Below, one piece after another: positions 1 through 59,069 of a stretch of 59,069 nt of DNA (positions are counted from its first letter, which is position 1; every line of letters begins with the position of its first letter). The notes under the pieces are model-generated. The model was not told where the DNA came from and did not search any database. It was given only the letters and a program-made list of their open reading frames with translations. The position numbers and the translations under genes are program-made. The stretch comes from a virus. The DNA is taken from positions 1 through 59,069 of IMG/VR virus record IMGVR_UViG_3300046532_001353; one strand, 5' to 3'.

Positions 1-2
1 GT

Positions 3-344
3 AATTATGATCGTTCTGAATTTGGTAGTCCTGAAGCTTTGAATGCAGATGATTCTGTATTGGAAGAAATATACAACAAACAGTATTCTGTTAAAGAATT
101 TACTGATCCTTCAACATTTAAATCTTATAGTGAGCTTAACCTTAAGTTAACTAGAGTTTTAGGTGAAGATGCTGGAACTTCTCAAGAGAAATCAGCAATG
201 GCAGAATCAGTAGATGATTCACCGTTTAATGATGAACCTTCTATTTCGGACCCAGTTGCAGTAGCAGCTGATCCAATAGCAAGAGCTGATTCAGATAATG
301 ATGATACTATGAGTTATTTCGCTAAGTTAGCGGCAGAAGCTTAA
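3..344 (+). CDS. 32: Single-stranded DNA-binding protein gp32, C-terminal part (partial at left edge)
   Basis: The frame is open from base 3 and ends at a TAA at 342-344; the start lies outside the window. The visible residues begin NYDRSEF, then give an FKSYSELN segment and VLGED, which follows the same order as the C-terminal core of T4 gp32 (NYDESKF, KFKSFEELN, QVMG). The last 50 residues are rich in Asp, Glu and Ser and end in a short hydrophobic tail (MSYFAKLAAEA), as expected for the acidic arm with which gp32 recruits replication and recombination partners. The protein coats single-stranded phage DNA. It is followed at once by a strong terminator, so it is cut off from the convergent tail block. 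Family assignment rests on remembered T4 sequence. Confidence 0.88.
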   Translation, partial: NYDRSEFGSPEALNADDSVLEEIYNKQYSVKEFTDPSTFKSYSELNLKLTRVLGEDAGTSQEKSAMAESVDDSPFNDEPSISDPVAVAADPIARADSDNDDTMSYFAKLAAEA

Positions 345-350
345 TCTATG

Positions 351-376
351 AACCCGTCGAAAGGCGGGTTTTTTTT
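351..376 (+). terminator. Intrinsic terminator after gp32
   Basis: An 8-bp stem (AACCCGTC with GGCGGGTT, one G-U pair) closes a GAAA tetraloop and runs straight into eight T. It ends plus-strand transcription of gp32. The minus-strand tape-measure gene ends inside the T run; the minus-strand copy of the hairpin lacks a following T run, so it should work mainly in the plus direction. Confidence 0.9.
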
Positions 377-2825
377 AATAGTTATTATAAGATCCACCAG
401 CATCAAACTTAATGGCCTCTGATGAATAATAGTTATTATAGGTGTTATACAAGTTAGTACCACCAGTACCATTCATGTTTCCATTACTTCCTGTTAAATC
501 TACTTTAGAAACTCCTAGTGCTTCTTGTAATGCTCTAATTCCACCAGCTGCATTTTGATAATTCTCTAAACTAAGATTTTTTAAACCTGTTGTAATAGTT
601 AGATCATTACCTGCACCATACATTGCATATTTTCCACCATTAAATGCAGCATCTATACCATGAGCCATATATACAAAATCATCAGTAAATTTGGTAAATT
701 CAAAATTACTTGCTTTTAATTGCATCCCAGTTAATTGATTCATTACATTTACAACCTTTGATATACCATCAGCTGATTTACCTAATGTAAGGTCACCTAT
801 TGTAGCTAAGCTTTCCATAGGTTTAACAATATTGTCTATCATGGTTTGTAAACCAGAGGCACTTGTGTCTTTATCAGCCTTACCACTTAACCATTCCATA
901 TTAAAAAAGTTACTAAACCCATCAAAAGTATCACCTATAGTATCAGCTGTACCAGTTCCAAACAAAGCTGTTCCTAATGCGGCTATACCAGCTCCTAATG
1001 AAACTAAACCAAGACCAGTACTAGTCAGATTTGCTCCATTAACCTGGTTAAATCCAGCTAATCCACCCCCCATATGATTTAACATCGTACCGAATGCAGC
1101 GCCATCAGCACCTAAGAATGCGGCTATACCAGTAACACCAGCTAGACCAGCAAAGAAACCACCAATACCAGCTCCCATTGCTGTCATACCTGCAGCAGCT
1201 AACGGCATTGCAGCACCTAATCCAGCACCAGCTATAATAAACCCAGATAAAGCTAATTGTTGTGGTCCAGTAAATGCACCTAAACCTTCTGCAATATTTG
1301 TAGCTTGATCTTTAAATGCTTTACCATCAACGTTGGCAAGAGAACCAAGTTTAGCAGCTGCAGTCATACCAACCATGAAACCACCAATACCAGCACCCAT
1401 TATTGATGCACCGGCTGCTGCCTTTCCTGCATTTGCAATAGCAACCTTTCCTTTCCCGCCTGTCATCATAGCAGCACCAGCACCAGCCATTAAACCTAAA
1501 ACACCTAATGTTTTTGCATCAAGAGTTTCTAAGGCCTTTAATGCTTCAACCGTATTAAGAGCATTATCTTTAAATGTTGTACCACTAATTTTTGTTAATG
1601 CAGCAGGAGCAGACATACCAACCATGAAACCACCGATTGATGCTCCAGCGATTGAGGCTCCTGTAGCTGCTAACGCTGTAGTTCCAATGCCAAGTTTACT
1701 TGTTGCCATTAAAGCACCACCACCTGCAAGAACACCTAAGATAGCTAAAGTTTTTACATCCATAGTTTCCAAAGCCTTTAAAGCTTCGACTGTATTAAGA
1801 GCGTTATCTTTAAATGATGTACCTTCTATTTTAGTTATACTTGAAACAGCAACAATACCAGTCATAAAACCACCAATAGCAGCACCAGCCAACGATGCAC
1901 CAGCTGCAGCACCAGTCGCCTTACCTAAGCTTTTATATCCCAGGCCTGCTCCAGCGACAGCTATTAAACCTAAAGTAGCTAGCGTTCCAGTACTTAAAGT
2001 ACCAAGTTCTTCTAATGCATCTGCTACATCAGCAGCATTATCTTTAAATGTTTTACCATCAAAACCAGTTAAACTGCCCGCAGCTACGACACCTGACATA
2101 AAGCCACCAATACCCGCACCCATTGCAGTCATACCAATAGCAGCTTTAGCACTCTTGCCAACTCCGCCGGCCATTCCTAAGAAAGCACCACCAGCTAACA
2201 TAACACCTAACATAGTTATGGATTTATTGCTCATCTTACCGAAGTGTTCCCAACCTTCAGATATATTCTTTGCTTGTTCAGGGAAACCTTCCCCTCTAAA
2301 TGCTTTTACGCCTGACCAAACCATTAAGCCACTCATAAATGCACCAATACCTAAACCCATTAAACCTAGACCAGCAGCACCTTTTGCTGCTTTACCTAAG
2401 AAACTAGATTTTCCACCAGCATCTTTTTTATTGTCTTTATCTTCTTTATCTTTATCTTTGGATTCTCTATCAGCTTCACTTTGAGCACTATCTAATGCTT
2501 TCCAGCGCGCTGTAAAAAGATCTCTTAATTCGTCTTGTTTACCACGAGTTGAAGGTTTATTTTCTTCTTCAGCCTGACCTAACTTACCCTTTTCAAGGAA
2601 TGTCTTTGCTTGACCTGCTAAGAACCTACGTTGGAAGTCTTGACCAGCACTCATGATATTACTTTGTTGATCTACTTGTACTTCATCAACTGCAGCCATT
2701 CTTTCAGCACGATCGCGATCTTCTTTATCGCGTATTAAATCTTTTCGACTGACAGCATTAAGTTTCCTTAATTCAGCAACAATTAATCCTAATTGCGGGT
2801 CAGATTGTTTATTTTTTTCAGCCAT
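375..2825 (-). CDS. Tape-measure-like tail protein (position of T4 gp29), 816 residues
   Basis: Residues 1 to about 140 are highly charged with predicted helix (many Lys, Asp, Glu). Residues about 145-620 hold six tandem units of 70-80 residues, each with a glycine/alanine-rich hydrophobic stretch (GxGIGGFMxG) followed by a short polar part (GKTFKDNA, then ALEEL or ALKAL). A seventh unit is degenerate. The C-terminus is polar and Asn/Tyr-rich. Long helical proteins with hydrophobic segments directly behind a pair of small chaperone-like products are typical tail tape measures, which set tail length and leave the tail during DNA entry. The T4 equivalent gp29 has 590 residues. The ATG overlaps the end of the gp51-like frame. 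The function is inferred from position and composition; I do not recognise direct similarity to gp29. Confidence 0.7.
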   Translation of the reverse strand: MAEKNKQSDPQLGLIVAELRKLNAVSRKDLIRDKEDRDRAERMAAVDEVQVDQQSNIMSAGQDFQRRFLAGQAKTFLEKGKLGQAEEENKPSTRGKQDELRDLFTARWKALDSAQSEADRESKDKDKEDKDNKKDAGGKSSFLGKAAKGAAGLGLMGLGIGAFMSGLMVWSGVKAFRGEGFPEQAKNISEGWEHFGKMSNKSITMLGVMLAGGAFLGMAGGVGKSAKAAIGMTAMGAGIGGFMSGVVAAGSLTGFDGKTFKDNAADVADALEELGTLSTGTLATLGLIAVAGAGLGYKSLGKATGAAAGASLAGAAIGGFMTGIVAVSSITKIEGTSFKDNALNTVEALKALETMDVKTLAILGVLAGGGALMATSKLGIGTTALAATGASIAGASIGGFMVGMSAPAALTKISGTTFKDNALNTVEALKALETLDAKTLGVLGLMAGAGAAMMTGGKGKVAIANAGKAAAGASIMGAGIGGFMVGMTAAAKLGSLANVDGKAFKDQATNIAEGLGAFTGPQQLALSGFIIAGAGLGAAMPLAAAGMTAMGAGIGGFFAGLAGVTGIAAFLGADGAAFGTMLNHMGGGLAGFNQVNGANLTSTGLGLVSLGAGIAALGTALFGTGTADTIGDTFDGFSNFFNMEWLSGKADKDTSASGLQTMIDNIVKPMESLATIGDLTLGKSADGISKVVNVMNQLTGMQLKASNFEFTKFTDDFVYMAHGIDAAFNGGKYAMYGAGNDLTITTGLKNLSLENYQNAAGGIRALQEALGVSKVDLTGSNGNMNGTGGTNLYNTYNNYYSSEAIKFDAGGSYNNY

Positions 2826-3006
2826 GTTTACTCTGCTCTCTATTACGTTCTTCTATCCATTGTGTTAGAAGGCTAACATATATATCCCTCTCCCACGGTA
2901 ACATATTATTCAAATCTTCCAATTGAAAATTATGTTGATGCATTAAAGCAAAATTTGTCTTATAATGCGTTACTAATGAATCGTGTGAAAGGGCTATATA
3001 AAAAAA
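2818..3006 (-). CDS. 51: gp51-like product, read as a -1 frameshift extension of gp26
   Basis: The frame opens only at 3006, because a TGA at 3007-3009 closes it upstream, and runs 62 codons to a TGA at 2818-2820. It encodes HYKTNFALMHQHNF, then LEDLNNMLPWERDIY and LLTQWIEE, a pattern I associate with the small gp51-type protein behind gp26 in T4-like phages. The only ATG (2941-2943) lies well inside the conserved part and has no ribosome-binding site, so a gp26-gp51 fusion made by slippage at 3000-3006 is the most economical reading. The T4 counterpart is a larger separate protein needed for hub assembly. The reading frame is seen; slippage is inferred. Confidence 0.7.
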   Translation of the reverse strand, partial: FFYIALSHDSLVTHYKTNFALMHQHNFQLEDLNNMLPWERDIYVSLLTQWIEERNREQSKHG

Positions 3007-3701
3007 TCAGCTAGTCCTTTTAACTCCCTTGTATTTTCGTGTCCACATTTTTTGCATGTGAATTCTATATCATAACCAACATACGGTGTTTTAACAAGCA
3101 TTGCCATTATTTCAGAAAATTGCTCAGAACTCATATTTTCAGTAAACTCAACCACTTCTTCAAATGGTACATCACTTGTTGAATGTATATCTTCACCATG
3201 ATAAATTGTTCCAATTGATTTAGCAACCATATTGATAAGTTTTTCTGTACCAGTATCGCCTTCTACGCCTCTATCGCCCATAGTAGGCCAGCGTAATTCA
3301 ATTGCCATATTATCACTAAGTTTTATTTGAAGATCTTTATTATCAAAATCATTATTCTTAATTTCTAATTTATCTAAATTAACTTTAACGTTATTTGATT
3401 CTTCGCATTCATCAGCAGAACAAGTAATACCTAACTCTATTCCTTCACCTACACTGCTTGCACGTAATGTTAAAAATATAAATTCAATATCAAATCCTGT
3501 TAACTTATCTATTTTAACACTATCATCTAAACATGATGTAATTATTGCAGTTACAGCTTGTTCAATTTGCATATCATCTTGAGATTCTAAAGCTATTAGC
3601 AATAGTTTCTCTTCTCTGACCACGTATGGTCTGTATTTAATACTTTCGCCTGTTGAGGGCACAATCATATCATACTTTGGGGTTGCTAGTTTTGGCAACA
3701 T
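2994..3701 (-). CDS. 26: Baseplate hub assembly protein gp26, T4 base plate protein family
   Basis: 235 residues; T4 gp26 has 208. The N-terminus (MLPKLATPKYDMIVPSTG, then YRPYVVREEKLLLIALES) is the typical start of the T4 base plate protein family (PF12322 as I recall it). Two Cys pairs, C94/C99 and C216/C219 (CKKCGH), could form one zinc site; this is inference. A GGAG about 8 bases upstream supports the ATG. In T4, gp26 acts with gp51 in assembling the central baseplate hub. Here it lies directly ahead of a tape-measure-like gene and ends on a slippery heptamer, so it may act as a tail assembly chaperone. It follows gp54 on the minus strand. Confidence 0.85.
   Translation of the reverse strand: MLPKLATPKYDMIVPSTGESIKYRPYVVREEKLLLIALESQDDMQIEQAVTAIITSCLDDSVKIDKLTGFDIEFIFLTLRASSVGEGIELGITCSADECEESNNVKVNLDKLEIKNNDFDNKDLQIKLSDNMAIELRWPTMGDRGVEGDTGTEKLINMVAKSIGTIYHGEDIHSTSDVPFEEVVEFTENMSSEQFSEIMAMLVKTPYVGYDIEFTCKKCGHENTRELKGLADFFI
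3000..3006 (-). promoter_or_regulatory. Candidate -1 ribosomal slippery site
   Basis: On the coding strand seven T stand in the gp26 frame as T TTT TTT, followed by ATA and the gp26 stop TAG. A one-base backward slip on the two Phe codons leaves full codon-anticodon pairing and bypasses the stop into the gp51-like frame. This is the layout known for tail chaperone pairs just ahead of a tape measure in many phages (lambda G/GT). Confidence 0.68.
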
Positions 3702-3733
3702 ATCATTACTTCTCCATTATTATAAATTATTTC

Positions 3734-4525
3734 TTAAAAACCACCAGCTACTGGTTGTTTATTCCAAGGGCCACCACCCTTAGTATTCCAAGGTCCTTTT
3801 ACTGGTTCACTTGTTTCTCCAATTAAAGTCTCTTTTTTATTTGTGTTTAATTTTTTCATTACTTTATCATCTGTAAATTTAATATTAAGATTCATAAAGC
3901 CATTGAAATTGTTTAGTGCTCTCCAATTGTCATATTCCCAAGTTACAGTTACTTCTAATAGTCCATCAGAGCCATTACCTAATTCAATTGCCGACATTTG
4001 TATAGGATATGCATTCTCTAACTTAACTGCATAACCTGGAATTATATCATTAGATTGAGATAATTGCTGTATTGTTACATCACTACAGTAGTCTCTTTTG
4101 TACATTGCTTTATAATGATCACCTGTACTATCAATAATCATTTCTTGCCACATATCAAAATACTTTTTAATGTAATAGTCATTCGTTAATAAGAATGACA
4201 TACTTACTTCATCAGTCATCATTGAATATGGCTTCTTTGACATATTATGATCATGTGTAGCTTCTGTTGTAGTTATACGTTTACCTGGAATTGAACATGT
4301 TTGACATAACAAAAACATATCTATCGGGTTACGAATAAAATCTCCTAAATGAACACCATCACCAGATATCATATTATTTAATAATGTTGCTGGGTCAAAT
4401 CTCATTAAAGAATTCATAGATTTTGAAGGATGAGGAATATATACACAGAATCTATTTCCACGCGCTATACCACCATGAGTGTTGACTGCAGATTTCATTG
4501 AGTCTATGTTTACTGGTTTTCCCAT
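3734..4525 (-). CDS. 54: Baseplate tail tube initiator gp54-like
   Basis: 263 residues; T4 gp54 has 320. The body looks like a tail-tube fold: an N-terminal NRFCVYIPHP strand, CSIPGKRITTTEATH near residue 100, and a C-terminal LLEVTVTWEYDNWRALN strand pair, as in gp19-type tube proteins. gp54 and gp48 form the first rings on which the tube polymerises. Because a separate 404-residue protein (5685-6899) matches gp48 better, this one is called gp54. The last 30 residues are Gly/Pro/Trp-rich and low in complexity. The ATG overlaps the stop of the 192-residue gene by one base (TAATG), so translation is coupled. Confidence 0.75.
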   Translation of the reverse strand: MGKPVNIDSMKSAVNTHGGIARGNRFCVYIPHPSKSMNSLMRFDPATLLNNMISGDGVHLGDFIRNPIDMFLLCQTCSIPGKRITTTEATHDHNMSKKPYSMMTDEVSMSFLLTNDYYIKKYFDMWQEMIIDSTGDHYKAMYKRDYCSDVTIQQLSQSNDIIPGYAVKLENAYPIQMSAIELGNGSDGLLEVTVTWEYDNWRALNNFNGFMNLNIKFTDDKVMKKLNTNKKETLIGETSEPVKGPWNTKGGGPWNKQPVAGGF

Positions 4526-5103
4526 TAGTATTGTTTCCTTGAATCAGCCCAAACTGTTTGCACACCAGCTTTCTTAAATGAGGCTGTTTGTAAAAATATT
4601 GCAATATTCCATTCTTCAGCAGATACTTTCATAATTTTTGAATTCACATTTTTTGTAAGATAATGTTTGAAGCATGGTTTAAAGTATTTATAGTTCTTTG
4701 TTGCTTTTAATAAGTTATATGTAATTCTAAACTTAGTCGACTTATTAAATTTTTTATTAGATGCTATAGCGCCTAATTTATCTAAGAAGATCGCACGAAC
4801 TTTTGGCGGTAAATAATGTAAATTAATACCATAGAATCCATCTTTTGCTGCACCTACAACAATAGTCAAAGGAAATGTATCATAGTAAGGCAATGTTTGT
4901 TTAAGCTTAGGATCATATGTGTACATCACCATATCACCTGAACTAGCCTCAGTTGCTTCTAATCTATCATCATTAAGAACAGACTTACCTAACGGCCCAA
5001 GCTCTTTAGCTTTCTTTTGAAACCAAGTTGATGCTTCTTTTGATCTTGCTACTAAACCTTTACGAAATGCTTCCGATTCTAATTTGTCAAATAAACTGGC
5101 CAT
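4525..5103 (-). CDS. Conserved T4-like phage protein, 192 residues (possibly DNA end protector type)
   Basis: The sequence has a charged helical N-terminus (SKEASTWFQKKAKELG), a central LPYYDTFPLTIVV and GFYGINLHYLPPKVRAIFLDKL core, and a C-terminus with KYFKPCFKHYL and two conserved-looking Trp. I recall this family from marine T4-like phages beside the gp4 head completion gene, sometimes labelled DNA end protector, but I cannot confirm that label; T4 gp2 is longer (274 residues). It has its own late promoter at 5129-5136 and a ribosome-binding site (AAAGGAAA) in front of the ATG. A role in finishing the head or joining head and tail would fit the neighbours. Confidence 0.6.
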   Translation of the reverse strand: MASLFDKLESEAFRKGLVARSKEASTWFQKKAKELGPLGKSVLNDDRLEATEASSGDMVMYTYDPKLKQTLPYYDTFPLTIVVGAAKDGFYGINLHYLPPKVRAIFLDKLGAIASNKKFNKSTKFRITYNLLKATKNYKYFKPCFKHYLTKNVNSKIMKVSAEEWNIAIFLQTASFKKAGVQTVWADSRKQY

Positions 5104-5128
5104 TAAATTTCCTTTTTAATCATAACTA

Positions 5129-5136
5129 TATTTATA
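5129..5136 (-). promoter_or_regulatory. T4-type late promoter TATAAATA
   Basis: An exact TATAAATA on the minus strand overlaps the gp4 stop codon and lies 26 bases ahead of the 192-residue gene, leaving a short leader with a ribosome-binding site. Confidence 0.65.
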
Positions 5137-5629
5137 TCCGTTTCTTAAGTGTTTTCCATATTCTTTTACCGGTCTTTGTTTTACTTACTTTAAATTTCAT
5201 AGACATTGTTTTAATTCCCATAGCTTCTAATTCATTCTCAGTCCATATCTGAAACTCATAACCTCTATCATCTGCATACTTCTTTGCATACTTCCACTTA
5301 GATGTATTCTTCATATAAGTTAATGCTTCATTAAGCTTCTTACGTTTAGGTGGTTGTGTTTGCGCATGTGGTTTAATTTCAACCAAGATGGTACGACCTG
5401 TATTCGTTCGTATAGTAAGATCAACAAAGTATCTATGTGGCTTACGATCAGTTGAACATATATATGGTATGACAGTTTCTTCAGACTGCCACCACTTAAC
5501 CCATGTTGCTTTATCCATATATCTAAACGTATTGCGTTCCCATAATGACCTATAATGTATCATATCAATATTACCATTATATTTTTCAGGGTGTTTTGGT
5601 CGCCAAGAGCCAGAATATGTCTTTTTCAT
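5132..5629 (-). CDS. 4: Head completion protein gp4 (PD-(D/E)XK nuclease-like fold)
   Basis: 165 residues; T4 gp4 has about 150. The N-terminus is rich in Lys/Tyr, followed by YRSLWERNTFRYMD and WWQSEETVIPY. The pattern D70 (RYFVDLTIR) and E84-x-K86 (ILVEIKPH), with E31 ahead, is the TnsA-like PD-(D/E)XK nuclease signature known for this family. In T4, gp4 is needed to complete filled heads before tails attach. The start codon follows a TATAAATA box by only 5 bases (GTTAT), so the late transcript would begin at or next to the ATG. Confidence 0.85.
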   Translation of the reverse strand: MKKTYSGSWRPKHPEKYNGNIDMIHYRSLWERNTFRYMDKATWVKWWQSEETVIPYICSTDRKPHRYFVDLTIRTNTGRTILVEIKPHAQTQPPKRKKLNEALTYMKNTSKWKYAKKYADDRGYEFQIWTENELEAMGIKTMSMKFKVSKTKTGKRIWKTLKKRI

Positions 5630-5634
5630 ATAAC

Positions 5635-5658
5635 TATTTATACAAATTCGTATAAATA
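5635..5658. promoter_or_regulatory. Divergent pair of T4-type late promoters
   Basis: TATAAATA is found on the minus strand at 5635-5642 (towards gp4) and on the plus strand at 5651-5658 (towards gp48). Together they form a perfect inverted repeat with 9-bp arms, TATTTATAC and GTATAAATA, around 6 bases. The plus-strand copy gives a leader of about 20 bases with AAAGGAC before the gp48 ATG at 5685. Confidence 0.85.
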
Positions 5659-5684
5659 ACTATTATACAAATAAAGGACTTATT

Positions 5685-6899
5685 ATGGCAGATAGCAATC
5701 AAGGCGGTTTAGCTCCAGGACCACACCGCGCCGATGATACCAGAGTAAACAATGATTATCTATGGGAACATTGGAAATACCCAGAAACTGTAGGTAATGA
5801 TACTGGCGTTGACGATATAAATTTTAATAGTAATTCAACCAGTGAATACGCAAAGAATAGGATGTCTAATACATCACCAATGACACATGAGCCATTTATG
5901 TTATTTGAGTTTATGAGAGTTGATAACGATAATTACGGTGAAAAAACATCTCAATTTGTTTCATCAGGCGCTGATGCGCTTTGGAATGGAACCTACAAAA
6001 ATGGCGGAAAAAATGTTGTACAAGCTGCTAAAACTGGGTTTACACGTGGACAAGATATGGCCAGCGATGCCGGAGCATGGCTAGCCACTGAAGCTGAAGG
6101 TTCTGATACGCAAGATGCTATTGATAATGCATCATTTGGTAATAGCGCACTTGGTAAAGGTGCTGAAGGTGTATTTAACAAAGTAAAAGAATGGGCTCAA
6201 AGTATTGGTACTCTTGTAAAAAGAAAATATATGGGTTCAATTTGTTTATATATGCCAACTGGTATAGAAATAAATGATCAAATGATTTATAATGATGATT
6301 CAAGAAAAATGGGAGCATTTGCAGAGACTTTATTCTCAGATAATTATAAAGACATATTTAATCCAACAACATTAACAAGTCCAGAAGCACTAACTGCTGC
6401 TGGTTTTATAGGTGGGCAAGCATTTGGTGGTAGTGGTGTTATGTCAGCTCTTTTAGGTGCTGGGCTTGGCACAATAGTTAGTACAGAAATTCAAAGAGGT
6501 AGTGGTAAAGTTGCTAATCCAAATGAAATTGTAATGTATAGTTCAACTGCATTAAGAACATTTTCATTTGCTTGGACTATATTACCAGATTCTGCAAAGG
6601 AATCACAACAAGCAACAGGCCTTATTAAAATGTTTAGAAAAGCTGCTCATGCAACAAAAGATAATAAACTGCTTATAACAGTACCTGATCATGTCATCGT
6701 ATCATTTCATGGTGCTGGTGCAAAAGGTGTAGAAATGATTCAATTACCTCCATGTGTTATTGAATCTGTTAATGTTTCATATAATCCAAATAACACTTCA
6801 TTTTTTAAAGAAAATAATTCACCTGTTGAAATTGGGTTAGCAGTAACACTTAAAGAAATGGTTCCATTATATTCAGATGACATAGACAAAGGATATTAA
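5685..6899 (+). CDS. 48: Baseplate tail tube cap gp48-like
   Basis: 404 residues; T4 gp48 has 364. The N-terminus is Asn/Asp-rich and ends in PMTHEPFMLFEFMRVDND. An Ala/Gly-rich helical middle follows, then KRKYMGSICLYMPTGIEI near residue 185. The C-terminus carries tube-like strands (LRTFSFAWTILPDS, then LPPCVIESVNVSYNPN, then LAVTLKEMVPLYSDD). In T4, gp48 sits on the hub and, with gp54, starts the tail tube. The gene opens the plus-strand baseplate operon under a late promoter and is followed 2 bases later by gp53. Confidence 0.8.
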   Translation: MADSNQGGLAPGPHRADDTRVNNDYLWEHWKYPETVGNDTGVDDINFNSNSTSEYAKNRMSNTSPMTHEPFMLFEFMRVDNDNYGEKTSQFVSSGADALWNGTYKNGGKNVVQAAKTGFTRGQDMASDAGAWLATEAEGSDTQDAIDNASFGNSALGKGAEGVFNKVKEWAQSIGTLVKRKYMGSICLYMPTGIEINDQMIYNDDSRKMGAFAETLFSDNYKDIFNPTTLTSPEALTAAGFIGGQAFGGSGVMSALLGAGLGTIVSTEIQRGSGKVANPNEIVMYSSTALRTFSFAWTILPDSAKESQQATGLIKMFRKAAHATKDNKLLITVPDHVIVSFHGAGAKGVEMIQLPPCVIESVNVSYNPNNTSFFKENNSPVEIGLAVTLKEMVPLYSDDIDKGY

Positions 6900-6901
6900 T
6901 T

Positions 6902-7612
6902 ATGTACTTTAAATCAATACAAAATGTAGCAATAGATGTAGATGGATCTGGTATTTTAGATAGATTAAAAAATCTAACTGCAAAAGCAAATATTTCAAAT
7001 TCATTAGTTAATAATGCTGGTTATTATCAGACCGTAAAAATTATAGATGGTGAAAGACCAGATCATTTAAGTCAACGGTTATATGGCACATCAATATATC
7101 ATTGGACATTCTTATTACTTAATCCACAGATAAAAAACATATGGGATGATTGGCCTATGAAGCATGGTCAATTAGTACAGTATTGCACAAATAAATATCA
7201 ATACCTTGCTGCTGATACTGATACTGACTTAAATGAAAAATTTATTTTAGGTGAAACAGTTAAAGGTTCTGTATCATCTGCACTAGGTATTGTTAAAGAG
7301 ATCCATGTTAATATGGGTTATATTGTAATAGAAAAAACATCAGGCACATTTACTATAACCGGTGAAACTATTCAAGGTATTACTTCTACAGATTCAGCGG
7401 ATGCTAATTTTATTAAGTCACAAGCTTACGCACCTCACCATCATGTTGATGCTTCTAGTAACTGGGTAAAGCGCGCTGCTTCTGGTACAACTCCATTTAC
7501 TTACATCGATTATGAGTCTGCTGTAACTGAACAAAACAGAAATATTAAGGTCATTAAACCTGAAAATATAAGTGAAGTAGCTCGCCAATTTGCTAGCGCA
7601 ATGAATGTCTAA
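6902..7612 (+). CDS. 53: Baseplate wedge protein gp53
   Basis: 236 residues; T4 gp53 has 196. Residues about 40-85 (YYQTVKIIDGERPDHLSQRLYGTSIYHWTFLLLNP, split here as one continuous conserved block) match the gp53 pattern in which a LysM-like segment ends in LYWVLL. An insertion of about 80 residues with beta-strand character follows (ETVKGSVSSALGIVKEI), then a C-terminal helical tail (ENISEVARQFASAM). In T4, gp53 joins neighbouring wedges around the hub. Its stop overlaps the gp27 ATG (TAATG), indicating coupled translation. Confidence 0.8.
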   Translation: MYFKSIQNVAIDVDGSGILDRLKNLTAKANISNSLVNNAGYYQTVKIIDGERPDHLSQRLYGTSIYHWTFLLLNPQIKNIWDDWPMKHGQLVQYCTNKYQYLAADTDTDLNEKFILGETVKGSVSSALGIVKEIHVNMGYIVIEKTSGTFTITGETIQGITSTDSADANFIKSQAYAPHHHVDASSNWVKRAASGTTPFTYIDYESAVTEQNRNIKVIKPENISEVARQFASAMNV

Positions 7613-8748
7613 TGTATAACATACAAAATTTTAAGGTCTATATAGATAATACTGATATAAGCGCTATGGTCGTAGGTATGACTATATATGAAAGTATTCA
7701 TGGCAATATTAAAGCTACTTTAAATGTAGATGATAAAGTTAATTTCTTTGATGTGTTTTTTAGAGGCATAACATTAAATATAGTTAAATTAAGTTATACC
7801 TATTTTGATGTACCAACAGAAATAATTTTATATGCTGATGGTATTACTGATCAAAAAATAACTAAACAAGGAAAAACATATATTATTAAAGCAGTTTCTG
7901 TAAATAATTTTAATGAAGCTACCGCTAGAATTTGTAATGCATATAATGGAACATCAGCTGATATACTTACTGATATATGGGGAGAAACTCATGCTGAGAA
8001 GAATATATTAATGATTGATTCTGATGTTACTTCAAATGGAAAATATGTTGTACCTAATATTTCTGCTAGACAAGCTATGAATGATATAGTAAATACCGCA
8101 TATTGCAAAATGAATACTCCAATGTTTTTATATCAAAGACTAGCCGATAATGGAATAACAAGATTTACATCAATAGATACTATGCTAGAAACTAATTATT
8201 TGACTACTAACGGAAAGCCTTTCACAATACATTCTCAGGAAATAACTCAAGGTAGTGCTGAAGCCCCATTACGTACTGTAGGATCTAGTTCTAAATTTAC
8301 TTTAACTGATTACAATATGGATTTTATAAAAAAAGTCTCAGAAGGTATGTGGGGAAAATCAATATTAGAAGTATCATTAGATGAAACTACAGAAACAGTA
8401 ATTAAACCTGCAGAAGTAACTAATATTCCAATAACAAAATTCAGCCGCAGTAAAGATTTATTTGATGAAAAATCATTAATGTCAGGATATTCAGCAACGT
8501 CATCAGAACTTATAAGAAATATGAAATTTAGATTATTTAATACAGTATTAACTGCCAATGATGTTATAGCTATTCCAGGTGTAGGTTGCGGAATGCTTAT
8601 TAATGTTGAACAGGGCGGTGGTCAAATGTCAGGAACAAAATCCGATGGTCTTTATATAATTTCTTATGTAAGCCACAATTATAGAATGGAAGATGGCAGT
8701 ATGGAATATTCACAAAATATAGGCTTAGTAAGGGAAGGTAACATATAA
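7612..8748 (+). CDS. 27: Baseplate hub protein gp27
   Basis: 378 residues; T4 gp27 has 391. It starts with a beta-rich domain (FKVYIDNTDISAMVVGMTIYESI, read in pieces FKVYIDNTDI and VGMTIYESIHGNI) typical of hub proteins. It continues with NISARQAMNDIVNTAYCKMNTPMFLYQ near residue 150 and ends in a domain with VIAIPGVGCGMLINVEQ and YSQNIGLVREG. In T4, three gp27 copies form the hub ring that adapts the threefold gp5 spike to the sixfold tube. It lies between gp53 and gp5, and both junctions are TAATG overlaps. Confidence 0.8.
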   Translation: MYNIQNFKVYIDNTDISAMVVGMTIYESIHGNIKATLNVDDKVNFFDVFFRGITLNIVKLSYTYFDVPTEIILYADGITDQKITKQGKTYIIKAVSVNNFNEATARICNAYNGTSADILTDIWGETHAEKNILMIDSDVTSNGKYVVPNISARQAMNDIVNTAYCKMNTPMFLYQRLADNGITRFTSIDTMLETNYLTTNGKPFTIHSQEITQGSAEAPLRTVGSSSKFTLTDYNMDFIKKVSEGMWGKSILEVSLDETTETVIKPAEVTNIPITKFSRSKDLFDEKSLMSGYSATSSELIRNMKFRLFNTVLTANDVIAIPGVGCGMLINVEQGGGQMSGTKSDGLYIISYVSHNYRMEDGSMEYSQNIGLVREGNI

Positions 8749-10286
8749 TGTATTATTTTGGTATAGTAGAAGATATAAATGATCCTTTAAAACTTGGTAG
8801 AGTTAAAGTTCGAGTGCATGATATACATACACTTAGTTCAGGCGGCAGTAAATATAATATAGATACTGTTGATCTTGGGTGGTCAAATGTTGTATTACCA
8901 ACAACTACACCGGGAATAAATGGTAAAGGTCATTCAGTAAATTTAAACGCAAGAGTCTTATGGAAAGAAGGCGATGTGTTACCAGATGGTAAAGCTATTG
9001 GTGATGAAAGAGTAACTGGTTCATTAGTTTGTGGTATATTTTTAGACCGTACTTTACAAGAGTTTATGGTCATAGGATCTCTTCCTACTAAAAGTCATGG
9101 CCAAGAAGATAATAATTTAAGAGTTAGAGGTGAAGCTAATCCACACGTTGGAGAGCCTATTGGTGTATATCAACCAAAGAATGTATATAACCCAATATTT
9201 CCAAACAATAATGTATATGAAACAGAAAGTGGCCACGTAAAAGAATATGACGATACGGAAGGATACGAACGTATAACAGAAAGACATAGGAGTGGCACTC
9301 AATATTGTATAGATCCAAATGGTTCAAAGAATGAAACAATTGTAAGAGACAATTATAGATTAGTTGTAGGTCAAGATACACTTGAGGTTACTGGTAATGT
9401 TAAAATTATTGTAAGTGGTAATGTTGATTTGGCTGTAGCTAAAGATCTTAATGCTCATGTCGGTGGTAACATGAATACGACTGTTGACGGCAATGCAGAC
9501 TTACTTGTTAAGGGTGACATTGATGGCGAGGTAAGGGGTAATATTGATATTGACGTAGGGAGCAGCGATCCAGAACATGTTATATACAATGATGAAGGTA
9601 TTGCTGTACACCATGTAAAATTAGGTGGCTATACAAGAAATAACGCTATTGAGCAATGGTTCCCTAAAGTAAAGACAGACACATTCACCTTGACACATAA
9701 AAATATGAGGAAAGTTAAAGAGATGTCAGCTACGGCACAAGCACCATATGCAGCTGCATTAGCTACCTTCGCTGACTATGATCCTAGCAAAGTAAAATTA
9801 GTTAATGGCTCTTGGACATATCCAGACAAACCATCATACCCAGCTTCATTCGGTAATATTGAATTACATACCGAAGGTGGTTTAAATGCTATCATTGGTG
9901 GTGAAGCTGATATGACAATATTCCAAAATGCTAAATTAGATATTAGAAAAAATGCAGACATTGACATTGGTGGCAATGTTGATATGGATGTGGTAGGTAA
10001 TATTGTTATAGATGCTACAGGTGATGAGAGCATTATTGATATAAATTCCACAGGTGATTCAAGTCAAATTGATGTAAATTCGGCAGGCACTCTTAAATTA
10101 TTCTCAACTGGTACAACAGATATAGAGAGCACAGCTGACATGACATTAAAGTCAACTAATATAAAATTAGATGGTAATGTTGTTGTAACTGGTACAACTC
10201 ACACAAGTACATCACAACAGCTTGATGGACATAATCATACTATTACTGGTGGATCAAGTGCTGGAAATACTGGCAATCTTAGTTAA
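8748..10286 (+). CDS. 5: Baseplate central spike protein gp5, without a lysozyme domain
   Basis: 512 residues. Residues 1 to about 130 are the OB-fold (MYYFGIVEDINDPLKLGRVKVRV, seen as GIVEDINDP and LGRVKVRVHDIHT; then GWSNVVLPTTTPG). Residues about 190-270 and 370-470 are runs of short strands with repeating GN(V/I/A)D units (GNVDLAV, GNMNTTV, GNADLLV, GNIDIDV), the triple-stranded beta-helix spike. T4 gp5 has a lysozyme domain between OB-fold and spike; here the OB-fold passes directly into the spike, with about 100 unrelated residues inserted in the middle of the helix. The protein should pierce the outer membrane, but a peptidoglycan hydrolase must come from elsewhere. Confidence 0.85.
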   Translation: MYYFGIVEDINDPLKLGRVKVRVHDIHTLSSGGSKYNIDTVDLGWSNVVLPTTTPGINGKGHSVNLNARVLWKEGDVLPDGKAIGDERVTGSLVCGIFLDRTLQEFMVIGSLPTKSHGQEDNNLRVRGEANPHVGEPIGVYQPKNVYNPIFPNNNVYETESGHVKEYDDTEGYERITERHRSGTQYCIDPNGSKNETIVRDNYRLVVGQDTLEVTGNVKIIVSGNVDLAVAKDLNAHVGGNMNTTVDGNADLLVKGDIDGEVRGNIDIDVGSSDPEHVIYNDEGIAVHHVKLGGYTRNNAIEQWFPKVKTDTFTLTHKNMRKVKEMSATAQAPYAAALATFADYDPSKVKLVNGSWTYPDKPSYPASFGNIELHTEGGLNAIIGGEADMTIFQNAKLDIRKNADIDIGGNVDMDVVGNIVIDATGDESIIDINSTGDSSQIDVNSAGTLKLFSTGTTDIESTADMTLKSTNIKLDGNVVVTGTTHTSTSQQLDGHNHTITGGSSAGNTGNLS

Positions 10287-10293
10287 CAACGGG

Positions 10294-10301
10294 TATAAAT
10301 A
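10294..10301 (+). promoter_or_regulatory. T4-type late promoter ahead of gp25
   Basis: An exact TATAAATA lies 6 bases before the gp25 ATG. T4 late transcription starts about 6 bases behind the box, so this mRNA would be leaderless or nearly so. Confidence 0.75.
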
Positions 10302-10307
10302 AGCTAT

Positions 10308-10706
10308 ATGGCAACAATTGCAAGACAAGAAACATACAAAGATTTAGATTTTACTTTCAAGCAAAATCCTAATACAAATGACGTTGGAATAAAGAAGGAT
10401 AACGCTTCAGTAAAACAAAGTGTATTAAATATACTTCGTACAAATCATGGTGAGCGTCCATTTAATTATTTCTTTGGTGCAAACCTTAGAGCATATTTAT
10501 TTGAGAACATGTCACACATAACAGCAGCGAGTATGTCTACTGCTATTAATACAGCTTTAAATAATTTTGAACCAAGAATAGAAATACTCAATACAAATAT
10601 CCAAGCAAAAGCATCAGAGAATGATGTAATTATAACAGTAACCGGTCGAGTTAAATCAAGTAATCAAATAATTGATATAGCCACCACAATAGAGAGATTA
10701 CGATAA
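10308..10706 (+). CDS. 25: Baseplate wedge protein gp25
   Basis: 132 residues, the same length as T4 gp25 as I remember it, and belonging to the GPW/gp25 family. The sequence shows YKDLDFTF, then NDVGIKKDNASVKQSVLNIL, read as V-x-QSVLNIL, and the family core HGERPFNYFFGANLRAYLFEN. It ends in a strand (DVIITVTGRV). gp25 is the conserved core of contractile-tail baseplates; with gp6 and gp7 it forms the wedge and seeds the sheath. No ribosome-binding site is visible; the late promoter places the 5' end of the mRNA at the start codon. The stop overlaps the gp6 ATG (TAATG). Confidence 0.92.
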   Translation: MATIARQETYKDLDFTFKQNPNTNDVGIKKDNASVKQSVLNILRTNHGERPFNYFFGANLRAYLFENMSHITAASMSTAINTALNNFEPRIEILNTNIQAKASENDVIITVTGRVKSSNQIIDIATTIERLR

Positions 10707-12592
10707 TGGCAATTGAACGTAGAATTAACTCAAGTGAATTAGACTTTGATCAAATAAAAGCAAATCTAGTTGCATACATGAAGGCAACTGATACTACCTT
10801 CAATGACTACAACTATGAAGGCTCAGCAATGAGTACCATTATTGATGTATTAAGTTATATAACACATGTAAATTCAATGAATGCAAACTTTGCTTTGAAT
10901 GAAACATTCCTTGACACAGCTCAGCTACGAGCTTCTGTTGTATCACACGCCAAACTATTAGGATATACGCCAAGATCAATTTCACCTTCTGTTGCCGTTA
11001 TAAATGTTAAAATGAATTATGATGCTACAGCAACTCCTTTATATAATCATGATGGAAGTAATAACCCACTTCCTTTAAGTATGCCTAGAGGTACAAAATT
11101 TCAAACATTAATTGATGGTGTTACATATCCGATGTTTGCTTCATCTACTGCTACAATTAATTTTGATGCTACTGACGGCTGGGTATTTCCAAATGTTAAC
11201 ATTGAACAAGGCACATTAGCTGAAATAACATATACATATCAAAATAATGTGTATGAACAATATTTAATTCCTGTTACAAACGTAAATACAAAATCAATTA
11301 AAGTTACAGTTATAGATTCTAGTTCTTCAAGTTCATCAAAGGTTTATACTTTAAATACTAATGTAGTAAATCTAAATGCCACGAGTGAAGTATTCTTTTT
11401 AGAAGAAGGTAGAGATGCTTATTACGAGATTAAGTTTGGTGATAACATTGTCGGTAAGAGACCTGGAAATGGTAATAGTATTAAAATAGAATACTCTACA
11501 ATAGCTGCAGGCACAAACGTTAACGGTGCTTCAGTATTTACTATGACTGATTCATTAAATGGTAATAGCAATGAAACTATCACACTAGTAACTAAAGCTG
11601 TAGGTGGTGCTGCAAGAGAATCAAAAGAAGCAATTAAATTTAATGCTCCTCTTGCTCATGTATCTCAAAATAGGGCTGTTACACCAGATGATTATAAGGC
11701 TATTATAAAAAATGAATTTGCTGATATTGAAGCTGTTGCAGTATGGGGCGGAGAAGATCATGATGTACCAGATTATGGTAAGGTATATGTAAGTATTAAG
11801 CCACTATCAGCTGAGGTGTTAACTGATTCACAAAAAACTACCATAAAAACAAACATTCTAAAGCCAAAAAACGTTGTAAGTATCACTCCGGTTCTTGTCG
11901 ACCCAGAATACACCTACATAGACCTCGAAGTATACTTTAAATATAATCCTAACCTAGCTACAGTAACAGCAACTGGTCTTGCAACCTCAATACGGTCTAC
12001 ACTCATTGCATATAACAATGCAACTCTTAAGAGTTTTGGTGGTGTGTATAGGGATTCAAATGTTCTTAAAAAGATAGATGATACTAACATTGCTATTCTA
12101 TCTAATATTACTCGTATTAAGATGACTAAGAAGATTGTACCAGCTCTTGGTACAGCAACTAAATACTCACTTAAGTTTAACCAAGCTCTTACAGATTTAG
12201 ATGCTACTACAGCAACTACTGGTTCTTATGTGACATCGACCATATTTACCTTTGCTGGTGTTGACTGTAGACTTAAAGATTTCTATGATAGTTCAAGTGA
12301 TACACGAATTATTCAAATAGTTGATACAAATAACTTAGTACAATCAACAAATGTTGGTGATGTGAATGAAGAAGCTGGAACAGTTACTCTTACATCATTT
12401 AATCCTACAACACTTCCTACAGGTTCTACAACAATAGATGTTACGGTCAAGCCTGCATCATCTGATATATCACCTAAAAGAAATGAACTATTAACTATTA
12501 ATACCTCAACTGCTACAATTATAGGTGAGATAGATACAATGGCAACTGGCGGTACAACTGCTGGAATCGATTATACTACAGTGAGTAACTAA
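10706..12592 (+). CDS. 6: Baseplate wedge protein gp6 (baseplate J-like)
   Basis: 628 residues; T4 gp6 has 660. The N-terminus (FDQIKANLVAYMK, YEGSAMSTIIDVLSYITHVNSMNANFALNE read in two parts, TAQLRASVVSHAKLLGYTPRS) is the usual start of gp6/gpJ wedge proteins. The middle has the gpJ-type segment GGAARESKEAIKFNAP and AVTPDDYKAIIKNEF, then VYVSIKP and SITPVLVDPEYTYIDLEV. gp6 forms the closed iris-like ring of the baseplate. The C-terminal 150 residues carry extra beta-rich sequence. It is coupled to gp25 and to the next gene by TAATG overlaps. Confidence 0.88.
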   Translation: MAIERRINSSELDFDQIKANLVAYMKATDTTFNDYNYEGSAMSTIIDVLSYITHVNSMNANFALNETFLDTAQLRASVVSHAKLLGYTPRSISPSVAVINVKMNYDATATPLYNHDGSNNPLPLSMPRGTKFQTLIDGVTYPMFASSTATINFDATDGWVFPNVNIEQGTLAEITYTYQNNVYEQYLIPVTNVNTKSIKVTVIDSSSSSSSKVYTLNTNVVNLNATSEVFFLEEGRDAYYEIKFGDNIVGKRPGNGNSIKIEYSTIAAGTNVNGASVFTMTDSLNGNSNETITLVTKAVGGAARESKEAIKFNAPLAHVSQNRAVTPDDYKAIIKNEFADIEAVAVWGGEDHDVPDYGKVYVSIKPLSAEVLTDSQKTTIKTNILKPKNVVSITPVLVDPEYTYIDLEVYFKYNPNLATVTATGLATSIRSTLIAYNNATLKSFGGVYRDSNVLKKIDDTNIAILSNITRIKMTKKIVPALGTATKYSLKFNQALTDLDATTATTGSYVTSTIFTFAGVDCRLKDFYDSSSDTRIIQIVDTNNLVQSTNVGDVNEEAGTVTLTSFNPTTLPTGSTTIDVTVKPASSDISPKRNELLTINTSTATIIGEIDTMATGGTTAGIDYTTVSN

Positions 12593-13794
12593 TGGCAACA
12601 ATTGGTAAATATAATATATCGTCATATATAGATGATTTAATACCAGATCACGTAGAGTCTTCTTATCCAACCCTTGTTGAATTTCTTAAGACATATGCAT
12701 TATATTTAGAGCGTCAAAACAAATCAGGATATTATTTAAATTCATTAGATATCCAAAGGGATATTGATCATGTAGAAACTGATCTACTTACAGAACTACA
12801 GAATGAAATTGGTGTTGCGGTACCGAGAGATTTTGCTACAGACCCAAGAATGTTCTATAAGAGACTTGTTGAGTTTTATATAAGTAGAGGTACACCAGAA
12901 TCTATTACATCATTCTTTAGAATGATTTATGACGATGATGTTGAAACATATTTTCCATTCACAGATGTATTAATTCCATCTGATGGAAATTGGACAGATC
13001 AAACAGCTGCAATTATAGCAGATAGAACTGCATTTACGCCATCAAATATATTTACAATATCTGGAACACCAACAGTAGTTAGTGGAAACAATGATGCTAA
13101 TAACCCAGCAATGTTTGATGATGACGTTGTATTTGTAAATAATACCCATCAGACTCCAGCTACAGATTATGTTGAGTCAGTCTATTCAGATACTACTACT
13201 AAATACAAATTAACATTTACTAGTGCATTAACAAATGGTGATGTAGTTACTACATATGCTAAAGGTTTATTTACCACAGCTAATGGATTCTTGTCAGATA
13301 AGAAATATGTACAAGACTCTTATTATTACCAACAGTTCTCATATGTATTAAGAACTGGTAAGAATGTATCTGATTGGAAGAATGCATTTACAAGATTAGT
13401 TCACCCTGCAGGATTTAAGTTCTTTGGTGAGATTGCAATATTTATTGCACTACTTGATCAAGGAAATGTTAAAGCGCAATATGGTTGGTTACCATTTGTT
13501 GGTAAGATACAACTTACTTTAGGTGCACATCAGATTGGCCCAATAAGTTTTAATAGTCATATATTAGAGAAATCATATACTCACTTTGCAAGAGGAAGTT
13601 CAGAATTTAAGAAAATAGGTATGAATAACCATTGGGACAACATGAAATTTAGATATTTAGGTCCAAATTCAGATTTGGCTTCATATACAATTCAAGATAG
13701 TATAAATAACACTATAGGAATACAATTCGGAGTGGGTGGTGGTGAAACTACTCCATCAAGTAACAGGAGTTCACTTTATGTACATACTCCATAA
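12592..13794 (+). CDS. Baseplate wedge protein in the gp7 / P2 gpI position
   Basis: 400 residues, far shorter than T4 gp7 (1032). The first 110 residues carry YPTLVEFLKTYALYLERQN, then the pair PRMFYKRLVEFYISRGTPESITSFFRMIY, read as a helix ending RGTPES plus a short helix. That RGTPES segment resembles the P2 tail protein I family, whose members take the gp7 place in simpler baseplates. The middle is beta-rich, and the C-terminus is rich in Asn, Ser and Gly. Its position between gp6 and gp8 supports a wedge role bridging gp6 and the periphery. The assignment comes from order and this one segment. Confidence 0.65.
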   Translation: MATIGKYNISSYIDDLIPDHVESSYPTLVEFLKTYALYLERQNKSGYYLNSLDIQRDIDHVETDLLTELQNEIGVAVPRDFATDPRMFYKRLVEFYISRGTPESITSFFRMIYDDDVETYFPFTDVLIPSDGNWTDQTAAIIADRTAFTPSNIFTISGTPTVVSGNNDANNPAMFDDDVVFVNNTHQTPATDYVESVYSDTTTKYKLTFTSALTNGDVVTTYAKGLFTTANGFLSDKKYVQDSYYYQQFSYVLRTGKNVSDWKNAFTRLVHPAGFKFFGEIAIFIALLDQGNVKAQYGWLPFVGKIQLTLGAHQIGPISFNSHILEKSYTHFARGSSEFKKIGMNNHWDNMKFRYLGPNSDLASYTIQDSINNTIGIQFGVGGGETTPSSNRSSLYVHTP

Positions 13795-13817
13795 CGTAAA
13801 ATAAAAGAGGAAATAAA

Positions 13818-15341
13818 ATGGCAGCAATAATCACAAGCAAATTTAGATTGGATTCGACGAATAAGTTCGTTGAAAGTCTTAGTGATAATCAATTCTACAT
13901 GGCACTGGGAAGGCCTAATGCTTGGACTGATGATACAGTACCAACAACCCCATATGAAAATGACTACACGTCACATACTTTATGGGAAAATATGTTTGCC
14001 ATGAAGAGAGTTGATGCTGCTGATATTGTTCATAGTTCCCCAAGAAACCTATGGGTTTCAGGTACTACATATGTAGAATATGATGATCAAGACACAAATA
14101 TAGAAAGTAAATTATACTTTGTTGTTTCAGATAATAACAATGTGTTTTTATGTTTAAGAGCAGGGTCAGGGGCAAGCACATATAACCCAGACACTGTAGG
14201 AGTTCAAACATCAGGTGTCATTGGTACTACAACTACTAATGATGGTTACATATGGAAATATATGTACACTATCCCAACAACTGATGTAACTAAATTCTTA
14301 ACATCATCATTTATTCCAACAAGAAAAATTTATGAAGTTCCTGTAGCAGGTGCTGATGCAGCATTAGTTGCTCAGTGGGCTGTTCAAGGTAATGCAATTG
14401 ACGGAGCCATATATAACCTTAAGATAACTACTGTGGGAACTGGATATACATCAGCTCCAACATTAACTATTGCAGGTAACGGAACAGGTGCTACAGCTAC
14501 ATGTACAGTATCAGGTGGAGCCATTACAAGTGTTACAATGACAGCGGTAGGTTCAGGGTATACCCACGCTACTGTTACAGTAACAGGCGGTGCAGGTTCA
14601 AATGGTGCAATAAGACCAGTTATAGGCCCAGTTGGTGGATTCGGGTTTAACCCAACCAATGACTTACGTTCACATTACATAACTATCAACACTACATTTA
14701 CGGGTGATGAGTCAGGCAGTATTCCTGATTCAAACGACTTTAGACAAATAGCAGTTGTAAAAAATCCAATTGAAAAAGCTACTGAATCAGCAACTCTTTC
14801 AGCATCAAATTCAATGGTGGTTGGCAATTTCTATAAGATTTTAACAATAGGTACATCTACTGATGCACATTTCACAACTGCAGGATCAACGAGTGGTAAT
14901 CCAGTTGTTGGAGAGATATTTAAAGCTATCGCTACAACATCATCTGGTTCAGCTACTATTGCTCAAGTTGCAGAAGCAAGTGCATATAATACATGTAAGA
15001 GTGTAACAATTCCTGCTTCATTAGCTAGTACATATGTTGCTGACTTTGCTTTCGAAGGTCATACAAGTGGTACAGTTGGTGCTAAAGGTATAGTGGTAGA
15101 ATATAATAACACAAGTGGTGTATTACATTATATACAAAACGAAACTACTGGGTTCGGTACATTTACTACTTCGCATTTGACGAGAGCAACTGGTTCAGGT
15201 GGTGCTGGTAATCAAATCTCAGCAGTAGGTGCTCCTCTTATTAATCATCATCAAGGTGATGTAATGTTTGTAGAGAATAGGACAGCAACAACAAGAGCTG
15301 CAGGACAAGTAGAAACAGTAAGATTAGTAATCGCATTTTAA
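13818..15341 (+). CDS. 8: Baseplate wedge protein gp8-like, enlarged
   Basis: 507 residues; T4 gp8 has 334. Shared features are the start (IITSKFRLDSTNKFVES, then FYMALGRPNAWTDD), TNDGYIWKYMYTIP near residue 145, FRQIAVVKNPIEKA, and the end with GDVMFVENRTATTR and VETVRLVIAF. Two stretches are extra: a glycine-rich beta segment at about 195-265 and a module at about 335-375 (FYKILTIGT, then GEIFKAIATT) that also occurs in the next gene. gp8 forms dimers on the wedge surface. A ribosome-binding site (AGAGGAA) precedes the ATG. Confidence 0.8.
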   Translation: MAAIITSKFRLDSTNKFVESLSDNQFYMALGRPNAWTDDTVPTTPYENDYTSHTLWENMFAMKRVDAADIVHSSPRNLWVSGTTYVEYDDQDTNIESKLYFVVSDNNNVFLCLRAGSGASTYNPDTVGVQTSGVIGTTTTNDGYIWKYMYTIPTTDVTKFLTSSFIPTRKIYEVPVAGADAALVAQWAVQGNAIDGAIYNLKITTVGTGYTSAPTLTIAGNGTGATATCTVSGGAITSVTMTAVGSGYTHATVTVTGGAGSNGAIRPVIGPVGGFGFNPTNDLRSHYITINTTFTGDESGSIPDSNDFRQIAVVKNPIEKATESATLSASNSMVVGNFYKILTIGTSTDAHFTTAGSTSGNPVVGEIFKAIATTSSGSATIAQVAEASAYNTCKSVTIPASLASTYVADFAFEGHTSGTVGAKGIVVEYNNTSGVLHYIQNETTGFGTFTTSHLTRATGSGGAGNQISAVGAPLINHHQGDVMFVENRTATTRAAGQVETVRLVIAF

Positions 15342-15354
15342 ATAGGAAACAAGC

Positions 15355-18300
15355 ATGGCAATTTCATTTAACGTAGAACCATATTGGGACGACTTTGAGT
15401 CGGTTGCCGCAGGCAACACTCTTAGTCCTAAAGAACAATATCAAAGGATATTATTCAGACCTGGTAAGGCTGTACAAGCAAGAGAGTTAACTCAACTACA
15501 AACACAATTACAAAACCAAATATCTTCTGCGGGAGACCATGTATTTAAAGATGGTTCGGTAGTTGTTCCAGGTACAGTTCACTTACACAATAAAATTGAC
15601 TATGTTAAATTAGATTCTGTTCATGCCAATAATGATACAGTTGCCGAATTAGTAGGTACTGAATTTACTGATGGTACTAACATAGCTAGGGTTGTCCATG
15701 CTAGTTTAGCTGACGGTTCAGATCCAATTACTATATTCGTTAAATACATATCAGGTACAGTCTTTGCAGATAACGCAACGATCACTGCTTCAGGTAGTAA
15801 GTCAGCTGAAGTTAAAGCTTCTGCAGCAACCGGATTCGGTTCAATCGTAGCACTTGAAGATGGTATTTATTATATCAAGAAACACTTTGTTGTAGCTAAG
15901 GCTAAAACAATTGTATTATCTAAATATACACATAACGTATCATTTGATATTGGTCTATTGGTTACTGAAGCTATCGTTAGCCCAGGTGAGGATGCATCAT
16001 TAAATGATAACGCTACAGGTGCACCTAATGCTTCGGCTCCAGGTGCACATCGTTATTCTATTACAGCTACGTTAAGTAGTCAAGCAGTCAATGCTACATC
16101 AGGTAACTTTGTTCTTATCGCAAGATTAGAAGATGGTTTCATTACAAAGAATGCACGAACAGCTGATTATAATCATTTAGCTGATGAATTAGCTCGTAGA
16201 ACATTTGATGAATCAGGTAACTACTACGTTAATCCATTTAAAGCATTAGTGAAAGATCATGCATCTGATACTACTAAATTAACTCTTGGTATTGAGCCTT
16301 CAAAAGCTTATGTAAGAGGTTATGAGATACAGACATTAGGAACAACTAATGCACACTTTGATAGAGCAAGGACATCAGAGAAGGTTACAGATAAAGTTAC
16401 AGAGATAACTCATAATAACTATATTGAAGTTACATCTCTTGTCGGAACCCCAGATATTACTACATTCGGTCCATTTGATATTGAAAATTCAAGTGGTAAC
16501 TCAATTGGTACTGCGAGAGCAAGATCAATCGAACGTGTAAGCGGTAATGGTGATACAGCTGCAACTCGATACAGAATTCACATCTTTGATTTCACTGGCA
16601 CAATGGTTGGTGCAAAAACACTAGATCATGTATCATCCAGTGCACAAACTCCAGGTGACCCAGCAGGAAATGGTGGTACTGGTTCGTTTACAGCAATTAT
16701 TGCTGATCCAAATGCCGATGCTGCTATAGGCCCAGCAGCCACAGCATATAACATTGGACCAGACACCTTAATATACGCATTACCATATCCAAGAATTAAA
16801 ACATGTGATAGTGTAGTTGGTGGTGGTACTCCAGACTTTAACTATCGTTTTGAAACAAATAGAATTATTGCTGCAACAGGTATTGTTAACTCTGGTACAG
16901 CGGTATTTACAACTACGGTTGCTAATGAAGCGTTTGGTACAAAGTCTAATAACACTAATTGGATCATAATAAATGATACCGATGCTACTGTTGGTGGTGA
17001 AATAGTTACTGTTGGAAACATTGCTTTCAATGCTGGCTTAACAACAGCAACAATTACTGGATTAACAGCACAAAATGGTGACACAGTAAGATTGATTGCA
17101 CCATTTATAAGAACTGCAAACCATAAGACTAAAACACTAAGTGGAAATACTGCTGTAGCATTTAATGCTGGCACAGACTTTACTGGTACAGGTCAATCAC
17201 TTGGTAAAGCAGATGTATATGAGATAGTCTCAGTTGTTGAAAATGTAAGCAATACCAATGTTACTACACACTTTGATTTAGACAATGGCCAAAGAGATGA
17301 TTTCTATGATGTTGGTCGGGTTAAACTTAAGACTACATCAAACTATACTGCAGCTGCAGCACTTGATGTTACATTTAAATACTTCACTCATTCTACCACA
17401 GGTGATTTCTTTACAGTTGATTCATACACTGGTGTGATTGATTATGATAAGATACCTAAGGTTGGTAATATAGAATTAAGAAGTGCAGTTGATTTTAGAC
17501 CAAGAATAGATGATTCTGGTGGTAACTTTACTGGATCAGGTGCTCTTGTAGCAGTTGCTCCAACAAGATTTAGTCAATTCGAAACTGATATTCAATACTA
17601 CTTAGGAAGAATAGATAAAGTTTATTTAGATTCTAAAGGTAACTTTGGATTTGCTACAGGTGTCCCGGCAGTTTATCCAGAGCCGGCAGAAATTCCAACT
17701 GATTCAATGCATTTATATACAATGACTATTCCGGCATATACATTAACAGCCGATGAGGTAACCCTTGACTTTATTGATAATAGACGCTATACAATGCGTG
17801 ATATCGGTAAGATCGATAAGAGAGTAAGCCAAATAGAATACTATTCAGTGCTATCATTCTTAGAAGCTGAAGCACAGAACAAACAAATTTTAGATAGTAA
17901 TAATGATCCAAGATGGAAGTCTGGTTTCTTAGTAGATGCATTCTCAAATACAAGAATGTCTAATTCTTCATCTCCTGAATATAGAGCTTCAGTTGATTTA
18001 AAGAATCGTATATTACGCCCTGGCTTTGGCCAAGGTAATGCTGCATTAGCGTATCATGCATCATCTACTACGACAAAAACAGGTGACTTAGTTACATTGC
18101 CATATACTACAAATACTACGGCAAGTAATATGATATCACAGACACAATATTCAGGACAAATTAATGTTAACCCTTATGATGTCTTTAATTGGACTGGAGC
18201 CATGGCGTTAACTCCTGGCACAGACGAATGGAGAGATGTAGACCGTAGGCCTGAAGTAGTCATTAACAATGATGGTGAATTTGATGCTATGAAAGCTGCT

Positions 18301-20577
18301 CTCCAACCTCAAGTAGGTACTGTATGGAATGATTGGTCAACTAACTGGACTGGAGAAAAGAGCTGGTCTAGATCAGGTAACTGGAATATCCAAACAGAAA
18401 AAGGTAATTCAAGACGTACAGGTATTCAACAAAGTATAACAGTACAAACATCTAGGTTTAGTTCAGGTGATCGTATAGTAGAAGTTAACTTTATACCATT
18501 CATGAGAACAAGATTAGTTTCTTTCACTGCTACACGCATGAAGCCTGCAACACAAGTATATGCATTCTTTGATGGTGTATCTATGGCTAACTTTGTTTCT
18601 ACTACGGCATCAACATATACACCTTTAGTTGGTATTAATAGTGTTACTGCTCATCCAGCAGGAGCTACTACATTAACAACTGATGCTAATGGTGCTGTGA
18701 CAGGTACATTCTTAATACCTAATAACAGTGCACTTAACTTTAAGACAGGTGAAAAAGAATTTAAACTAACTCAATCATCTGCTAATAATGATGAAATAAC
18801 AGAAACATCAGCTACAGCAATGTATAGTGCTTCTGGCTTACTCGAATCAAGGGAAAATGTTATTATTTCAACAAGAACCCCAGTTATTCAAAGATTGTCA
18901 GTAGAAGACACAAGGGTTGATAATAGAGAGACAGGAAGAACTAGGGTTAATTGGTGTGATCCATTAGCTCAATCAATATTACTTGACCAAGCTGCATTTG
19001 TTAGTGGAGTAGATCTTTACTTTACATCTAAAGATGCTGGCATACCAGTGAATGTGTCAATACGTGAAATGGTAAATGGATTCCCTACACAAAAGATTAT
19101 TCCATTCTCTGATGTAACGCTTAACCCAAGTGCTATTAGTACATCTACTGCAACAACATTCACATTCCCATCACCGGTATACTTACAAGATGGTGTTGAA
19201 TACGCAATTGTTATTATGTCTAATTCAAATAAGTATAACGTACGTTATGCTGAGATTGGTAAAGAAGATCAAAATGGTAATAGAATTTCACAACAGCCAT
19301 ATGCAGGTGTATTATTTAAGTCACAGAATGCTTCAACATGGACAGCTGATCAGAATAAAGACTTAACATTTGTATTGAAGAGATGTGTATTTGATATTTC
19401 TGCTACACGTACTGCGGTATTGAAAAACGCTGTGCTACCTTCACGTGCATTAGTAACAGACCCATTAACTACTGTGGCATCAGGTGCAAGTGCATCTAAT
19501 ATCTTTACAGTAGCTCATAGAGACCACGGAATGTCTGCAGCTGATACGGTAACGTTAACTGGCTTTGATGCAACTAACGGTTATAATTTCAGTACAGCAA
19601 CAACAACTGCTGGATCATTTGTAACTGGGACACAATATAAGATAGTAGCAACAGGAAATACTACTCAAGCACAATGGGAAACAGCAGGTGTACCATCAGG
19701 TACAACAGCGGCCGCTAACATTGTATTTACTGCAATTGCGAGTGGAGCAGGAACTGGAACAGCATATGCTCATGAGTTAAATAAGATACATACGATTACC
19801 GCAATAGCAAGAGACAGTTATACTATTACAGTTGCTGGATCAGGTCACATAGCTGCTATTACTGCTGGTAACGGCGGTGGCTCAGCATGTCAGGCAACTC
19901 AAGGATTAGAATGGAATACTGCACGTCCAGTTATTCAACAGATTGTATTACCTAATACAGCACAATCATGGACAGTTAAAGATACTGCGGTAGGTAATGG
20001 AACAACTATAGGATCTACGGCTGCAGCACTTCTTGCAAATGAGAACTATACTCCATTAACACCTAAAGTTATTAAGTCTGGTGCAACACCTACAATACAC
20101 CTTGATGGTTCATTTAGTTCAACAACTGATTACCTATCACCAGTGATTGACATGGAAAGATGCTCAATAATTACTATTGGTAATAGAATTGATAACAGTA
20201 CTGCGGTTGCTGAGACTGATCCTTCTAAAGGAACTAACTTAGCTAAGTATGTAACTAAAACAATTGAATTAAATGATAGTTCAGATGCACTTAAGATTTA
20301 TTTAGATATCAATAGGCCTAACGGGTCATTTGTTGATGTATATTATAAGATTGGTAACACGGCTGGAACATTTGATGCTGTATCATGGGTGGCAATGACA
20401 CCTGAAGGTAACAGTGGTCAAGTTAAATACTCAGATGGTACAACATATGAAGAGACAGCATATGAATCTACTGTCGCACCATTTTCAATATTTGCAATTA
20501 AGATTGTGATGAGATCTTCAGGTACAAGTGTTGTTCCTATGTGTCAAGATCTTAGAGCCATAGCGTTGAAGGTATAA
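15355..20577 (+). CDS. Large virion structural protein with DUF4815 N-terminus
   Basis: 1740 residues. The N-terminus (YWDDFES, YQRILFRPGKAVQARELTQLQ, DHVFKDGSVVVPG) is the DUF4815 pattern of marine T4-like and other phage tail proteins. It continues with DIQYYLGRIDKVYLD, TMRDIGKIDKRVSQIEYYSVLSFLE in the middle, and a Trp-rich segment (TVWNDWSTNWTGEKSW) near residue 990. A beta-rich C-terminal half contains a copy of the YKI...GTGTAY module at about 1425-1475. Its place right after gp8 corresponds to the T4 genes for the outer baseplate and short fibre attachment (gp9-gp12), none of which I recognise separately here. A role as peripheral baseplate or fibre-holding protein is inferred. Confidence 0.72.
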   Translation: MAISFNVEPYWDDFESVAAGNTLSPKEQYQRILFRPGKAVQARELTQLQTQLQNQISSAGDHVFKDGSVVVPGTVHLHNKIDYVKLDSVHANNDTVAELVGTEFTDGTNIARVVHASLADGSDPITIFVKYISGTVFADNATITASGSKSAEVKASAATGFGSIVALEDGIYYIKKHFVVAKAKTIVLSKYTHNVSFDIGLLVTEAIVSPGEDASLNDNATGAPNASAPGAHRYSITATLSSQAVNATSGNFVLIARLEDGFITKNARTADYNHLADELARRTFDESGNYYVNPFKALVKDHASDTTKLTLGIEPSKAYVRGYEIQTLGTTNAHFDRARTSEKVTDKVTEITHNNYIEVTSLVGTPDITTFGPFDIENSSGNSIGTARARSIERVSGNGDTAATRYRIHIFDFTGTMVGAKTLDHVSSSAQTPGDPAGNGGTGSFTAIIADPNADAAIGPAATAYNIGPDTLIYALPYPRIKTCDSVVGGGTPDFNYRFETNRIIAATGIVNSGTAVFTTTVANEAFGTKSNNTNWIIINDTDATVGGEIVTVGNIAFNAGLTTATITGLTAQNGDTVRLIAPFIRTANHKTKTLSGNTAVAFNAGTDFTGTGQSLGKADVYEIVSVVENVSNTNVTTHFDLDNGQRDDFYDVGRVKLKTTSNYTAAAALDVTFKYFTHSTTGDFFTVDSYTGVIDYDKIPKVGNIELRSAVDFRPRIDDSGGNFTGSGALVAVAPTRFSQFETDIQYYLGRIDKVYLDSKGNFGFATGVPAVYPEPAEIPTDSMHLYTMTIPAYTLTADEVTLDFIDNRRYTMRDIGKIDKRVSQIEYYSVLSFLEAEAQNKQILDSNNDPRWKSGFLVDAFSNTRMSNSSSPEYRASVDLKNRILRPGFGQGNAALAYHASSTTTKTGDLVTLPYTTNTTASNMISQTQYSGQINVNPYDVFNWTGAMALTPGTDEWRDVDRRPEVVINNDGEFDAMKAALQPQVGTVWNDWSTNWTGEKSWSRSGNWNIQTEKGNSRRTGIQQSITVQTSRFSSGDRIVEVNFIPFMRTRLVSFTATRMKPATQVYAFFDGVSMANFVSTTASTYTPLVGINSVTAHPAGATTLTTDANGAVTGTFLIPNNSALNFKTGEKEFKLTQSSANNDEITETSATAMYSASGLLESRENVIISTRTPVIQRLSVEDTRVDNRETGRTRVNWCDPLAQSILLDQAAFVSGVDLYFTSKDAGIPVNVSIREMVNGFPTQKIIPFSDVTLNPSAISTSTATTFTFPSPVYLQDGVEYAIVIMSNSNKYNVRYAEIGKEDQNGNRISQQPYAGVLFKSQNASTWTADQNKDLTFVLKRCVFDISATRTAVLKNAVLPSRALVTDPLTTVASGASASNIFTVAHRDHGMSAADTVTLTGFDATNGYNFSTATTTAGSFVTGTQYKIVATGNTTQAQWETAGVPSGTTAAANIVFTAIASGAGTGTAYAHELNKIHTITAIARDSYTITVAGSGHIAAITAGNGGGSACQATQGLEWNTARPVIQQIVLPNTAQSWTVKDTAVGNGTTIGSTAAALLANENYTPLTPKVIKSGATPTIHLDGSFSSTTDYLSPVIDMERCSIITIGNRIDNSTAVAETDPSKGTNLAKYVTKTIELNDSSDALKIYLDINRPNGSFVDVYYKIGNTAGTFDAVSWVAMTPEGNSGQVKYSDGTTYEETAYESTVAPFSIFAIKIVMRSSGTSVVPMCQDLRAIALKV

Positions 20578-20771
20578 TGAAAATACCAGTTGAAGGACAT
20601 GCAGGCTTAGTAAGAGACACAAGATCAGGTGCTATTATAAATATGAGTAGCGGCGGACAAGAATATTCTGTAAATCGTGCAAGGATTACGGCAGATGCAG
20701 AAAGACTGAATAGAGTAGAACAAGATGTATCTGAAATTAAAGATATGCTTAAACAATTAATAGAGAGATAA
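20577..20771 (+). CDS. Small virion-associated protein with C-terminal coiled coil, 64 residues
   Basis: The start overlaps the preceding stop (TAATG). The N-terminal half has VEGHAGLVRDTRSGAIIN; the C-terminal half is a heptad-like amphipathic helix (LNRVEQDVSEIKDMLKQLIE). I recall small proteins of this type next to fibre genes in marine myoviruses, but know no function. A trimerising cap or adaptor between baseplate and fibre would fit the coiled coil and position. Confidence 0.65.
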   Translation: MKIPVEGHAGLVRDTRSGAIINMSSGGQEYSVNRARITADAERLNRVEQDVSEIKDMLKQLIER

Positions 20772-20772
20772 T

Positions 20773-22029
20773 ATGGCAACAGTTAACGTAACAACAGCAA
20801 ATACCTTCGAACAATGGAGGGTAAAGACTAATGAGATTGGCACTGCAATAGGTAATACAGCCGAAGTAACTGTAAGTGATATTGGTGCTACATCCATTGT
20901 TGCTGCTCTTAAAGCACACCAAGGGATTGTTGTTGGTAGTGTAACAGTGGCTGGATCAACAATGACTGGCAATTTGGTCTTTAATGATAATGCGAAGGTT
21001 ATACTTGGTACATCATCAGACGGTTTAGAGATATACCACGATGGTACAAATTCATATATAGCAGACACAGGTACAGGTGATCTAAAAGTTACAGCAGCTC
21101 AAGTAGATTTTTCTGGTAATGTAGATGTTGATGGTACACTAGAAGCAGATGTAATAACAGTTAATGGTGCTACTCTTGACGAAACAATACAAGATTCTAT
21201 TGGCACTATGCTTAGTGGCAATACCGAAGAAGGTATTACTGTAACATACGATGATACGGATAACGAGATTGACTTTGCTTTATCAGCTACTCAAACAACA
21301 ATAACATCCCTTAAAAATGCTGCTTTAGTCATAGGTAGAGATGCTGATAACGATATAGATTTTGCAACTGATAACAATATCATATTTAGAGCTAATGGTG
21401 CAGATCAAATTAAATTAATAGATGGTGTATTACAGCCGATAACAGATAGTGATGTTGACTTAGGTACGACAGGTGTTAGATTTAAGGATGCCTTTGTAGA
21501 TACTATTACAGTGACAGGAGAAATTGATGGTGCAAGCTTAGATATTAGTGGTAATGCTGATATTGATGGAACATTAGAAGCAGATGCTATTACAGTAAAT
21601 GGTGTTGCTCTTACCTCTCATATACAAACACTTGTTGGTGCGATGGTGTCAAGTAATAGTGAATCAGGTATTGAAGTAGATTATCAACCTGGTGATGCAA
21701 CTATTGACTTTAATGTAAGTGACCCAACCATTACTTTGACCGGTGATATAACAGGCGCTGGTACAATAACGAACTTAAATTCAGTAAGTATTGTTACTAC
21801 ACGTGCAGCAGGAAGCACAAGCACTGATGACATAGCGGACAATGCAATAACTAATGCTAAGATGGCAGATAATGCTATTAATACAACAGAAATTCTTGAC
21901 GATGCAGTAACAACTGCAAAAATTATTAATGATGCAGTGTCAAGAGCAAAATTAAAAGACGAAGTAGTATTAACAATAACGAATTCAGCCGGGTCAGTCG
22001 TTAAGACAATGTACGGTGCAGGTTCATAA
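20773..22029 (+). CDS. Tail fibre protein, 418 residues
   Basis: The N-terminus (VTTANTFEQWRVKTNEIGTAIG) is a common start of marine phage fibre proteins. The body is beta-repeat sequence with two close copies of an IDGTLEADxITVNG unit and a DSDVDLGTTGVRFKDAFVD segment. The C-terminus has DNAI/DDAV helical-hairpin units (NAKMADNAIN, TAKIINDAVSRAKL) ending in LTITNSAGSVVKTMYGAG. The same kind of ending is found in the 1416-residue fibre, suggesting a shared cap or chaperone site. Binding target unknown. Confidence 0.72.
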   Translation: MATVNVTTANTFEQWRVKTNEIGTAIGNTAEVTVSDIGATSIVAALKAHQGIVVGSVTVAGSTMTGNLVFNDNAKVILGTSSDGLEIYHDGTNSYIADTGTGDLKVTAAQVDFSGNVDVDGTLEADVITVNGATLDETIQDSIGTMLSGNTEEGITVTYDDTDNEIDFALSATQTTITSLKNAALVIGRDADNDIDFATDNNIIFRANGADQIKLIDGVLQPITDSDVDLGTTGVRFKDAFVDTITVTGEIDGASLDISGNADIDGTLEADAITVNGVALTSHIQTLVGAMVSSNSESGIEVDYQPGDATIDFNVSDPTITLTGDITGAGTITNLNSVSIVTTRAAGSTSTDDIADNAITNAKMADNAINTTEILDDAVTTAKIINDAVSRAKLKDEVVLTITNSAGSVVKTMYGAGS

Positions 22030-22040
22030 AACAACGATAT

Positions 22041-22048
22041 TATAAATA
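22041..22048 (+). promoter_or_regulatory. T4-type late promoter
   Basis: An exact TATAAATA, followed by a short leader carrying GAGGAA and the ATG at 22062. Confidence 0.7.
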
Positions 22049-22061
22049 GGTATAGAGGAAG

Positions 22062-22397
22062 ATGGCAGTATATTCAGATTTACAAGTAGATCAAGGAGCA
22101 GATTTTTCAGCTGAAGTCATAGTAGATGACTCAGATGGAACATTAGCAAATTTAACTGGTTATACAGTTGCGGGGCAGATAAGGAAAACTTATTCATCCA
22201 CAGCTAAGGTTGATTTTGTATGCACAGTGGTTGGGGCTACTACCGGAAAACTAAGAGTAGGATTGAGCAACACTCAGACAAATGCAATGAAGGCTGGGCG
22301 ATATGTATATGATGTAGAGATAACTCATACGAGTTCAGGAACAAAAACAAGAGTGATAGAAGGACAATTAACAGTTAATCCAGGGGTAACACAGTAA
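22062..22397 (+). CDS. Small virion protein, 111 residues, baseplate/fibre adaptor-like
   Basis: The sequence reads QGADFSAEVIVDDSDGT, then LTGYTVAGQIRKTYSS, a Gly/Thr strand pair, and YVYDVEITHTSSGTKTRVIEGQLTVNPGVT. This all-beta pattern resembles the N-terminal domain of BppU-like baseplate adaptor proteins, in which such a domain anchors a receptor-binding part. Here the receptor-binding part is absent, so it may be an adaptor for a neighbouring fibre. A late promoter and a GAGGAA site lie directly upstream; it is followed by an overlapping gene. Confidence 0.65.
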   Translation: MAVYSDLQVDQGADFSAEVIVDDSDGTLANLTGYTVAGQIRKTYSSTAKVDFVCTVVGATTGKLRVGLSNTQTNAMKAGRYVYDVEITHTSSGTKTRVIEGQLTVNPGVTQ

Positions 22398-22639
22398 TGG
22401 CATTACAAGGTAAGATTACAACAACAAGAAGCTTAAACGCGGCAAGTGCAACACAAAGAACAATTGAAGCCAAAAAATTACTACTTACATCGGGACAAGC
22501 TTTAGCTACATTGACAGATGTAGATGTAAGCCAGAGACAAGATGGTTCAGCGATCCTATGGGATGACGCTACATCAACATTTAAGGTATTACCTACGATT
22601 GAGAATTCAAACCTCAAAGTCATAGGTGGAAGTTTTTAA
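22397..22639 (+). CDS. Small virion-associated protein, 80 residues
   Basis: Coupled to the previous gene by TAATG. The sequence has an amphipathic N-terminal half (ATQRTIEAKKLLLTSGQALATLTDVDVSQRQDG, in pieces) and a strand-like end with SAILWDDATSTFKVLPTI. The TDVDVSxxxDGSxLxWD pattern recurs in marine phage fibre genes and resembles the LDDITITSAADGSLLLYD unit of the 1635-residue fibre here. Probably a fibre-associated or fibre-base protein; no function is known to me. Confidence 0.6.
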   Translation: MALQGKITTTRSLNAASATQRTIEAKKLLLTSGQALATLTDVDVSQRQDGSAILWDDATSTFKVLPTIENSNLKVIGGSF

Positions 22640-22674
22640 CACGCTTAGGCAAATAAATTTAATTAGGAGATAGT

Positions 22675-24834
22675 ATGTCAGGTACAGTAATTATAACCAA
22701 ATATAGTACGGCTACTGGCTCGCCGGCAACAAATGCCTTAGCGGTCGGTGAATTAGCCTACTCATTTAATTCGGATAGATTATTCATTGGTGAAACATCA
22801 GGTGCTGATGTAGTAGCGAAGGTAATAGGTGGTCAGTTATTCACTGATATGATGGACCACACAGCTGGTACGTTAACAGCCTCATCAGCCATTATAGTCG
22901 ATGCGAATTCAAAAATAGACCATTTAATAGTTGATAACTTAGATTTTAATCTAAATCATATTACATCAACAAATACCAATGGTAATATTAACATTACGCC
23001 AAATGGTTCAGGTAGTGTAGTAATTGATGGGCTAAATTATCCACAAGCGGATGGTTCAGCATCACAATTTTTACAAACAGATGGTTCAGGTAACTTATCA
23101 TTTGCCACAGTAATCAGCTCATTCACAGTTGCAGCCGAATCAGGCACAGCTGATGTAGTTAATACAGGCGAAACACTAACCTTTGCAGCTGGCGCAGGTA
23201 TTGATACCGTTGTATCAGCCAATACAATCACAATTTCAGGTGAAGATGCTACAACAACAAACAAAGGTGTTGCAAACTTCAATTCAGGCCACTTTGCGGT
23301 ATCATCAGGTGAAGTAACAATAGCAGCTGACGGTATTGATAATACACTAATTGATTTTGGTTCAGGCTCTGGTCAAGTTGATACAGATGATGTACCTGAA
23401 GGCTCAACAAACTTATTCTATACAGACGAAAGAGTTGATGATAGAGTTAATGGATTATTTGTTGCAGGCGAAGGCATTGATCTTACCTATAATGATGGTG
23501 CAGGTACATTTACCATTGATGGTGAAGATGCAACCACTTCTAATAAGGGTGTAGCTTCATTTGCTACTGCTGACTTTGCAGTATCATCTGGTGCAGTAAC
23601 CATTAAAGCGGCTGGTGTAAGTAATACACAGTTAGTTAATGATGGTATAACCATTGGTAGTGATGATACAAGCCTTGGCGGTACAATTACAGATCTTAAC
23701 GGAATTACTTCCCTCGATGTTGATAATATCACCATTGACGGTAATACAATATCAACAACGGATTCGAATGGCAATTTAGACCTTGCACCGAATGGATCAG
23801 GTACAGTAACAGTACCTTCTAACTATGCTGGAAGAGCTGGATTTACTTCAGATTCCCTTGTAAACAAAACATATGTTGACTCAGTAGCGAATGGATTAGA
23901 TGTTAAAGCATCGGTAAGAGTAGCTACAACAGCCAACCTTGCCTCAGCATATAACAATGCAGCTGGTACATTAACAGGCTCAAGCAATGGAGCAATTGCA
24001 ATTGACGGTATATCTGACCTAGTAGTAGGTAACAGAATTCTTGTTAAGAATCAGTCAACAGCAGCTCAAAACGGTTTTTATAAGGTCACAACAGTAGGTA
24101 ATGGGTCCACTGCGTTTGTAATAACAAGGACACCAGATGCTGATGCAGCCTCTGAATTAACAGCTGGAGCATTTACATTTGCTGAAGAAGGTACATTAAA
24201 TGGAGACAATGGTTATGTAATGAGCACTAACGGTGCGGTTACATTAGGCACAACAGCAATAACCTTTGAGCAATTCTCTGGAGCTGGTCAGATCAGTGCT
24301 GGCGATGGTCTCACAAAGAATGGTAACACGATTGATGCAGTCGGTACAGCGGATAAGATCACTGTTTCTGCGGATGCAATCACCATTGCTTCTACATATA
24401 TTGGCCAAACATCCCTAACAACCTTAGGTACTATAACGGCAGGTACATGGACAGCAACTGATGTTGCAGTAGCTCATGGTGGTACAGGTGCTTCTACAGC
24501 CTTAGCTGCAAGAACAAACTTAGGTGTTGGCGAAGGTGATTCACCAATGCTTACAGCGGTTAACGTTGGACATGCTTCTGATTCTACCTTAGCAAGAGCC
24601 TCAGCAGGTGATCTATCTATTGAAGGTAACATTATATATAGAGCAGCAGGCACTGATGTACCGATAACAGATGGTGGTACAGGTGTATCTTCTCATACAG
24701 GTAATGCTTACTGGGTTAGCAATGCTGCTGGCACGGCACTATCTTACATTACAGGTACGCAATATCAGCACCTTGGATTCACTTCAGGCGGAGTCCCTCA
24801 AGCATCAAGTACTATCGATGGCGGCACCTTCTAG
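22675..24834 (+). CDS. Tail fibre protein, 719 residues
   Basis: A strong ribosome-binding site (AGGAGA) precedes the ATG. The N-terminus has a fibre-start domain (NALAVGELAYSFNSDRLFIGET) of the type also seen at 26333 and 26618. The body holds repeated units such as GEDATTTNKGVANF and GEDATTSNKGVASF, then LFYTDERVDDRVN, NGSGTVTVPSNYAGRA and LKxxVRVATTANL. Near the end it has TLGTITAGTWTATDVAVAHGGTGAST, a widely distributed phage fibre motif. The C-terminus is short and Thr/Gly-rich. A terminator follows, so the gene closes its operon. Confidence 0.78.
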   Translation: MSGTVIITKYSTATGSPATNALAVGELAYSFNSDRLFIGETSGADVVAKVIGGQLFTDMMDHTAGTLTASSAIIVDANSKIDHLIVDNLDFNLNHITSTNTNGNINITPNGSGSVVIDGLNYPQADGSASQFLQTDGSGNLSFATVISSFTVAAESGTADVVNTGETLTFAAGAGIDTVVSANTITISGEDATTTNKGVANFNSGHFAVSSGEVTIAADGIDNTLIDFGSGSGQVDTDDVPEGSTNLFYTDERVDDRVNGLFVAGEGIDLTYNDGAGTFTIDGEDATTSNKGVASFATADFAVSSGAVTIKAAGVSNTQLVNDGITIGSDDTSLGGTITDLNGITSLDVDNITIDGNTISTTDSNGNLDLAPNGSGTVTVPSNYAGRAGFTSDSLVNKTYVDSVANGLDVKASVRVATTANLASAYNNAAGTLTGSSNGAIAIDGISDLVVGNRILVKNQSTAAQNGFYKVTTVGNGSTAFVITRTPDADAASELTAGAFTFAEEGTLNGDNGYVMSTNGAVTLGTTAITFEQFSGAGQISAGDGLTKNGNTIDAVGTADKITVSADAITIASTYIGQTSLTTLGTITAGTWTATDVAVAHGGTGASTALAARTNLGVGEGDSPMLTAVNVGHASDSTLARASAGDLSIEGNIIYRAAGTDVPITDGGTGVSSHTGNAYWVSNAAGTALSYITGTQYQHLGFTSGGVPQASSTIDGGTF

Positions 24835-24855
24835 TTCATTACATTATCTTTAGAG

Positions 24856-24877
24856 AGCCTCTTCATTGAGGCTTTTT
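24856..24877 (+). terminator. Intrinsic terminator after the 719-residue fibre gene
   Basis: A 6-bp stem AGCCTC/GAGGCT with a six-base loop, followed by a run of five T, 22 bases after the stop codon. Confidence 0.8.
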
Positions 24878-25539
24878 AATGCATGTCATTCAGATGAGCC
24901 GTCCGCACAACCACTTGACAGATTTAGTACACGTTCGCCTACATATCCATAACTATATAGATAACATACAGAAAAGCATACATATACACCATATCTTTCA
25001 TCCACTTATCCCTATAGATCTATATAGAATAGACCTATAATACATACCTACAGGTCGGTACATGCAGGTTATTAGTACATCGGAGGTGACAGTATGCTAT
25101 TGTTTGATACATCCTGCACTCATTACTAAGGAGGGTACAAAACAGTGCTGTGTTCGTCAGACTCATCCATTCAACTGACTCTACTCTCACTGATTGACTC
25201 AATGGCCTCAGAACTATTATCCTGATCGCCACAACAGCTTAGACTCAATCGCAATACTTATCCAATAGATCCTTATAGACCACAGAAGAGACCTGTAGAC
25301 ACCGCCTCAGCGTTTAATACAGAAGGGATATAGATCTATACGGTGTTTATATAGTATAAAGCAATAGATCTATAGAGGAATACAACTGGACACGAGGCAA
25401 ACGGTATAGCTTTAAGGCATACTGTATACCTCTGAGGCTCAGCGCCTTATATATAAAAATGAAAAAAAAAAATAGGGGATCACTAGAACGCAGCGGTACA
25501 CACTCATGTTCACACACGCACACAGGCTTTTCTAAACCT
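24878..25539. other. Non-coding region with repeated ATAGATCTAT palindromes
   Basis: I see no convincing gene in these 660 bases, although the rest of the window is packed. TATAGATCTATA occurs at 25013-25024 and 25329-25340, and ATAGATCTAT at 25364-25373. Longer-range inverted repeats are CTACAGGTC (25048-25056) with GACCTGTAG (25290-25298), GCCTCAG (25304-25310) with CTGAGGC (25432-25438), and GGTATA (25403-25408) with TATACC (25425-25430). An A-rich tract lies near 25456-25475. A regulatory, replication or structured-RNA role is possible but unproven. Confidence 0.55.
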
Positions 25540-25785
25540 TTATTTACCGATGTGTTTAATGTTCTCCTTTGATATAACTTGGTATGCTCCCTTGTTATAG
25601 GCAGGTGCCACCGTATAACCCGCGGATATATCTATCTTCTCCTGTCTATACTGCATGCTTTCGGTCGCTTCTCCTTGCCGAAAACTGGTTACACTCGGTA
25701 TATCCTCGGTAGTTCTTACGGTTGGCCACGGTGTTTTACCTGCTTTACCGAGTTGTGTATTGCTTTTACTATGATAGTTCCACAT
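25540..25785 (-). CDS. Small protein of unknown function, 81 residues, opposite to the fibre genes
   Basis: The ATG has a good ribosome-binding site (AAGGA, 6 bases away) and a sigma70-like promoter upstream. The protein is soluble, with KAGKTPWPTVRTTEDIPSV, then SFRQGEATESMQYRQEKIDIS, and a C-terminal AGYTVAPAYNKGAYQVISKENIKHIGK, read as AYNKGAYQVIS plus a basic tail. I recall a KGAYQVIS-like end in small marine phage proteins but know no function. It is the only minus-strand gene among the fibre genes and is surrounded by non-coding DNA. The overlapping plus-strand frame has no ribosome-binding site and is judged spurious. Confidence 0.6.
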   Translation of the reverse strand: MWNYHSKSNTQLGKAGKTPWPTVRTTEDIPSVTSFRQGEATESMQYRQEKIDISAGYTVAPAYNKGAYQVISKENIKHIGK

Positions 25786-25817
25786 GTTATATCCTTATTA
25801 TAATTATATACTAGTAT

Positions 25818-25846
25818 ATTATACCATAGTTTCCACCAAATGTACA
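25818..25846 (-). promoter_or_regulatory. Candidate host sigma70-type promoter (extended -10)
   Basis: On the minus strand TGTACA (25841-25846) is followed after exactly 17 bases by TATAAT (25818-25823), preceded by TGG, giving an extended -10 element. It lies 33 bases ahead of the 81-residue gene. No TATAAATA late box is present there, so this gene is probably expressed early or throughout infection. Confidence 0.5.
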
Positions 25847-25872
25847 GGCTTATTTCACCTTTATGCGGAAAA

Positions 25873-25910
25873 AAAATCGCGTACTTTATCCAGTCGAGGG
25901 TCGCGGTTTT
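25873..25910. terminator. Possible hairpin terminator
   Basis: A 9-bp stem (AAAATCGCG with CGCGGTTTT, one G-U pair) spans a 20-base loop. On the minus strand the stem ends in a run of T, on the plus strand in TTTT. The long loop makes it a weak candidate in either direction. Confidence 0.3.
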
Positions 25911-25971
25911 AATCATTATATATAATACTGTATGGAATGATCTATACTAACACACACACGGAGATAATACA

Positions 25972-26226
25972 ATGGCAAATAAGAATGCTTACGAGTTAAG
26001 AACTGATATACTGGCAATGGCTCAGTCATCGGTAATGGATAAATTCAATAATGAGTTTGGAGTATGGGACAATTCGGTAGAACGAGTACATGAAACTGGA
26101 CAGGTTTTACCAGGCAATACTGCACCACCTATCTATCCAACAACAGCAGATATACTTAAGACGGCAAATGAACTCTATACATTTGTTGAAGCTGGTGATG
26201 GAACAAAGGATTGGCGTAAGAGTTAA
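25972..26226 (+). CDS. Conserved small marine phage protein, 84 residues
   Basis: A GGAGA site 7 bases ahead of the ATG supports this start. The N-terminus (KNAYELRTDILAMAQSSVMDKFNNEF) is helical; the C-terminus has YPTTADILKTANELYTFVE, again helical. I recall this NAYE(L/I)R-DIL-MAQ and PTT-D-(I/V)-ANELY-FVE layout from small proteins of marine T4-like phages, where it has no assigned function. It stands at the head of the second fibre block, separated from the next gene by a late promoter. Confidence 0.68.
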   Translation: MANKNAYELRTDILAMAQSSVMDKFNNEFGVWDNSVERVHETGQVLPGNTAPPIYPTTADILKTANELYTFVEAGDGTKDWRKS

Positions 26227-26272
26227 TTGATGAGATCACTTGCATATAGTATTATTTGGTAATTACAACTAT

Positions 26273-26280
26273 TATAAATA
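26273..26280 (+). promoter_or_regulatory. T4-type late promoter ahead of the long fibre operon
   Basis: An exact TATAAATA, 52 bases before the ATG at 26333, serving the 93-, 1635- and 1416-residue fibre genes. Confidence 0.7.
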
Positions 26281-26332
26281 AAGGTAACAGTGGCTATATA
26301 GTCACTTATACAATTAGATAAAGAGCATAGAT

Positions 26333-26614
26333 ATGGCTGGTACGATAGTAAAAATCAAGCAGAGCTCGGTAGTAGGTAAAGCACCTAGTGCGAGTGATCT
26401 TCAACAAGGCGAATTAGCACTCAATACCGCCGATGTCAAACTATACTCAAAGAACGGTGATGGAGATATCATCACATTAGCAGCAGGTGCTGTAGCAGCT
26501 ACTCCATTGACTATTGATATGGGTGATGTTAACAGATTAATTCATATAGATGCAGGTGATTCAGACGATGTTTCATTTGTAACTCATGGTGCATACGACG
26601 GCGGGGGAGCTTAA
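26333..26614 (+). CDS. Small fibre-base protein, 93 residues
   Basis: The sequence reads IVKIKQSSVVGKAPSASDLQQGELALNTADVKLYSKNGDGDII in its first half, read here as DLQQGELALNTAD and KLYSKNGDG. This is the N-terminal attachment domain found at the start of many marine phage fibres (compare GEMGLDLTNNFIKMGDG at the start of the next gene). It stands alone, with only a short beta-rich C-terminus. It may be a separate collar or cap at the fibre base, or a fibre gene reduced to its anchoring domain. It lies 3 bases ahead of the next gene. Confidence 0.68.
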   Translation: MAGTIVKIKQSSVVGKAPSASDLQQGELALNTADVKLYSKNGDGDIITLAAGAVAATPLTIDMGDVNRLIHIDAGDSDDVSFVTHGAYDGGGA

Positions 26615-26617
26615 AAC

Positions 26618-29600
26618 ATGGCAACAATATTTAAGATAAGAAGAGATACGGCGAGTAACTGGTCAACTAATAACCCAACCCTTGCACAAGGAGAAATGGG
26701 TCTTGACCTTACAAACAACTTTATTAAAATGGGTGATGGTTCCACTGCATGGAACGGGCTAGGCCAATTCACTCAAAATATTGAGAACGTAGAAGACTTA
26801 GTAGGTGCAATGGTCACCTCAAATACTGAGACATTTATATCAGTAACCTATGATGATTCAGACGGGTCATTAGACTTCGTTGTTCCTGTATTAGATGAGG
26901 ATAACCTAGCATCAGATTCAGTAGGTCACCTAGCTACACAACAAAGTATTAAAGCATATGTTGATGCAACTGCAGCAGCATTAGATACCGCACAGGATCT
27001 TGACTTCCAAGGTGATAGTGGCGGTGCATTAAGTATTGACCTTGATGCTGAGGTATTAGATATTGCTGGTGGAACAGGTATTGATACCGTTGGTTCAAGT
27101 AATACTCTTACAGTAGCTATTGACAGTACGGTTACTACATTAACAGGTTCACAAACTCTTACAAACAAATCTTTAACAAGTCCTGCCGTAACAGGCAATG
27201 TATCAGGTGATGCATTCCTTGATGAAGATAACATGGCGAGTAACTCGTCAACTAAATTAGCATCTCAACAAAGTATTAAAGCTTATGTAGATGCATCGGT
27301 CACGGCTCAAGACTTAGACTTCATTGCTGATTCAGGTGGTGCACTAAGTATTGATCTAGATTCAGAGTCATTAACAATCGCAGGTGGCACAGGTATTACC
27401 TCGGTAGGTAGTGGTAATGGTGTTACATTAAACATTGACTCAACAGTAGCAACATTAACTGGTACACAAACAATGAGTGCTAAGACACTTACCTCTCCTG
27501 TTATTAATACAGGTGTGAGTGGTTCAGCTATATTAGATAGTGATACAATGTCAGGTACAAGTGCTACTACTCTTGCTTCATCAGAATCTATTAAAGCATA
27601 TGTTGATTCACAAGTCACAGCACAAGACCTAGACTTCCAAGGCGATAGTGGCGGTGCATTAGCAATCGATTTAGATAGTGAGTCACTAACAATTGCAGGC
27701 GGTACTGGTATTACAACAGTGGGTTCAAGTAATACGGTCACAGCTTCTATAGATGCTACGGTTGCTACCCTTGCTGATACACAAACATTTACTAATAAGA
27801 CACTCACAAGTCCTACAGTTACTTCAGCAGTATTAAACACAAGTGTAAGTGGTAGTGCTTTCCTTGATGAAGATAACATGGCAAGCAACAGTGCTACTAA
27901 GTTAGCATCACAACAATCTATTAAAGCTTATGTTGATGCCCAAGTAGATACAGAAGACACCCTTGCTGAATTAGATGATATAACTATTACATCCGCAGCT
28001 GATGGTTCCCTATTACTTTATGATACTGGCAATTCAGTTTGGATTGACAATGTCATGTCAGGTGATGCTACACTAGCAGACACCGGTGTAATAACTTTTG
28101 CTACGGTTAACTCTGATGTTGGCCAGGCTGGTAGCGCAACAGCTATCCCAATTGTTACAGTTAATGCTAAGGGATTAGTTACTGCGGTAAGTACTGCAAG
28201 CATTGTAACTCAATTAACGGTTGGAGCAGATACAGGTTCTAATGATGCAGTAGCATTAGCAAGTGATGTATTAGATTTTACTGGTGGCACAGGTATAGAC
28301 ACTACAGTTTCTGATAATGATATCTCAATTGCTATAGACTCTACAGTAGCTACACTAGCAGGTACACAAACATTCACGAACAAAACATTAACCACTCCTA
28401 CAATAACGAGTGCAACCCTCAACACAGGTGTAAGTGGTTCAGCATTCTTAGATGAAGATAACATGGCATCTGATTCTGCTACTAAGTTAGCATCACAGCA
28501 ATCAATCAAAGCATATGTAGATGCTACAGTAACTGCACAAGACTTAGACATTGCTGGTGACTCTGGTACAGGAGCTATTGATTTAGATTCTGAATCATTG
28601 ACAATAGCAGGTACAGCAAATGAAATTGAAACATCTATGTCAGGTAATACTCTTACAGTTGGATTACCTACTAACGTTACCATTGCAGGTAACCTAACAG
28701 TTTCAGGAACTCAAACAACAGTATCCTCAACCACAGTAACAGTTGCAGATCCAATGCTTTCATTGGCTACAAACAATGGTTCTGCAGATGCAGTTGACAT
28801 AGGTTTATATGGCTTGTATGATACGAGCGGGTCACAAGATTTATATGGTGGTATCTTTAGAGATGCATCAGATTCAGGTAAGTGGAAACTATATAAGGAT
28901 TCACAATCCGAACCAACTACTACAGTTAATGTAGGTGCTACTGGCCATGCGGTTGGTACATTGGTTGCTAACCTTGAAGGTAATGTAACAGGAAATGTAA
29001 TAGGTAACCTTACAGGTAATGTAACGGGTAATACATCAGGCACGGCCTTAACAGTTACACAAGCAGCTCAGCCAGCTATCACTTCAACGGGTACTCTTAC
29101 AGCATTACAAGTTGATAACATAAACATTAATGGAAATACTATTTCAACTACTGGCGGTACCGATTTAAATATTGGCCCAGTGGCTGGACAACAAATTGTA
29201 TTAGACGGTACGATTGAAATTGACGGGGGAGTAGTTACAGGTGCTACAAGCATTACATCAACAAACTTTGTTGGTGACTTAACCGGCTCAGTAACAGGAG
29301 CATCAAGCTTAAACTTACTGAAGTCCGGCGGAGCTATGACTGGCGCTATAACTACCAGTAGTACCTTCGACGGACGAGATGTTGGAACAGATGGAACAAA
29401 ACTAGATACCATAGAAACAAATGCTGATGTAACAGATGCAACAAATGTTAATGCTGCTGGTGCTCTTATGTTATCAGATACTACAACTGCTGGTTTAGGA
29501 ATTGTAATTGATGAAGATGATTTATCATCTGACTTAGCTACTAAGGTACCTACCCAACAAAGTGTTAAAGCTTATGTAGACTCTCAAGTCACGGCACAAG

Positions 29601-31525
29601 ATTTAGATTTAACAACAGACTCTGGTACAATAGCTATTGATTTAGATTCTGAAACATTATCTATCTTAGGTGGTACAGGATTAAGTTCATCTGCTACAGG
29701 TAATGCAGCAACGATTTCAATTGATAGTACAGTTACTACATTAACAGGTTCACAAACATTAACTAATAAAACATTAACAGCTCCTACATTAACTTCACCA
29801 GTATTTAATACTGGCGTTAGTGGTTCAGCAATTAAAGATGAAGATAACATGGCTTCTAATAGTGCTACTCATCTTGCTACTCAACAAAGTATTAAAGCTT
29901 ATGTTGATGGTCAAACAACTGATGAGACTGCAGAGGGTTCAAGTAATTTATACTTTACAAGCGAAAGAGTTGATGATAGAGTCAATGCATTAATTGTTGG
30001 TGGTACAAACGTAACTGCCACATATAATGATGCTTCTAATACATTAACAATATCTGCTGCCGAAGGAGCTAGTGGTTATAATCTAACCTCTAACGATACA
30101 GATGACTTATCAGAAGGTTCATCTAACTTATACTTCACTAATTCAAGAGCTGATGCAAGAATAGTAAATGCACTGAAAGATGAAGACAACATGGCATCTA
30201 ATAGTGCTACACATGCACCATCTCAACAAAGTGTTAAAGCTTATGTTGATGATCAGATCGGTGCAGAGAATACATTAGCAGAAGACAATGATGTTAACAT
30301 TACATCAGCAGCTGATGGTTCATTACTATTGTATGACACTGGAACAGCTAAGTGGATTGATAATGTTATGTCAGGTGATGCTACCTTAGCAGACACTGGT
30401 GTAGTCACATTAGCTACAGTTAATTCAAACACAGGTTCAATTGGTTCATCAACAGCTATTCCAGTTATCACAACTAATGCTAAGGGTCTTGTCACGGCAG
30501 TAAGCACTGCCTCAATCACAACAGCCTTATCGGTTGGTGCTGATTCAGGAACTAATGATTCAGTTGCTCTTGCCAGTGATGTATTAGATTTCACAGGTGG
30601 AACAGGTATTGATACAACGGTATCTAATAATGATATATCGATTGCTATAGACTCTACTGTTGCTACACTCACAGGAACACAGACATTAACTAATAAGACA
30701 ATCAACTCACCAGTATTAAATACAGCTGTTACTGGTTCAGCTATATTAGATGAAGACTCTATGAGTTCAAATTCTAATACTAAGTTAGCAACTCAACAAA
30801 GTATTAAAGCATATGTTGATGGATCTATTACTACTCTCATTGGCGGTGCACCTAGTACATTAAATGATCTTAATGAATTAGCTGCGGCGATTAATGATGA
30901 TAGTAATTATAACACAACATTAGTTACTGCATTAGCAACTAAGCTACCACTAGCTGGTGGTGCTATGACAGGAGCTATTACAACTAACTCAACCTTTGAC
31001 GGTGTTGATGTTGGAGTAAGAGATGGTGTATTAACCACAACAACGAATACTGCTAACGCTGCCTTACCTAAATCAGGTGGAGCAATGACAGGTGCCATCA
31101 CAACCAATAGTCTTATTGATGGAAGGAACCTCTTCCAAGATGGAAATAAATTAGATGCTATTGAAGCATCGGCTGATGTCACAGATGCTACGAATGTAGA
31201 AGCTGCTGGCGCAGTAATGGAATCAGGTAATACTGGTGCCGCGAAAATTCCTGCTGGAACAACTGCACAAAGAGATGCTTCTCCAAGTGTTGGTTACTTC
31301 AGATGGAACACAACTATTCCAAGGGCTGAGATATATGACGGCACAGAGTGGAGTTTAGTTGGTGGTGGAAACACTACTAAGAAAGCGTTATGGGAACACA
31401 GTTACACCGTTGCAGAGAATTATGAAATGACCTCTGGTAACAATGCGTTAACTGCCGGACCTATAACGATCAATTCAGGTTTCTCAGTTACGGTCCCTAG
31501 TGGATCTACCTGGGCAATCGTTTAA
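26618..31525 (+). CDS. Long tail fibre protein, 1635 residues
   Basis: The N-terminal anchoring domain (FKIRRDTASNWSTNNPTLAQGEMGLD, then FIKMGDGSTAWNGLG) is followed by many repeats: FLDEDNMASNSxTKLASQQSIKAYVD about eight times in variants, LDFxGDSGGALxIDLDSExLxIAGGTGI, and STVATLTGTQTLTNKTLTSP. It also holds one copy of the SGSQDLY...SGKWK module and three GGAMTGAITT units. The C-terminus is different in style (GYFRWNTTIPRAEIYDGTEW, then NALTAGPITINSG) and is likely the tip or an attachment site for the next protein. The repeats suggest growth by unequal recombination. The protein should be a trimeric beta-structured fibre for host recognition. Confidence 0.8.
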   Translation: MATIFKIRRDTASNWSTNNPTLAQGEMGLDLTNNFIKMGDGSTAWNGLGQFTQNIENVEDLVGAMVTSNTETFISVTYDDSDGSLDFVVPVLDEDNLASDSVGHLATQQSIKAYVDATAAALDTAQDLDFQGDSGGALSIDLDAEVLDIAGGTGIDTVGSSNTLTVAIDSTVTTLTGSQTLTNKSLTSPAVTGNVSGDAFLDEDNMASNSSTKLASQQSIKAYVDASVTAQDLDFIADSGGALSIDLDSESLTIAGGTGITSVGSGNGVTLNIDSTVATLTGTQTMSAKTLTSPVINTGVSGSAILDSDTMSGTSATTLASSESIKAYVDSQVTAQDLDFQGDSGGALAIDLDSESLTIAGGTGITTVGSSNTVTASIDATVATLADTQTFTNKTLTSPTVTSAVLNTSVSGSAFLDEDNMASNSATKLASQQSIKAYVDAQVDTEDTLAELDDITITSAADGSLLLYDTGNSVWIDNVMSGDATLADTGVITFATVNSDVGQAGSATAIPIVTVNAKGLVTAVSTASIVTQLTVGADTGSNDAVALASDVLDFTGGTGIDTTVSDNDISIAIDSTVATLAGTQTFTNKTLTTPTITSATLNTGVSGSAFLDEDNMASDSATKLASQQSIKAYVDATVTAQDLDIAGDSGTGAIDLDSESLTIAGTANEIETSMSGNTLTVGLPTNVTIAGNLTVSGTQTTVSSTTVTVADPMLSLATNNGSADAVDIGLYGLYDTSGSQDLYGGIFRDASDSGKWKLYKDSQSEPTTTVNVGATGHAVGTLVANLEGNVTGNVIGNLTGNVTGNTSGTALTVTQAAQPAITSTGTLTALQVDNININGNTISTTGGTDLNIGPVAGQQIVLDGTIEIDGGVVTGATSITSTNFVGDLTGSVTGASSLNLLKSGGAMTGAITTSSTFDGRDVGTDGTKLDTIETNADVTDATNVNAAGALMLSDTTTAGLGIVIDEDDLSSDLATKVPTQQSVKAYVDSQVTAQDLDLTTDSGTIAIDLDSETLSILGGTGLSSSATGNAATISIDSTVTTLTGSQTLTNKTLTAPTLTSPVFNTGVSGSAIKDEDNMASNSATHLATQQSIKAYVDGQTTDETAEGSSNLYFTSERVDDRVNALIVGGTNVTATYNDASNTLTISAAEGASGYNLTSNDTDDLSEGSSNLYFTNSRADARIVNALKDEDNMASNSATHAPSQQSVKAYVDDQIGAENTLAEDNDVNITSAADGSLLLYDTGTAKWIDNVMSGDATLADTGVVTLATVNSNTGSIGSSTAIPVITTNAKGLVTAVSTASITTALSVGADSGTNDSVALASDVLDFTGGTGIDTTVSNNDISIAIDSTVATLTGTQTLTNKTINSPVLNTAVTGSAILDEDSMSSNSNTKLATQQSIKAYVDGSITTLIGGAPSTLNDLNELAAAINDDSNYNTTLVTALATKLPLAGGAMTGAITTNSTFDGVDVGVRDGVLTTTTNTANAALPKSGGAMTGAITTNSLIDGRNLFQDGNKLDAIEASADVTDATNVEAAGAVMESGNTGAAKIPAGTTAQRDASPSVGYFRWNTTIPRAEIYDGTEWSLVGGGNTTKKALWEHSYTVAENYEMTSGNNALTAGPITINSGFSVTVPSGSTWAIV
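28675..28935 (+). repeat. Shared fibre module, copy 1
   Basis: It encodes VTIAGNLTVSGT, then VADPMLSLATNN, AADAVDIG-type sequence, YDTSGSQDLYGGIFRDASD and SGKWKLYK with EPTTTVN. Two further copies occur in the following fibre gene. Similarity is visible at both DNA and protein level. Confidence 0.75.
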
Positions 31526-31543
31526 TAATATTTAGGAGACGAA

Positions 31544-34500
31544 ATGTCAAAATTAAAACTACAGGGTGATGCAGGCGGAACTGGTATATTTACTATCGCT
31601 TCTCCTAATTCAAATACTGATAGAACAATAACTCTACCGGATGATGCCGGTACAATCTTAACAGCAGCACAAACAAGTTCAGCGGGATATGCTTTTGTTG
31701 TAGATGAAGATAACATGGCAAGTAACCTTGCTACTAAAGTACCTACACAGCAAAGTGTTAAAGCTTATGTTGATGCTCAAATAGCTAGTGAGAATACACT
31801 TGCCGAAGATAACGATGTTAACATTACATCTGCGGCAGATGGTTCATTACTATTATATGATACAGGTACATCAACATGGATCGACAATGTAATGAGTGGT
31901 GATGCTACGATGACAGATGGTGGTGTTATAACTATAGCAGCCGGTGCAATTGATACAGCAATGATTGCAGCAGATAATATTGTTGGTTCAATCATAGCAG
32001 ATAACACAATCGATTCAGAACACTATGCAGCAGGCAGTATTGATTTAGAACATATGAGTGCCAACTCAGTTGATTCCGACAACTACGTTGATGGCTCTAT
32101 TGATACAGCTCACTTCGCAGCAGGTTCTGTTGATGAAGCAGCAATGGGTGCTAACTCAGTAAACTCTGCTGAACTAATAGATGGAAGCGTAGACCTATCT
32201 CATATGAGTGTAAACTCAATTGATAGTGATCAATACGTTGATGGATCTATTGACACTGCTCATATTGCAACTTCACAGATTACAAATGCTCTTATGGCAG
32301 ATGATGCTATTGACTCAGCAGAGATTGCTGATGGTGCTATTGATACAGTACATATTGCAGCAGATCAAATTACTTCAGCATTGATTGCTGATGATCAAAT
32401 TGATAGTGAACATATAGTTGATGGATCAGTTGACCTAGCTCATATGAGTGTTAACAGTATTGATTCAGATCAATATGTTGATGGTTCAATTGACACAGCC
32501 CACTTTGCGGCAGGTGTAGTAGATGCAGCGGCGATGGGTGCTAACTCAGTTGACTCATCAGAATTAGTTGATGGATCAGTTGACTTATCTCATATGTCAG
32601 CTAACTCAGTAGACAGTGACCAATACGTTGATGGTTCAGTGGACAATGTTCATATGGCTAACTCAAGTGTTACAGTAAGTGATGGTTCAAACACATCACC
32701 TATTGCTCTTGGTGGTACATTAACTTTTGCTGGAACTACTAATGAAACTACAGTTGCTGAGAATGCAGGAACAATCACGGTCGGCTTACCAGACAATGTA
32801 ACAATTGCAGGTAACCTAACAGTCAGTGGTACAACAACAAGTGTATCTTCAACTACAATTACAGTTGCTGATCCATTAGTTGCTCTAGCCACAAACAACA
32901 ATGCAGCTGATGCAGTTGATATTGGTATCTATGGTTTGTATGATACATCAGGTTCACAAGACTTATATAGTGGTTTATTCAGAGATGCTTCTGATTCAGG
33001 TAAATGGAAAATCTTTAAAGACAATCAAGCCGAGCCTACTACAACAGTTAATGTTGGTGGTGCTGGTTATGCAACTGGTACTTTAGTTGCTAACTTAGAA
33101 GGTAATGTTACAGGCGCCTTAACAGGTAATGCTGATACTACAACTGCTTTTGCAACTGCAAGAACGATTGCTCAAACAGGTGATGTAGTCTGGTCATCAG
33201 GAAGTTTTGATGGAACAGCTAATGTAACTGCGGTTGCAACTATTCAAGCTAACGCGGTTGATAGTGCAGAGATTGCAAGTGGTGCTATTGACTTAGCTCA
33301 TATGTCAGTTAACTCAATTGACTCTGATCAATACGTTGATGGTTCAATTGATACTGCTCACATTGCTAATGATCAAATCACTGCAGCGTTAATGGCAGAC
33401 AATAGTATTAATTCTGATATGTATGTTGATGGTTCAATTGATACTGCTCACATTGCAGCAGATCAGATTACATCAGCTCTAATTGCAGATGACCAAATTG
33501 ATTCAGAACATTATGTTGATGGATCTATTGACACTGCTCACATAGCGATAGACCAAATCACAAATGCGTTAATGGCAGATGATGCTATTGACTCTGCTCA
33601 AATAGCAGATGGTTCTATTGATACAGTTCATATAGCAGCTGATAATATTACATCAGCATTGATTGCAGATGATCAGATTGATTCAGAACATATAGTTGAT
33701 GGTTCAATAGACTTAGCACATATGAGTGTTAACTCTATAGATTCAGACCAGTATGTTGATGGTTCAATTGACTTAGCTCATATGTCAGTTAACTCGGTTG
33801 ATTCAGATCAGTATGTTGATGGATCAGTAGATAATGTTCATATGGCTAACTCAAGCATTACTGTTACTGATGGTTCAAACTCTACAGCTATGGCACTTGG
33901 TACTACAGTTACTTTTGCTGGTACTTCAAATGAAATTGAAGTAGGTGAAAGTTCAGGAACAATCACAGTTGGTTTACCAGACAATGTAACCATTGCAGGT
34001 AACTTAACAGTTAGTGGTACAACAACAAGTTTATCCTCAACAACAATCGAAGTTGCTGATCCATTAATTGAATTAGCTACAAATAATAATGCAGCTGATG
34101 CAGTTGATATCGGTGTCTATGGTTTATATGATACAAGTGGTTCACAAGATTTATACTCTGGTTTATTCAGAGATGCTTCAGACTCAGGTAAGTGGAAACT
34201 ATTTAAAGATAATCAAGCACAACCTACTACAACGGTTAACACTGCTGGTGCAGGCTATGCAGTTGGTACCTTAGTTGCAAATGTTGAAGGTGCTGTAACA
34301 GGTAACTCTACTACAGCAACTGCCTTAGCAACTGGTAGAACAATTGCTCAAACCGGAGATGTGGTTTGGAGTTCAGGAAGTTTTGATGGTTCAGCTAATG
34401 TAACAGCAGTTGCAACTATTCAAGCTAATGCAGTGGACTCAGCAGAGATTACAAGTGGTGCTATTGACTTGGCTCATATGAGTGTAAACTCTATTGACTC

Positions 34501-35794
34501 TGATCAATATGTAGATGGTTCAATTGATACAATTCATATTGCTGCAGATCAAATTACAAATGCATTAATTGCAGATGATCAAATTGATTCAGAACATTAT
34601 GTTGATGCTTCAATTGATACTGCTCATATTGCTGATGATCAAGTAACTGCAGCTAAGTTAGCTAACTCGATTAATACTGATATAGCTACTGGTGTAGCTG
34701 CCTTGCCTAAAGCAGGTGGAGCAATGACAGGAGCCATTACAACTAACTCAACCTTTGATGGAGTTGATATTGCTACAAGGGATGGAGTACTAACAAGTAC
34801 AACTACTACTGCTAATGCAGCATTACCTAAAGCTGGTGGTGCAATGACAGGAGCCATTACAACTAACTCAACCTTTGATGGAAGAGATGTTGCTACTGAT
34901 GGTACTAAGTTAGATGGTATTGAAGCAAGTGCTACAGCTGATCAAACTAAGTCTGATATAGAAGGTCTTGGTATTGATGTACCAGCGGCTAACCTTACTG
35001 GAACAGTTGCAGCGGCTAGATTAGATACAGCAACAACAACAGCTGAAAGTGATGATAGTACTAAGATAGCAACAACAGCTTATGTTACAGATAAGATTAC
35101 TACCCTCATTGGTGGTGCTCCAAGTACATTGAATGATTTGAATGAATTGGCAGCAGCGATTAATGATGATGCTTCTTACAACACTACATTAACTACAGCG
35201 TTAGCTACTAAGCTTCCTAAAGCTGGTGGTGCTATGACAGGTGCCATTACTACTAACTCCACATTTGATGGAAGGGATGTAGGAACAGATGGTACTAAGT
35301 TAGATACAATAGAAACTAATGCTACGGCTGATCAAACAGCAGCACAAATCAAAACCCATTTAGAGAATGGAATTGATAGTGTTCATTATGTTGATGGAAG
35401 TATTGATCATGTTCACCTAGCTAATGATATTATTGATGGAGATAACATTGGTGATAATGTTATTAACAGCGAACACATAGCAGCAGATTCAATTGATGCA
35501 GAACACTTAGCACCTAACAGTGTTAATAGTGATGCTTACATTGATAACAGTATTCTTGCAATACACCTTGTTTCAAATGCAGTAACAACTGTTAAAATTC
35601 TAGATGATAATGTAACTGGAGCTAAGATAGCTGATGATGCAATTGACTCAAACCACTATGCTGCAGACTCTATTGATGAAGAGCATATTGCAAATGATGC
35701 AGTAGGTTCAGCAGAATTAAAATCATTAGCAACACTATTGATTATTAACTCGGCTGGAACAACTGTTGCAACATATCATTGTGCTGGAGCTTAA
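31544..35794 (+). CDS. Long tail fibre protein, 1416 residues, built of VDGSID repeats
   Basis: AGGAGA lies ahead of the ATG. The N-terminus is a fibre-start domain (LQGDAGGTGIFTIASPNSNTDRTITLPD, read as GTGIFTI and RTITLPDDAGT). The body is dominated by 9-12-residue units such as NSIDSDQYVDGSIDTAHIA and ADDQIDSEHYVDGSID, repeated dozens of times in four blocks. These alternate with two copies of the SGSQDLYSGLFRDASDSGKWK module and three GGAMTGAITTNSTFDG units. The C-terminus (AVGSAELKSLATLLIINSAG, then TTVATYHCAGA) resembles the end of the 418-residue fibre. Probably a long trimeric fibre joined to the preceding one. Confidence 0.78.
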   Translation: MSKLKLQGDAGGTGIFTIASPNSNTDRTITLPDDAGTILTAAQTSSAGYAFVVDEDNMASNLATKVPTQQSVKAYVDAQIASENTLAEDNDVNITSAADGSLLLYDTGTSTWIDNVMSGDATMTDGGVITIAAGAIDTAMIAADNIVGSIIADNTIDSEHYAAGSIDLEHMSANSVDSDNYVDGSIDTAHFAAGSVDEAAMGANSVNSAELIDGSVDLSHMSVNSIDSDQYVDGSIDTAHIATSQITNALMADDAIDSAEIADGAIDTVHIAADQITSALIADDQIDSEHIVDGSVDLAHMSVNSIDSDQYVDGSIDTAHFAAGVVDAAAMGANSVDSSELVDGSVDLSHMSANSVDSDQYVDGSVDNVHMANSSVTVSDGSNTSPIALGGTLTFAGTTNETTVAENAGTITVGLPDNVTIAGNLTVSGTTTSVSSTTITVADPLVALATNNNAADAVDIGIYGLYDTSGSQDLYSGLFRDASDSGKWKIFKDNQAEPTTTVNVGGAGYATGTLVANLEGNVTGALTGNADTTTAFATARTIAQTGDVVWSSGSFDGTANVTAVATIQANAVDSAEIASGAIDLAHMSVNSIDSDQYVDGSIDTAHIANDQITAALMADNSINSDMYVDGSIDTAHIAADQITSALIADDQIDSEHYVDGSIDTAHIAIDQITNALMADDAIDSAQIADGSIDTVHIAADNITSALIADDQIDSEHIVDGSIDLAHMSVNSIDSDQYVDGSIDLAHMSVNSVDSDQYVDGSVDNVHMANSSITVTDGSNSTAMALGTTVTFAGTSNEIEVGESSGTITVGLPDNVTIAGNLTVSGTTTSLSSTTIEVADPLIELATNNNAADAVDIGVYGLYDTSGSQDLYSGLFRDASDSGKWKLFKDNQAQPTTTVNTAGAGYAVGTLVANVEGAVTGNSTTATALATGRTIAQTGDVVWSSGSFDGSANVTAVATIQANAVDSAEITSGAIDLAHMSVNSIDSDQYVDGSIDTIHIAADQITNALIADDQIDSEHYVDASIDTAHIADDQVTAAKLANSINTDIATGVAALPKAGGAMTGAITTNSTFDGVDIATRDGVLTSTTTTANAALPKAGGAMTGAITTNSTFDGRDVATDGTKLDGIEASATADQTKSDIEGLGIDVPAANLTGTVAAARLDTATTTAESDDSTKIATTAYVTDKITTLIGGAPSTLNDLNELAAAINDDASYNTTLTTALATKLPKAGGAMTGAITTNSTFDGRDVGTDGTKLDTIETNATADQTAAQIKTHLENGIDSVHYVDGSIDHVHLANDIIDGDNIGDNVINSEHIAADSIDAEHLAPNSVNSDAYIDNSILAIHLVSNAVTTVKILDDNVTGAKIADDAIDSNHYAADSIDEEHIANDAVGSAELKSLATLLIINSAGTTVATYHCAGA
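32795..33058 (+). repeat. Shared fibre module, copy 2
   Basis: Same order of motifs as copy 1 (AGNLTVSGTTTSVSSTT, VADPLVALATNNNAADAVD, SGSQDLYSGLFRDASD, SGKWKIFKDNQAEPTTTVN), inside the 1416-residue fibre gene. Confidence 0.75.
33982..34245 (+). repeat. Shared fibre module, copy 3
   Basis: A third copy inside the same gene, very close to copy 2 (SGKWKLFKDNQAQPTTTVN). The sequence after it (GAGYAVGTLVANVEG) also parallels copy 2, so a unit longer than the core module was duplicated. Confidence 0.75.
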
Positions 35795-35803
35795 TATTAA
35801 CAC

Positions 35804-35844
35804 GTCTATTTATACTTTTCCATTTCAGATTAGTATAAATAGAC
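35804..35844. promoter_or_regulatory. Late promoter within a 12-bp inverted repeat
   Basis: GTCTATTTATAC (35804-35815) and GTATAAATAGAC (35833-35844) are perfect inverted copies separated by 17 bases. The right arm holds TATAAATA (35834-35841) for the gene at 35867; the left arm holds the same box facing back into the fibre gene. The RNA copy could also form a hairpin behind the fibre stop. Confidence 0.65.
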
Positions 35845-35866
35845 TTAACAAAAGGAATAAATAATT

Positions 35867-36778
35867 ATGGCAGCAAGAACACCAATAAAATTAGATGGTT
35901 CAAACCTAAAGGAAATGTCGAGTACCGATTATAATAACATCGTTGCTAGGACAGCTTATCTTTATATGACTGATCCGTCTGTCACATTGTCACAGGTTGG
36001 TTCTAGTGGTTCATTGGATTCTATGAATGATACAAGAACTCAGGCAGGATCAGCTACAACACATGCGAGTAGCTTTCGTTCTGCAGGTGATACACCTGAC
36101 GTGAGTACTGTAACAGTTACATATGATAAAATAACTGAAGCAACTGCTTCGTTATCAGCACCAGCTGATACGAACAGTATAAGATTTCCAGTTTGGAATA
36201 ACGGTGGGAATATTCAAGCTATGACTGTACAAGAAATGTATGATACATATGTTAGTGCTGCAACAGATTCTCTTATAGCATCTCAACCATATAAGATTCA
36301 TACATCTACATCATCGCCATCTGGATATACTATTGTTTCTTCAACTGCGGTGTTTACAGATACGATAGCTAATGCTGGAGCATATACAGCAGGTGGTATT
36401 ACTGAAACACAAGATCAACCAACTACTGTAACTAACTATTATCTTCATAGAAACACTGGTTCATCTGTATCATACAGCGCAACACCAATGTATATTGATG
36501 CAAGTCAAAATCTTAAAGAATATACATCTGCAGAGTTTGATGCTATTATGAAAGAAGTAATTAGATACTCTACAGTTAATTCAGGTGATAGCTGTAGACT
36601 AAGATATTATATCGGTGGAGCAGGTACAAACATGGGTTCCGGTATAGTTAATACTAAATTGAATAGTTCAACATACGCTCAACGTGAAGTTGGTGGAGAC
36701 GACTATCGTACACAGGAATTTCCGTCAGGTTCGGCGGCAACAATATCAACATACTATTTAAAAGCGAGGAAATACTAA
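35867..36778 (+). CDS. Virion structural protein, 303 residues
   Basis: A late promoter and AAAGGAA precede the ATG. The protein begins TPIKLDGSNLKEMSSTDYNNIVARTAYLYM, read as KLDGSNLKEMSS plus a helix, and continues beta-rich with VTVTYDKITEAT and IRFPVWNNGGNIQAMTVQEMYDTY. A second, similar element follows: SATPMYIDASQNLKEYTSAEFDAIMKEVIRY. The two LKEM/LKEY segments look like an internal duplication. The end is RTQEFPSGSAATISTYYLKARK. I recall such proteins next to fibre genes of marine myoviruses as virion structural proteins without known function. Confidence 0.65.
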   Translation: MAARTPIKLDGSNLKEMSSTDYNNIVARTAYLYMTDPSVTLSQVGSSGSLDSMNDTRTQAGSATTHASSFRSAGDTPDVSTVTVTYDKITEATASLSAPADTNSIRFPVWNNGGNIQAMTVQEMYDTYVSAATDSLIASQPYKIHTSTSSPSGYTIVSSTAVFTDTIANAGAYTAGGITETQDQPTTVTNYYLHRNTGSSVSYSATPMYIDASQNLKEYTSAEFDAIMKEVIRYSTVNSGDSCRLRYYIGGAGTNMGSGIVNTKLNSSTYAQREVGGDDYRTQEFPSGSAATISTYYLKARKY

Positions 36779-37566
36779 TGGCAACATTACCAATGATTAA
36801 CAAAGACAGTTATGTCACAGCAACTTTTGTTGATGCTGAAAGAAAAACTTTAGAAGTTTTAGTAAGGCATCATACAAATGAAAATGAAATGACACCAATT
36901 ATGATTGAGGCTGATGAAGAGCAACAGGATTTTAAAGATCTATTGGAGCTTGTTACTATTGATCAACTTCATGAACAAACATGGGAACAGAAAAAGTCAG
37001 AGAGTGAAGCTTTCATGGCTATGGCAAGGAATATTGCTAAGGAAGAATTTGCACAACAAGAGATGGCAGCGATAACAAACATCGCAGCAAGAGAAGATGA
37101 AACAATTGCAAAGGCTACCGAATCAGTGAATGCAGCTAGTGCTGCTAATGCTGCGGTTGACCAGAATACATTGTTGACAAAGACAAGAATCTATCCTACT
37201 ATTGTTGATACTATTTTTTCAAACATGGAAAATGAAGATCACTTATTTGCTTTAAAGCTTGCATTGTTTGAAGTACAAGAGATTAGAGAATCAACTGACA
37301 CAGCAACTAAGACAGCTTTAAGGAAAGGTAAAAATAAAATTGAAGTATTACAACACGCCTTTACGATTTGCGGTGTAAGAAGAATGGACACTGATGATAA
37401 GGCAGCTACTAAAGCTTCAGATAATGATGCAGCAATAAAAGAACTTGCAGCTTCTACTCAAGCAACTGATGGTGTTCCAGCTAGTGTTAAATTAACTACT
37501 GGTGCTATCTCTAAACAAAAGAAAGCTACAGTTAAAAAGACTACGGCAAAGAAGAAGAAGGCATAA
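36778..37566 (+). CDS. Conserved protein of unknown function with Lys-rich tail, 262 residues
   Basis: Coupled to the preceding gene by TAATG. The N-terminal domain has SYVTATFVDAERKTLEVLVRHH, then DEEQQDFKDLLELVTIDQLHEQTWEQKK; a long Ala/Glu-rich helix covers about residues 75-125. A second domain has IYPTIVDTIFSNMENEDHLFALKLALFEVQEI, read as a helix pair, and the last 20 residues are almost all Lys, Thr and Ala. A virion-associated or assembly role is suggested by its operon. The last 26 bases overlap the end of the convergent glycosyltransferase gene. Confidence 0.62.
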   Translation: MATLPMINKDSYVTATFVDAERKTLEVLVRHHTNENEMTPIMIEADEEQQDFKDLLELVTIDQLHEQTWEQKKSESEAFMAMARNIAKEEFAQQEMAAITNIAAREDETIAKATESVNAASAANAAVDQNTLLTKTRIYPTIVDTIFSNMENEDHLFALKLALFEVQEIRESTDTATKTALRKGKNKIEVLQHAFTICGVRRMDTDDKAATKASDNDAAIKELAASTQATDGVPASVKLTTGAISKQKKATVKKTTAKKKKA

Positions 37567-38122
37567 AATATTTAGACCACCAGCCGGTCCAGCCTTCTTC
37601 CATTAAGTGGTGTAGTTGACCTAACGTAACTATACCCATCGCAGCATGCGGTGTAGTTGTATTAATCTTTGGGCATACTGGATCAAATATATTATATTCT
37701 ATTTCTTTATAATAAAACTCATCACTACCTAAATTATATTTTTCCATATAGACATCTGCATATGGCCAGAACTTTTCCCATATATGAGATACATCACCAG
37801 TCCAAGAAACAATAGATGAGTTGAGAGGTGTATGGCCAAAGTCTGGTCTCCACCACTTATCATCTAACAATGTAAATTCTTCTCTCCATAAGTTTGGTAA
37901 CCTCTTATAGATAACCACATCTAAATCAAAATATAGATTCTGACCATCTCTATACTTGTCATACATCTGGAATTTATTATACCAGTTACCATATAAGTCT
38001 TCTTCGATAACTACAAACTCATCATACTCTATACCTGAATAAGTATCTATCATATGCTTTAAGTTATCAACATGCCATTGAGTAAACTTATCACCGAATC
38101 TGCAACATATTATTCTCTTCAT
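37541..38122 (-). CDS. Glycosyltransferase-like protein, 193 residues
   Basis: Starts MKRIICCRFGDKFTQWHVDNLKHMI and carries NLYFDLDVVIYKRLPNLW with a D66-x-D68 motif, as in GT-A enzymes such as family GT8, where these acidic residues hold the metal and the nucleotide-sugar. The FGDKFT start resembles that of the next upstream gene (FGDKYT), so the two are probably paralogues. Late in the chain are two Trp-rich segments (TGDVSHIWEKFWPY, GWTGWWSKYF). It is the last gene of the minus-strand operon, coupled to its neighbour by ATGA, and runs 26 bases into the opposite gene. Sugar and acceptor are unknown. Confidence 0.68.
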   Translation of the reverse strand: MKRIICCRFGDKFTQWHVDNLKHMIDTYSGIEYDEFVVIEEDLYGNWYNKFQMYDKYRDGQNLYFDLDVVIYKRLPNLWREEFTLLDDKWWRPDFGHTPLNSSIVSWTGDVSHIWEKFWPYADVYMEKYNLGSDEFYYKEIEYNIFDPVCPKINTTTPHAAMGIVTLGQLHHLMEEGWTGWWSKYFMPSSSLP

Positions 38123-38904
38123 TTCCAGTTATCTTCAATCCATTTAAAGTTATGTTCATGTATAGTTTCCTTTGGGCCTAGGAAATGTACTACTTTAATC
38201 TTTGTATTCACATCATCTAAAATCATGTAATCAGCATCAAATGATTTACAATACTTTTGATTAAGTTTAACATTTTTAAAATAGTCTTTCTTTGCACCAT
38301 GATATTTAGCTATCCATTCAGGTGGTGTCTTAGTTATTTTAGTTGGTTTAGATCTATCATCCCAAACCACTTTCCAATTAACATAATTTTGTTCTCCATA
38401 ATATTTGAAATGAACAACATTATCTTTATACCATTTCGTTTGCCAATATTCAGGATTTGTAATAAAGTCATCCCATACAAATGCTAAACTTCCAGATTTA
38501 AATTTATAAAACCCACCGTTTGTTTCTAATGCTAATCCCTGCTCTACTATCTCATCTGAATTCCACCATACACCATAAGTAATTAATTCACCTTCTTCTA
38601 CAGGGTGTCCTATAAGATCATCAACATTACTCGTAATCACTTGGTCAATATCCATTACTATAATATCATCACCTGGAATTTGATATGCATAGTTAGGAGA
38701 AAAGAATTTTAGCTTATGCCAATGTAATTTGACAGGGCTATTACGATTATATGGTAGTACTATATCTGCTTCAACATTAGGATCATCACTGATGCATATA
38801 GATTGGAATTGAATGCTTGAGTTTCTTCTTATACTTCTAAATAGTTTCCCTACATAATCAGGAGTATACTTATCTCCAAAGTACACTGTACATATCTTAA
38901 GCAT
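38119..38904 (-). CDS. Glycosyltransferase-like protein, 261 residues
   Basis: The ATG at 38902-38904 has GGAG 8 bases upstream and gives the start MLKICTVYFGDKYTPDYV; the frame is open a little further, but there is no such site there. The GT-A acidic motif is IIVMDIDQVITS (D85-x-D87). Later are NGGFYKFKSG and a basic, Trp-containing C-terminal half with WIAKYHGAKKDYF and HFLGPKE, typical of the family end (HxxGxKPW in GT8). It overlaps both neighbours, upstream and downstream, and belongs to the coupled operon. Specificity is not readable. Confidence 0.7.
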   Translation of the reverse strand: MLKICTVYFGDKYTPDYVGKLFRSIRRNSSIQFQSICISDDPNVEADIVLPYNRNSPVKLHWHKLKFFSPNYAYQIPGDDIIVMDIDQVITSNVDDLIGHPVEEGELITYGVWWNSDEIVEQGLALETNGGFYKFKSGSLAFVWDDFITNPEYWQTKWYKDNVVHFKYYGEQNYVNWKVVWDDRSKPTKITKTPPEWIAKYHGAKKDYFKNVKLNQKYCKSFDADYMILDDVNTKIKVVHFLGPKETIHEHNFKWIEDNWK

Positions 38905-39757
38905 TGTATGCTCTCCATACACAATCAAAGTCTTTACAAATTGCGTGTACTATCTTTGTTTGTTTTGGAATGAACCCTTGTCTATCAAAGAAGTAATGCC
39001 ATTCATCATCAAGCCATTGTACAGATATCTCATTAACTTGTAATTTATAAGAAAAAATAGTTTCATTATCATACATAAACATATCAAGAATATTCTGAGG
39101 ATATAAACCAGTTGCAGCATACCCATCGCTTTTTAATGATGTCATTAATTCTATTATATGTCTAAACCCACCAAAGTAATCTAGCTCTTTTACTTGTTCT
39201 TTAGTTGCACCAATGATTCCAGTATTGATTACATTATTAGCATGAGGGTAACCACCATCTATTAACATAGCTTGACAATTATAATATTTTGCTGATGGAC
39301 TTCTAATACTATGATTAACTCTTAAGTTTTTATTAATAGCATTGTTATTATGAAGAACACACATACCCTTTGATAGATCCCAAGCATCGAAGAAACTTTC
39401 ATCAGTTAAAGGTACTGCATCAAAATCTAAATATAAAATTTCATCATACTCTTTTGCTAGTTCATTAAGAGCATATATCTTATAAAAGTTTATTACTTCA
39501 TACCCAGTAAACTCTGGAAAGTCTGAAGTAAATTGTTGTTGCCATTTTATATACTCATCATTATAAGTATACATCTTAAAGTCTGCACCAATCTTATAGG
39601 CGTAAGCTTCTTTAGAGTCAACTAATTTATTGTAATGTTCTTTAAAAGCATTAACAGTTTCTTTTGCTTTCTTTACTGTATCATTTTTATTTTTTGAGTT
39701 GCCGAAATGTTGAGTTGCTGGTATGTCAACATAAATACTATATACTATTCTTTTCAT
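38897..39757 (-). CDS. GT8-like glycosyltransferase, 286 residues
   Basis: The core is YKIYALNELAKEYDEILYLDFDAVPLTDESFFDAW, read as a helix followed by ILYLDFDAVPL with D111-x-D113 as the metal-binding DxD motif. Farther on are NTGIIGATKEQVKEL (the family's NTGVF-type segment) and, near the end, PKQTKIVHAICKDF, where His would complete the metal site. Compared with classical GT8 enzymes the N-terminus is longer and more charged. Three GT-A genes in a row suggest stepwise building of a short glycan. Overlaps the methyltransferase gene by four bases (ATGA). Confidence 0.72.
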   Translation of the reverse strand: MKRIVYSIYVDIPATQHFGNSKNKNDTVKKAKETVNAFKEHYNKLVDSKEAYAYKIGADFKMYTYNDEYIKWQQQFTSDFPEFTGYEVINFYKIYALNELAKEYDEILYLDFDAVPLTDESFFDAWDLSKGMCVLHNNNAINKNLRVNHSIRSPSAKYYNCQAMLIDGGYPHANNVINTGIIGATKEQVKELDYFGGFRHIIELMTSLKSDGYAATGLYPQNILDMFMYDNETIFSYKLQVNEISVQWLDDEWHYFFDRQGFIPKQTKIVHAICKDFDCVWRAYNA

Positions 39758-40458
39758 AACTTTCCTATTAATAGGTATCTAGTACCTCTCTCATCTTCTA
39801 ATTCATCCTCTACTAAAACATTTGCTTCAGTAGGTAGTTGTCCTTTAAATTCTTCTATACTATTTACGCAATTAATATGACCTGGTATATCAAACATATT
39901 ATTAGAAGTAAAAGCAAAGTGAGCAGGTTTAACTCTAGTCCACCAAGGATTTTTATATTTCATTCCTCGTTCTTTATTCATCACTCCCCATTCATTCATA
40001 GGTAACATATGTTCGCATGAAGTATTGATAAATATATCTGCAGTGTCAAACATATCTCTATACTTTTCAAATGCATCACCAGTTATCCAAGTAATCTTAT
40101 TATGATTATCGAATAAACGATTATCACCAATCGTAATAGCTTGGTCGTCTATATCAATTGCAGTTATCTTTTTAACTTTATCATGTAGTAATGGTATAAG
40201 AATACTTCCATACCAACAACCAAATATAACAACTTCAGTATCTTTGTTTAAAAGATCTAGTTTATCTAAGTTATTAACTAATAGTGATTTAGCTTTAAAT
40301 TGATTTTCACTATACGAATCAAATATATCTTCTTTACGATCAGGCTCATGTTCAAATATAGTAAATATACTATCAAGTAATTTAAAATTTAAACCTCCAC
40401 CTTGGTTAGATACTTTTAATATATTTTTAATATATGTTAATTCATCTCTTTCTAACAT
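39754..40458 (-). CDS. SAM-dependent methyltransferase
   Basis: The start chosen is the ATG at 40456-40458, which overlaps the preceding stop as TAATG and has GGTGGAG just ahead; a GTG nine bases earlier lacks a site. Motif I is EVVIFGCWYGSILIPLL with an acidic post-I strand KKITAIDIDDQAI; motif II is DMFDTADIFINTSCEHM. This is a class I methyltransferase fold. The C-terminal part has YKNPWWTRVKPAHFAFTSNNMFDIPGHIN, read as a substrate loop rich in aromatic residues. The unusual NTSCEHM segment may take part in binding. Placed between carbamoyltransferase and sugar transferases, a sugar or sugar-acid substrate is plausible. Confidence 0.75.
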   Translation of the reverse strand: MLERDELTYIKNILKVSNQGGGLNFKLLDSIFTIFEHEPDRKEDIFDSYSENQFKAKSLLVNNLDKLDLLNKDTEVVIFGCWYGSILIPLLHDKVKKITAIDIDDQAITIGDNRLFDNHNKITWITGDAFEKYRDMFDTADIFINTSCEHMLPMNEWGVMNKERGMKYKNPWWTRVKPAHFAFTSNNMFDIPGHINCVNSIEEFKGQLPTEANVLVEDELEDERGTRYLLIGKL

Positions 40459-42038
40459 TAGCTCCACCCATCATGAGTTACTTTTTTAATTAACATCCAA
40501 TCATTAATTACTAATATATCTATAGCAGATTCTCTAAAGGTTCTGATAGCATGCCATGGCTCTTCTACAATAGGTTCTTGAGAATTAAAGCTAGTATTTA
40601 ATAACATAGGTATACCTGTTACTTTATAAAACTCATTAATGATATCATAGTACTTCTCATTTTGTTCTCTATTAACTGTTTGTATTCTTGCTGTTCCATC
40701 AACGTGTGTAACACCAGGAATCTTATCGGATATGACCGGCATAATTCTTGACATATATGGAGATGGTTGATTCGTATCAAAGTATTCTTGATAATGTTCT
40801 TCCATTACACTAGGAGCAAATGGTCTAAAGTCTTCTCTCATTTTAATTGAACTATTAATAATTTCTTTTATATCAGGATTACGTGGGTCTGCTAGTATAC
40901 TTCTATTACCTAATGCTCTATTGCCACTCTCAGATTTACCTTGAAACCAACCAACTGTTTTACCATTAGCAATTGCTTTAGCAACTCTTTTCATATTAAG
41001 AGGTTGCCAGAATAGTTGTTCATATCCCCATTCGAATTCTTCATCTTTATTAGGTTTCCAATCATAAGCTTTACCAGCATATGTACTTACTGCATGTTTG
41101 TTACCATTCAATACATAGTTAGCATGTTGGTATGCACCACAGGCTTGACCTTCATCACCTACAGCTGGAGGTACGAAAACATTTTCCCATGTCTTAGTAA
41201 ACTCTTCATTCATATATCCATTATAAGATACACCGCCAGCAACGCAAAGATTATTTGAAGACTTAAGAGGATAAACAAATTCTTTTATTTTATCCATTGT
41301 AAATAACTGAAGCGTATATGCTAGATCTTCTTTCCTATATCTCCTTAAGTCTATGTGTTCAAATTTCTCTTGCTTCTTTTCTGTTATAGGGCCTGACAGT
41401 ATTGTTTCAAATATTTCATAGAAGTAATCATTCCTTTGACCATAAGCAGATAGTCCCATAAGTTTCCCTGCGCCTAATGTACCAAATCCTGTTAGGTTTG
41501 ACATGTGATTCCATAACCAACCAATAGGTAATACATCTGATAGGTTAGTCATCTTTCCATCTCTATCAAAGAAGCAACATCTATATCTATTTCCAATACC
41601 ATCGATAGCTAAGCAGTCTGATTGTTCAAAGCCTGAATTCATAAAGGCGTATGTAGCATGTGATTGATGATGATCTATAAAGTATATACCATCTTTATAA
41701 TAATGATCCCATAAGTTTTTAGGTTGCCAATCAAATATCTCGTCATGGTCTTTTAATATACCTTCAAGTAATTCTGGCTTTGACATTCTTACACCGCCAT
41801 AAGTATAAGTAAATGCTAAGACACCATCATCAGGTTTCTTAAAATATTCTTTTGTAAATTCATCATTCAACCTGTAATCATTAGTGTTTAATATATCTGA
41901 TTGATGAGCATAAGCTTCTGCATGGTAAGGTAAGTTATGCTTAAACCTTGTTTGTCTTTCTCTTTGATTATGCCATACTCCATCATATGTATTATGATCG
42001 TGTAGGTTGAGTGCTACACCCATTATTTTTTTATTCAT
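40458..42038 (-). CDS. Carbamoyltransferase, NodU/CmcH/TobZ family
   Basis: 526 residues, near the usual 550-600. The N-terminal ASKHA-type domain starts IMGVALNLHDHN and carries HHQSHATYAF (H123, H124, H127), the metal-binding His cluster in which carbamoyl-adenylate is made, and DCLAIDGIGNRY. The C-terminal YrdC-like part has GWFQGKSESGNRALGNRSILADPR and MREDFRPFAPSVMEEH, then GIPMLLNTSFNSQEPIVEEP. All expected motifs are present, so it should be active. Family members transfer the carbamoyl group of carbamoyl phosphate, with ATP, to a hydroxyl of a sugar or antibiotic. It overlaps both neighbours. A late-expressed phage enzyme of this type probably carbamoylates a glycan. Confidence 0.9.
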   Translation of the reverse strand: MNKKIMGVALNLHDHNTYDGVWHNQRERQTRFKHNLPYHAEAYAHQSDILNTNDYRLNDEFTKEYFKKPDDGVLAFTYTYGGVRMSKPELLEGILKDHDEIFDWQPKNLWDHYYKDGIYFIDHHQSHATYAFMNSGFEQSDCLAIDGIGNRYRCCFFDRDGKMTNLSDVLPIGWLWNHMSNLTGFGTLGAGKLMGLSAYGQRNDYFYEIFETILSGPITEKKQEKFEHIDLRRYRKEDLAYTLQLFTMDKIKEFVYPLKSSNNLCVAGGVSYNGYMNEEFTKTWENVFVPPAVGDEGQACGAYQHANYVLNGNKHAVSTYAGKAYDWKPNKDEEFEWGYEQLFWQPLNMKRVAKAIANGKTVGWFQGKSESGNRALGNRSILADPRNPDIKEIINSSIKMREDFRPFAPSVMEEHYQEYFDTNQPSPYMSRIMPVISDKIPGVTHVDGTARIQTVNREQNEKYYDIINEFYKVTGIPMLLNTSFNSQEPIVEEPWHAIRTFRESAIDILVINDWMLIKKVTHDGWS

Positions 42039-42870
42039 TTAGTATGCTCGCATATTTTTTAATATTAAAATGTCCTTTCGGCTGTACATATTCTGTACAT
42101 GTCTTACAATAGTTTTCATATTTAAATAATCTGAAGTTCATCATCTTATCTATATTCTCTTGACTGATCTCAAATTCTTTAGAGGTGATTGCATTGTTAG
42201 CAAACTTCTTACTGCAATGAACTATGTTTTGATTTTCAAAGTTAATAACAGGCACCATAGGAAATGCTGCACACATCTTCCTATCTATCTCTGCAGCCTG
42301 TTTAGTTATTTGTATCTCACCAAAATCAGGTGCCCTACCATTAAACTCTTTCCATAATGTATTTTTATTATCTAATTGTTTCATCGCTTCAGGATATAAA
42401 TGTTTATACTTCTCAAAGTTAGGTGTCTTAATAACTAAGTTATAATTATTCATATCATTCTCTTGATGATATTCATAATTGGGATTTCCTAACAACGTGA
42501 TTTCATCTTCATAAAAATCTAATATCATATGCTCAACATATATTATATCGGGATCTGTTAATACTTGCGGCCATCTTCTTCTTACTGTTGAGTTAGATAA
42601 TACCTCACATACATGATTAGGATTGCTTTTAATTTCTGCAATGACTTCATCTAAGTTCTTAACTAACCCAGGCTCACCACCAAGTAAGTTACATCTTACT
42701 TTATAGTTTCTTAAATAGTGTAAGGTACTCCTTAAGAAATCCATGTCAACTGTTAGGTTCCTTTGTTCCAGAGTATAGCTGGTACAATAATGACAATCCT
42801 TATTACAAGTCATTGTCAAAAAGAAGTCTATTGCTAGATAATTATTCTGTACGTCTATTAATTTTATCAT
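42031..42870 (-). CDS. Radical SAM protein, 279 residues
   Basis: The cluster motif is TCNKDCHYC (C22, C26, C29; CxxxCxxC) with the SAM-binding GGEP at 64-67. After the partial barrel come HCSKKF and ENYCKTCTEY (C255, C258), a Cys-rich C-terminal end that may hold a second iron-sulfur cluster, as in twitch/SPASM enzymes. The 279-residue length is short for a SPASM enzyme. Its start overlaps a 100-residue gene by 29 bases, and its end overlaps the carbamoyltransferase start by 8, so all three are co-translated. Substrate unknown. Confidence 0.83.
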   Translation of the reverse strand: MIKLIDVQNNYLAIDFFLTMTCNKDCHYCTSYTLEQRNLTVDMDFLRSTLHYLRNYKVRCNLLGGEPGLVKNLDEVIAEIKSNPNHVCEVLSNSTVRRRWPQVLTDPDIIYVEHMILDFYEDEITLLGNPNYEYHQENDMNNYNLVIKTPNFEKYKHLYPEAMKQLDNKNTLWKEFNGRAPDFGEIQITKQAAEIDRKMCAAFPMVPVINFENQNIVHCSKKFANNAITSKEFEISQENIDKMMNFRLFKYENYCKTCTEYVQPKGHFNIKKYASILNE

Positions 42871-43144
42871 AAAAGAATTTGTTAAATGCTATTAGTAATT
42901 TTTCTTTGGATTTTTCTTTAAACGGAACATCATTCCATTTTGCGTAGTCTGGCATAGTATACATTTTTTCAACTAGATAAGAATATATAGGTTCAACCGG
43001 TTCAATTAAATCTTCATTAAAGATGACATCATCTATTACAAGTTTCATAGTTATACATAACTGTTCTAAAGGCGCATCATCTATTTCCACCATGTTAGCT
43101 TTCTCATCAATTAAAACAATCTTATTGTTTATTATTTCTATCAT
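42842..43144 (-). CDS. Small protein of unknown function, 100 residues, coupled to a radical SAM gene
   Basis: Acidic N-terminal half with short strands (IEIINNKIVLIDEKANMVEI) followed by helix (LEQLCITMKLVIDDVIF) and a C-terminal basic helical half (KEKLLIAFNKFFYDK). It is overlapped at its start by the aminotransferase stop (ATGA) and at its end by the radical SAM gene. Small strand-rich partners next to radical SAM genes often present substrate or bind leader peptides, but I see no recognisable PqqD-type pattern, so this is only position-based. Not recognised. Confidence 0.6.
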   Translation of the reverse strand: MIEIINNKIVLIDEKANMVEIDDAPLEQLCITMKLVIDDVIFNEDLIEPVEPIYSYLVEKMYTMPDYAKWNDVPFKEKSKEKLLIAFNKFFYDKINRRTE

Positions 43145-44202
43145 GCCATTATCATTATAGTATTATAGACTTCACTTATTTCTTCATCAGTTAAATATGG
43201 ATGCATAGGTAATGTAAGTATTGTATCACTTATTAGTTTTGAATTTGGGCAGTCATCTTTTCTATGTACAATATTATCATACATTGGATTTTCAGATATA
43301 GGTCTAGGATAATGTATACTACTTCCTTCTATTTTTTCTTTTATAGAATCTCTTATTTCTTTACTCTTAAACCTCACAACGTATTTGTGGTAAGTGTGGT
43401 CTAAGCCATCAGCTTCATTTATAATAATAATATCATTTACGTTTTTAAGTTCTTCATTATATTTCTCAGCAATGACCTGTCTTTGGAAATTCCATTTATC
43501 CATCTTTGTTAATCTAAAATTAATAAAGTCAGCATTCATACCAAGCATCTTAGAATTATATCCTAGTACTTCATGTTCACCATGCTTTCTTAATTTTCTA
43601 AATAACACCGCTTCTTCTTTGTTATCAGTGAGTACACAACCTCCACCAGCTATACCAGCAATTTGTTTATTAGCATTAAAACTTAATGTACTAATATCTC
43701 CTATTGAACCTGCCATTGTTCTATTTAAACTAGAACCTAATGCTTGACATGCATCTTCAATAAAGACAATACCATTCTCTTTACAAAAAGCTTGTATCTC
43801 TGTTGTGTCAGATATACTTCCGAATAAGAATGGATAAACAATTGCTTTTGTTTTATCACTCACCATATTAAGAATACTATCAAACGATATATGATATGTA
43901 TCTAAATCCACATCACAAAATACAGGAGTAGCTCCAGCTAAAGATACACATGATGCTGATGATATCCAAGAGAAGTTAGTAACTAATACTTCATCATCAG
44001 GTTTAAGATCTAAACTCAATAAAGAAAAAGTTAAAGCATCAGTTCCACTACTACAAGCAACTGCAAACTTTCTACCAGTTAATTCTTTTAACTTCTTCTC
44101 AAGAAATTCTATATTCCTTTCTTGTTCTTTTTGCATTGAGCTATCAAAGAGTTTTAAATACTCTTCTTTATTTTCTAAATATTCTCTATCCCAACCTGTC
44201 AT
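43141..44202 (-). CDS. DegT/DnrJ/EryC1/StrS-type PLP aminotransferase
   Basis: The ATG at 44200-44202 is chosen because GGAGG lies 7 bases ahead; the frame opens slightly earlier with TTG. It yields 353 residues, the usual size. Motifs: CSSGTDALTFSLL (cofactor phosphate), DEVLVTNFSW, FIEDACQALGSS (D150, Q153) and SFNANKQIAGIAGGG with the Schiff-base lysine K179. Substrate-binding ends are SIHYPRPISENPMY and LTLPMHPYLTDEEI. Family members aminate keto-sugar nucleotides (or dehydrate them) for glycan or antibiotic sugars. This gives the operon a clear link to modified amino sugars. Overlaps the first SGNH gene by 17 bases. Confidence 0.9.
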   Translation of the reverse strand: MTGWDREYLENKEEYLKLFDSSMQKEQERNIEFLEKKLKELTGRKFAVACSSGTDALTFSLLSLDLKPDDEVLVTNFSWISSASCVSLAGATPVFCDVDLDTYHISFDSILNMVSDKTKAIVYPFLFGSISDTTEIQAFCKENGIVFIEDACQALGSSLNRTMAGSIGDISTLSFNANKQIAGIAGGGCVLTDNKEEAVLFRKLRKHGEHEVLGYNSKMLGMNADFINFRLTKMDKWNFQRQVIAEKYNEELKNVNDIIIINEADGLDHTYHKYVVRFKSKEIRDSIKEKIEGSSIHYPRPISENPMYDNIVHRKDDCPNSKLISDTILTLPMHPYLTDEEISEVYNTIMIMA

Positions 44203-44992
44203 ATACAACCTCCACCTGTTTCTTTATCCATTCCATTAATCTTTCCTGCCCTTTAGCATTAGGGTGTGCATCTATATTAGATATAACCCAATCCTTTTCA
44301 TTTGTTGTTCCCCACCCAAGTAATTTATATTCTAACGTGTACCCTCCAAGTTCTTTAGTTAATGGCCAGCCTGGAAATTTCTCTTTATCGATAAGCTTAT
44401 CATATTCTTTATATATTCTCAATACATTTGAATTACTTTTTTCAGGATCTCCAAATGGAAATGGTGTACACTCACCTTCTGGAGCTCCAGCGAATACTTC
44501 ATTTTCAGTAGGCTGTAATCCTTCTAAGAATTGTCTATATGGATGTAGCATACCAAATTGCATATAGGGAATGTCATGCCTTTCACATAATATTTGAAAT
44601 GACATTATTAATCTAAGACTTTTACGTGCCCAAAATTGTAAGTCACCATTACCATTGATTCTTTTACTATGCCAACTATATCTATTATTAGTATCTTTCC
44701 AAGCTATATGACCTCTAGATATTTGATAATCTAATCTATTAATTTGTGTCCATGCAGGTATAACCATTCCTATTCTAGATTTGTCTTCCATACTTAAAAT
44801 TTCATTCTGTAATCTTGAATATATATATTCGTTCCCTGAGCCAGAATTAGATAAATTAATAATATCCATATCCCACTTTTCTGCTAATAGTTCTGGCCAC
44901 TTAGGCCAAGATACATCCATGTCTGGGTGAGCACCTGATCTAAAAGATGTATCACAATAACTATCTCCACATACTATTAATAATTTTTTCAT
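44186..44992 (-). CDS. SGNH-hydrolase-like protein A
   Basis: 268 residues. Block I is IVCGDSYCD (nucleophile S11), followed by the conserved block FRSGAHPDMDVSWPKWPELLAE, read as SWPKWPELLAEK, shared with its two neighbours. Next are NSGSGNEYIYS (oxyanion Gly/Asn) and the C-terminal IDAHPNAKG (D241, H243). The D-x-HPN spacing is that of GDSL/SGNH esterases. Such enzymes add or remove acyl groups on glycans and other substrates. There is no signal peptide, so it should act in the cytoplasm. An AAGGA site precedes the ATG. Confidence 0.78.
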   Translation of the reverse strand: MKKLLIVCGDSYCDTSFRSGAHPDMDVSWPKWPELLAEKWDMDIINLSNSGSGNEYIYSRLQNEILSMEDKSRIGMVIPAWTQINRLDYQISRGHIAWKDTNNRYSWHSKRINGNGDLQFWARKSLRLIMSFQILCERHDIPYMQFGMLHPYRQFLEGLQPTENEVFAGAPEGECTPFPFGDPEKSNSNVLRIYKEYDKLIDKEKFPGWPLTKELGGYTLEYKLLGWGTTNEKDWVISNIDAHPNAKGQERLMEWIKKQVEVVYDRLG

Positions 44993-45753
44993 ATAAATCC
45001 TTTTAAAAATTCTGCTATTGCTTTTTGTCCTTCTGCATTTGGATGACCATCAGCTTCTGATATAACTAATTTTTTTTCTAATGTTTCTTTGAGCGTGTGT
45101 CCTAATACTTTATTCTGTATAGAAAACCCACCTATATTTTCTGATATTGGCCATCCTATAAACCTACTAGTATCTATAATATTCTCAAAAGATAGTATAA
45201 TACTTAAACACCTCTCTACGGAATCTAATTCTTTTGCAAAGTTATGATACTCATCACTAATATATACTTTTTTGCCAGGCTTATTATAATTCTGATTATG
45301 TGCTCTATAGTAATCTTCAAATAAATGTCCTGTCTGAAATTGTATATATGGTAAGTCATACCTTTCACAAAGTATTTGCAAGCTTTGATAGTTTCTTAAA
45401 CTTTTTCGTGTCTGACCTTCTGGAGGAGCATGTTTGTCAAAGCCTAATGACCTCCATGAATATTTATGATTACCATCTGCGGTTGTGTTTTGCCAATCTC
45501 TTCTTTGACCTTGAGACCAACCAGCTATAACTAAACCTATTTCATCTTTAGGGGTTTTAGTAATTTCATCTAACAATGTTGAGTATACAAAGTCATTACC
45601 CATTCCACCTCTAGCTAAACAAACTAATTCCATATCTAAATATTCAGCTATATACTCTGGCCACTTACGCCAAGACGTATCCATTTCAGGATGTGATGAA
45701 GACCTAAACTCTAAGTCTGAAACACTGTCTCCGCTAACTATAAGTTTTTTCAT
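44989..45753 (-). CDS. SGNH-hydrolase-like protein B
   Basis: 254 residues and a paralogue of the genes on both sides. It has IVSGDSVSD (S10), SWRKWPEYIAEYLDM, ARGGMGNDFVYS and ISEADGHPNAEG (D235, H237). The central 120 residues differ most, with IAGWSQGQRRDWQ and SYQ-type helices (LRNYQSLQILCERYDLPYIQFQTGH, read as LQILCERYDLPYIQF), a segment also found in protein A. All catalytic positions are kept, so this copy is not a relic. Overlaps protein C by 20 bases and protein A by 4. Confidence 0.77.
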   Translation of the reverse strand: MKKLIVSGDSVSDLEFRSSSHPEMDTSWRKWPEYIAEYLDMELVCLARGGMGNDFVYSTLLDEITKTPKDEIGLVIAGWSQGQRRDWQNTTADGNHKYSWRSLGFDKHAPPEGQTRKSLRNYQSLQILCERYDLPYIQFQTGHLFEDYYRAHNQNYNKPGKKVYISDEYHNFAKELDSVERCLSIILSFENIIDTSRFIGWPISENIGGFSIQNKVLGHTLKETLEKKLVISEADGHPNAEGQKAIAEFLKGFI

Positions 45754-46510
45754 AATGCTTAAATAAAGTTTGTGCTATTAATTCGTGCCCTCCAGCATTA
45801 GGGTGATTATCAGCTTCTGATATTACATAATGGTTAGGCCATTCACCAAACAATGATATATTGAGAGATTCATTTTTCCAAAACAAACAATTATCTATAA
45901 GAGGATCATAGTCATCATATATTTTTTCAATCTCTTTTAATACTTTAGCTTTATCTCCAGAATATGATACTGAATCTTTTTCTCTATCTAACCCGTCATA
46001 TATTATTTGTTGTTCAGTAGGAGGCAATCCTCTAATATACTCTATATACATAGGTATCATTTGAACATGCATAAATTTTAGTGCTTCACTATTGCATAAG
46101 GTTTGAAAGTCAAGATAATAGTTTAAACTTTCATGTAACCATCCAAGTATATCACCATCCTTTTTTATTGGCATTCTTTCATGGCGCCACCTACCATATT
46201 TTCCAAATTGCCAATCTGTTCTAAAACCTTGTGACCATCCAGCTATGATTAATCCTATTCTGTCATTATGAATAGGTGTGTATGTTTTACCGTTATACTT
46301 TTTTGGATGCTTTAGAATAAAATCTCGTAGTGATGAATAGATATAATTATTCCCTGTGCCTGATCTTCCTAGGTTAATACAATCCATATCTAATTTCTCA
46401 GCTAGTAGTTCTGGCCACTTTGGCCAAGAGCAATCTAGAAGTGGATGAGAAGCTGAACGATTGAATGGATCGGTGAAGCTATCACCGGAAACTAGTAAGA
46501 CTTTTCTCAT
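45734..46510 (-). CDS. SGNH-hydrolase-like protein C
   Basis: 258 residues, the first of the three tandem copies in transcription order. It has LVSGDSFTDPFNRSASHP (S11), SWPKWPELLAEKLDM, GRSGTGNNYIYS and ISEADNHPNAGG (D234, H236). The GWSQG segment is kept (IAGWSQGFRTDWQFG). The middle diverges from A and B, which suggests different acceptors or acyl groups. It overlaps the PP-loop gene by 4 bases (ATGA) and is co-translated with it. Hydrolase or transferase activity cannot be told apart from sequence. Confidence 0.77.
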   Translation of the reverse strand: MRKVLLVSGDSFTDPFNRSASHPLLDCSWPKWPELLAEKLDMDCINLGRSGTGNNYIYSSLRDFILKHPKKYNGKTYTPIHNDRIGLIIAGWSQGFRTDWQFGKYGRWRHERMPIKKDGDILGWLHESLNYYLDFQTLCNSEALKFMHVQMIPMYIEYIRGLPPTEQQIIYDGLDREKDSVSYSGDKAKVLKEIEKIYDDYDPLIDNCLFWKNESLNISLFGEWPNHYVISEADNHPNAGGHELIAQTLFKHYEKTYS

Positions 46511-47352
46511 GCGCTAAGAGATTTTAAAGTTCCATCGTAACCTTTTGGAGCCTTACCTATTATTGGTAAATCTTTTATTGGATATAGTTCATCACCAAAT
46601 GCCCAGTTCCTTTCATAACACCAGAAACATTTACCACATACTCGTGTAAAACCCTGTGTCCACCATGCTGTGCCAGTACATGATTTAGTATCTGGATAAA
46701 TTTCTTCAAGTAAAAATTTATGTTGGAAATAAATATCAGCAATAAACTTTTTATCAACATTAATAAATGGTTGGTATACTTGGTTGAAACATGTTTGCCA
46801 GTTGCTTTCATGTGTACGTCGTGGTTCACTTACATCCAAGAAGTCATGCTTTATCATCTCTTCTTCAGTTGGATTTTTTGACATACCATCAAATCTCAAT
46901 GGCTTATCATATTTTAACATGAGATTTCTTGTGATTCTATCTATTAATAATACCTTTGTCATTCCAACAATAGTCATGTCTTTATATCTTTCATAATTCT
47001 TTATACAATACTTAGCATCAGCGAAATGCTTAGGATCTTTATCATCAAATTCAAATACTTGTATATCATTTAAGTTAGCATGTGGAAACTCTTTCTGCAT
47101 CTTTTCAATAAACATTATAGCTGAATCAGCATCGCCCGGAGCATTCAAATCTCTACACGTGTATGGTAACCATTCAATATCTGGAAAATGTGTTAAGCCA
47201 AGATATAATGCTGATGCAGAATCACACCCACCTGATAGTGATACTAAAACTTGTTTAGGTAAACCATTATCGTCAAGTTTAACATCATTCAATGTTTTAG
47301 TTTCTTCATAGGTGAAGAATGGTATCGTTATATTATTATATGTTATTTCCAT
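46507..47352 (-). CDS. QueC-like PP-loop ATPase
   Basis: 281 residues. VLVSLSGGCDSASALYL carries the SGGxDS PP-loop (residues 40-45) that binds ATP in adenylating amidotransferases. Four Cys near the end (C225, C239, C242, C245, with CGKCFWCYERNWAF) match the zinc knuckle of QueC (CGxCxxCxxR...F), with longer first spacing. QueC makes the nitrile of 7-cyano-7-deazaguanine from a carboxylate and ammonia. No QueD, QueE or QueF equivalents are seen, and the radical SAM proteins here do not look like QueE, so another carboxylate may be the substrate. It overlaps its neighbours by 1 and 4 bases. Confidence 0.75.
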   Translation of the reverse strand: MEITYNNITIPFFTYEETKTLNDVKLDDNGLPKQVLVSLSGGCDSASALYLGLTHFPDIEWLPYTCRDLNAPGDADSAIMFIEKMQKEFPHANLNDIQVFEFDDKDPKHFADAKYCIKNYERYKDMTIVGMTKVLLIDRITRNLMLKYDKPLRFDGMSKNPTEEEMIKHDFLDVSEPRRTHESNWQTCFNQVYQPFINVDKKFIADIYFQHKFLLEEIYPDTKSCTGTAWWTQGFTRVCGKCFWCYERNWAFGDELYPIKDLPIIGKAPKGYDGTLKSLSA

Positions 47353-48128
47353 TATGTATTCCTAGTATCTCGCCAAGCTTGTAAAGCTGGTGTAACATTA
47401 AAATATTCTTCATTCTTTATTTTCTTAACTGTATTCTTTGGGTCTGGTCTTGGGAAGTTAGCATAGATCTCTTTCATATTATCTTTAATGTTTCTTGATT
47501 TAGGATCAAAGCCTCTATTTGTTTTAACTAACAATAAAGTAAAGCCTTCATCTTTTGCCATCTGTTTTGCAATTTCTATTTCATGTTCGTTATAACCAAA
47601 TATAATATATTGCCAAACAATAGCTACACCCATTGATTTACCTAATCGCATTGTCTCCCACACCTCATCAAAGTTAGAACCAATACGATACAGTTCACTC
47701 TTTTTATCTATACCATCAACACCAAAATACCAAGCGAACTCATTCATACCATAAGTAAATGCTTCTTCCCACCATTCACGTGTATGACGACCTTTCACTG
47801 ATTGACCACATGTAGCAATCCGTACACCTCTACCTGTACCATCTAACATCTTTAAGAATTCTAGAAAGTGTGGATTATATATTGGATCTGATAGTTGACC
47901 ACAGAATGTTATACAGTGTTGATAGTAATCTATGATCTTTTGAAAGTCTTCTTTCTCTAAATCATATGCTCTCTTAATACGTGGTCCACCTTCTTTCTTT
48001 TGTCTTAAACATTGTGGACACCTTAAGATACATCTATGAGATGAATCAATATTGGGTGAACCCCATACTTCGTTATGTGTATACCAGTCAGCTATACGAT
48101 CAGTAGGTTGTAGTTCTGTAAATCTCAT
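47352..48128 (-). CDS. Radical SAM protein, 258 residues, paired with a SPASM-like protein
   Basis: The cluster motif is HRCILRCPQCLRQ (C33, C37, C40; CxxxCxxC), followed by TFCGQLSDPIYNPHFLEFL at the position of the usual GGEP segment, then GVRIATCGQS and AWYFGVDGIDKKSELYR. Only the partial barrel is present; it ends with YFNVTPALQAWRD and no C-terminal Cys cluster. The preceding gene encodes just such a Cys-rich domain, and the two are joined by a TAATG overlap. SPASM radical SAM enzymes modify peptides or sugars; here the two parts appear to be separate chains. Confidence 0.82.
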   Translation of the reverse strand: MRFTELQPTDRIADWYTHNEVWGSPNIDSSHRCILRCPQCLRQKKEGGPRIKRAYDLEKEDFQKIIDYYQHCITFCGQLSDPIYNPHFLEFLKMLDGTGRGVRIATCGQSVKGRHTREWWEEAFTYGMNEFAWYFGVDGIDKKSELYRIGSNFDEVWETMRLGKSMGVAIVWQYIIFGYNEHEIEIAKQMAKDEGFTLLLVKTNRGFDPKSRNIKDNMKEIYANFPRPDPKNTVKKIKNEEYFNVTPALQAWRDTRNT

Positions 48129-48523
48129 TATATTGTAGATTGTAGATATAAGTTATTATCTTTCTTTAGATTACCACATTTGTATTTACAATGTTTCATT
48201 GCTTGCCCTTGATTATTAAGTAGTGTATCAAAGAAATGATCCCATTCATCTGATAGAAATATATCTTTTAATTCATTAACCTTATTAACTCTAAGGTGTT
48301 CATCTTTTAATCCAAAGTATTCAACACCGTAATCATTCTTTGGATCATCTAGCCAACAGCATGGTAACATAAAACCATCTGATGTATAAGCAGCAGGCTT
48401 ATGATATGACTTAGGGTTAAAGGTTAAACACCGTGGTTTAATCAATAACTTCCATTCACCTATATCAAGCTCTTGTTCCTGATCTTCTTTTTGTTTATTC
48501 ATTGCTGCTTCACTTGAACTCAT
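48128..48523 (-). CDS. Stand-alone SPASM-like iron-sulfur domain protein
   Basis: 131 residues. After a charged N-terminus come PRCLTFNPKSY (C32), GFMLPCCWLDDP (C55, C56), and MKHCKYKCGNL (C112, C116). The PCCW segment followed by a helical stretch (LKDIFLSDEWDHFFDTLLN) and a closing CxxxC is how SPASM domains look at the ends of radical SAM enzymes. No CxxxCxxC SAM motif is present. GGAGAG lies 7 bases ahead of the first ATG, which supports that start over the second Met at residue 8. It probably gives auxiliary clusters to the next gene product. Confidence 0.72.
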   Translation of the reverse strand: MSSSEAAMNKQKEDQEQELDIGEWKLLIKPRCLTFNPKSYHKPAAYTSDGFMLPCCWLDDPKNDYGVEYFGLKDEHLRVNKVNELKDIFLSDEWDHFFDTLLNNQGQAMKHCKYKCGNLKKDNNLYLQSTI

Positions 48524-49314
48524 TACTGTAGCTCTCCATTTAAGTATACATCTGTCACACCTTCAAATGTAGGGAAACGATAAAGACCATCTTCATCTCC
48601 TGTACGACGATCATTAAAAGGTATATCTTTATTTAAAACTTCTTGATGTAATCTCCTATCAACACCGTCCTGTTCATATCCAACACCAATGATAAGTTTA
48701 GCGTTATACACATTATCTTGCGTTTGTTTATTTGTAGGTAATAGTTCACCTATGCCTGGTGAGTCAAGTGCTGAACATATTCCAGTTTTATATCCCATCA
48801 TTGCAGCTGCAAGTATTAATTGACCAACTGAAATTCCAATTGAGAAATCTATCTGCTCTTCATAAATAGTCATTACATTTTTTGATCCACCTTCTTGAGC
48901 TAAGAAGTGAGTGCCACCTCTTACTGTACGACGATCTTCAGTATATACAAACATAGCATTAGCTAAAATTTGAGAATTCTTTATTGAGTAATCATCGTCT
49001 TGCCAGAACTCTCCATCTTTATCTTTAAACATATCTCCATAATCAGCTTTCCCATCTGCGTACATACTGTCTTGGAATTCTGGATTATCAACAGGGAATA
49101 AAGAGAACTTCTTTGTTTGATCATAAATTGCTCTTATCTTTTCCTGGTCAGTGAAAACATGTAATGCATAGTGTGTTTCCATTTGTTTCTTTGGACTATT
49201 TTTAGCAGCATATATTAATGCGTCTAAATCTTCTTGTGGAATTGTTTTATCTAAGTCCCAATTCCTTTGTGCTTGTTTAGATACTTTTGCAGCATCTATT
49301 ATTTGTTGGTTCAT
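48523..49314 (-). CDS. Nitroreductase-family flavoprotein A
   Basis: 263 residues. The N-terminus (RNWDLDKTIPQEDLDALIYAAKNSPKKQ) has the SxR-W/P-type FMN entry of the family, followed by YALHVFTDQEKIRAIYDQT. The middle helix EEQIDFSIGISVGQLILAAAMMGYKTGICSALD and the strand KLIIGVGYEQ match the second half of nitroreductase folds, including the Gly residues at the dimer FMN site. An insertion of about 40 residues (KADYGDMFKDKDGEFWQDDD) is unusual. Members reduce nitro groups or quinones, or oxidise azoline rings, with FMN. It has its own late promoter (49332-49339) and AAAGGAG. Confidence 0.77.
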   Translation of the reverse strand: MNQQIIDAAKVSKQAQRNWDLDKTIPQEDLDALIYAAKNSPKKQMETHYALHVFTDQEKIRAIYDQTKKFSLFPVDNPEFQDSMYADGKADYGDMFKDKDGEFWQDDDYSIKNSQILANAMFVYTEDRRTVRGGTHFLAQEGGSKNVMTIYEEQIDFSIGISVGQLILAAAMMGYKTGICSALDSPGIGELLPTNKQTQDNVYNAKLIIGVGYEQDGVDRRLHQEVLNKDIPFNDRRTGDEDGLYRFPTFEGVTDVYLNGELQ

Positions 49315-49326
49315 ACAATTTCTCCT

Positions 49327-50733
49327 TTATGTATTTATAATATCTAATCCAGAATCTTTCGGATTGTGATACTCTTCTAATTCAGGGAATACTTCAAATA
49401 GATTCATTTCCCATTTAGTTCCTTTATAATATTCATCATTCTTTAATGCATAATCAAATGTATCTTGATAATCTAATTTCTTTTTAAAATCTGGTTTGTT
49501 AGGTACAAGGCCAACAGGCTCTTCCTTTAATAACTGTTGAATATCTGGAAAGCCTTCGTAAAATGGAATAAGTTTTTCTTTAAGTGGTGTGGGTAATACA
49601 TTAGCACATAACTTAGCAGGGCTTCTAATGTTTGACCAATTAACTTGGTCAAATAAATCTAGATTATCATTAACCCAATCTATTAATTGCCAAAATCTAA
49701 GTACAGATAAAAATGATATAGCTCCATTTATATTTACTGTTACATTTGGATATTGACGAACATGTCTAATGTTATTAACAATCTCTTCCCAATTAGATCT
49801 ACGTCTTATATAATCATTTGCTTTACCCATTGAATCTATTGATACTGTAAATTCAAATACATCAAAATGAGGAATGAATTTTGTAATTTTTAATCTTTCA
49901 AAATCTAATGTAGACATATTAGTTTGATATTTTACTGTCATATTTTTAGCTTCACCTGATTCAACTATTCTTTCTAATAGGTTATAAAACTTTTTCATTA
50001 CTAATGGTTCACCACCAATTAATTTTAGATTATATATGTATGGAGCTATACTAACAATGTCTTCAACGATATCATCTATTGTATTTTTATCTACTTTCTC
50101 TGGACTCTTTTTAGCAAAATCAGAAAAAATATTTTCACCTTGTAATTCATCTGAATGTATTGAAACTAACCTAGTACTAGAATCATATGGAATACACATA
50201 TAACAATCTAAGTTACATGTATTTCCAAAAGCTTTTACTTGTACCTCAAGTAATCTTTCATTAAACGTAATTCTATTATCTCTTTTGAATTCCTCTACAG
50301 CATTACGTATACGTGGCCAAAGCCTCTTATCATTTGATTGAATTTTTAAAGCAGCTTGACGTCTTGACCTTCCAAAATGTTTCTCTTGGTATCTACAATT
50401 CTTACATACTTTTTCTGCAAGTTTAAGATCAGAATTAGGAGTAGTCATTTCTGTACGTAATGCATTTAGTAAAGAATCTTTTTTATAGTATTCTGTGCCT
50501 TTTACGTTTTTAATATTTGGACCTATATTTTCTTCAGCCCAAGAACATGGAATAAGTTCACCTCTAGTACTCGTATAAATCATTTGAAATGGCGCAGTAC
50601 AAAACCAAATATCTTCATCTTTAATTTGATTTTCTAAGTTAGGTATTTGTTCAAACCATTTACTAGTATCTACTTTGCCACCACCTAAGAACTTATCACC
50701 TGGCCCACCTTTTGTTAATTTTGTATTAATCAT
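49327..50733 (-). CDS. Twitch/SPASM-type radical SAM protein, 468 residues
   Basis: The N-terminal part (residues about 40-120) has WFCTAPFQMIYTSTRGELIPCSW (C45, C63) and VCKNCRYQE (C110, C113), a Cys-rich domain of SPASM type placed ahead of the barrel. The radical SAM motif is NTCNLDCYMC (C173, C177, C180), with GGEP at 240-243 and FEFTVSIDSMGKANDYIRRRSNW, which is typical of twitch radical SAM proteins in cyanophages as I recall. The C-terminal 90 residues are helical. Domain order is reversed compared with most SPASM enzymes. It overlaps the isochorismatase-like gene by 4 bases; AGAGGA lies ahead of the ATG. Confidence 0.83.
   Translation of the reverse strand: MINTKLTKGGPGDKFLGGGKVDTSKWFEQIPNLENQIKDEDIWFCTAPFQMIYTSTRGELIPCSWAEENIGPNIKNVKGTEYYKKDSLLNALRTEMTTPNSDLKLAEKVCKNCRYQEKHFGRSRRQAALKIQSNDKRLWPRIRNAVEEFKRDNRITFNERLLEVQVKAFGNTCNLDCYMCIPYDSSTRLVSIHSDELQGENIFSDFAKKSPEKVDKNTIDDIVEDIVSIAPYIYNLKLIGGEPLVMKKFYNLLERIVESGEAKNMTVKYQTNMSTLDFERLKITKFIPHFDVFEFTVSIDSMGKANDYIRRRSNWEEIVNNIRHVRQYPNVTVNINGAISFLSVLRFWQLIDWVNDNLDLFDQVNWSNIRSPAKLCANVLPTPLKEKLIPFYEGFPDIQQLLKEEPVGLVPNKPDFKKKLDYQDTFDYALKNDEYYKGTKWEMNLFEVFPELEEYHNPKDSGLDIINT
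49332..49339 (-). promoter_or_regulatory. Internal T4-type late promoter
   Basis: A minus-strand TATAAATA inside the last codons of the 468-residue radical SAM gene, 17 bases ahead of nitroreductase A. Confidence 0.65.
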
Positions 50734-51335
50734 TTAAATCCTCTTTTAAGTGGATTTAAATATCTAAATAATTCATCCTCTATAAGAAATCGTTCAATAG
50801 TAATCTTTTTCATAAGGCCTTCTTTTTTTATAACTTTATATAATGTTGTAAATGCTAACATGTTTTTATCAGCCGAGTTAATACCACCAATTTGATATTC
50901 ACCACACATAGGAAGATATATTGTTACATCATGTCCAGCCTTAGCCCATTCTATTGCAGAATAACCTGTAGATCTTAAAACACAACCAGCAGTATTACAA
51001 CCTCCTATAATAAGTTTTTTTATATTATATCCTCTCTCAGCTGCTAACAGTTGAATGTCAGAAACGTTATAGCCTGCATCAGCATCAAAGGTTATCCAGT
51101 CATGCTGGCCATCTGCTCTTGCCATTTTTTCTACTTCTGTAGTTTTTGGATGTTTATCATGATTATCAGACATGATTAAAAATGATCTATGTGAGTTATT
51201 GATCTTATCTTCTGGCATACCATATATCAATCCATTCAAACAGGCATAGCGAAGCTCATTCATATAATCATCACCAAGAATAGGGTGACCTTCAAAGTCA
51301 ATTAATAGTATAGTAGTTTTATCTTTCAGTGTCAT
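50730..51335 (-). CDS. Isochorismatase-fold cysteine hydrolase-like protein
   Basis: 201 residues. TILLIDFEGHP supplies the acidic residue D13, and LIIGGCNTAGCVLRSTGYSAIEWAKAGHDVTIYLP, read as GGCNTAGCV plus helix, supplies C118 at the position of the family nucleophile (GxxTxxCV). C113 lies nearby. The conserved Lys of the family triad should be in the strand before GY..SD, but WITFDADAGYNVSD has none. The protein may have a different chemistry or only bind its ligand. It lies between two nitroreductase genes and has its own late promoter. Confidence 0.7.
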   Translation of the reverse strand: MTLKDKTTILLIDFEGHPILGDDYMNELRYACLNGLIYGMPEDKINNSHRSFLIMSDNHDKHPKTTEVEKMARADGQHDWITFDADAGYNVSDIQLLAAERGYNIKKLIIGGCNTAGCVLRSTGYSAIEWAKAGHDVTIYLPMCGEYQIGGINSADKNMLAFTTLYKVIKKEGLMKKITIERFLIEDELFRYLNPLKRGFK

Positions 51336-51347
51336 AATATATTACAT

Positions 51348-51355
51348 TATTTATA
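51348..51355 (-). promoter_or_regulatory. T4-type late promoter
   Basis: Minus-strand TATAAATA, 12 bases ahead of the isochorismatase-like gene and overlapping the end of nitroreductase B. Confidence 0.65.
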
Positions 51356-52067
51356 TCCAGCGAATTACTTCCTCTGGCTCAGGCTTCCTATCGTCTATAT
51401 CACCTTGTGGTTCAAACTTTTTCTGCCACTCTCTTTTAGATACTTTACACTTACCAATAGTTTGCATCAACATAACAGGATGATCTACACCTGGAATATC
51501 TTGCCAACCATCTTCGTAATCACCTGGGAAACAAAGAGTTGTTGAAGTATCTAATCCTTCTTCTAAAGCAAATGCTCCTAGGTTAGCAGCAAACATTCCA
51601 ACTTCTATAGATACACCTCTAATAATATTTGGCATTTCTGATAAATGCATTGGTTCATAATAGTCTCCTTCTTCTACATTCTTTTTATACATAGCGTTAG
51701 GTTCACAAAGTCTTTGACTATAGACTATAAGGTAAGGTGCTGTCTTAACATGATTAAAGAAAATATTAGTGCCTTCCTCTTCCCATTCAGTGATGTCATT
51801 ATCTATAACACCTGGTGTAGTTTTATCTCGTGGAATGTTATTTTCATTAGTCATCTTTTTATTATTCTTAGATAACTGCCATATCTTCTTGCCCAAAGCC
51901 ATTTGGTCTGGTCCATATACATTTACATGATATGGCATAAAGTTATTTTTAGAAGGTGTGACTTTCCATGCTTTCCAAAGAACTTTTTCTATTAATGCTT
52001 TATCGGGAATTTCTTTATCCCAATTCATTACATGTCTTCTACTTCCTATTAATTCTAATGCGTCCAT
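51351..52067 (-). CDS. Nitroreductase-family flavoprotein B
   Basis: 238 residues. It starts ALELIGSRRHVMNWDKEIPD, the SRRSxR/xFxxxxIP pattern of the family, followed by WKAWKVTPSKNNFMPYHVNVYGPDQ (a SGxNxQPW-like FMN segment). The second half has VSIEVGMFAANLGAFALEEGLDTSTTLCFPGD and PVMLMQTIGKCK. It is only distantly similar to nitroreductase A. In natural product clusters such enzymes work as FMN oxidases or reductases. A site (GGGAGAA) and a late promoter at 52094-52101 lie upstream. Confidence 0.8.
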   Translation of the reverse strand: MDALELIGSRRHVMNWDKEIPDKALIEKVLWKAWKVTPSKNNFMPYHVNVYGPDQMALGKKIWQLSKNNKKMTNENNIPRDKTTPGVIDNDITEWEEEGTNIFFNHVKTAPYLIVYSQRLCEPNAMYKKNVEEGDYYEPMHLSEMPNIIRGVSIEVGMFAANLGAFALEEGLDTSTTLCFPGDYEDGWQDIPGVDHPVMLMQTIGKCKVSKREWQKKFEPQGDIDDRKPEPEEVIRWI

Positions 52068-52093
52068 AATTATTTCTCCCGGTTATTTATTAC

Positions 52094-52101
52094 TATTTAT
52101 A
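52094..52101 (-). promoter_or_regulatory. T4-type late promoter
   Basis: Minus-strand TATAAATA, 26 bases ahead of nitroreductase B, at the end of the glycosyltransferase gene. Confidence 0.65.
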
Positions 52102-52103
52102 TA

Positions 52104-53123
52104 TTAAGAAGATCTACTATTTCTCAACAATTCTATCCAAAGTTTGTCGTTATGAACAACTTCCTTTGCATTATTTTTTGCAAGGTAAAAGTCTACACCA
52201 TCAGCCTCTGGTAAATTACCTATTTGTTCTCTATGGTTTGCTGAAGCTAACTCAGTCTCTATTGTTATCTTACCATCTAATGTATCCAGAGCAGTTATGA
52301 TTGGCCCGATATCTTGGTTCTTTAATCCACGTTTCCAATACCAATAACCACCATCTTGTACAGGATTGGTTCTATGATAAATTATTTCTTTGCCTAACCA
52401 TCTTGCTTCTTGAAATAATCTTGGAGCAGGATCAAATGTTTCTTTAGTATAAACATATGTTTTAAATTTGCCTAACAGATTATCAACAGGACATCTCAGA
52501 TTATTATTCTCTAAGTCTAAATATTTTTGAGGATAAGTTAATATGCCATGATCAGGATATTCACCTATTATTTTTTGTAATGATTTATAATATTCTGGAT
52601 TAGTTCCTAAGAATAAATGATCGAATTGAATATCTTCTTTAACTTCTTTGTATACGGGGAAGTGTATTATCTTTTCGAAATGTTCTCCAATACCATTAGG
52701 ATAAACATCTGTATCACATAAATCAATAATTCTTTTTGGTTTAAAAAACTTTAAAGCTTTAGGATATTTTTCAGGATGATTCTCTGAATAAACAGAAACA
52801 AGGTTGCCACTAAATAATTTTTTAACAGAAGCTTTTTGCATATCACTATAATCATTCCAAGTCATATGAGCTAAGGTTAGCATACTCCTACCCATAATTA
52901 ATGTTAAAGAATCATCGAACACAAATTCATTATTAAAGACTATGTTTTGACAATGAATATACTTATCTTTAATAGCATCAGTATAATCACCTGAAGTAAA
53001 ATCCCTATGTGTTATAACATATACCTGAGCTTGAATACCCTTCTCATTCAAGTGGGAACAATATTCATAACTATAAAACAGTAAACCATCTGCTGGTTTA
53101 CTGGTACATACTATATTTAACAT
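52104..53123 (-). CDS. Glycosyltransferase, GT-B-like, 339 residues
   Basis: The N-terminus (LNIVCTSKPADGLLFYSYEYCSHLNEKG, read as a strand followed by a helix) is the Rossmann start of GT-B enzymes. The middle holds NLVSVYSENHPEKYPKALKF, KRIIDLCDTDVYPNG and FDHLFLGTNPEY; the second half has YVYTKETFDPAPRLFQEARWLGKEIIYHRTN, where FDPAPRLFQEA is like the donor-binding E-containing segment of GT1/GT4. It is the first gene of the minus-strand island under the divergent late promoter. Donor and acceptor are unknown. Confidence 0.7.
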   Translation of the reverse strand: MLNIVCTSKPADGLLFYSYEYCSHLNEKGIQAQVYVITHRDFTSGDYTDAIKDKYIHCQNIVFNNEFVFDDSLTLIMGRSMLTLAHMTWNDYSDMQKASVKKLFSGNLVSVYSENHPEKYPKALKFFKPKRIIDLCDTDVYPNGIGEHFEKIIHFPVYKEVKEDIQFDHLFLGTNPEYYKSLQKIIGEYPDHGILTYPQKYLDLENNNLRCPVDNLLGKFKTYVYTKETFDPAPRLFQEARWLGKEIIYHRTNPVQDGGYWYWKRGLKNQDIGPIITALDTLDGKITIETELASANHREQIGNLPEADGVDFYLAKNNAKEVVHNDKLWIELLRNSRSS

Positions 53124-53152
53124 CTCTTATTAAATCATCTAATTATTAGTTC

Positions 53153-53170
53153 TATTTATATGTATAAATA
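53153..53170. promoter_or_regulatory. Divergent late promoter pair between the two enzyme operons
   Basis: TATAAATA occurs on the minus strand at 53153-53160 and on the plus strand at 53163-53170, only 2 bases apart. One drives the island towards 37541, the other the operon towards 57752. The plus-strand box is 5 bases from the ATG at 53176. Confidence 0.85.
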
Positions 53171-53175
53171 AAGGT

Positions 53176-53805
53176 ATGAATAAAGATATATTATATTCCT
53201 ACCTTGTGCTGTATGGAATACAAAGTGAATTGAATATTAGATTACATGATCCTGAACAGTTTGTTAACTGGACAGAAGAGAACTTTGAATACGTAAGATA
53301 CAATCCTAGGAAGCCTATCGATCGATGGGGGTTAAGCATAACAAGTTATGATGGTGGACTAAGCGGTATTCCTGATTTAGATAGTTTGGGAGATTACTGT
53401 ATAGAAAATAATGTTTCTCTTGAAGAGAGTGACTTCAATGTACCAACAGAAGTTTATAAACAATCAAAAGAATTGCAAGAAGTACTAGAACCATTTAAAG
53501 AAAATTGTTATAGAACACATATATTAAAATTAAATCCAGGTAGTTACTTCCCTAAACATAGAGATCTAAGGCTAGATAATTTTAATCACTTTAGATTAAT
53601 TATGCCTTTAAAGAATCCGTGTACATTTGTAATAGAAGATAAAATTTTAACTTGGGATGTAGGTACAATGTATTTTGTAGATACTGCTAAAGTACATTAT
53701 CTATTTAATGCTACGCATGATCCAAGTTATTGGTTAGTGCTTAATGTTGAATTGACAGAAGAAGTATATGAAGAAGTAACAAAACATTTTTTTTATAAAG
53801 CATGA
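53176..53805 (+). CDS. 2-oxoglutarate/Fe(II) oxygenase, Asp/Asn hydroxylase-like, 209 residues
   Basis: The double-stranded beta-helix core starts at about residue 113: YRTHILKLNPGSYFPKHRDLRL with H128-x-D130, then HFRLIMPLKNPCTFVIEDKILTWDVGTMYFVDTAKVHYLFN, read with distal H174 and the following strand. This H-x-D...H layout with FRLxxPL is that of aspartyl/asparaginyl beta-hydroxylase-type enzymes. The N-terminal 110 residues resemble no domain I know. It is the first gene of the plus-strand operon; the promoter box is so close that the mRNA should start at the ATG. Overlaps the next gene by four bases. Confidence 0.83.
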   Translation: MNKDILYSYLVLYGIQSELNIRLHDPEQFVNWTEENFEYVRYNPRKPIDRWGLSITSYDGGLSGIPDLDSLGDYCIENNVSLEESDFNVPTEVYKQSKELQEVLEPFKENCYRTHILKLNPGSYFPKHRDLRLDNFNHFRLIMPLKNPCTFVIEDKILTWDVGTMYFVDTAKVHYLFNATHDPSYWLVLNVELTEEVYEEVTKHFFYKA

Positions 53806-54347
53806 TAATAATACCTATCAATGATGAGTTAATACCAGAGCTAGAAGTGTTCTGTAAAAAGGCAAAGGAATTAGGTTATACTAATAATTCTAGTCTTAAA
53901 TTAATGCGGTATGACTGGTGTAAAGAGATTGGTGAATACTATTGCGCAATTAAAGGCAACGATATAGTTGCTGTAGCTGGGTGTCATCCATTACCAGAAT
54001 TTTCTCCTGATGCTTGGCGTATAATGTTTAGAGGATGTGAATTACCTGGAGCATCTCCATACAAAGGATTAAACAAAGGGGATTGGAATAGTATAACACA
54101 AAGAGATTTTATACCTAAATTTATTGACTACATTCCATCTGAAAATTTATATATAAGTACTAATATAAGTAATGAACATTCTGGCAAAGCTTTAAGGAAT
54201 CATAAGATTATGAATATATTAGCTAGACAAAGGGATGCTTATATAGATGATGTATGTGATATGATATTAAATAATACACATCAAACAATATGGAAGTTAA
54301 ATATAAATCAATACTTGAATAGAAGGAGTAAATTAAATGTGGTTTAA
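53802..54347 (+). CDS. GNAT-like acyltransferase protein, 181 residues
   Basis: The pattern fits an acyl-CoA N-acyltransferase fold: LIPELEVFCKKAKELG as the first helix, then EYYCAIKGNDIVAVAGCHPLPEF as the central strands, WRIMFRGCEL, and LYISTNISNEHSGKALRNHKIMNILARQRDA, read as a strand and helix that stand where CoA is bound. The classical Q/RxxGxG/A motif is not present; SGKALRN may replace it. I recall related sequences from marine phages near oxygenase genes. Function is uncertain; it could serve modification of a small molecule or protein. Confidence 0.6.
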   Translation: MIIIPINDELIPELEVFCKKAKELGYTNNSSLKLMRYDWCKEIGEYYCAIKGNDIVAVAGCHPLPEFSPDAWRIMFRGCELPGASPYKGLNKGDWNSITQRDFIPKFIDYIPSENLYISTNISNEHSGKALRNHKIMNILARQRDAYIDDVCDMILNNTHQTIWKLNINQYLNRRSKLNVV

Positions 54348-54591
54348 TTGGAATCATTTAAAAGAAGCTAAAGAAAAAGCCGGAGGGAAAGGAGGCTATT
54401 GGTGGCATTTTAAGTTTGCATTCATAGAAGCTTTATGGTTATTACTTGCAAGTATAGCATCTTTAATACACGCTGTCTTTCCTTTCTTAATTGACTTTAA
54501 AATTGTTAAAGCAAGAATTAATAGACTTAAATATCTTAAGTCAAAATTACCTAATGACCCAGACTTAAAGAGGATACATTTTGATGATTGA
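54337..54591 (+). CDS. Small membrane protein, DUF6356-like, 84 residues
   Basis: The sequence shows GGYWWHFKFAFIEALWLLLASIASLIHAVFPFLIDFKI, in pieces: a Trp/His entry (YWWHFKFA), one hydrophobic helix (LWLLLASIASLIHAVFPFL), and a basic tail (KARINRLKYLK). This matches my memory of the DUF6356 family, small one-helix proteins found in phages and bacteria, sometimes near polysaccharide genes. AGAAGGAG stands ahead of the ATG. It may anchor the surrounding enzymes at the inner membrane; that is inference. Confidence 0.7.
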   Translation: MWFNWNHLKEAKEKAGGKGGYWWHFKFAFIEALWLLLASIASLIHAVFPFLIDFKIVKARINRLKYLKSKLPNDPDLKRIHFDD

Positions 54592-55420
54592 TACGATTGG
54601 TTATAAGAATGGAGAGTTCTTACCTTTAGAATATTGTGGCCCAACTATATTAGACTTTGGATTTATACATTGTGATTCAACATATGATGTGATACCTATA
54701 TATGATGGTAAAGCCTTTTGTCTTGATAGACATTTAAATAGATTTGTAGCTTCAGCTGAATACTATGATCTTGAATTACCTTATATGCATTACCTAGGAG
54801 TTGCTGGTGAGTTGATGGAAAGAAATCCTGGTATAAAAGATGCGTTCCTTTGGATAATTGCATGGAGAGGATACCCTAAGTCAGGACAGCCAAGAGATAT
54901 TAAAAGTGCACCAGTGAATGTGGCAATGTATATAAAGCCTAGCTATCCTTTAAAGGAAGGAGCTGATATAGTAAATGTACAACTATCTGATCAGCTTAGA
55001 GTACCTGATAATGTCTACAGCCAAGCAGCAAAGAATTTTTCATGGATAGATTTTACAAGAGCACAACTAGGTAAAACAGATACATATGACACTGTCGTTT
55101 TATTAGATCAGACAAGACATATAACAGAAGGCCCAGGATTTAATGTTGGATTTGTGTGGGAAGATTACATATATACACCATTAAATAATTGTCTTAATGG
55201 CGTGACAATGAGTGTTGTTGAAGATATATGTGAAGATACTCCAGGCCAGTTTACTAGATGCCACTTAAAAGAAGACGTATGGAATTTTGCAGATGAGATC
55301 TTTTTAACATCTTCATCAGGCGGTGTTACTGCAACACAACGAACAGGGAAAGTAACCGAATGGTTACAACGTGAATATATAGAGAGGACAAAACATTATG
55401 ACTACATTACAGAACTTTAA
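54584..55420 (+). CDS. Class IV PLP aminotransferase / lyase (BCAT, DAAT, ADC lyase fold)
   Basis: The ATG at 54584-54586 has AGAGGA upstream and is preferred over an in-frame TTG just before it. The N-terminal HCDSTYDVIPIYDGKAFCLDRHLNRF has the class IV signature (E/D-x-x-R with D-x-H-x-x-R). The Schiff-base lysine is K150 in YSQAAKNFSWIDFTRAQL, and TEGPGFNVGFVW (E182) and NGVTMSVVEDIC bind the cofactor. SGGVTATQRTGK near the end is a third PLP-phosphate segment (S/T-T-A-x-G). Members transaminate branched-chain or D-amino acids or release 4-aminobenzoate. The specificity loop does not let me choose. Confidence 0.87.
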   Translation: MIDTIGYKNGEFLPLEYCGPTILDFGFIHCDSTYDVIPIYDGKAFCLDRHLNRFVASAEYYDLELPYMHYLGVAGELMERNPGIKDAFLWIIAWRGYPKSGQPRDIKSAPVNVAMYIKPSYPLKEGADIVNVQLSDQLRVPDNVYSQAAKNFSWIDFTRAQLGKTDTYDTVVLLDQTRHITEGPGFNVGFVWEDYIYTPLNNCLNGVTMSVVEDICEDTPGQFTRCHLKEDVWNFADEIFLTSSSGGVTATQRTGKVTEWLQREYIERTKHYDYITEL

Positions 55421-56021
55421 AAATACATGGGATAAATTTTTTAGCAAAGATAAAATACCTGTAGACACAGGTAAATATTTTAGAATAGTTCCTAATAGAC
55501 TTACAGAAGAAACTAAAAAAGAATTACTTAAATTAGCAAATGAGAAAGATGCGTTTGTAGATATAAGTTATAAAGTAAGTTTTTTTAAATACCCATCTAA
55601 ACTTCAGAAGTTTGCACCTTGGGGTGTTGCTCAAATGTTAAGAGTATCTGAAGAAGATAGTACAATACATAAAGATAATAATAGAACAAATGAATTTGAT
55701 AATACTTATATGCCAAGACGAACAGTGATTAATTATCCTCTTACTGATAATCCTTCAAAAACAAATTGGTATGATGATAATAAAAATTTAGTTGCTACTA
55801 CAACATATGATAAACAATTATATCCAAGTTTGCCAGATGAGTGTTTTACATTAGAAGGTAAAAACTATAATGCAGCTATACTTAATACTGGTGGAGGTTA
55901 TCATAATGTTGAATTTAAAGATGGTGATGAACCACGTATAGTATTTCAATTATGTTTTGATAGTGATATAGATGATGTACATGAAATGTTTAAATATATG
56001 CATGGCGGATGTAGAATATGA
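55398..56021 (+). CDS. 2-oxoglutarate/Fe(II) oxygenase-like protein, 207 residues
   Basis: The beta-helix core begins with GVAQMLRVSEEDSTIHKDNNR (H91-x-D93), continues with RRTVINYPLTDNPSKTNWY, then AAILNTGGGYHNVEFKDGDEPRIVFQLCF with H169 and R180. The latter pair fits the distal His and the 2-oxoglutarate-binding Arg. It differs clearly from the oxygenase at 53176, so the operon holds two separate oxygenases. Its ATG lies 23 bases inside the aminotransferase gene and its stop overlaps the GMP reductase start. Substrate not known; free amino acids, peptides or bound small molecules are possible. Confidence 0.78.
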   Translation: MTTLQNFKNTWDKFFSKDKIPVDTGKYFRIVPNRLTEETKKELLKLANEKDAFVDISYKVSFFKYPSKLQKFAPWGVAQMLRVSEEDSTIHKDNNRTNEFDNTYMPRRTVINYPLTDNPSKTNWYDDNKNLVATTTYDKQLYPSLPDECFTLEGKNYNAAILNTGGGYHNVEFKDGDEPRIVFQLCFDSDIDDVHEMFKYMHGGCRI

Positions 56022-57037
56022 TGGAACTGAAGTTAGATTTTGATGATGTATTAATTAAACCTCGTAGATCACTCAAACCTCTTACAAGGAAAAGTGTTAA
56101 TATAGAAATACCTTGGCTGGATAATACAGCGCACCCTATTGTTATTTCGAATATGCCTTCAACTGGAACATATAAAATTGCAGAGCATATGACACCAATG
56201 AAAGTGTTTACATTTATTCATAAAGAATATAAAGTACATGAGCATAGAGATAATTTAGCTAACATGGGAGATCGTAGTTACATTGGTATTACAAGTGGTG
56301 TGAGAGATAAAGATGTAATGAGAACAATAGATATTATATCAGGCTTTGAAGATATTGGCATGATTAATGTTGATGTAGCTAACGTATATGCTAATGTTGA
56401 TGGAATGATTAAAACTATTAAAACATTTAAAGAACATTTCCCAAATATATTATTATGTGCTGGTAATATATGTGATAAAAATTTAATGGAAGAGTTAGTT
56501 GAAGCTGGTGCAGATTATGTTAAAGTAGGTGTAGGTTCAGGTGCTGCGTGTATTACTCGAACAGAAGTAGGCGTAGGTATACCTCAGTTAAGTGCCGTAA
56601 TGGAATGCTACGAAGAAGCACAACGTATAGGATGTAAAATAATATCCGACGGTGGTTGTGTTACTTCGGGTGATGTAGCTAAAGCAATTGCGGCAGGCGC
56701 TGATATGGTTATGATTGCTGGTATGGTATCTAGTTGTTATGAATGTAGTAACATGGTAGAGATTGATGGTCAACAGTATGTAAATCTATATGGATTGGGT
56801 TCAACAAAGCAATATAATATACACACTATAAGCGAAATGGAATACAGACCTAATGAAGGTAGAGACTTAATGATTCCAGCAAAGGGTTATATAAAGGATA
56901 TCATTAATCAAATCCTTGGTGGATTGAGAAGTGTATGTACATATGTAGGTGTATCTGACATTGAAGAATTATCAATACATGCAGAATTCATTAGAGTAAA
57001 CAGTACTCATAATAAATCTTTAGAAAGATATGGATAA
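56018..57037 (+). CDS. guaC: GMP reductase (IMPDH/GMPR family)
   Basis: 339 residues, close to the 346-347 of bacterial GuaC. LDFDDVLIKPRRSL is the typical family start. Later are YIGITSGV, INVDVANVY, and the catalytic loop VKVGVGSGAACITRTEVGVGIPQLSAV, read as GSGAACITR with C178 and GVGIPQ. IISDGGCVTSGDVAKAIAAGADMVMIAGM binds the phosphate. There is no CBS insert, which distinguishes it from IMP dehydrogenase. The enzyme reduces GMP to IMP with NADPH, freeing guanine nucleotides for adenine synthesis; in an AT-rich phage this could rebalance purines, or feed nucleotide-sugar synthesis. Overlaps both neighbours. Confidence 0.88.
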   Translation: MMELKLDFDDVLIKPRRSLKPLTRKSVNIEIPWLDNTAHPIVISNMPSTGTYKIAEHMTPMKVFTFIHKEYKVHEHRDNLANMGDRSYIGITSGVRDKDVMRTIDIISGFEDIGMINVDVANVYANVDGMIKTIKTFKEHFPNILLCAGNICDKNLMEELVEAGADYVKVGVGSGAACITRTEVGVGIPQLSAVMECYEEAQRIGCKIISDGGCVTSGDVAKAIAAGADMVMIAGMVSSCYECSNMVEIDGQQYVNLYGLGSTKQYNIHTISEMEYRPNEGRDLMIPAKGYIKDIINQILGGLRSVCTYVGVSDIEELSIHAEFIRVNSTHNKSLERYG

Positions 57038-57752
57038 CTATTTACAACAGATTTTAAATTGGAAACGATTTGGAATAAATATCACATCTTCTGGAACATC
57101 AGGAGATCCAAAGCTTATCCATAGATCACCTGATAATCTTCGTGCATGTAATGAGGTTGCTATACATGCTCAACAATTAACTAGCAAATCTAAAGTATTA
57201 ACTGTAACAAAAACTGATCATGCTGGTGGATTACTATTACAAACATTACCAGCTTATACATTAGGGTGTAAAGTCATTGATGTAGAAAAGTTTAATCCTT
57301 GGAATTTTTTAAAGAAGGTGAAAGGATATACACATACGTTCTTAACACCTGAACAAATGAAAGCAGTAATGATGACTAAAGGGTTTAAAGATTGTGACTT
57401 AAGTGGTATAAGAATACTTGGTGGTAGTAACCCAGTTAGTTATGATATGATAGAAGCATTTGTATCTAAGGGAGCACTTGTTCAACCTAACTGGGGTATG
57501 AGTGAAGTAGGCCCAATGGTAATCAATATTGAGATAAATAATATAGAACATATAAAATATTTAAAAGAAAGAACACCTAAAGGCCATACTATACTAGGGA
57601 ATGCATATTGGTGTGATTGGAAAATTGATAATGGTGAACTATATGTTAAAAGTAATATGTGTATTGAGCCTGGTTGGTTTGCCACAGGTGATATTGTTTC
57701 TTTAGATAATGAAGAAAGAATGTATTATGAAGATAGAAAATTGTATAAATAA
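57030..57752 (+). CDS. Minimal adenylate-forming (ANL) enzyme
   Basis: 240 residues instead of the usual 450-600. It begins almost at the ATP loop ITSSGTSGDPKLI (19-28, TSGTTGxPK type), followed by KVLTVTKTDHAGGLLLQTLPAY, FLTPEQMKAV, IRILGGSNPVSYDM, NWGMSEVGP (154-159) and GWFATGDIV (TGD 218-220). It stops shortly after the TGD motif, so the entire C-terminal subdomain with the catalytic Lys of acyl-AMP synthesis is missing, as is the first N-terminal part. It resembles the core of O-succinylbenzoate-CoA ligases. It may adenylate an acid or may transfer acyl groups with a partner. A late promoter overlaps its stop codon. Confidence 0.8.
   Translation: MDNYLQQILNWKRFGINITSSGTSGDPKLIHRSPDNLRACNEVAIHAQQLTSKSKVLTVTKTDHAGGLLLQTLPAYTLGCKVIDVEKFNPWNFLKKVKGYTHTFLTPEQMKAVMMTKGFKDCDLSGIRILGGSNPVSYDMIEAFVSKGALVQPNWGMSEVGPMVINIEINNIEHIKYLKERTPKGHTILGNAYWCDWKIDNGELYVKSNMCIEPGWFATGDIVSLDNEERMYYEDRKLYK
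57744..57751 (+). promoter_or_regulatory. T4-type late promoter ahead of the structured RNA
   Basis: An exact TATAAATA inside the last codons of the ANL gene. Transcription would start near 57757, just ahead of the first long helix of the RNA at 57752-57990. Confidence 0.78.
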
Positions 57753-57990
57753 CCTTATATAGTTAATAGATGGGTGTTCTTTGACACTCTTTCGGTCCCT
57801 TAACTGACTTCTTCGGTTGTCAGCGGCTACGTGGGATACCTTTTATCGATGACGAGAGCATCCTTCTATTAGCTATTATTATCTAGGTATTAAGTGAGTC
57901 ACTGTTCGCACTCGACTTCGTAAAAAGGTTTCGGCCTTCATCCTTTCGGGGATGCGTTTATTGATCCGAGGTGACTCTCTTAATAGCTAT
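57752..57990 (+). ncRNA. Candidate structured non-coding RNA or long regulatory leader
   Basis: No gene fits here. The sequence folds by inspection into two domains. Domain 1 is closed by 57759-57773 pairing with 57862-57876 (14 of 15 pairs, one U-U mismatch). Inside it lies a hairpin at 57804-57823 with CTGAC/GTCAG arms and a C(UUCG)G loop, and possible small hairpins at 57774-57787 and 57848-57862. Domain 2 is closed by 57888-57903 with 57970-57985 (15 of 16). It contains two UUCG hairpins, 57925-57938 (AAGGT/GCCTT) and 57939-57954 (CATCCT/GGGATG). A late promoter lies directly upstream and a lipoprotein ATG 16 bases downstream. It is not a tRNA or any RNA family I recognise. Confidence 0.75.
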
Positions 57991-58005
57991 GTACACAATA
58001 TAATT

Positions 58006-58452
58006 ATGATTGAAAAAATACTAGCGGGAACACTCGCAATTTCATTAAGTGGATGTAGTATGTTAGGTGGTTTCAACGCACTAGATCCCAAGAATTTAAT
58101 TAAGACAGCAGCAACGACTGGTGTCACATACGTTGTTGCGGGCCCTATACCAGCGGCGGTCAATGCAGCAACATCTATAGCAGTTGATTCAGTTTTACCT
58201 GATGACAAACCTGCAATAAGCGATATCGAAGCTGGGAATGAAGAACAATTGAAGGCATATATGTTTGCAAATTTAACGGAAACCATTTTATATGGTGTAA
58301 TAGGATTTTTAATATTTACAAATGTCGTAGGACCTTGGGCAGCACAGCGTAGAGCAAAACGTAAAGCTGAACAGATAGCGCAAGAACAACGTAGGAAAGA
58401 AAAGTACGATGCAATGAAAGCTGAACTTGCAGTAAGAAATAAAGTCGGATGA
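58006..58452 (+). CDS. Lipoprotein with C-terminal membrane helix, possible unimolecular spanin
   Basis: The ATG at 58006-58008 is chosen because it begins a lipoprotein signal, MIEKILAGTLAISLSGCSML, with the lipobox LSGC (Cys 17); an upstream in-frame ATG would bury the signal and lies in the structured RNA. The mature part (about 75 residues) is periplasmic, then TETILYGVIGFLIFTNVVG (about 91-109) spans the membrane, and a basic helical tail (RRAKRKAEQIAQEQRRKEK) follows. Lipid anchor at one end and a membrane helix near the other is the layout of u-spanins, which fuse inner and outer membranes in lysis, but those end with the helix. An immunity or envelope role is the alternative. Confidence 0.65.
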   Translation: MIEKILAGTLAISLSGCSMLGGFNALDPKNLIKTAATTGVTYVVAGPIPAAVNAATSIAVDSVLPDDKPAISDIEAGNEEQLKAYMFANLTETILYGVIGFLIFTNVVGPWAAQRRAKRKAEQIAQEQRRKEKYDAMKAELAVRNKVG

Positions 58453-58781
58453 AAACATACAAAGAAGTAGAAGCAATCGATTGTATATGTGAAGACATGT
58501 ACAAAGACTTGGTTGTTGAAAAGTACGAAGGTAAAACATTAAATGATCCTACACGTTCACCTAAAGGTTCTCCTGGTAAGTTCCATGTATATGTAAAGAA
58601 CGCTAAAGGCAATGTTATAAAGGTAAACTTTGGTGATCCTAATTCAGAGATTAAAAGAGATAACCCTGCAAGACGTAAATCATTTAGAGCACGTCATAAC
58701 TGTGCAGATAAAAAAGACAAAACAACTGCAGGGTATTGGTCTTGCTATCAATGGAGAGCAAGCGCAAAGGTAGATAATTGA
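58449..58781 (+). CDS. Conserved phage protein, DUF6321-like, 110 residues
   Basis: Coupled by ATGA to the lipoprotein. The core reads LNDPTRSPKGSPGKFHVYVKN, then GNVIKVNFGDPNSEIKRDNPARRKSFRARHNC and GYWSCYQWRA, read in segments. The pattern K-F-x-VYVKN, V-FGDPN-EIKRD-P-RRKSFRARH-C and YWSC-W is very conserved in cyanophage and other marine phage proteins as I recall (DUF6321). No function is known. The two Cys and His (HNC...WSC) might bind a metal. Confidence 0.75.
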   Translation: MKTYKEVEAIDCICEDMYKDLVVEKYEGKTLNDPTRSPKGSPGKFHVYVKNAKGNVIKVNFGDPNSEIKRDNPARRKSFRARHNCADKKDKTTAGYWSCYQWRASAKVDN

Positions 58782-58792
58782 TAAGGAGTTAC

Positions 58793-58951
58793 ATGCAAAA
58801 AGTTACTGACCGTAACATTAAAAAAGATGTACAATTAAAACATACTAAACAAAGATTACATGGTATGTTAAAAGATAAGTCTCATAAGAAAATTAATCTT
58901 GTAAAGAGTTTGAAGAATCTTAAGAAACGCAACGAAAGAAAGGGACTATAA
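58793..58951 (+). CDS. Small basic protein, 52 residues
   Basis: AAGGAG stands 4 bases before the ATG. The translation (MQKVTDRNIKKDVQLKHTKQ at the start, RNERKGL at the end) contains about 17 Lys/Arg and no hydrophobic segment, so it is a soluble, strongly positively charged helix, perhaps binding nucleic acid. It sits 11 bases after the DUF6321-like gene and 2 bases before the next gene. Not recognised. Confidence 0.6.
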   Translation: MQKVTDRNIKKDVQLKHTKQRLHGMLKDKSHKKINLVKSLKNLKKRNERKGL

Positions 58952-58953
58952 TT

Positions 58954-59069
58954 ATGTGGAAATATATAGGTTACGCTGGTATTATTATACCAGTGCTAGG
59001 TGCTACTTACGGTGGTTTAATGATAGCATCAGATTTAGAAATCAAACTCAACCAAGCTTACGATATGGC
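58954..59069 (+). CDS. Membrane protein, N-terminal part (partial at right edge)
   Basis: The ATG follows the previous stop by two bases, and the frame stays open to the window end (38 codons). The start MWKYIGYAGIIIPVLGATYG is one membrane helix or uncleaved signal, followed by a polar part (SDLEIKLNQAYDM). A small phage envelope protein is likely; the rest lies outside the window. Confidence 0.55.
   Translation, partial: MWKYIGYAGIIIPVLGATYGGLMIASDLEIKLNQAYDM

Follow-up and report, generated by a model that had tools for sequence, protein, structure and literature searches.

Gene content of the locus

The 59,069-nt stretch of viral DNA analysed here (the window) is, by its gene content, a fragment of a T4-like marine phage of the pelagimyophage group. 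It carries baseplate PHROGs, among isolates it is nearest to Melnitz, HTVC008M and Mosig, and the baseplate genes suggest phages of SAR11 or Methylophilales as its kin. A 1740-aa gene lies directly after gp8, as VrlC does in Mosig, with 35-36% identity to the Mosig and G200 genes. The virus record and the baseplate genes rule out a bacterial (host) origin of the contig. Cultured members of this phage group infect mostly SAR11, the commonest bacteria of the ocean.

An island of 19 consecutive minus-strand ORFs (37541-53123, from the ORF list of the window) occupies a single genomic position, flanked by fibre genes and, at its other end, by a conserved late operon. The junctions between its genes are three short gaps (12, 15 and 36 bases) and otherwise overlaps of 1-32 bases, and the last gene, GT1, shares 26 bases with g262, which runs toward it on the other strand. 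The initial annotation had described about 20 coupled genes overlapping by 1-29 bases; the unbroken, mostly overlapping series stands, with the count, the range and the three gaps amended. A chance run of ORFs is ruled out because the gene order is kept in relatives. What does not hold is the idea of one pathway of 20 coupled genes: judged from sequence comparison, the island combines a fixed backbone, some 10 genes long, with swappable cassettes of radical SAM, nitroreductase, cysteine-hydrolase and PP-loop genes.

The island is predicted to start from late promoters, as had been proposed, with a T4-type TATAAATA site at its head. Of the 17 such sites, 11 are followed within 60 nt by the start of a gene on the same strand, where 2.5% would be expected and permuted words reach 6.4%. 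Four of these precede island genes as their predicted drivers, all on the minus strand: 53153..53160 (30 nt before GT339), 52094..52101 (before NTR_A), 51348..51355 (before the cysteine hydrolase) and 49332..49339 (before NTR_B). The Mosig annotation includes a late sigma factor and a late-transcription accessory protein.

In order of transcription, the backbone reads GT-B-like glycosyltransferase (GT), SGNH, DegT aminotransferase, radical SAM enzyme rSAM_C, NodU-type carbamoyltransferase, methyltransferase and three GT-A-like GTs. The first backbone gene, GT339 (52104..53123), finds no family match and none in a PDB profile search, and its structure model resembles mainly GT-B glycosyltransferases, with low TM. 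In near relatives it is fused to an rSAM_A domain; the window copy is shortened and retains a remnant of the linker. Three SGNH/GDSL-like hydrolases or acyltransferases form one sequence cluster: SGNH1 (44186..44992; PF00657, E 0.003) and its paralogues SGNH2 (44989..45753) and SGNH3 (45734..46510; PF13472, E 6e-4). At least one such gene is present in 46 of 47 relatives. The DegT/DnrJ sugar aminotransferase (43141..44208; PF01041, 2e-81, 274 bits) is kept in 52/52 relatives, and its best solved relatives are the scyllo-inositol transaminase 7b0d, QdtB and WbpE. Between DegT and rSAM_C, at a conserved position, is u100 (42842..43144), a 100-aa protein kept in 15 of 20 full-length relatives and matching no family in profile searches.

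As for rSAM_C (42031..42870), it exceeds the PF04055 cut-off and has a twitch-like Cys set. Its relatives number 331 in viral contigs and three among 84,980 genomes, and these three all sit on phage-like contigs: two hold g262/g303, one of them with fibre genes too, and the third is short, with backbone genes only. A cellular home was thus rejected, and rSAM_C appears, from these searches, to be a phage-only family. The O-carbamoyltransferase (40458..42038; PF16861 at 1e-65, with PF02543 also present) scores 220 bits, over the Pfam cut-off. Its best solved relative is TobZ (2.5e-53), with the HHxxH motif, the IDG region and the C-terminal domain aligned; it is 69% identical to its Mosig counterpart and kept in 38/39 relatives. 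The SAM-dependent methyltransferase-like protein (39754..40467; PF13649, E 2.6e-4) is kept in 34/34. The backbone ends with a GT8-family enzyme (38897..39757; PF01501, 24.8 bits vs a cut-off of 24.3) and GT2 (38119..38928; PHROG 1962), each kept in 31/31 relatives, and with GT1 (37541..38122), kept in 28/30, whose DxD motif (YFDLDVVI) contains an FDLD invariant in the alignment.

The cassette genes lie within this series. The PP-loop protein (46507..47352) has an SGGxDS motif and four invariant Cys; it scores 21.3 bits for QueC (cut-off 22) and gave no match in NCBIfam or in a PDB profile search. In one relative (L028) it is fused to rSAM_A. Next to it, rSAM_B (47352..48128; PF04055 over cut-off) adjoins the gene of a 131-aa protein with invariant Cys (48128..48523) in 18 of 20 cases. 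This small protein matched no family in Pfam and NCBIfam-type profile searches; its motifs weakly resemble the rSAM_A N-terminus, and it is possibly a detached twitch/SPASM-like domain serving rSAM_B. Then follow the nitroreductase-family protein NTR_B (48523..49314; PF00881 over cut-off) and rSAM_A (49327..50733), an N-terminal-twitch radical SAM enzyme that reaches 270.9 bits for NF033640 (N_Twi_rSAM; curated cut-off 170), a cut-off that rSAM_B and rSAM_C do not attain; a PDB profile search with rSAM_A gave no match. The neighbouring protein (50730..51335) is assigned to the nicotinamidase/isochorismatase cysteine-hydrolase fold by AlphaFold and Foldseek. Its model (pLDDT 79) has the nicotinamidase SaPncA as top PDB match (prob 1.00, E 2e-4); Asp13 and Cys118 are invariant in the alignment, which has no invariant Lys to complete the catalytic Asp-Lys-Cys. 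Family searches gave no match for it, and the PDB profile search spurious ones only. Last comes NTR_A (51351..52067), at 22.9 bits for PF00881 (cut-off 23.5), whose profile matches PDB nitroreductases, e.g., 3gag.

The enzyme classes of the initial annotation are thus largely borne out by profile scores, motifs and models. DegT, the NodU/CmcH carbamoyltransferase and all three radical SAM proteins exceed their Pfam cut-offs. The two nitroreductases and the four GT-like proteins are likewise recovered, the fourth GT from its low-TM model, and the isochorismatase fold is backed by the predicted structure. The methyltransferase and the three SGNH hydrolases do have family matches, albeit weak and below cut-off, and the PP-loop enzyme keeps its motifs with a QueC score just short of the threshold. 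The exception is the separate SPASM-like protein, whose identity is unproven because it depends on motif resemblance with an hhalign P of 0.005 and a probability of 7%.

On the plus strand, the island adjoins g262 (36778..37566), a virion-region protein gene convergent with GT1, then g303 (35867..36778), a fibre-region protein rich in Ser/Thr (27%), and a 1416-aa fibre-like protein gene (31544..35794) next to g303 and co-located with it in relatives, so that the fibre neighbourhood described earlier is confirmed. Among isolates, g303 occurs in Mosig only. At the other end is an Asp/Arg hydroxylase-like gene (53176..53805, plus strand; PF05118) with its own late promoter at 53163-53170.

Conservation of the backbone and movement of the cassettes

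The backbone order is constant in 63/63 distinct loci of relatives; past GT1, g262 is found in 23 of 25 loci and g303 in 22 of 25, and in the reverse search from g303, 63/63 loci offering 4 kb or more past that gene have GT genes there, all of these counts being inflated by the phylogenetic non-independence of the relatives. The GTs beyond g303 persist even where the remaining island differs.

How does such a locus change? In a close relative (G207/L233), core and right flank are mostly 67-89% identical to the window, yet the 16-kb island is swapped out for a GT/methyltransferase block of ~3.2 kb, and g262 is divergent (24% identity). Nucleotide identity to L233 begins at 53159, and the hydroxylase-like gene is the first to the right of this exchange boundary. 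Mosig offers the opposite picture: its core genes have 26-46% identity to those of the window, whereas the backbone carbamoyltransferase, rSAM_C and DegT reach 60-71%. From the two comparisons it follows that the locus moves horizontally and is traded in the manner of serotype genes.

The cassettes follow a different rule. In the 171-kb phage G200 all of them are present, dispersed elsewhere in the same genome, and several pelagimyophages have an isolated mini-cassette (rSAM_A-NTR_A-hydrolase-rSAM_A) flanked by tail-tube and uvsY genes. Among long genomes, strong island-type rSAM_A copies are present in 7/7 that have the backbone and in 0/5 that lack it (P 0.001), a distribution which suggests that the cassettes work with the backbone. 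The fusions of rSAM_A to GT339 and to the PP-loop enzyme point the same way. The initial annotation had proposed to test whether the set travels together and had named independent scattering as the outcome against its reading. The backbone does travel as a set and is not scattered; the cassettes scatter in part, since they move, yet they stay in backbone-bearing genomes.

A probable decorated glycan and its possible targets

Taken together, the genes probably serve to make a sugar chain with elaborate decorations. Working entirely in the cytoplasm, the backbone would assemble a short oligosaccharide based on an amino sugar and bearing carbamoyl, methyl and possibly acyl groups. Sugar chemistry is supported by the closeness of the carbamoyltransferase to TobZ, by the sugar/cyclitol aminotransferases related to DegT, and by the fact that the carbamoyltransferase loci of SAR11 itself are sugar loci. 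The pairs of radical SAM enzyme and nitroreductase may modify sugar carbons by oxidation, deoxygenation or epimerisation, and twitch/SPASM enzymes do such chemistry in aminoglycoside pathways. A role in sugar chemistry for the nitroreductase/cysteine-hydrolase pair is a guess, since the mini-cassette also occurs by itself beside tail-tube and uvsY genes.

Where would this glycan go? The earlier proposal of an unusual glycan on virion or host surface agrees with the glycan-type enzymes, the late promoters and the fibre neighbours, and the comparisons made here lean toward the virion. The preferred reading, whose chances of being right and wrong we consider about equal, is that of a late-expressed, exchangeable locus whose finished glycan would be placed on fibre-region virion proteins, with g303, g262 and the fibre as prime candidates and g303 a candidate acceptor or partner. 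In line with it, GTs are encoded beside structural genes and co-occur with them. Glycan variation may alter host-surface binding or recognition of the virion, which would explain an exchange of glycan and fibre loci as whole units among phages. The g303 linkage could, on the other hand, reflect only a shared hypervariable site.

The strongest competitor is modification of the host envelope, in which the glycan is added late to LPS core or another surface glycan and blocks superinfection or the re-adsorption of progeny to debris, a form of serotype conversion or exclusion. We regard it as rather unlikely, though well worth weighing: it is the reading published for the host recognition clusters of pelagimyophages (PMC7029224), the whole-locus swap recalls serotype loci, GT8 enzymes are characteristic of LPS core synthesis, and the surface-glycan islands of SAR11 draw on the same classes of enzyme, with a NodU-type carbamoyltransferase in 113/197 genomes. 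However, no ORF with at least two membrane helices was found among 832 island ORFs, compared with 7/146 in SAR11 glycan islands (P 1e-6), and the 19 window proteins include no multi-pass membrane protein. The GT8 enzymes of LPS core are also cytoplasmic and free of membrane helices, so the missing flippase is compatible with an LPS target. GT1 and GT8 themselves are nearly foreign to the host group: GT1 has weak matches in 2/197 SAR11 genomes, and GT8 is absent from 196/197, the lone match being a phage contig in a MAG. In addition, the late promoters lie beside virion genes, and a lytic phage has little to gain from altering its host's envelope at that stage. As for established envelope systems, a Gtr-type serotype-conversion operon (GtrA flippase, GtrB, multi-pass GT) is rejected by the same count of 0/832, and a Wzx/Wzy or ABC O-antigen assembly locus by the lack of flippase, polymerase, ABC exporter and NDP-sugar synthesis genes among the 19.

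Could the radical SAM, nitroreductase, cysteine-hydrolase and PP-loop cassettes instead have a product of their own, a RiPP-like or cofactor-like small molecule or modified peptide, and have nothing but the locus in common with the GT backbone? The solitary mini-cassette would suit this idea, and RiPP pathways often use twitch radical SAM proteins. It is nonetheless improbable in view of the confinement of rSAM_A to backbone-bearing genomes among the long ones (7/7 against 0/5), the GT339::rSAM_A fusion, which links this enzyme to a glycosyltransferase, and the lack of any RiPP precursor or recognition-element family match among the island proteins scanned.

Hypermodification of DNA, with the carbamoyltransferase and partners acting on hydroxymethylated bases, can hardly be credited. 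The superfamily does include a known phage enzyme that carbamoylates 5hmC; in the study concerned (PMC8670742) this enzyme was found to co-occur with PF00303, and unmodified contigs to flank the enzyme with GTs. QueC-like and radical SAM genes also occur in DNA modification clusters. Nevertheless, PF00303 (dCMP hydroxymethylase/thymidylate synthase) is found in 0/8 records, that of Mosig and seven others, and none of the island proteins tested is a QueC, QueD, QueE or FolE equivalog over cut-off, the PP-loop protein remaining below that of QueC and nine others failing those of QueE, QueD and FolE, which also disposes of a 7-deazaguanine pathway. A viperin-like defence role was discarded, given 29.8 bits for rSAM_C against a curated cut-off of 180 and PADLOC matches of ~35 bits that span only the shared radical SAM core.

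Returning to the fibre-region glycan, a bolder version, which we hold as tentative and short of an even prospect, is that these phages put combinatorial, radical-SAM-tailored, carbamoylated amino-sugar glycans on their own fibres and exchange island and fibre genes as a "virion serotype" independent of the remaining genome. If a 10-gene backbone with interchangeable radical SAM cassettes does set the glycan, on the fibres or on the host, phages would have their own equivalent of the serotype loci of bacteria, and a main handle on marine host range would lie there. New radical SAM sugar chemistry could also be drawn from it. The prey of pelagimyophages is SAR11, which no other bacterial group in the ocean exceeds in abundance. 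Since Mosig and its host are both in culture, the choice between virion and envelope is decidable.

Relation to known systems

The chemistry recalls the tailoring of aminoglycosides, with its TobZ-like carbamoyltransferase, sugar/cyclitol aminotransferase and pairs of radical SAM enzyme and reductase; the match is one of chemistry classes alone, and no aminocyclitol scaffold genes were found. The genetic arrangement recalls the virion glycosylation loci of mycobacteriophages, where GT and methyltransferase genes lie beside structural genes and the glycans are on virion proteins. Those are other phages with other enzymes; the present island, whose glycan and acceptor are predicted ones, has functions for radical SAM, carbamoyl and amino-sugar chemistry in addition.

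SAR11 surface-glycan islands share the carbamoyltransferase (~33-35% identity to that of the window), DegT, radical SAM/SPASM proteins, methyltransferases and GTs; unlike the phage island, they encode NDP-sugar dehydratases/epimerases along with membrane exporters, and GT1 and GT8 are missing from them. One SAR11 region (L188), a 23-kb contig with a strong N_Twi_rSAM and laminin-G and PNKP-type genes, may itself be viral and was set aside as evidence for a host locus.

The closest precedent is the pelagimyophage "host recognition cluster" of Zaragoza-Solas et al. 2020 (PMC7029224), which has both GTs and cassettes of radical SAM genes. In the searched text of that paper, GT8 is the commonest GT, the cassettes are named in passing and O-chain modification is proposed. 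The likeness extends to the phage group, the hypervariability, the GTs and the site downstream of VrlC/baseplate genes with tail fibres, and the window shows the corresponding traits: a pelagimyophage-type genome, a VrlC-like gene, fibres and a hypervariable GT region. Beyond that searched text are the fixed DegT-rSAM_C-carbamoyltransferase-methyltransferase-GT backbone, its linkage to g303, the lack of membrane proteins, the swap of the entire island and the cassettes of nitroreductase, cysteine hydrolase and PP-loop enzyme; the backbone, swap and cassette logic look new. The initial annotation knew of no description of this exact set, and our literature search likewise found no paper on it; the type of locus, on the other hand, had been reported in 2020, and the backbone is present in Mosig. 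There (EXVC030M, 60990-71305), annotated gene by gene only and without rSAM_A, the cysteine hydrolase, the PP-loop gene and NTR_B, the same order is found: GT339, an rSAM_B-like gene, SGNH, DegT, rSAM_C, carbamoyltransferase, methyltransferase, GT8, GT2 and GT1, after which the Mosig island continues, as in the window, to g262 and g303.

The enzyme run and its transcription

The window, a 59-kb virus record, comes from a T4-like marine phage, with PHROGs for the tail tube and for the baseplate hub and wedge at the left end. The closest counterpart of the window gp6 is that of the Methylophilales phage Melnitz (40% identity), followed by those of the Pelagibacter phages HTVC008M (35%) and Mosig (34%). 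The run of enzymes described in the initial annotation is real: mechanical calling of open reading frames (ORFs) gives 19 minus-strand genes, from 53123 down to 37541. Most junctions are overlaps of 1-32 bases; the other three are short gaps (12, 15 and 36 bases). The last gene of the run shares 26 bases with g262, a convergent gene of the virion region.

The enzyme classes first proposed were confirmed, at unequal strength, by family searches and structure models. Three radical SAM proteins (rSAM_A, rSAM_B and rSAM_C), the DegT aminotransferase, the carbamoyltransferase, a GT8 and one nitroreductase score above the cut-off, while the second nitroreductase, the SGNH genes, the methyltransferase and the QueC-like PP-loop protein are marginal. 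Two proteins lack a family hit and were assigned by structure: the "isochorismatase" (AlphaFold pLDDT 79), whose top PDB match is a nicotinamidase with probability 1.00, and GT339, the first gene (pLDDT 75), which matches mainly GT-B glycosyltransferases at low TM. Between DegT and rSAM_C lies u100 (42842-43144), a conserved 100-aa protein, also without a family hit. In Mosig only ∼65% of its length is matched, and the DegT frame beside it is extended (419 aa), which may mean that the two are fused there.

As for expression, the T4-type late promoter word TATAAATA occurs 17 times in the window. In 11 cases a gene on the same strand begins no more than 60 nt downstream of the site; position alone would predict 2.5%, and words of equal composition give 6.4%. 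Four sites serve the island, preceding GT339, NTR_A, the cysteine hydrolase and NTR_B (NTR, nitroreductase). Because the sites cluster in this way we infer, with good sequence support, that the island is transcribed late; the Mosig annotation includes a late sigma factor and a late-transcription accessory protein. One further site precedes the divergent late operon to the right (53176-57752, plus strand), which keeps its position where the island has been exchanged. This operon encodes an Asp/Arg hydroxylase (PF05118), a 181-aa protein, a one-helix DUF6356 protein, a class IV aminotransferase (PF01063), an IMPDH/GMP-reductase-domain protein (PF00478) and a 240-aa AMP-binding ligase domain.

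Backbone and cassettes

Relatives were sought with rSAM_A and rSAM_C among 2.9 million viral contigs, and the loci compared are those of the 80 top matches in each search. The contigs are fragments, so presence was counted where a contig was long enough, and the counted sequences are related to one another. In all 63 loci with distinct rSAM_C proteins, the members held keep the order GT339, SGNH, DegT, u100, rSAM_C, carbamoyltransferase, methyltransferase, GT8, GT2, GT1. Within these best matches, DegT is present in 52/52, the carbamoyltransferase in 38/39, the methyltransferase in 34/34, GT8 and GT2 each in 31/31, GT1 in 28/30 and GT339 in 27/39; by contrast, the cassette genes vary in slot and are found less regularly (NTR_A 14/20, rSAM_A and NTR_B 9/20 each, cysteine hydrolase and PP-loop 8/20 each). 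Such constancy beside such variability amounts to a fixed backbone with exchangeable cassettes.

Fusions also occur. In the closest relatives among the matches listed, GT339 is fused to an rSAM_A domain, and in one locus the PP-loop enzyme is. The window GT339 (52104-53123) still has a readable fusion linker and the first twitch-domain residues before its stop, the radical SAM part being gone; it is a cut-down remnant of such a fusion.

Do cassettes and backbone belong together, or do they merely share an address? G200, a record of 170,818 bases that is close to Mosig in its capsid protein (79% identity), carries three modules at separate sites: the backbone at 109-119 kb, beside g303 (a fibre-region gene) and g262; NTR_B-131aa-rSAM_B-PPloop at 85-88 kb; and, flanked by a tail-tube-like gene and uvsY, rSAM_A-NTR_A-hydrolase-rSAM_A at 158-162 kb. 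Yet strong rSAM_A copies occur in 7/7 long records with the backbone and 0/5 without it (n = 12; Fisher P 0.001, or 0.002 after merging two near-identical records, figures that relatedness inflates). Dispersal in G200 combined with this tracking argues against a shared address alone. The mini-cassette rSAM_A-nitroreductase-cysteine hydrolase(-rSAM_A) of G200 recurs in L016, L017, L022, L029, L031, L037 and L051; it is inserted amid T4 core late genes, with uvsY on one side and, on the other, a second tail-tube-like gene that follows gp23.

Exchange between phages

The 140,543-base record G207 is 67-84% identical to the window in most of the baseplate proteins and 78-89% along the right flank, yet between g303 and window base 53159 a block of 3.2 kb replaces 16.4 kb and 19 genes. 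This block, which lies entirely on the opposite strand, encodes g262', a small GT-like protein, a methyltransferase, GT8 and GT2. Mosig presents the reverse: core baseplate and tail proteins at 26-46%, with carbamoyltransferase, rSAM_C, DegT and GT1 at 60-71%. Since one has a close core and a different island, and the other a distant core and a close island, the island is swapped as a unit, moving between lineages at a fixed position. Two neighbours, g262 and the fibre gene, change with it: g262 is 24% identical in G207 and 45-53% in relatives with the same island, and the fibre gene is nearly absent in the former and partly conserved in the latter.

In G207 the gp6 gene (104319-106198) is in three open pieces (76%, 65% and 72% identity), which suggests frameshifts or assembly errors in the record. 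Mosig (MT647606.1) has a second GT/sulfotransferase/methyltransferase cluster at 124832-130666, far from the island, and unusually many 2OG-Fe(II) oxygenase genes.

Target and known systems

The island chemistry is probably that of surface sugars, because the glycan islands of SAR11 share its enzyme classes: a NodU-type carbamoyltransferase occurs in 113/197 genomes, with NDP-sugar dehydratases, DegT, radical SAM/SPASM proteins and methyltransferases as neighbours. What does it modify? Where the initial annotation left the choice between virion protein and host surface, we now lean to the virion and give fibre or virion glycosylation roughly an even chance. The protein g303 is 27% Ser+Thr, and among the best 80 matches per search a GT1/GT2/GT8-like gene lies beyond it in 63/63 loci with at least 4 kb there; the 49 loci with distinct g303 proteins divide into 28 with the carbamoyltransferase island and 21 with another GT island. 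Among isolates, g303, rSAM_C and GT1 occur in Mosig only, and the fibre/baseplate regions examined in HTVC008M and Melnitz have neither island nor g303.

That the island glycan instead modifies the host envelope is a lesser possibility, although LPS-core GT8 enzymes likewise work without membrane helices. Against it, at least two predicted membrane helices were found in 0/832 island ORFs, compared with 7/146 in SAR11 glycan islands, and in 197 SAR11 genomes GT1 gave only two weak matches and GT8 none apart from one phage contig; on these grounds the assembly looks cytoplasmic and phage-specific. A 5hmC carbamoyltransferase model (PMC8670742) is disfavoured because PF00303 is missing from the eight records scanned, that of Mosig included.

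The Mosig genome announcement does not discuss the island, and in our literature search neither the backbone nor the nitroreductase/hydrolase/PP-loop set was the subject of any paper. The locus is real and of a known kind, and its novelty lies in the details of its enzyme logic and of the swap; published pelagimyophage host recognition clusters, with GTs and radical SAM cassettes, have been read as O-chain modification (Zaragoza-Solas et al. 2020, PMC7029224).
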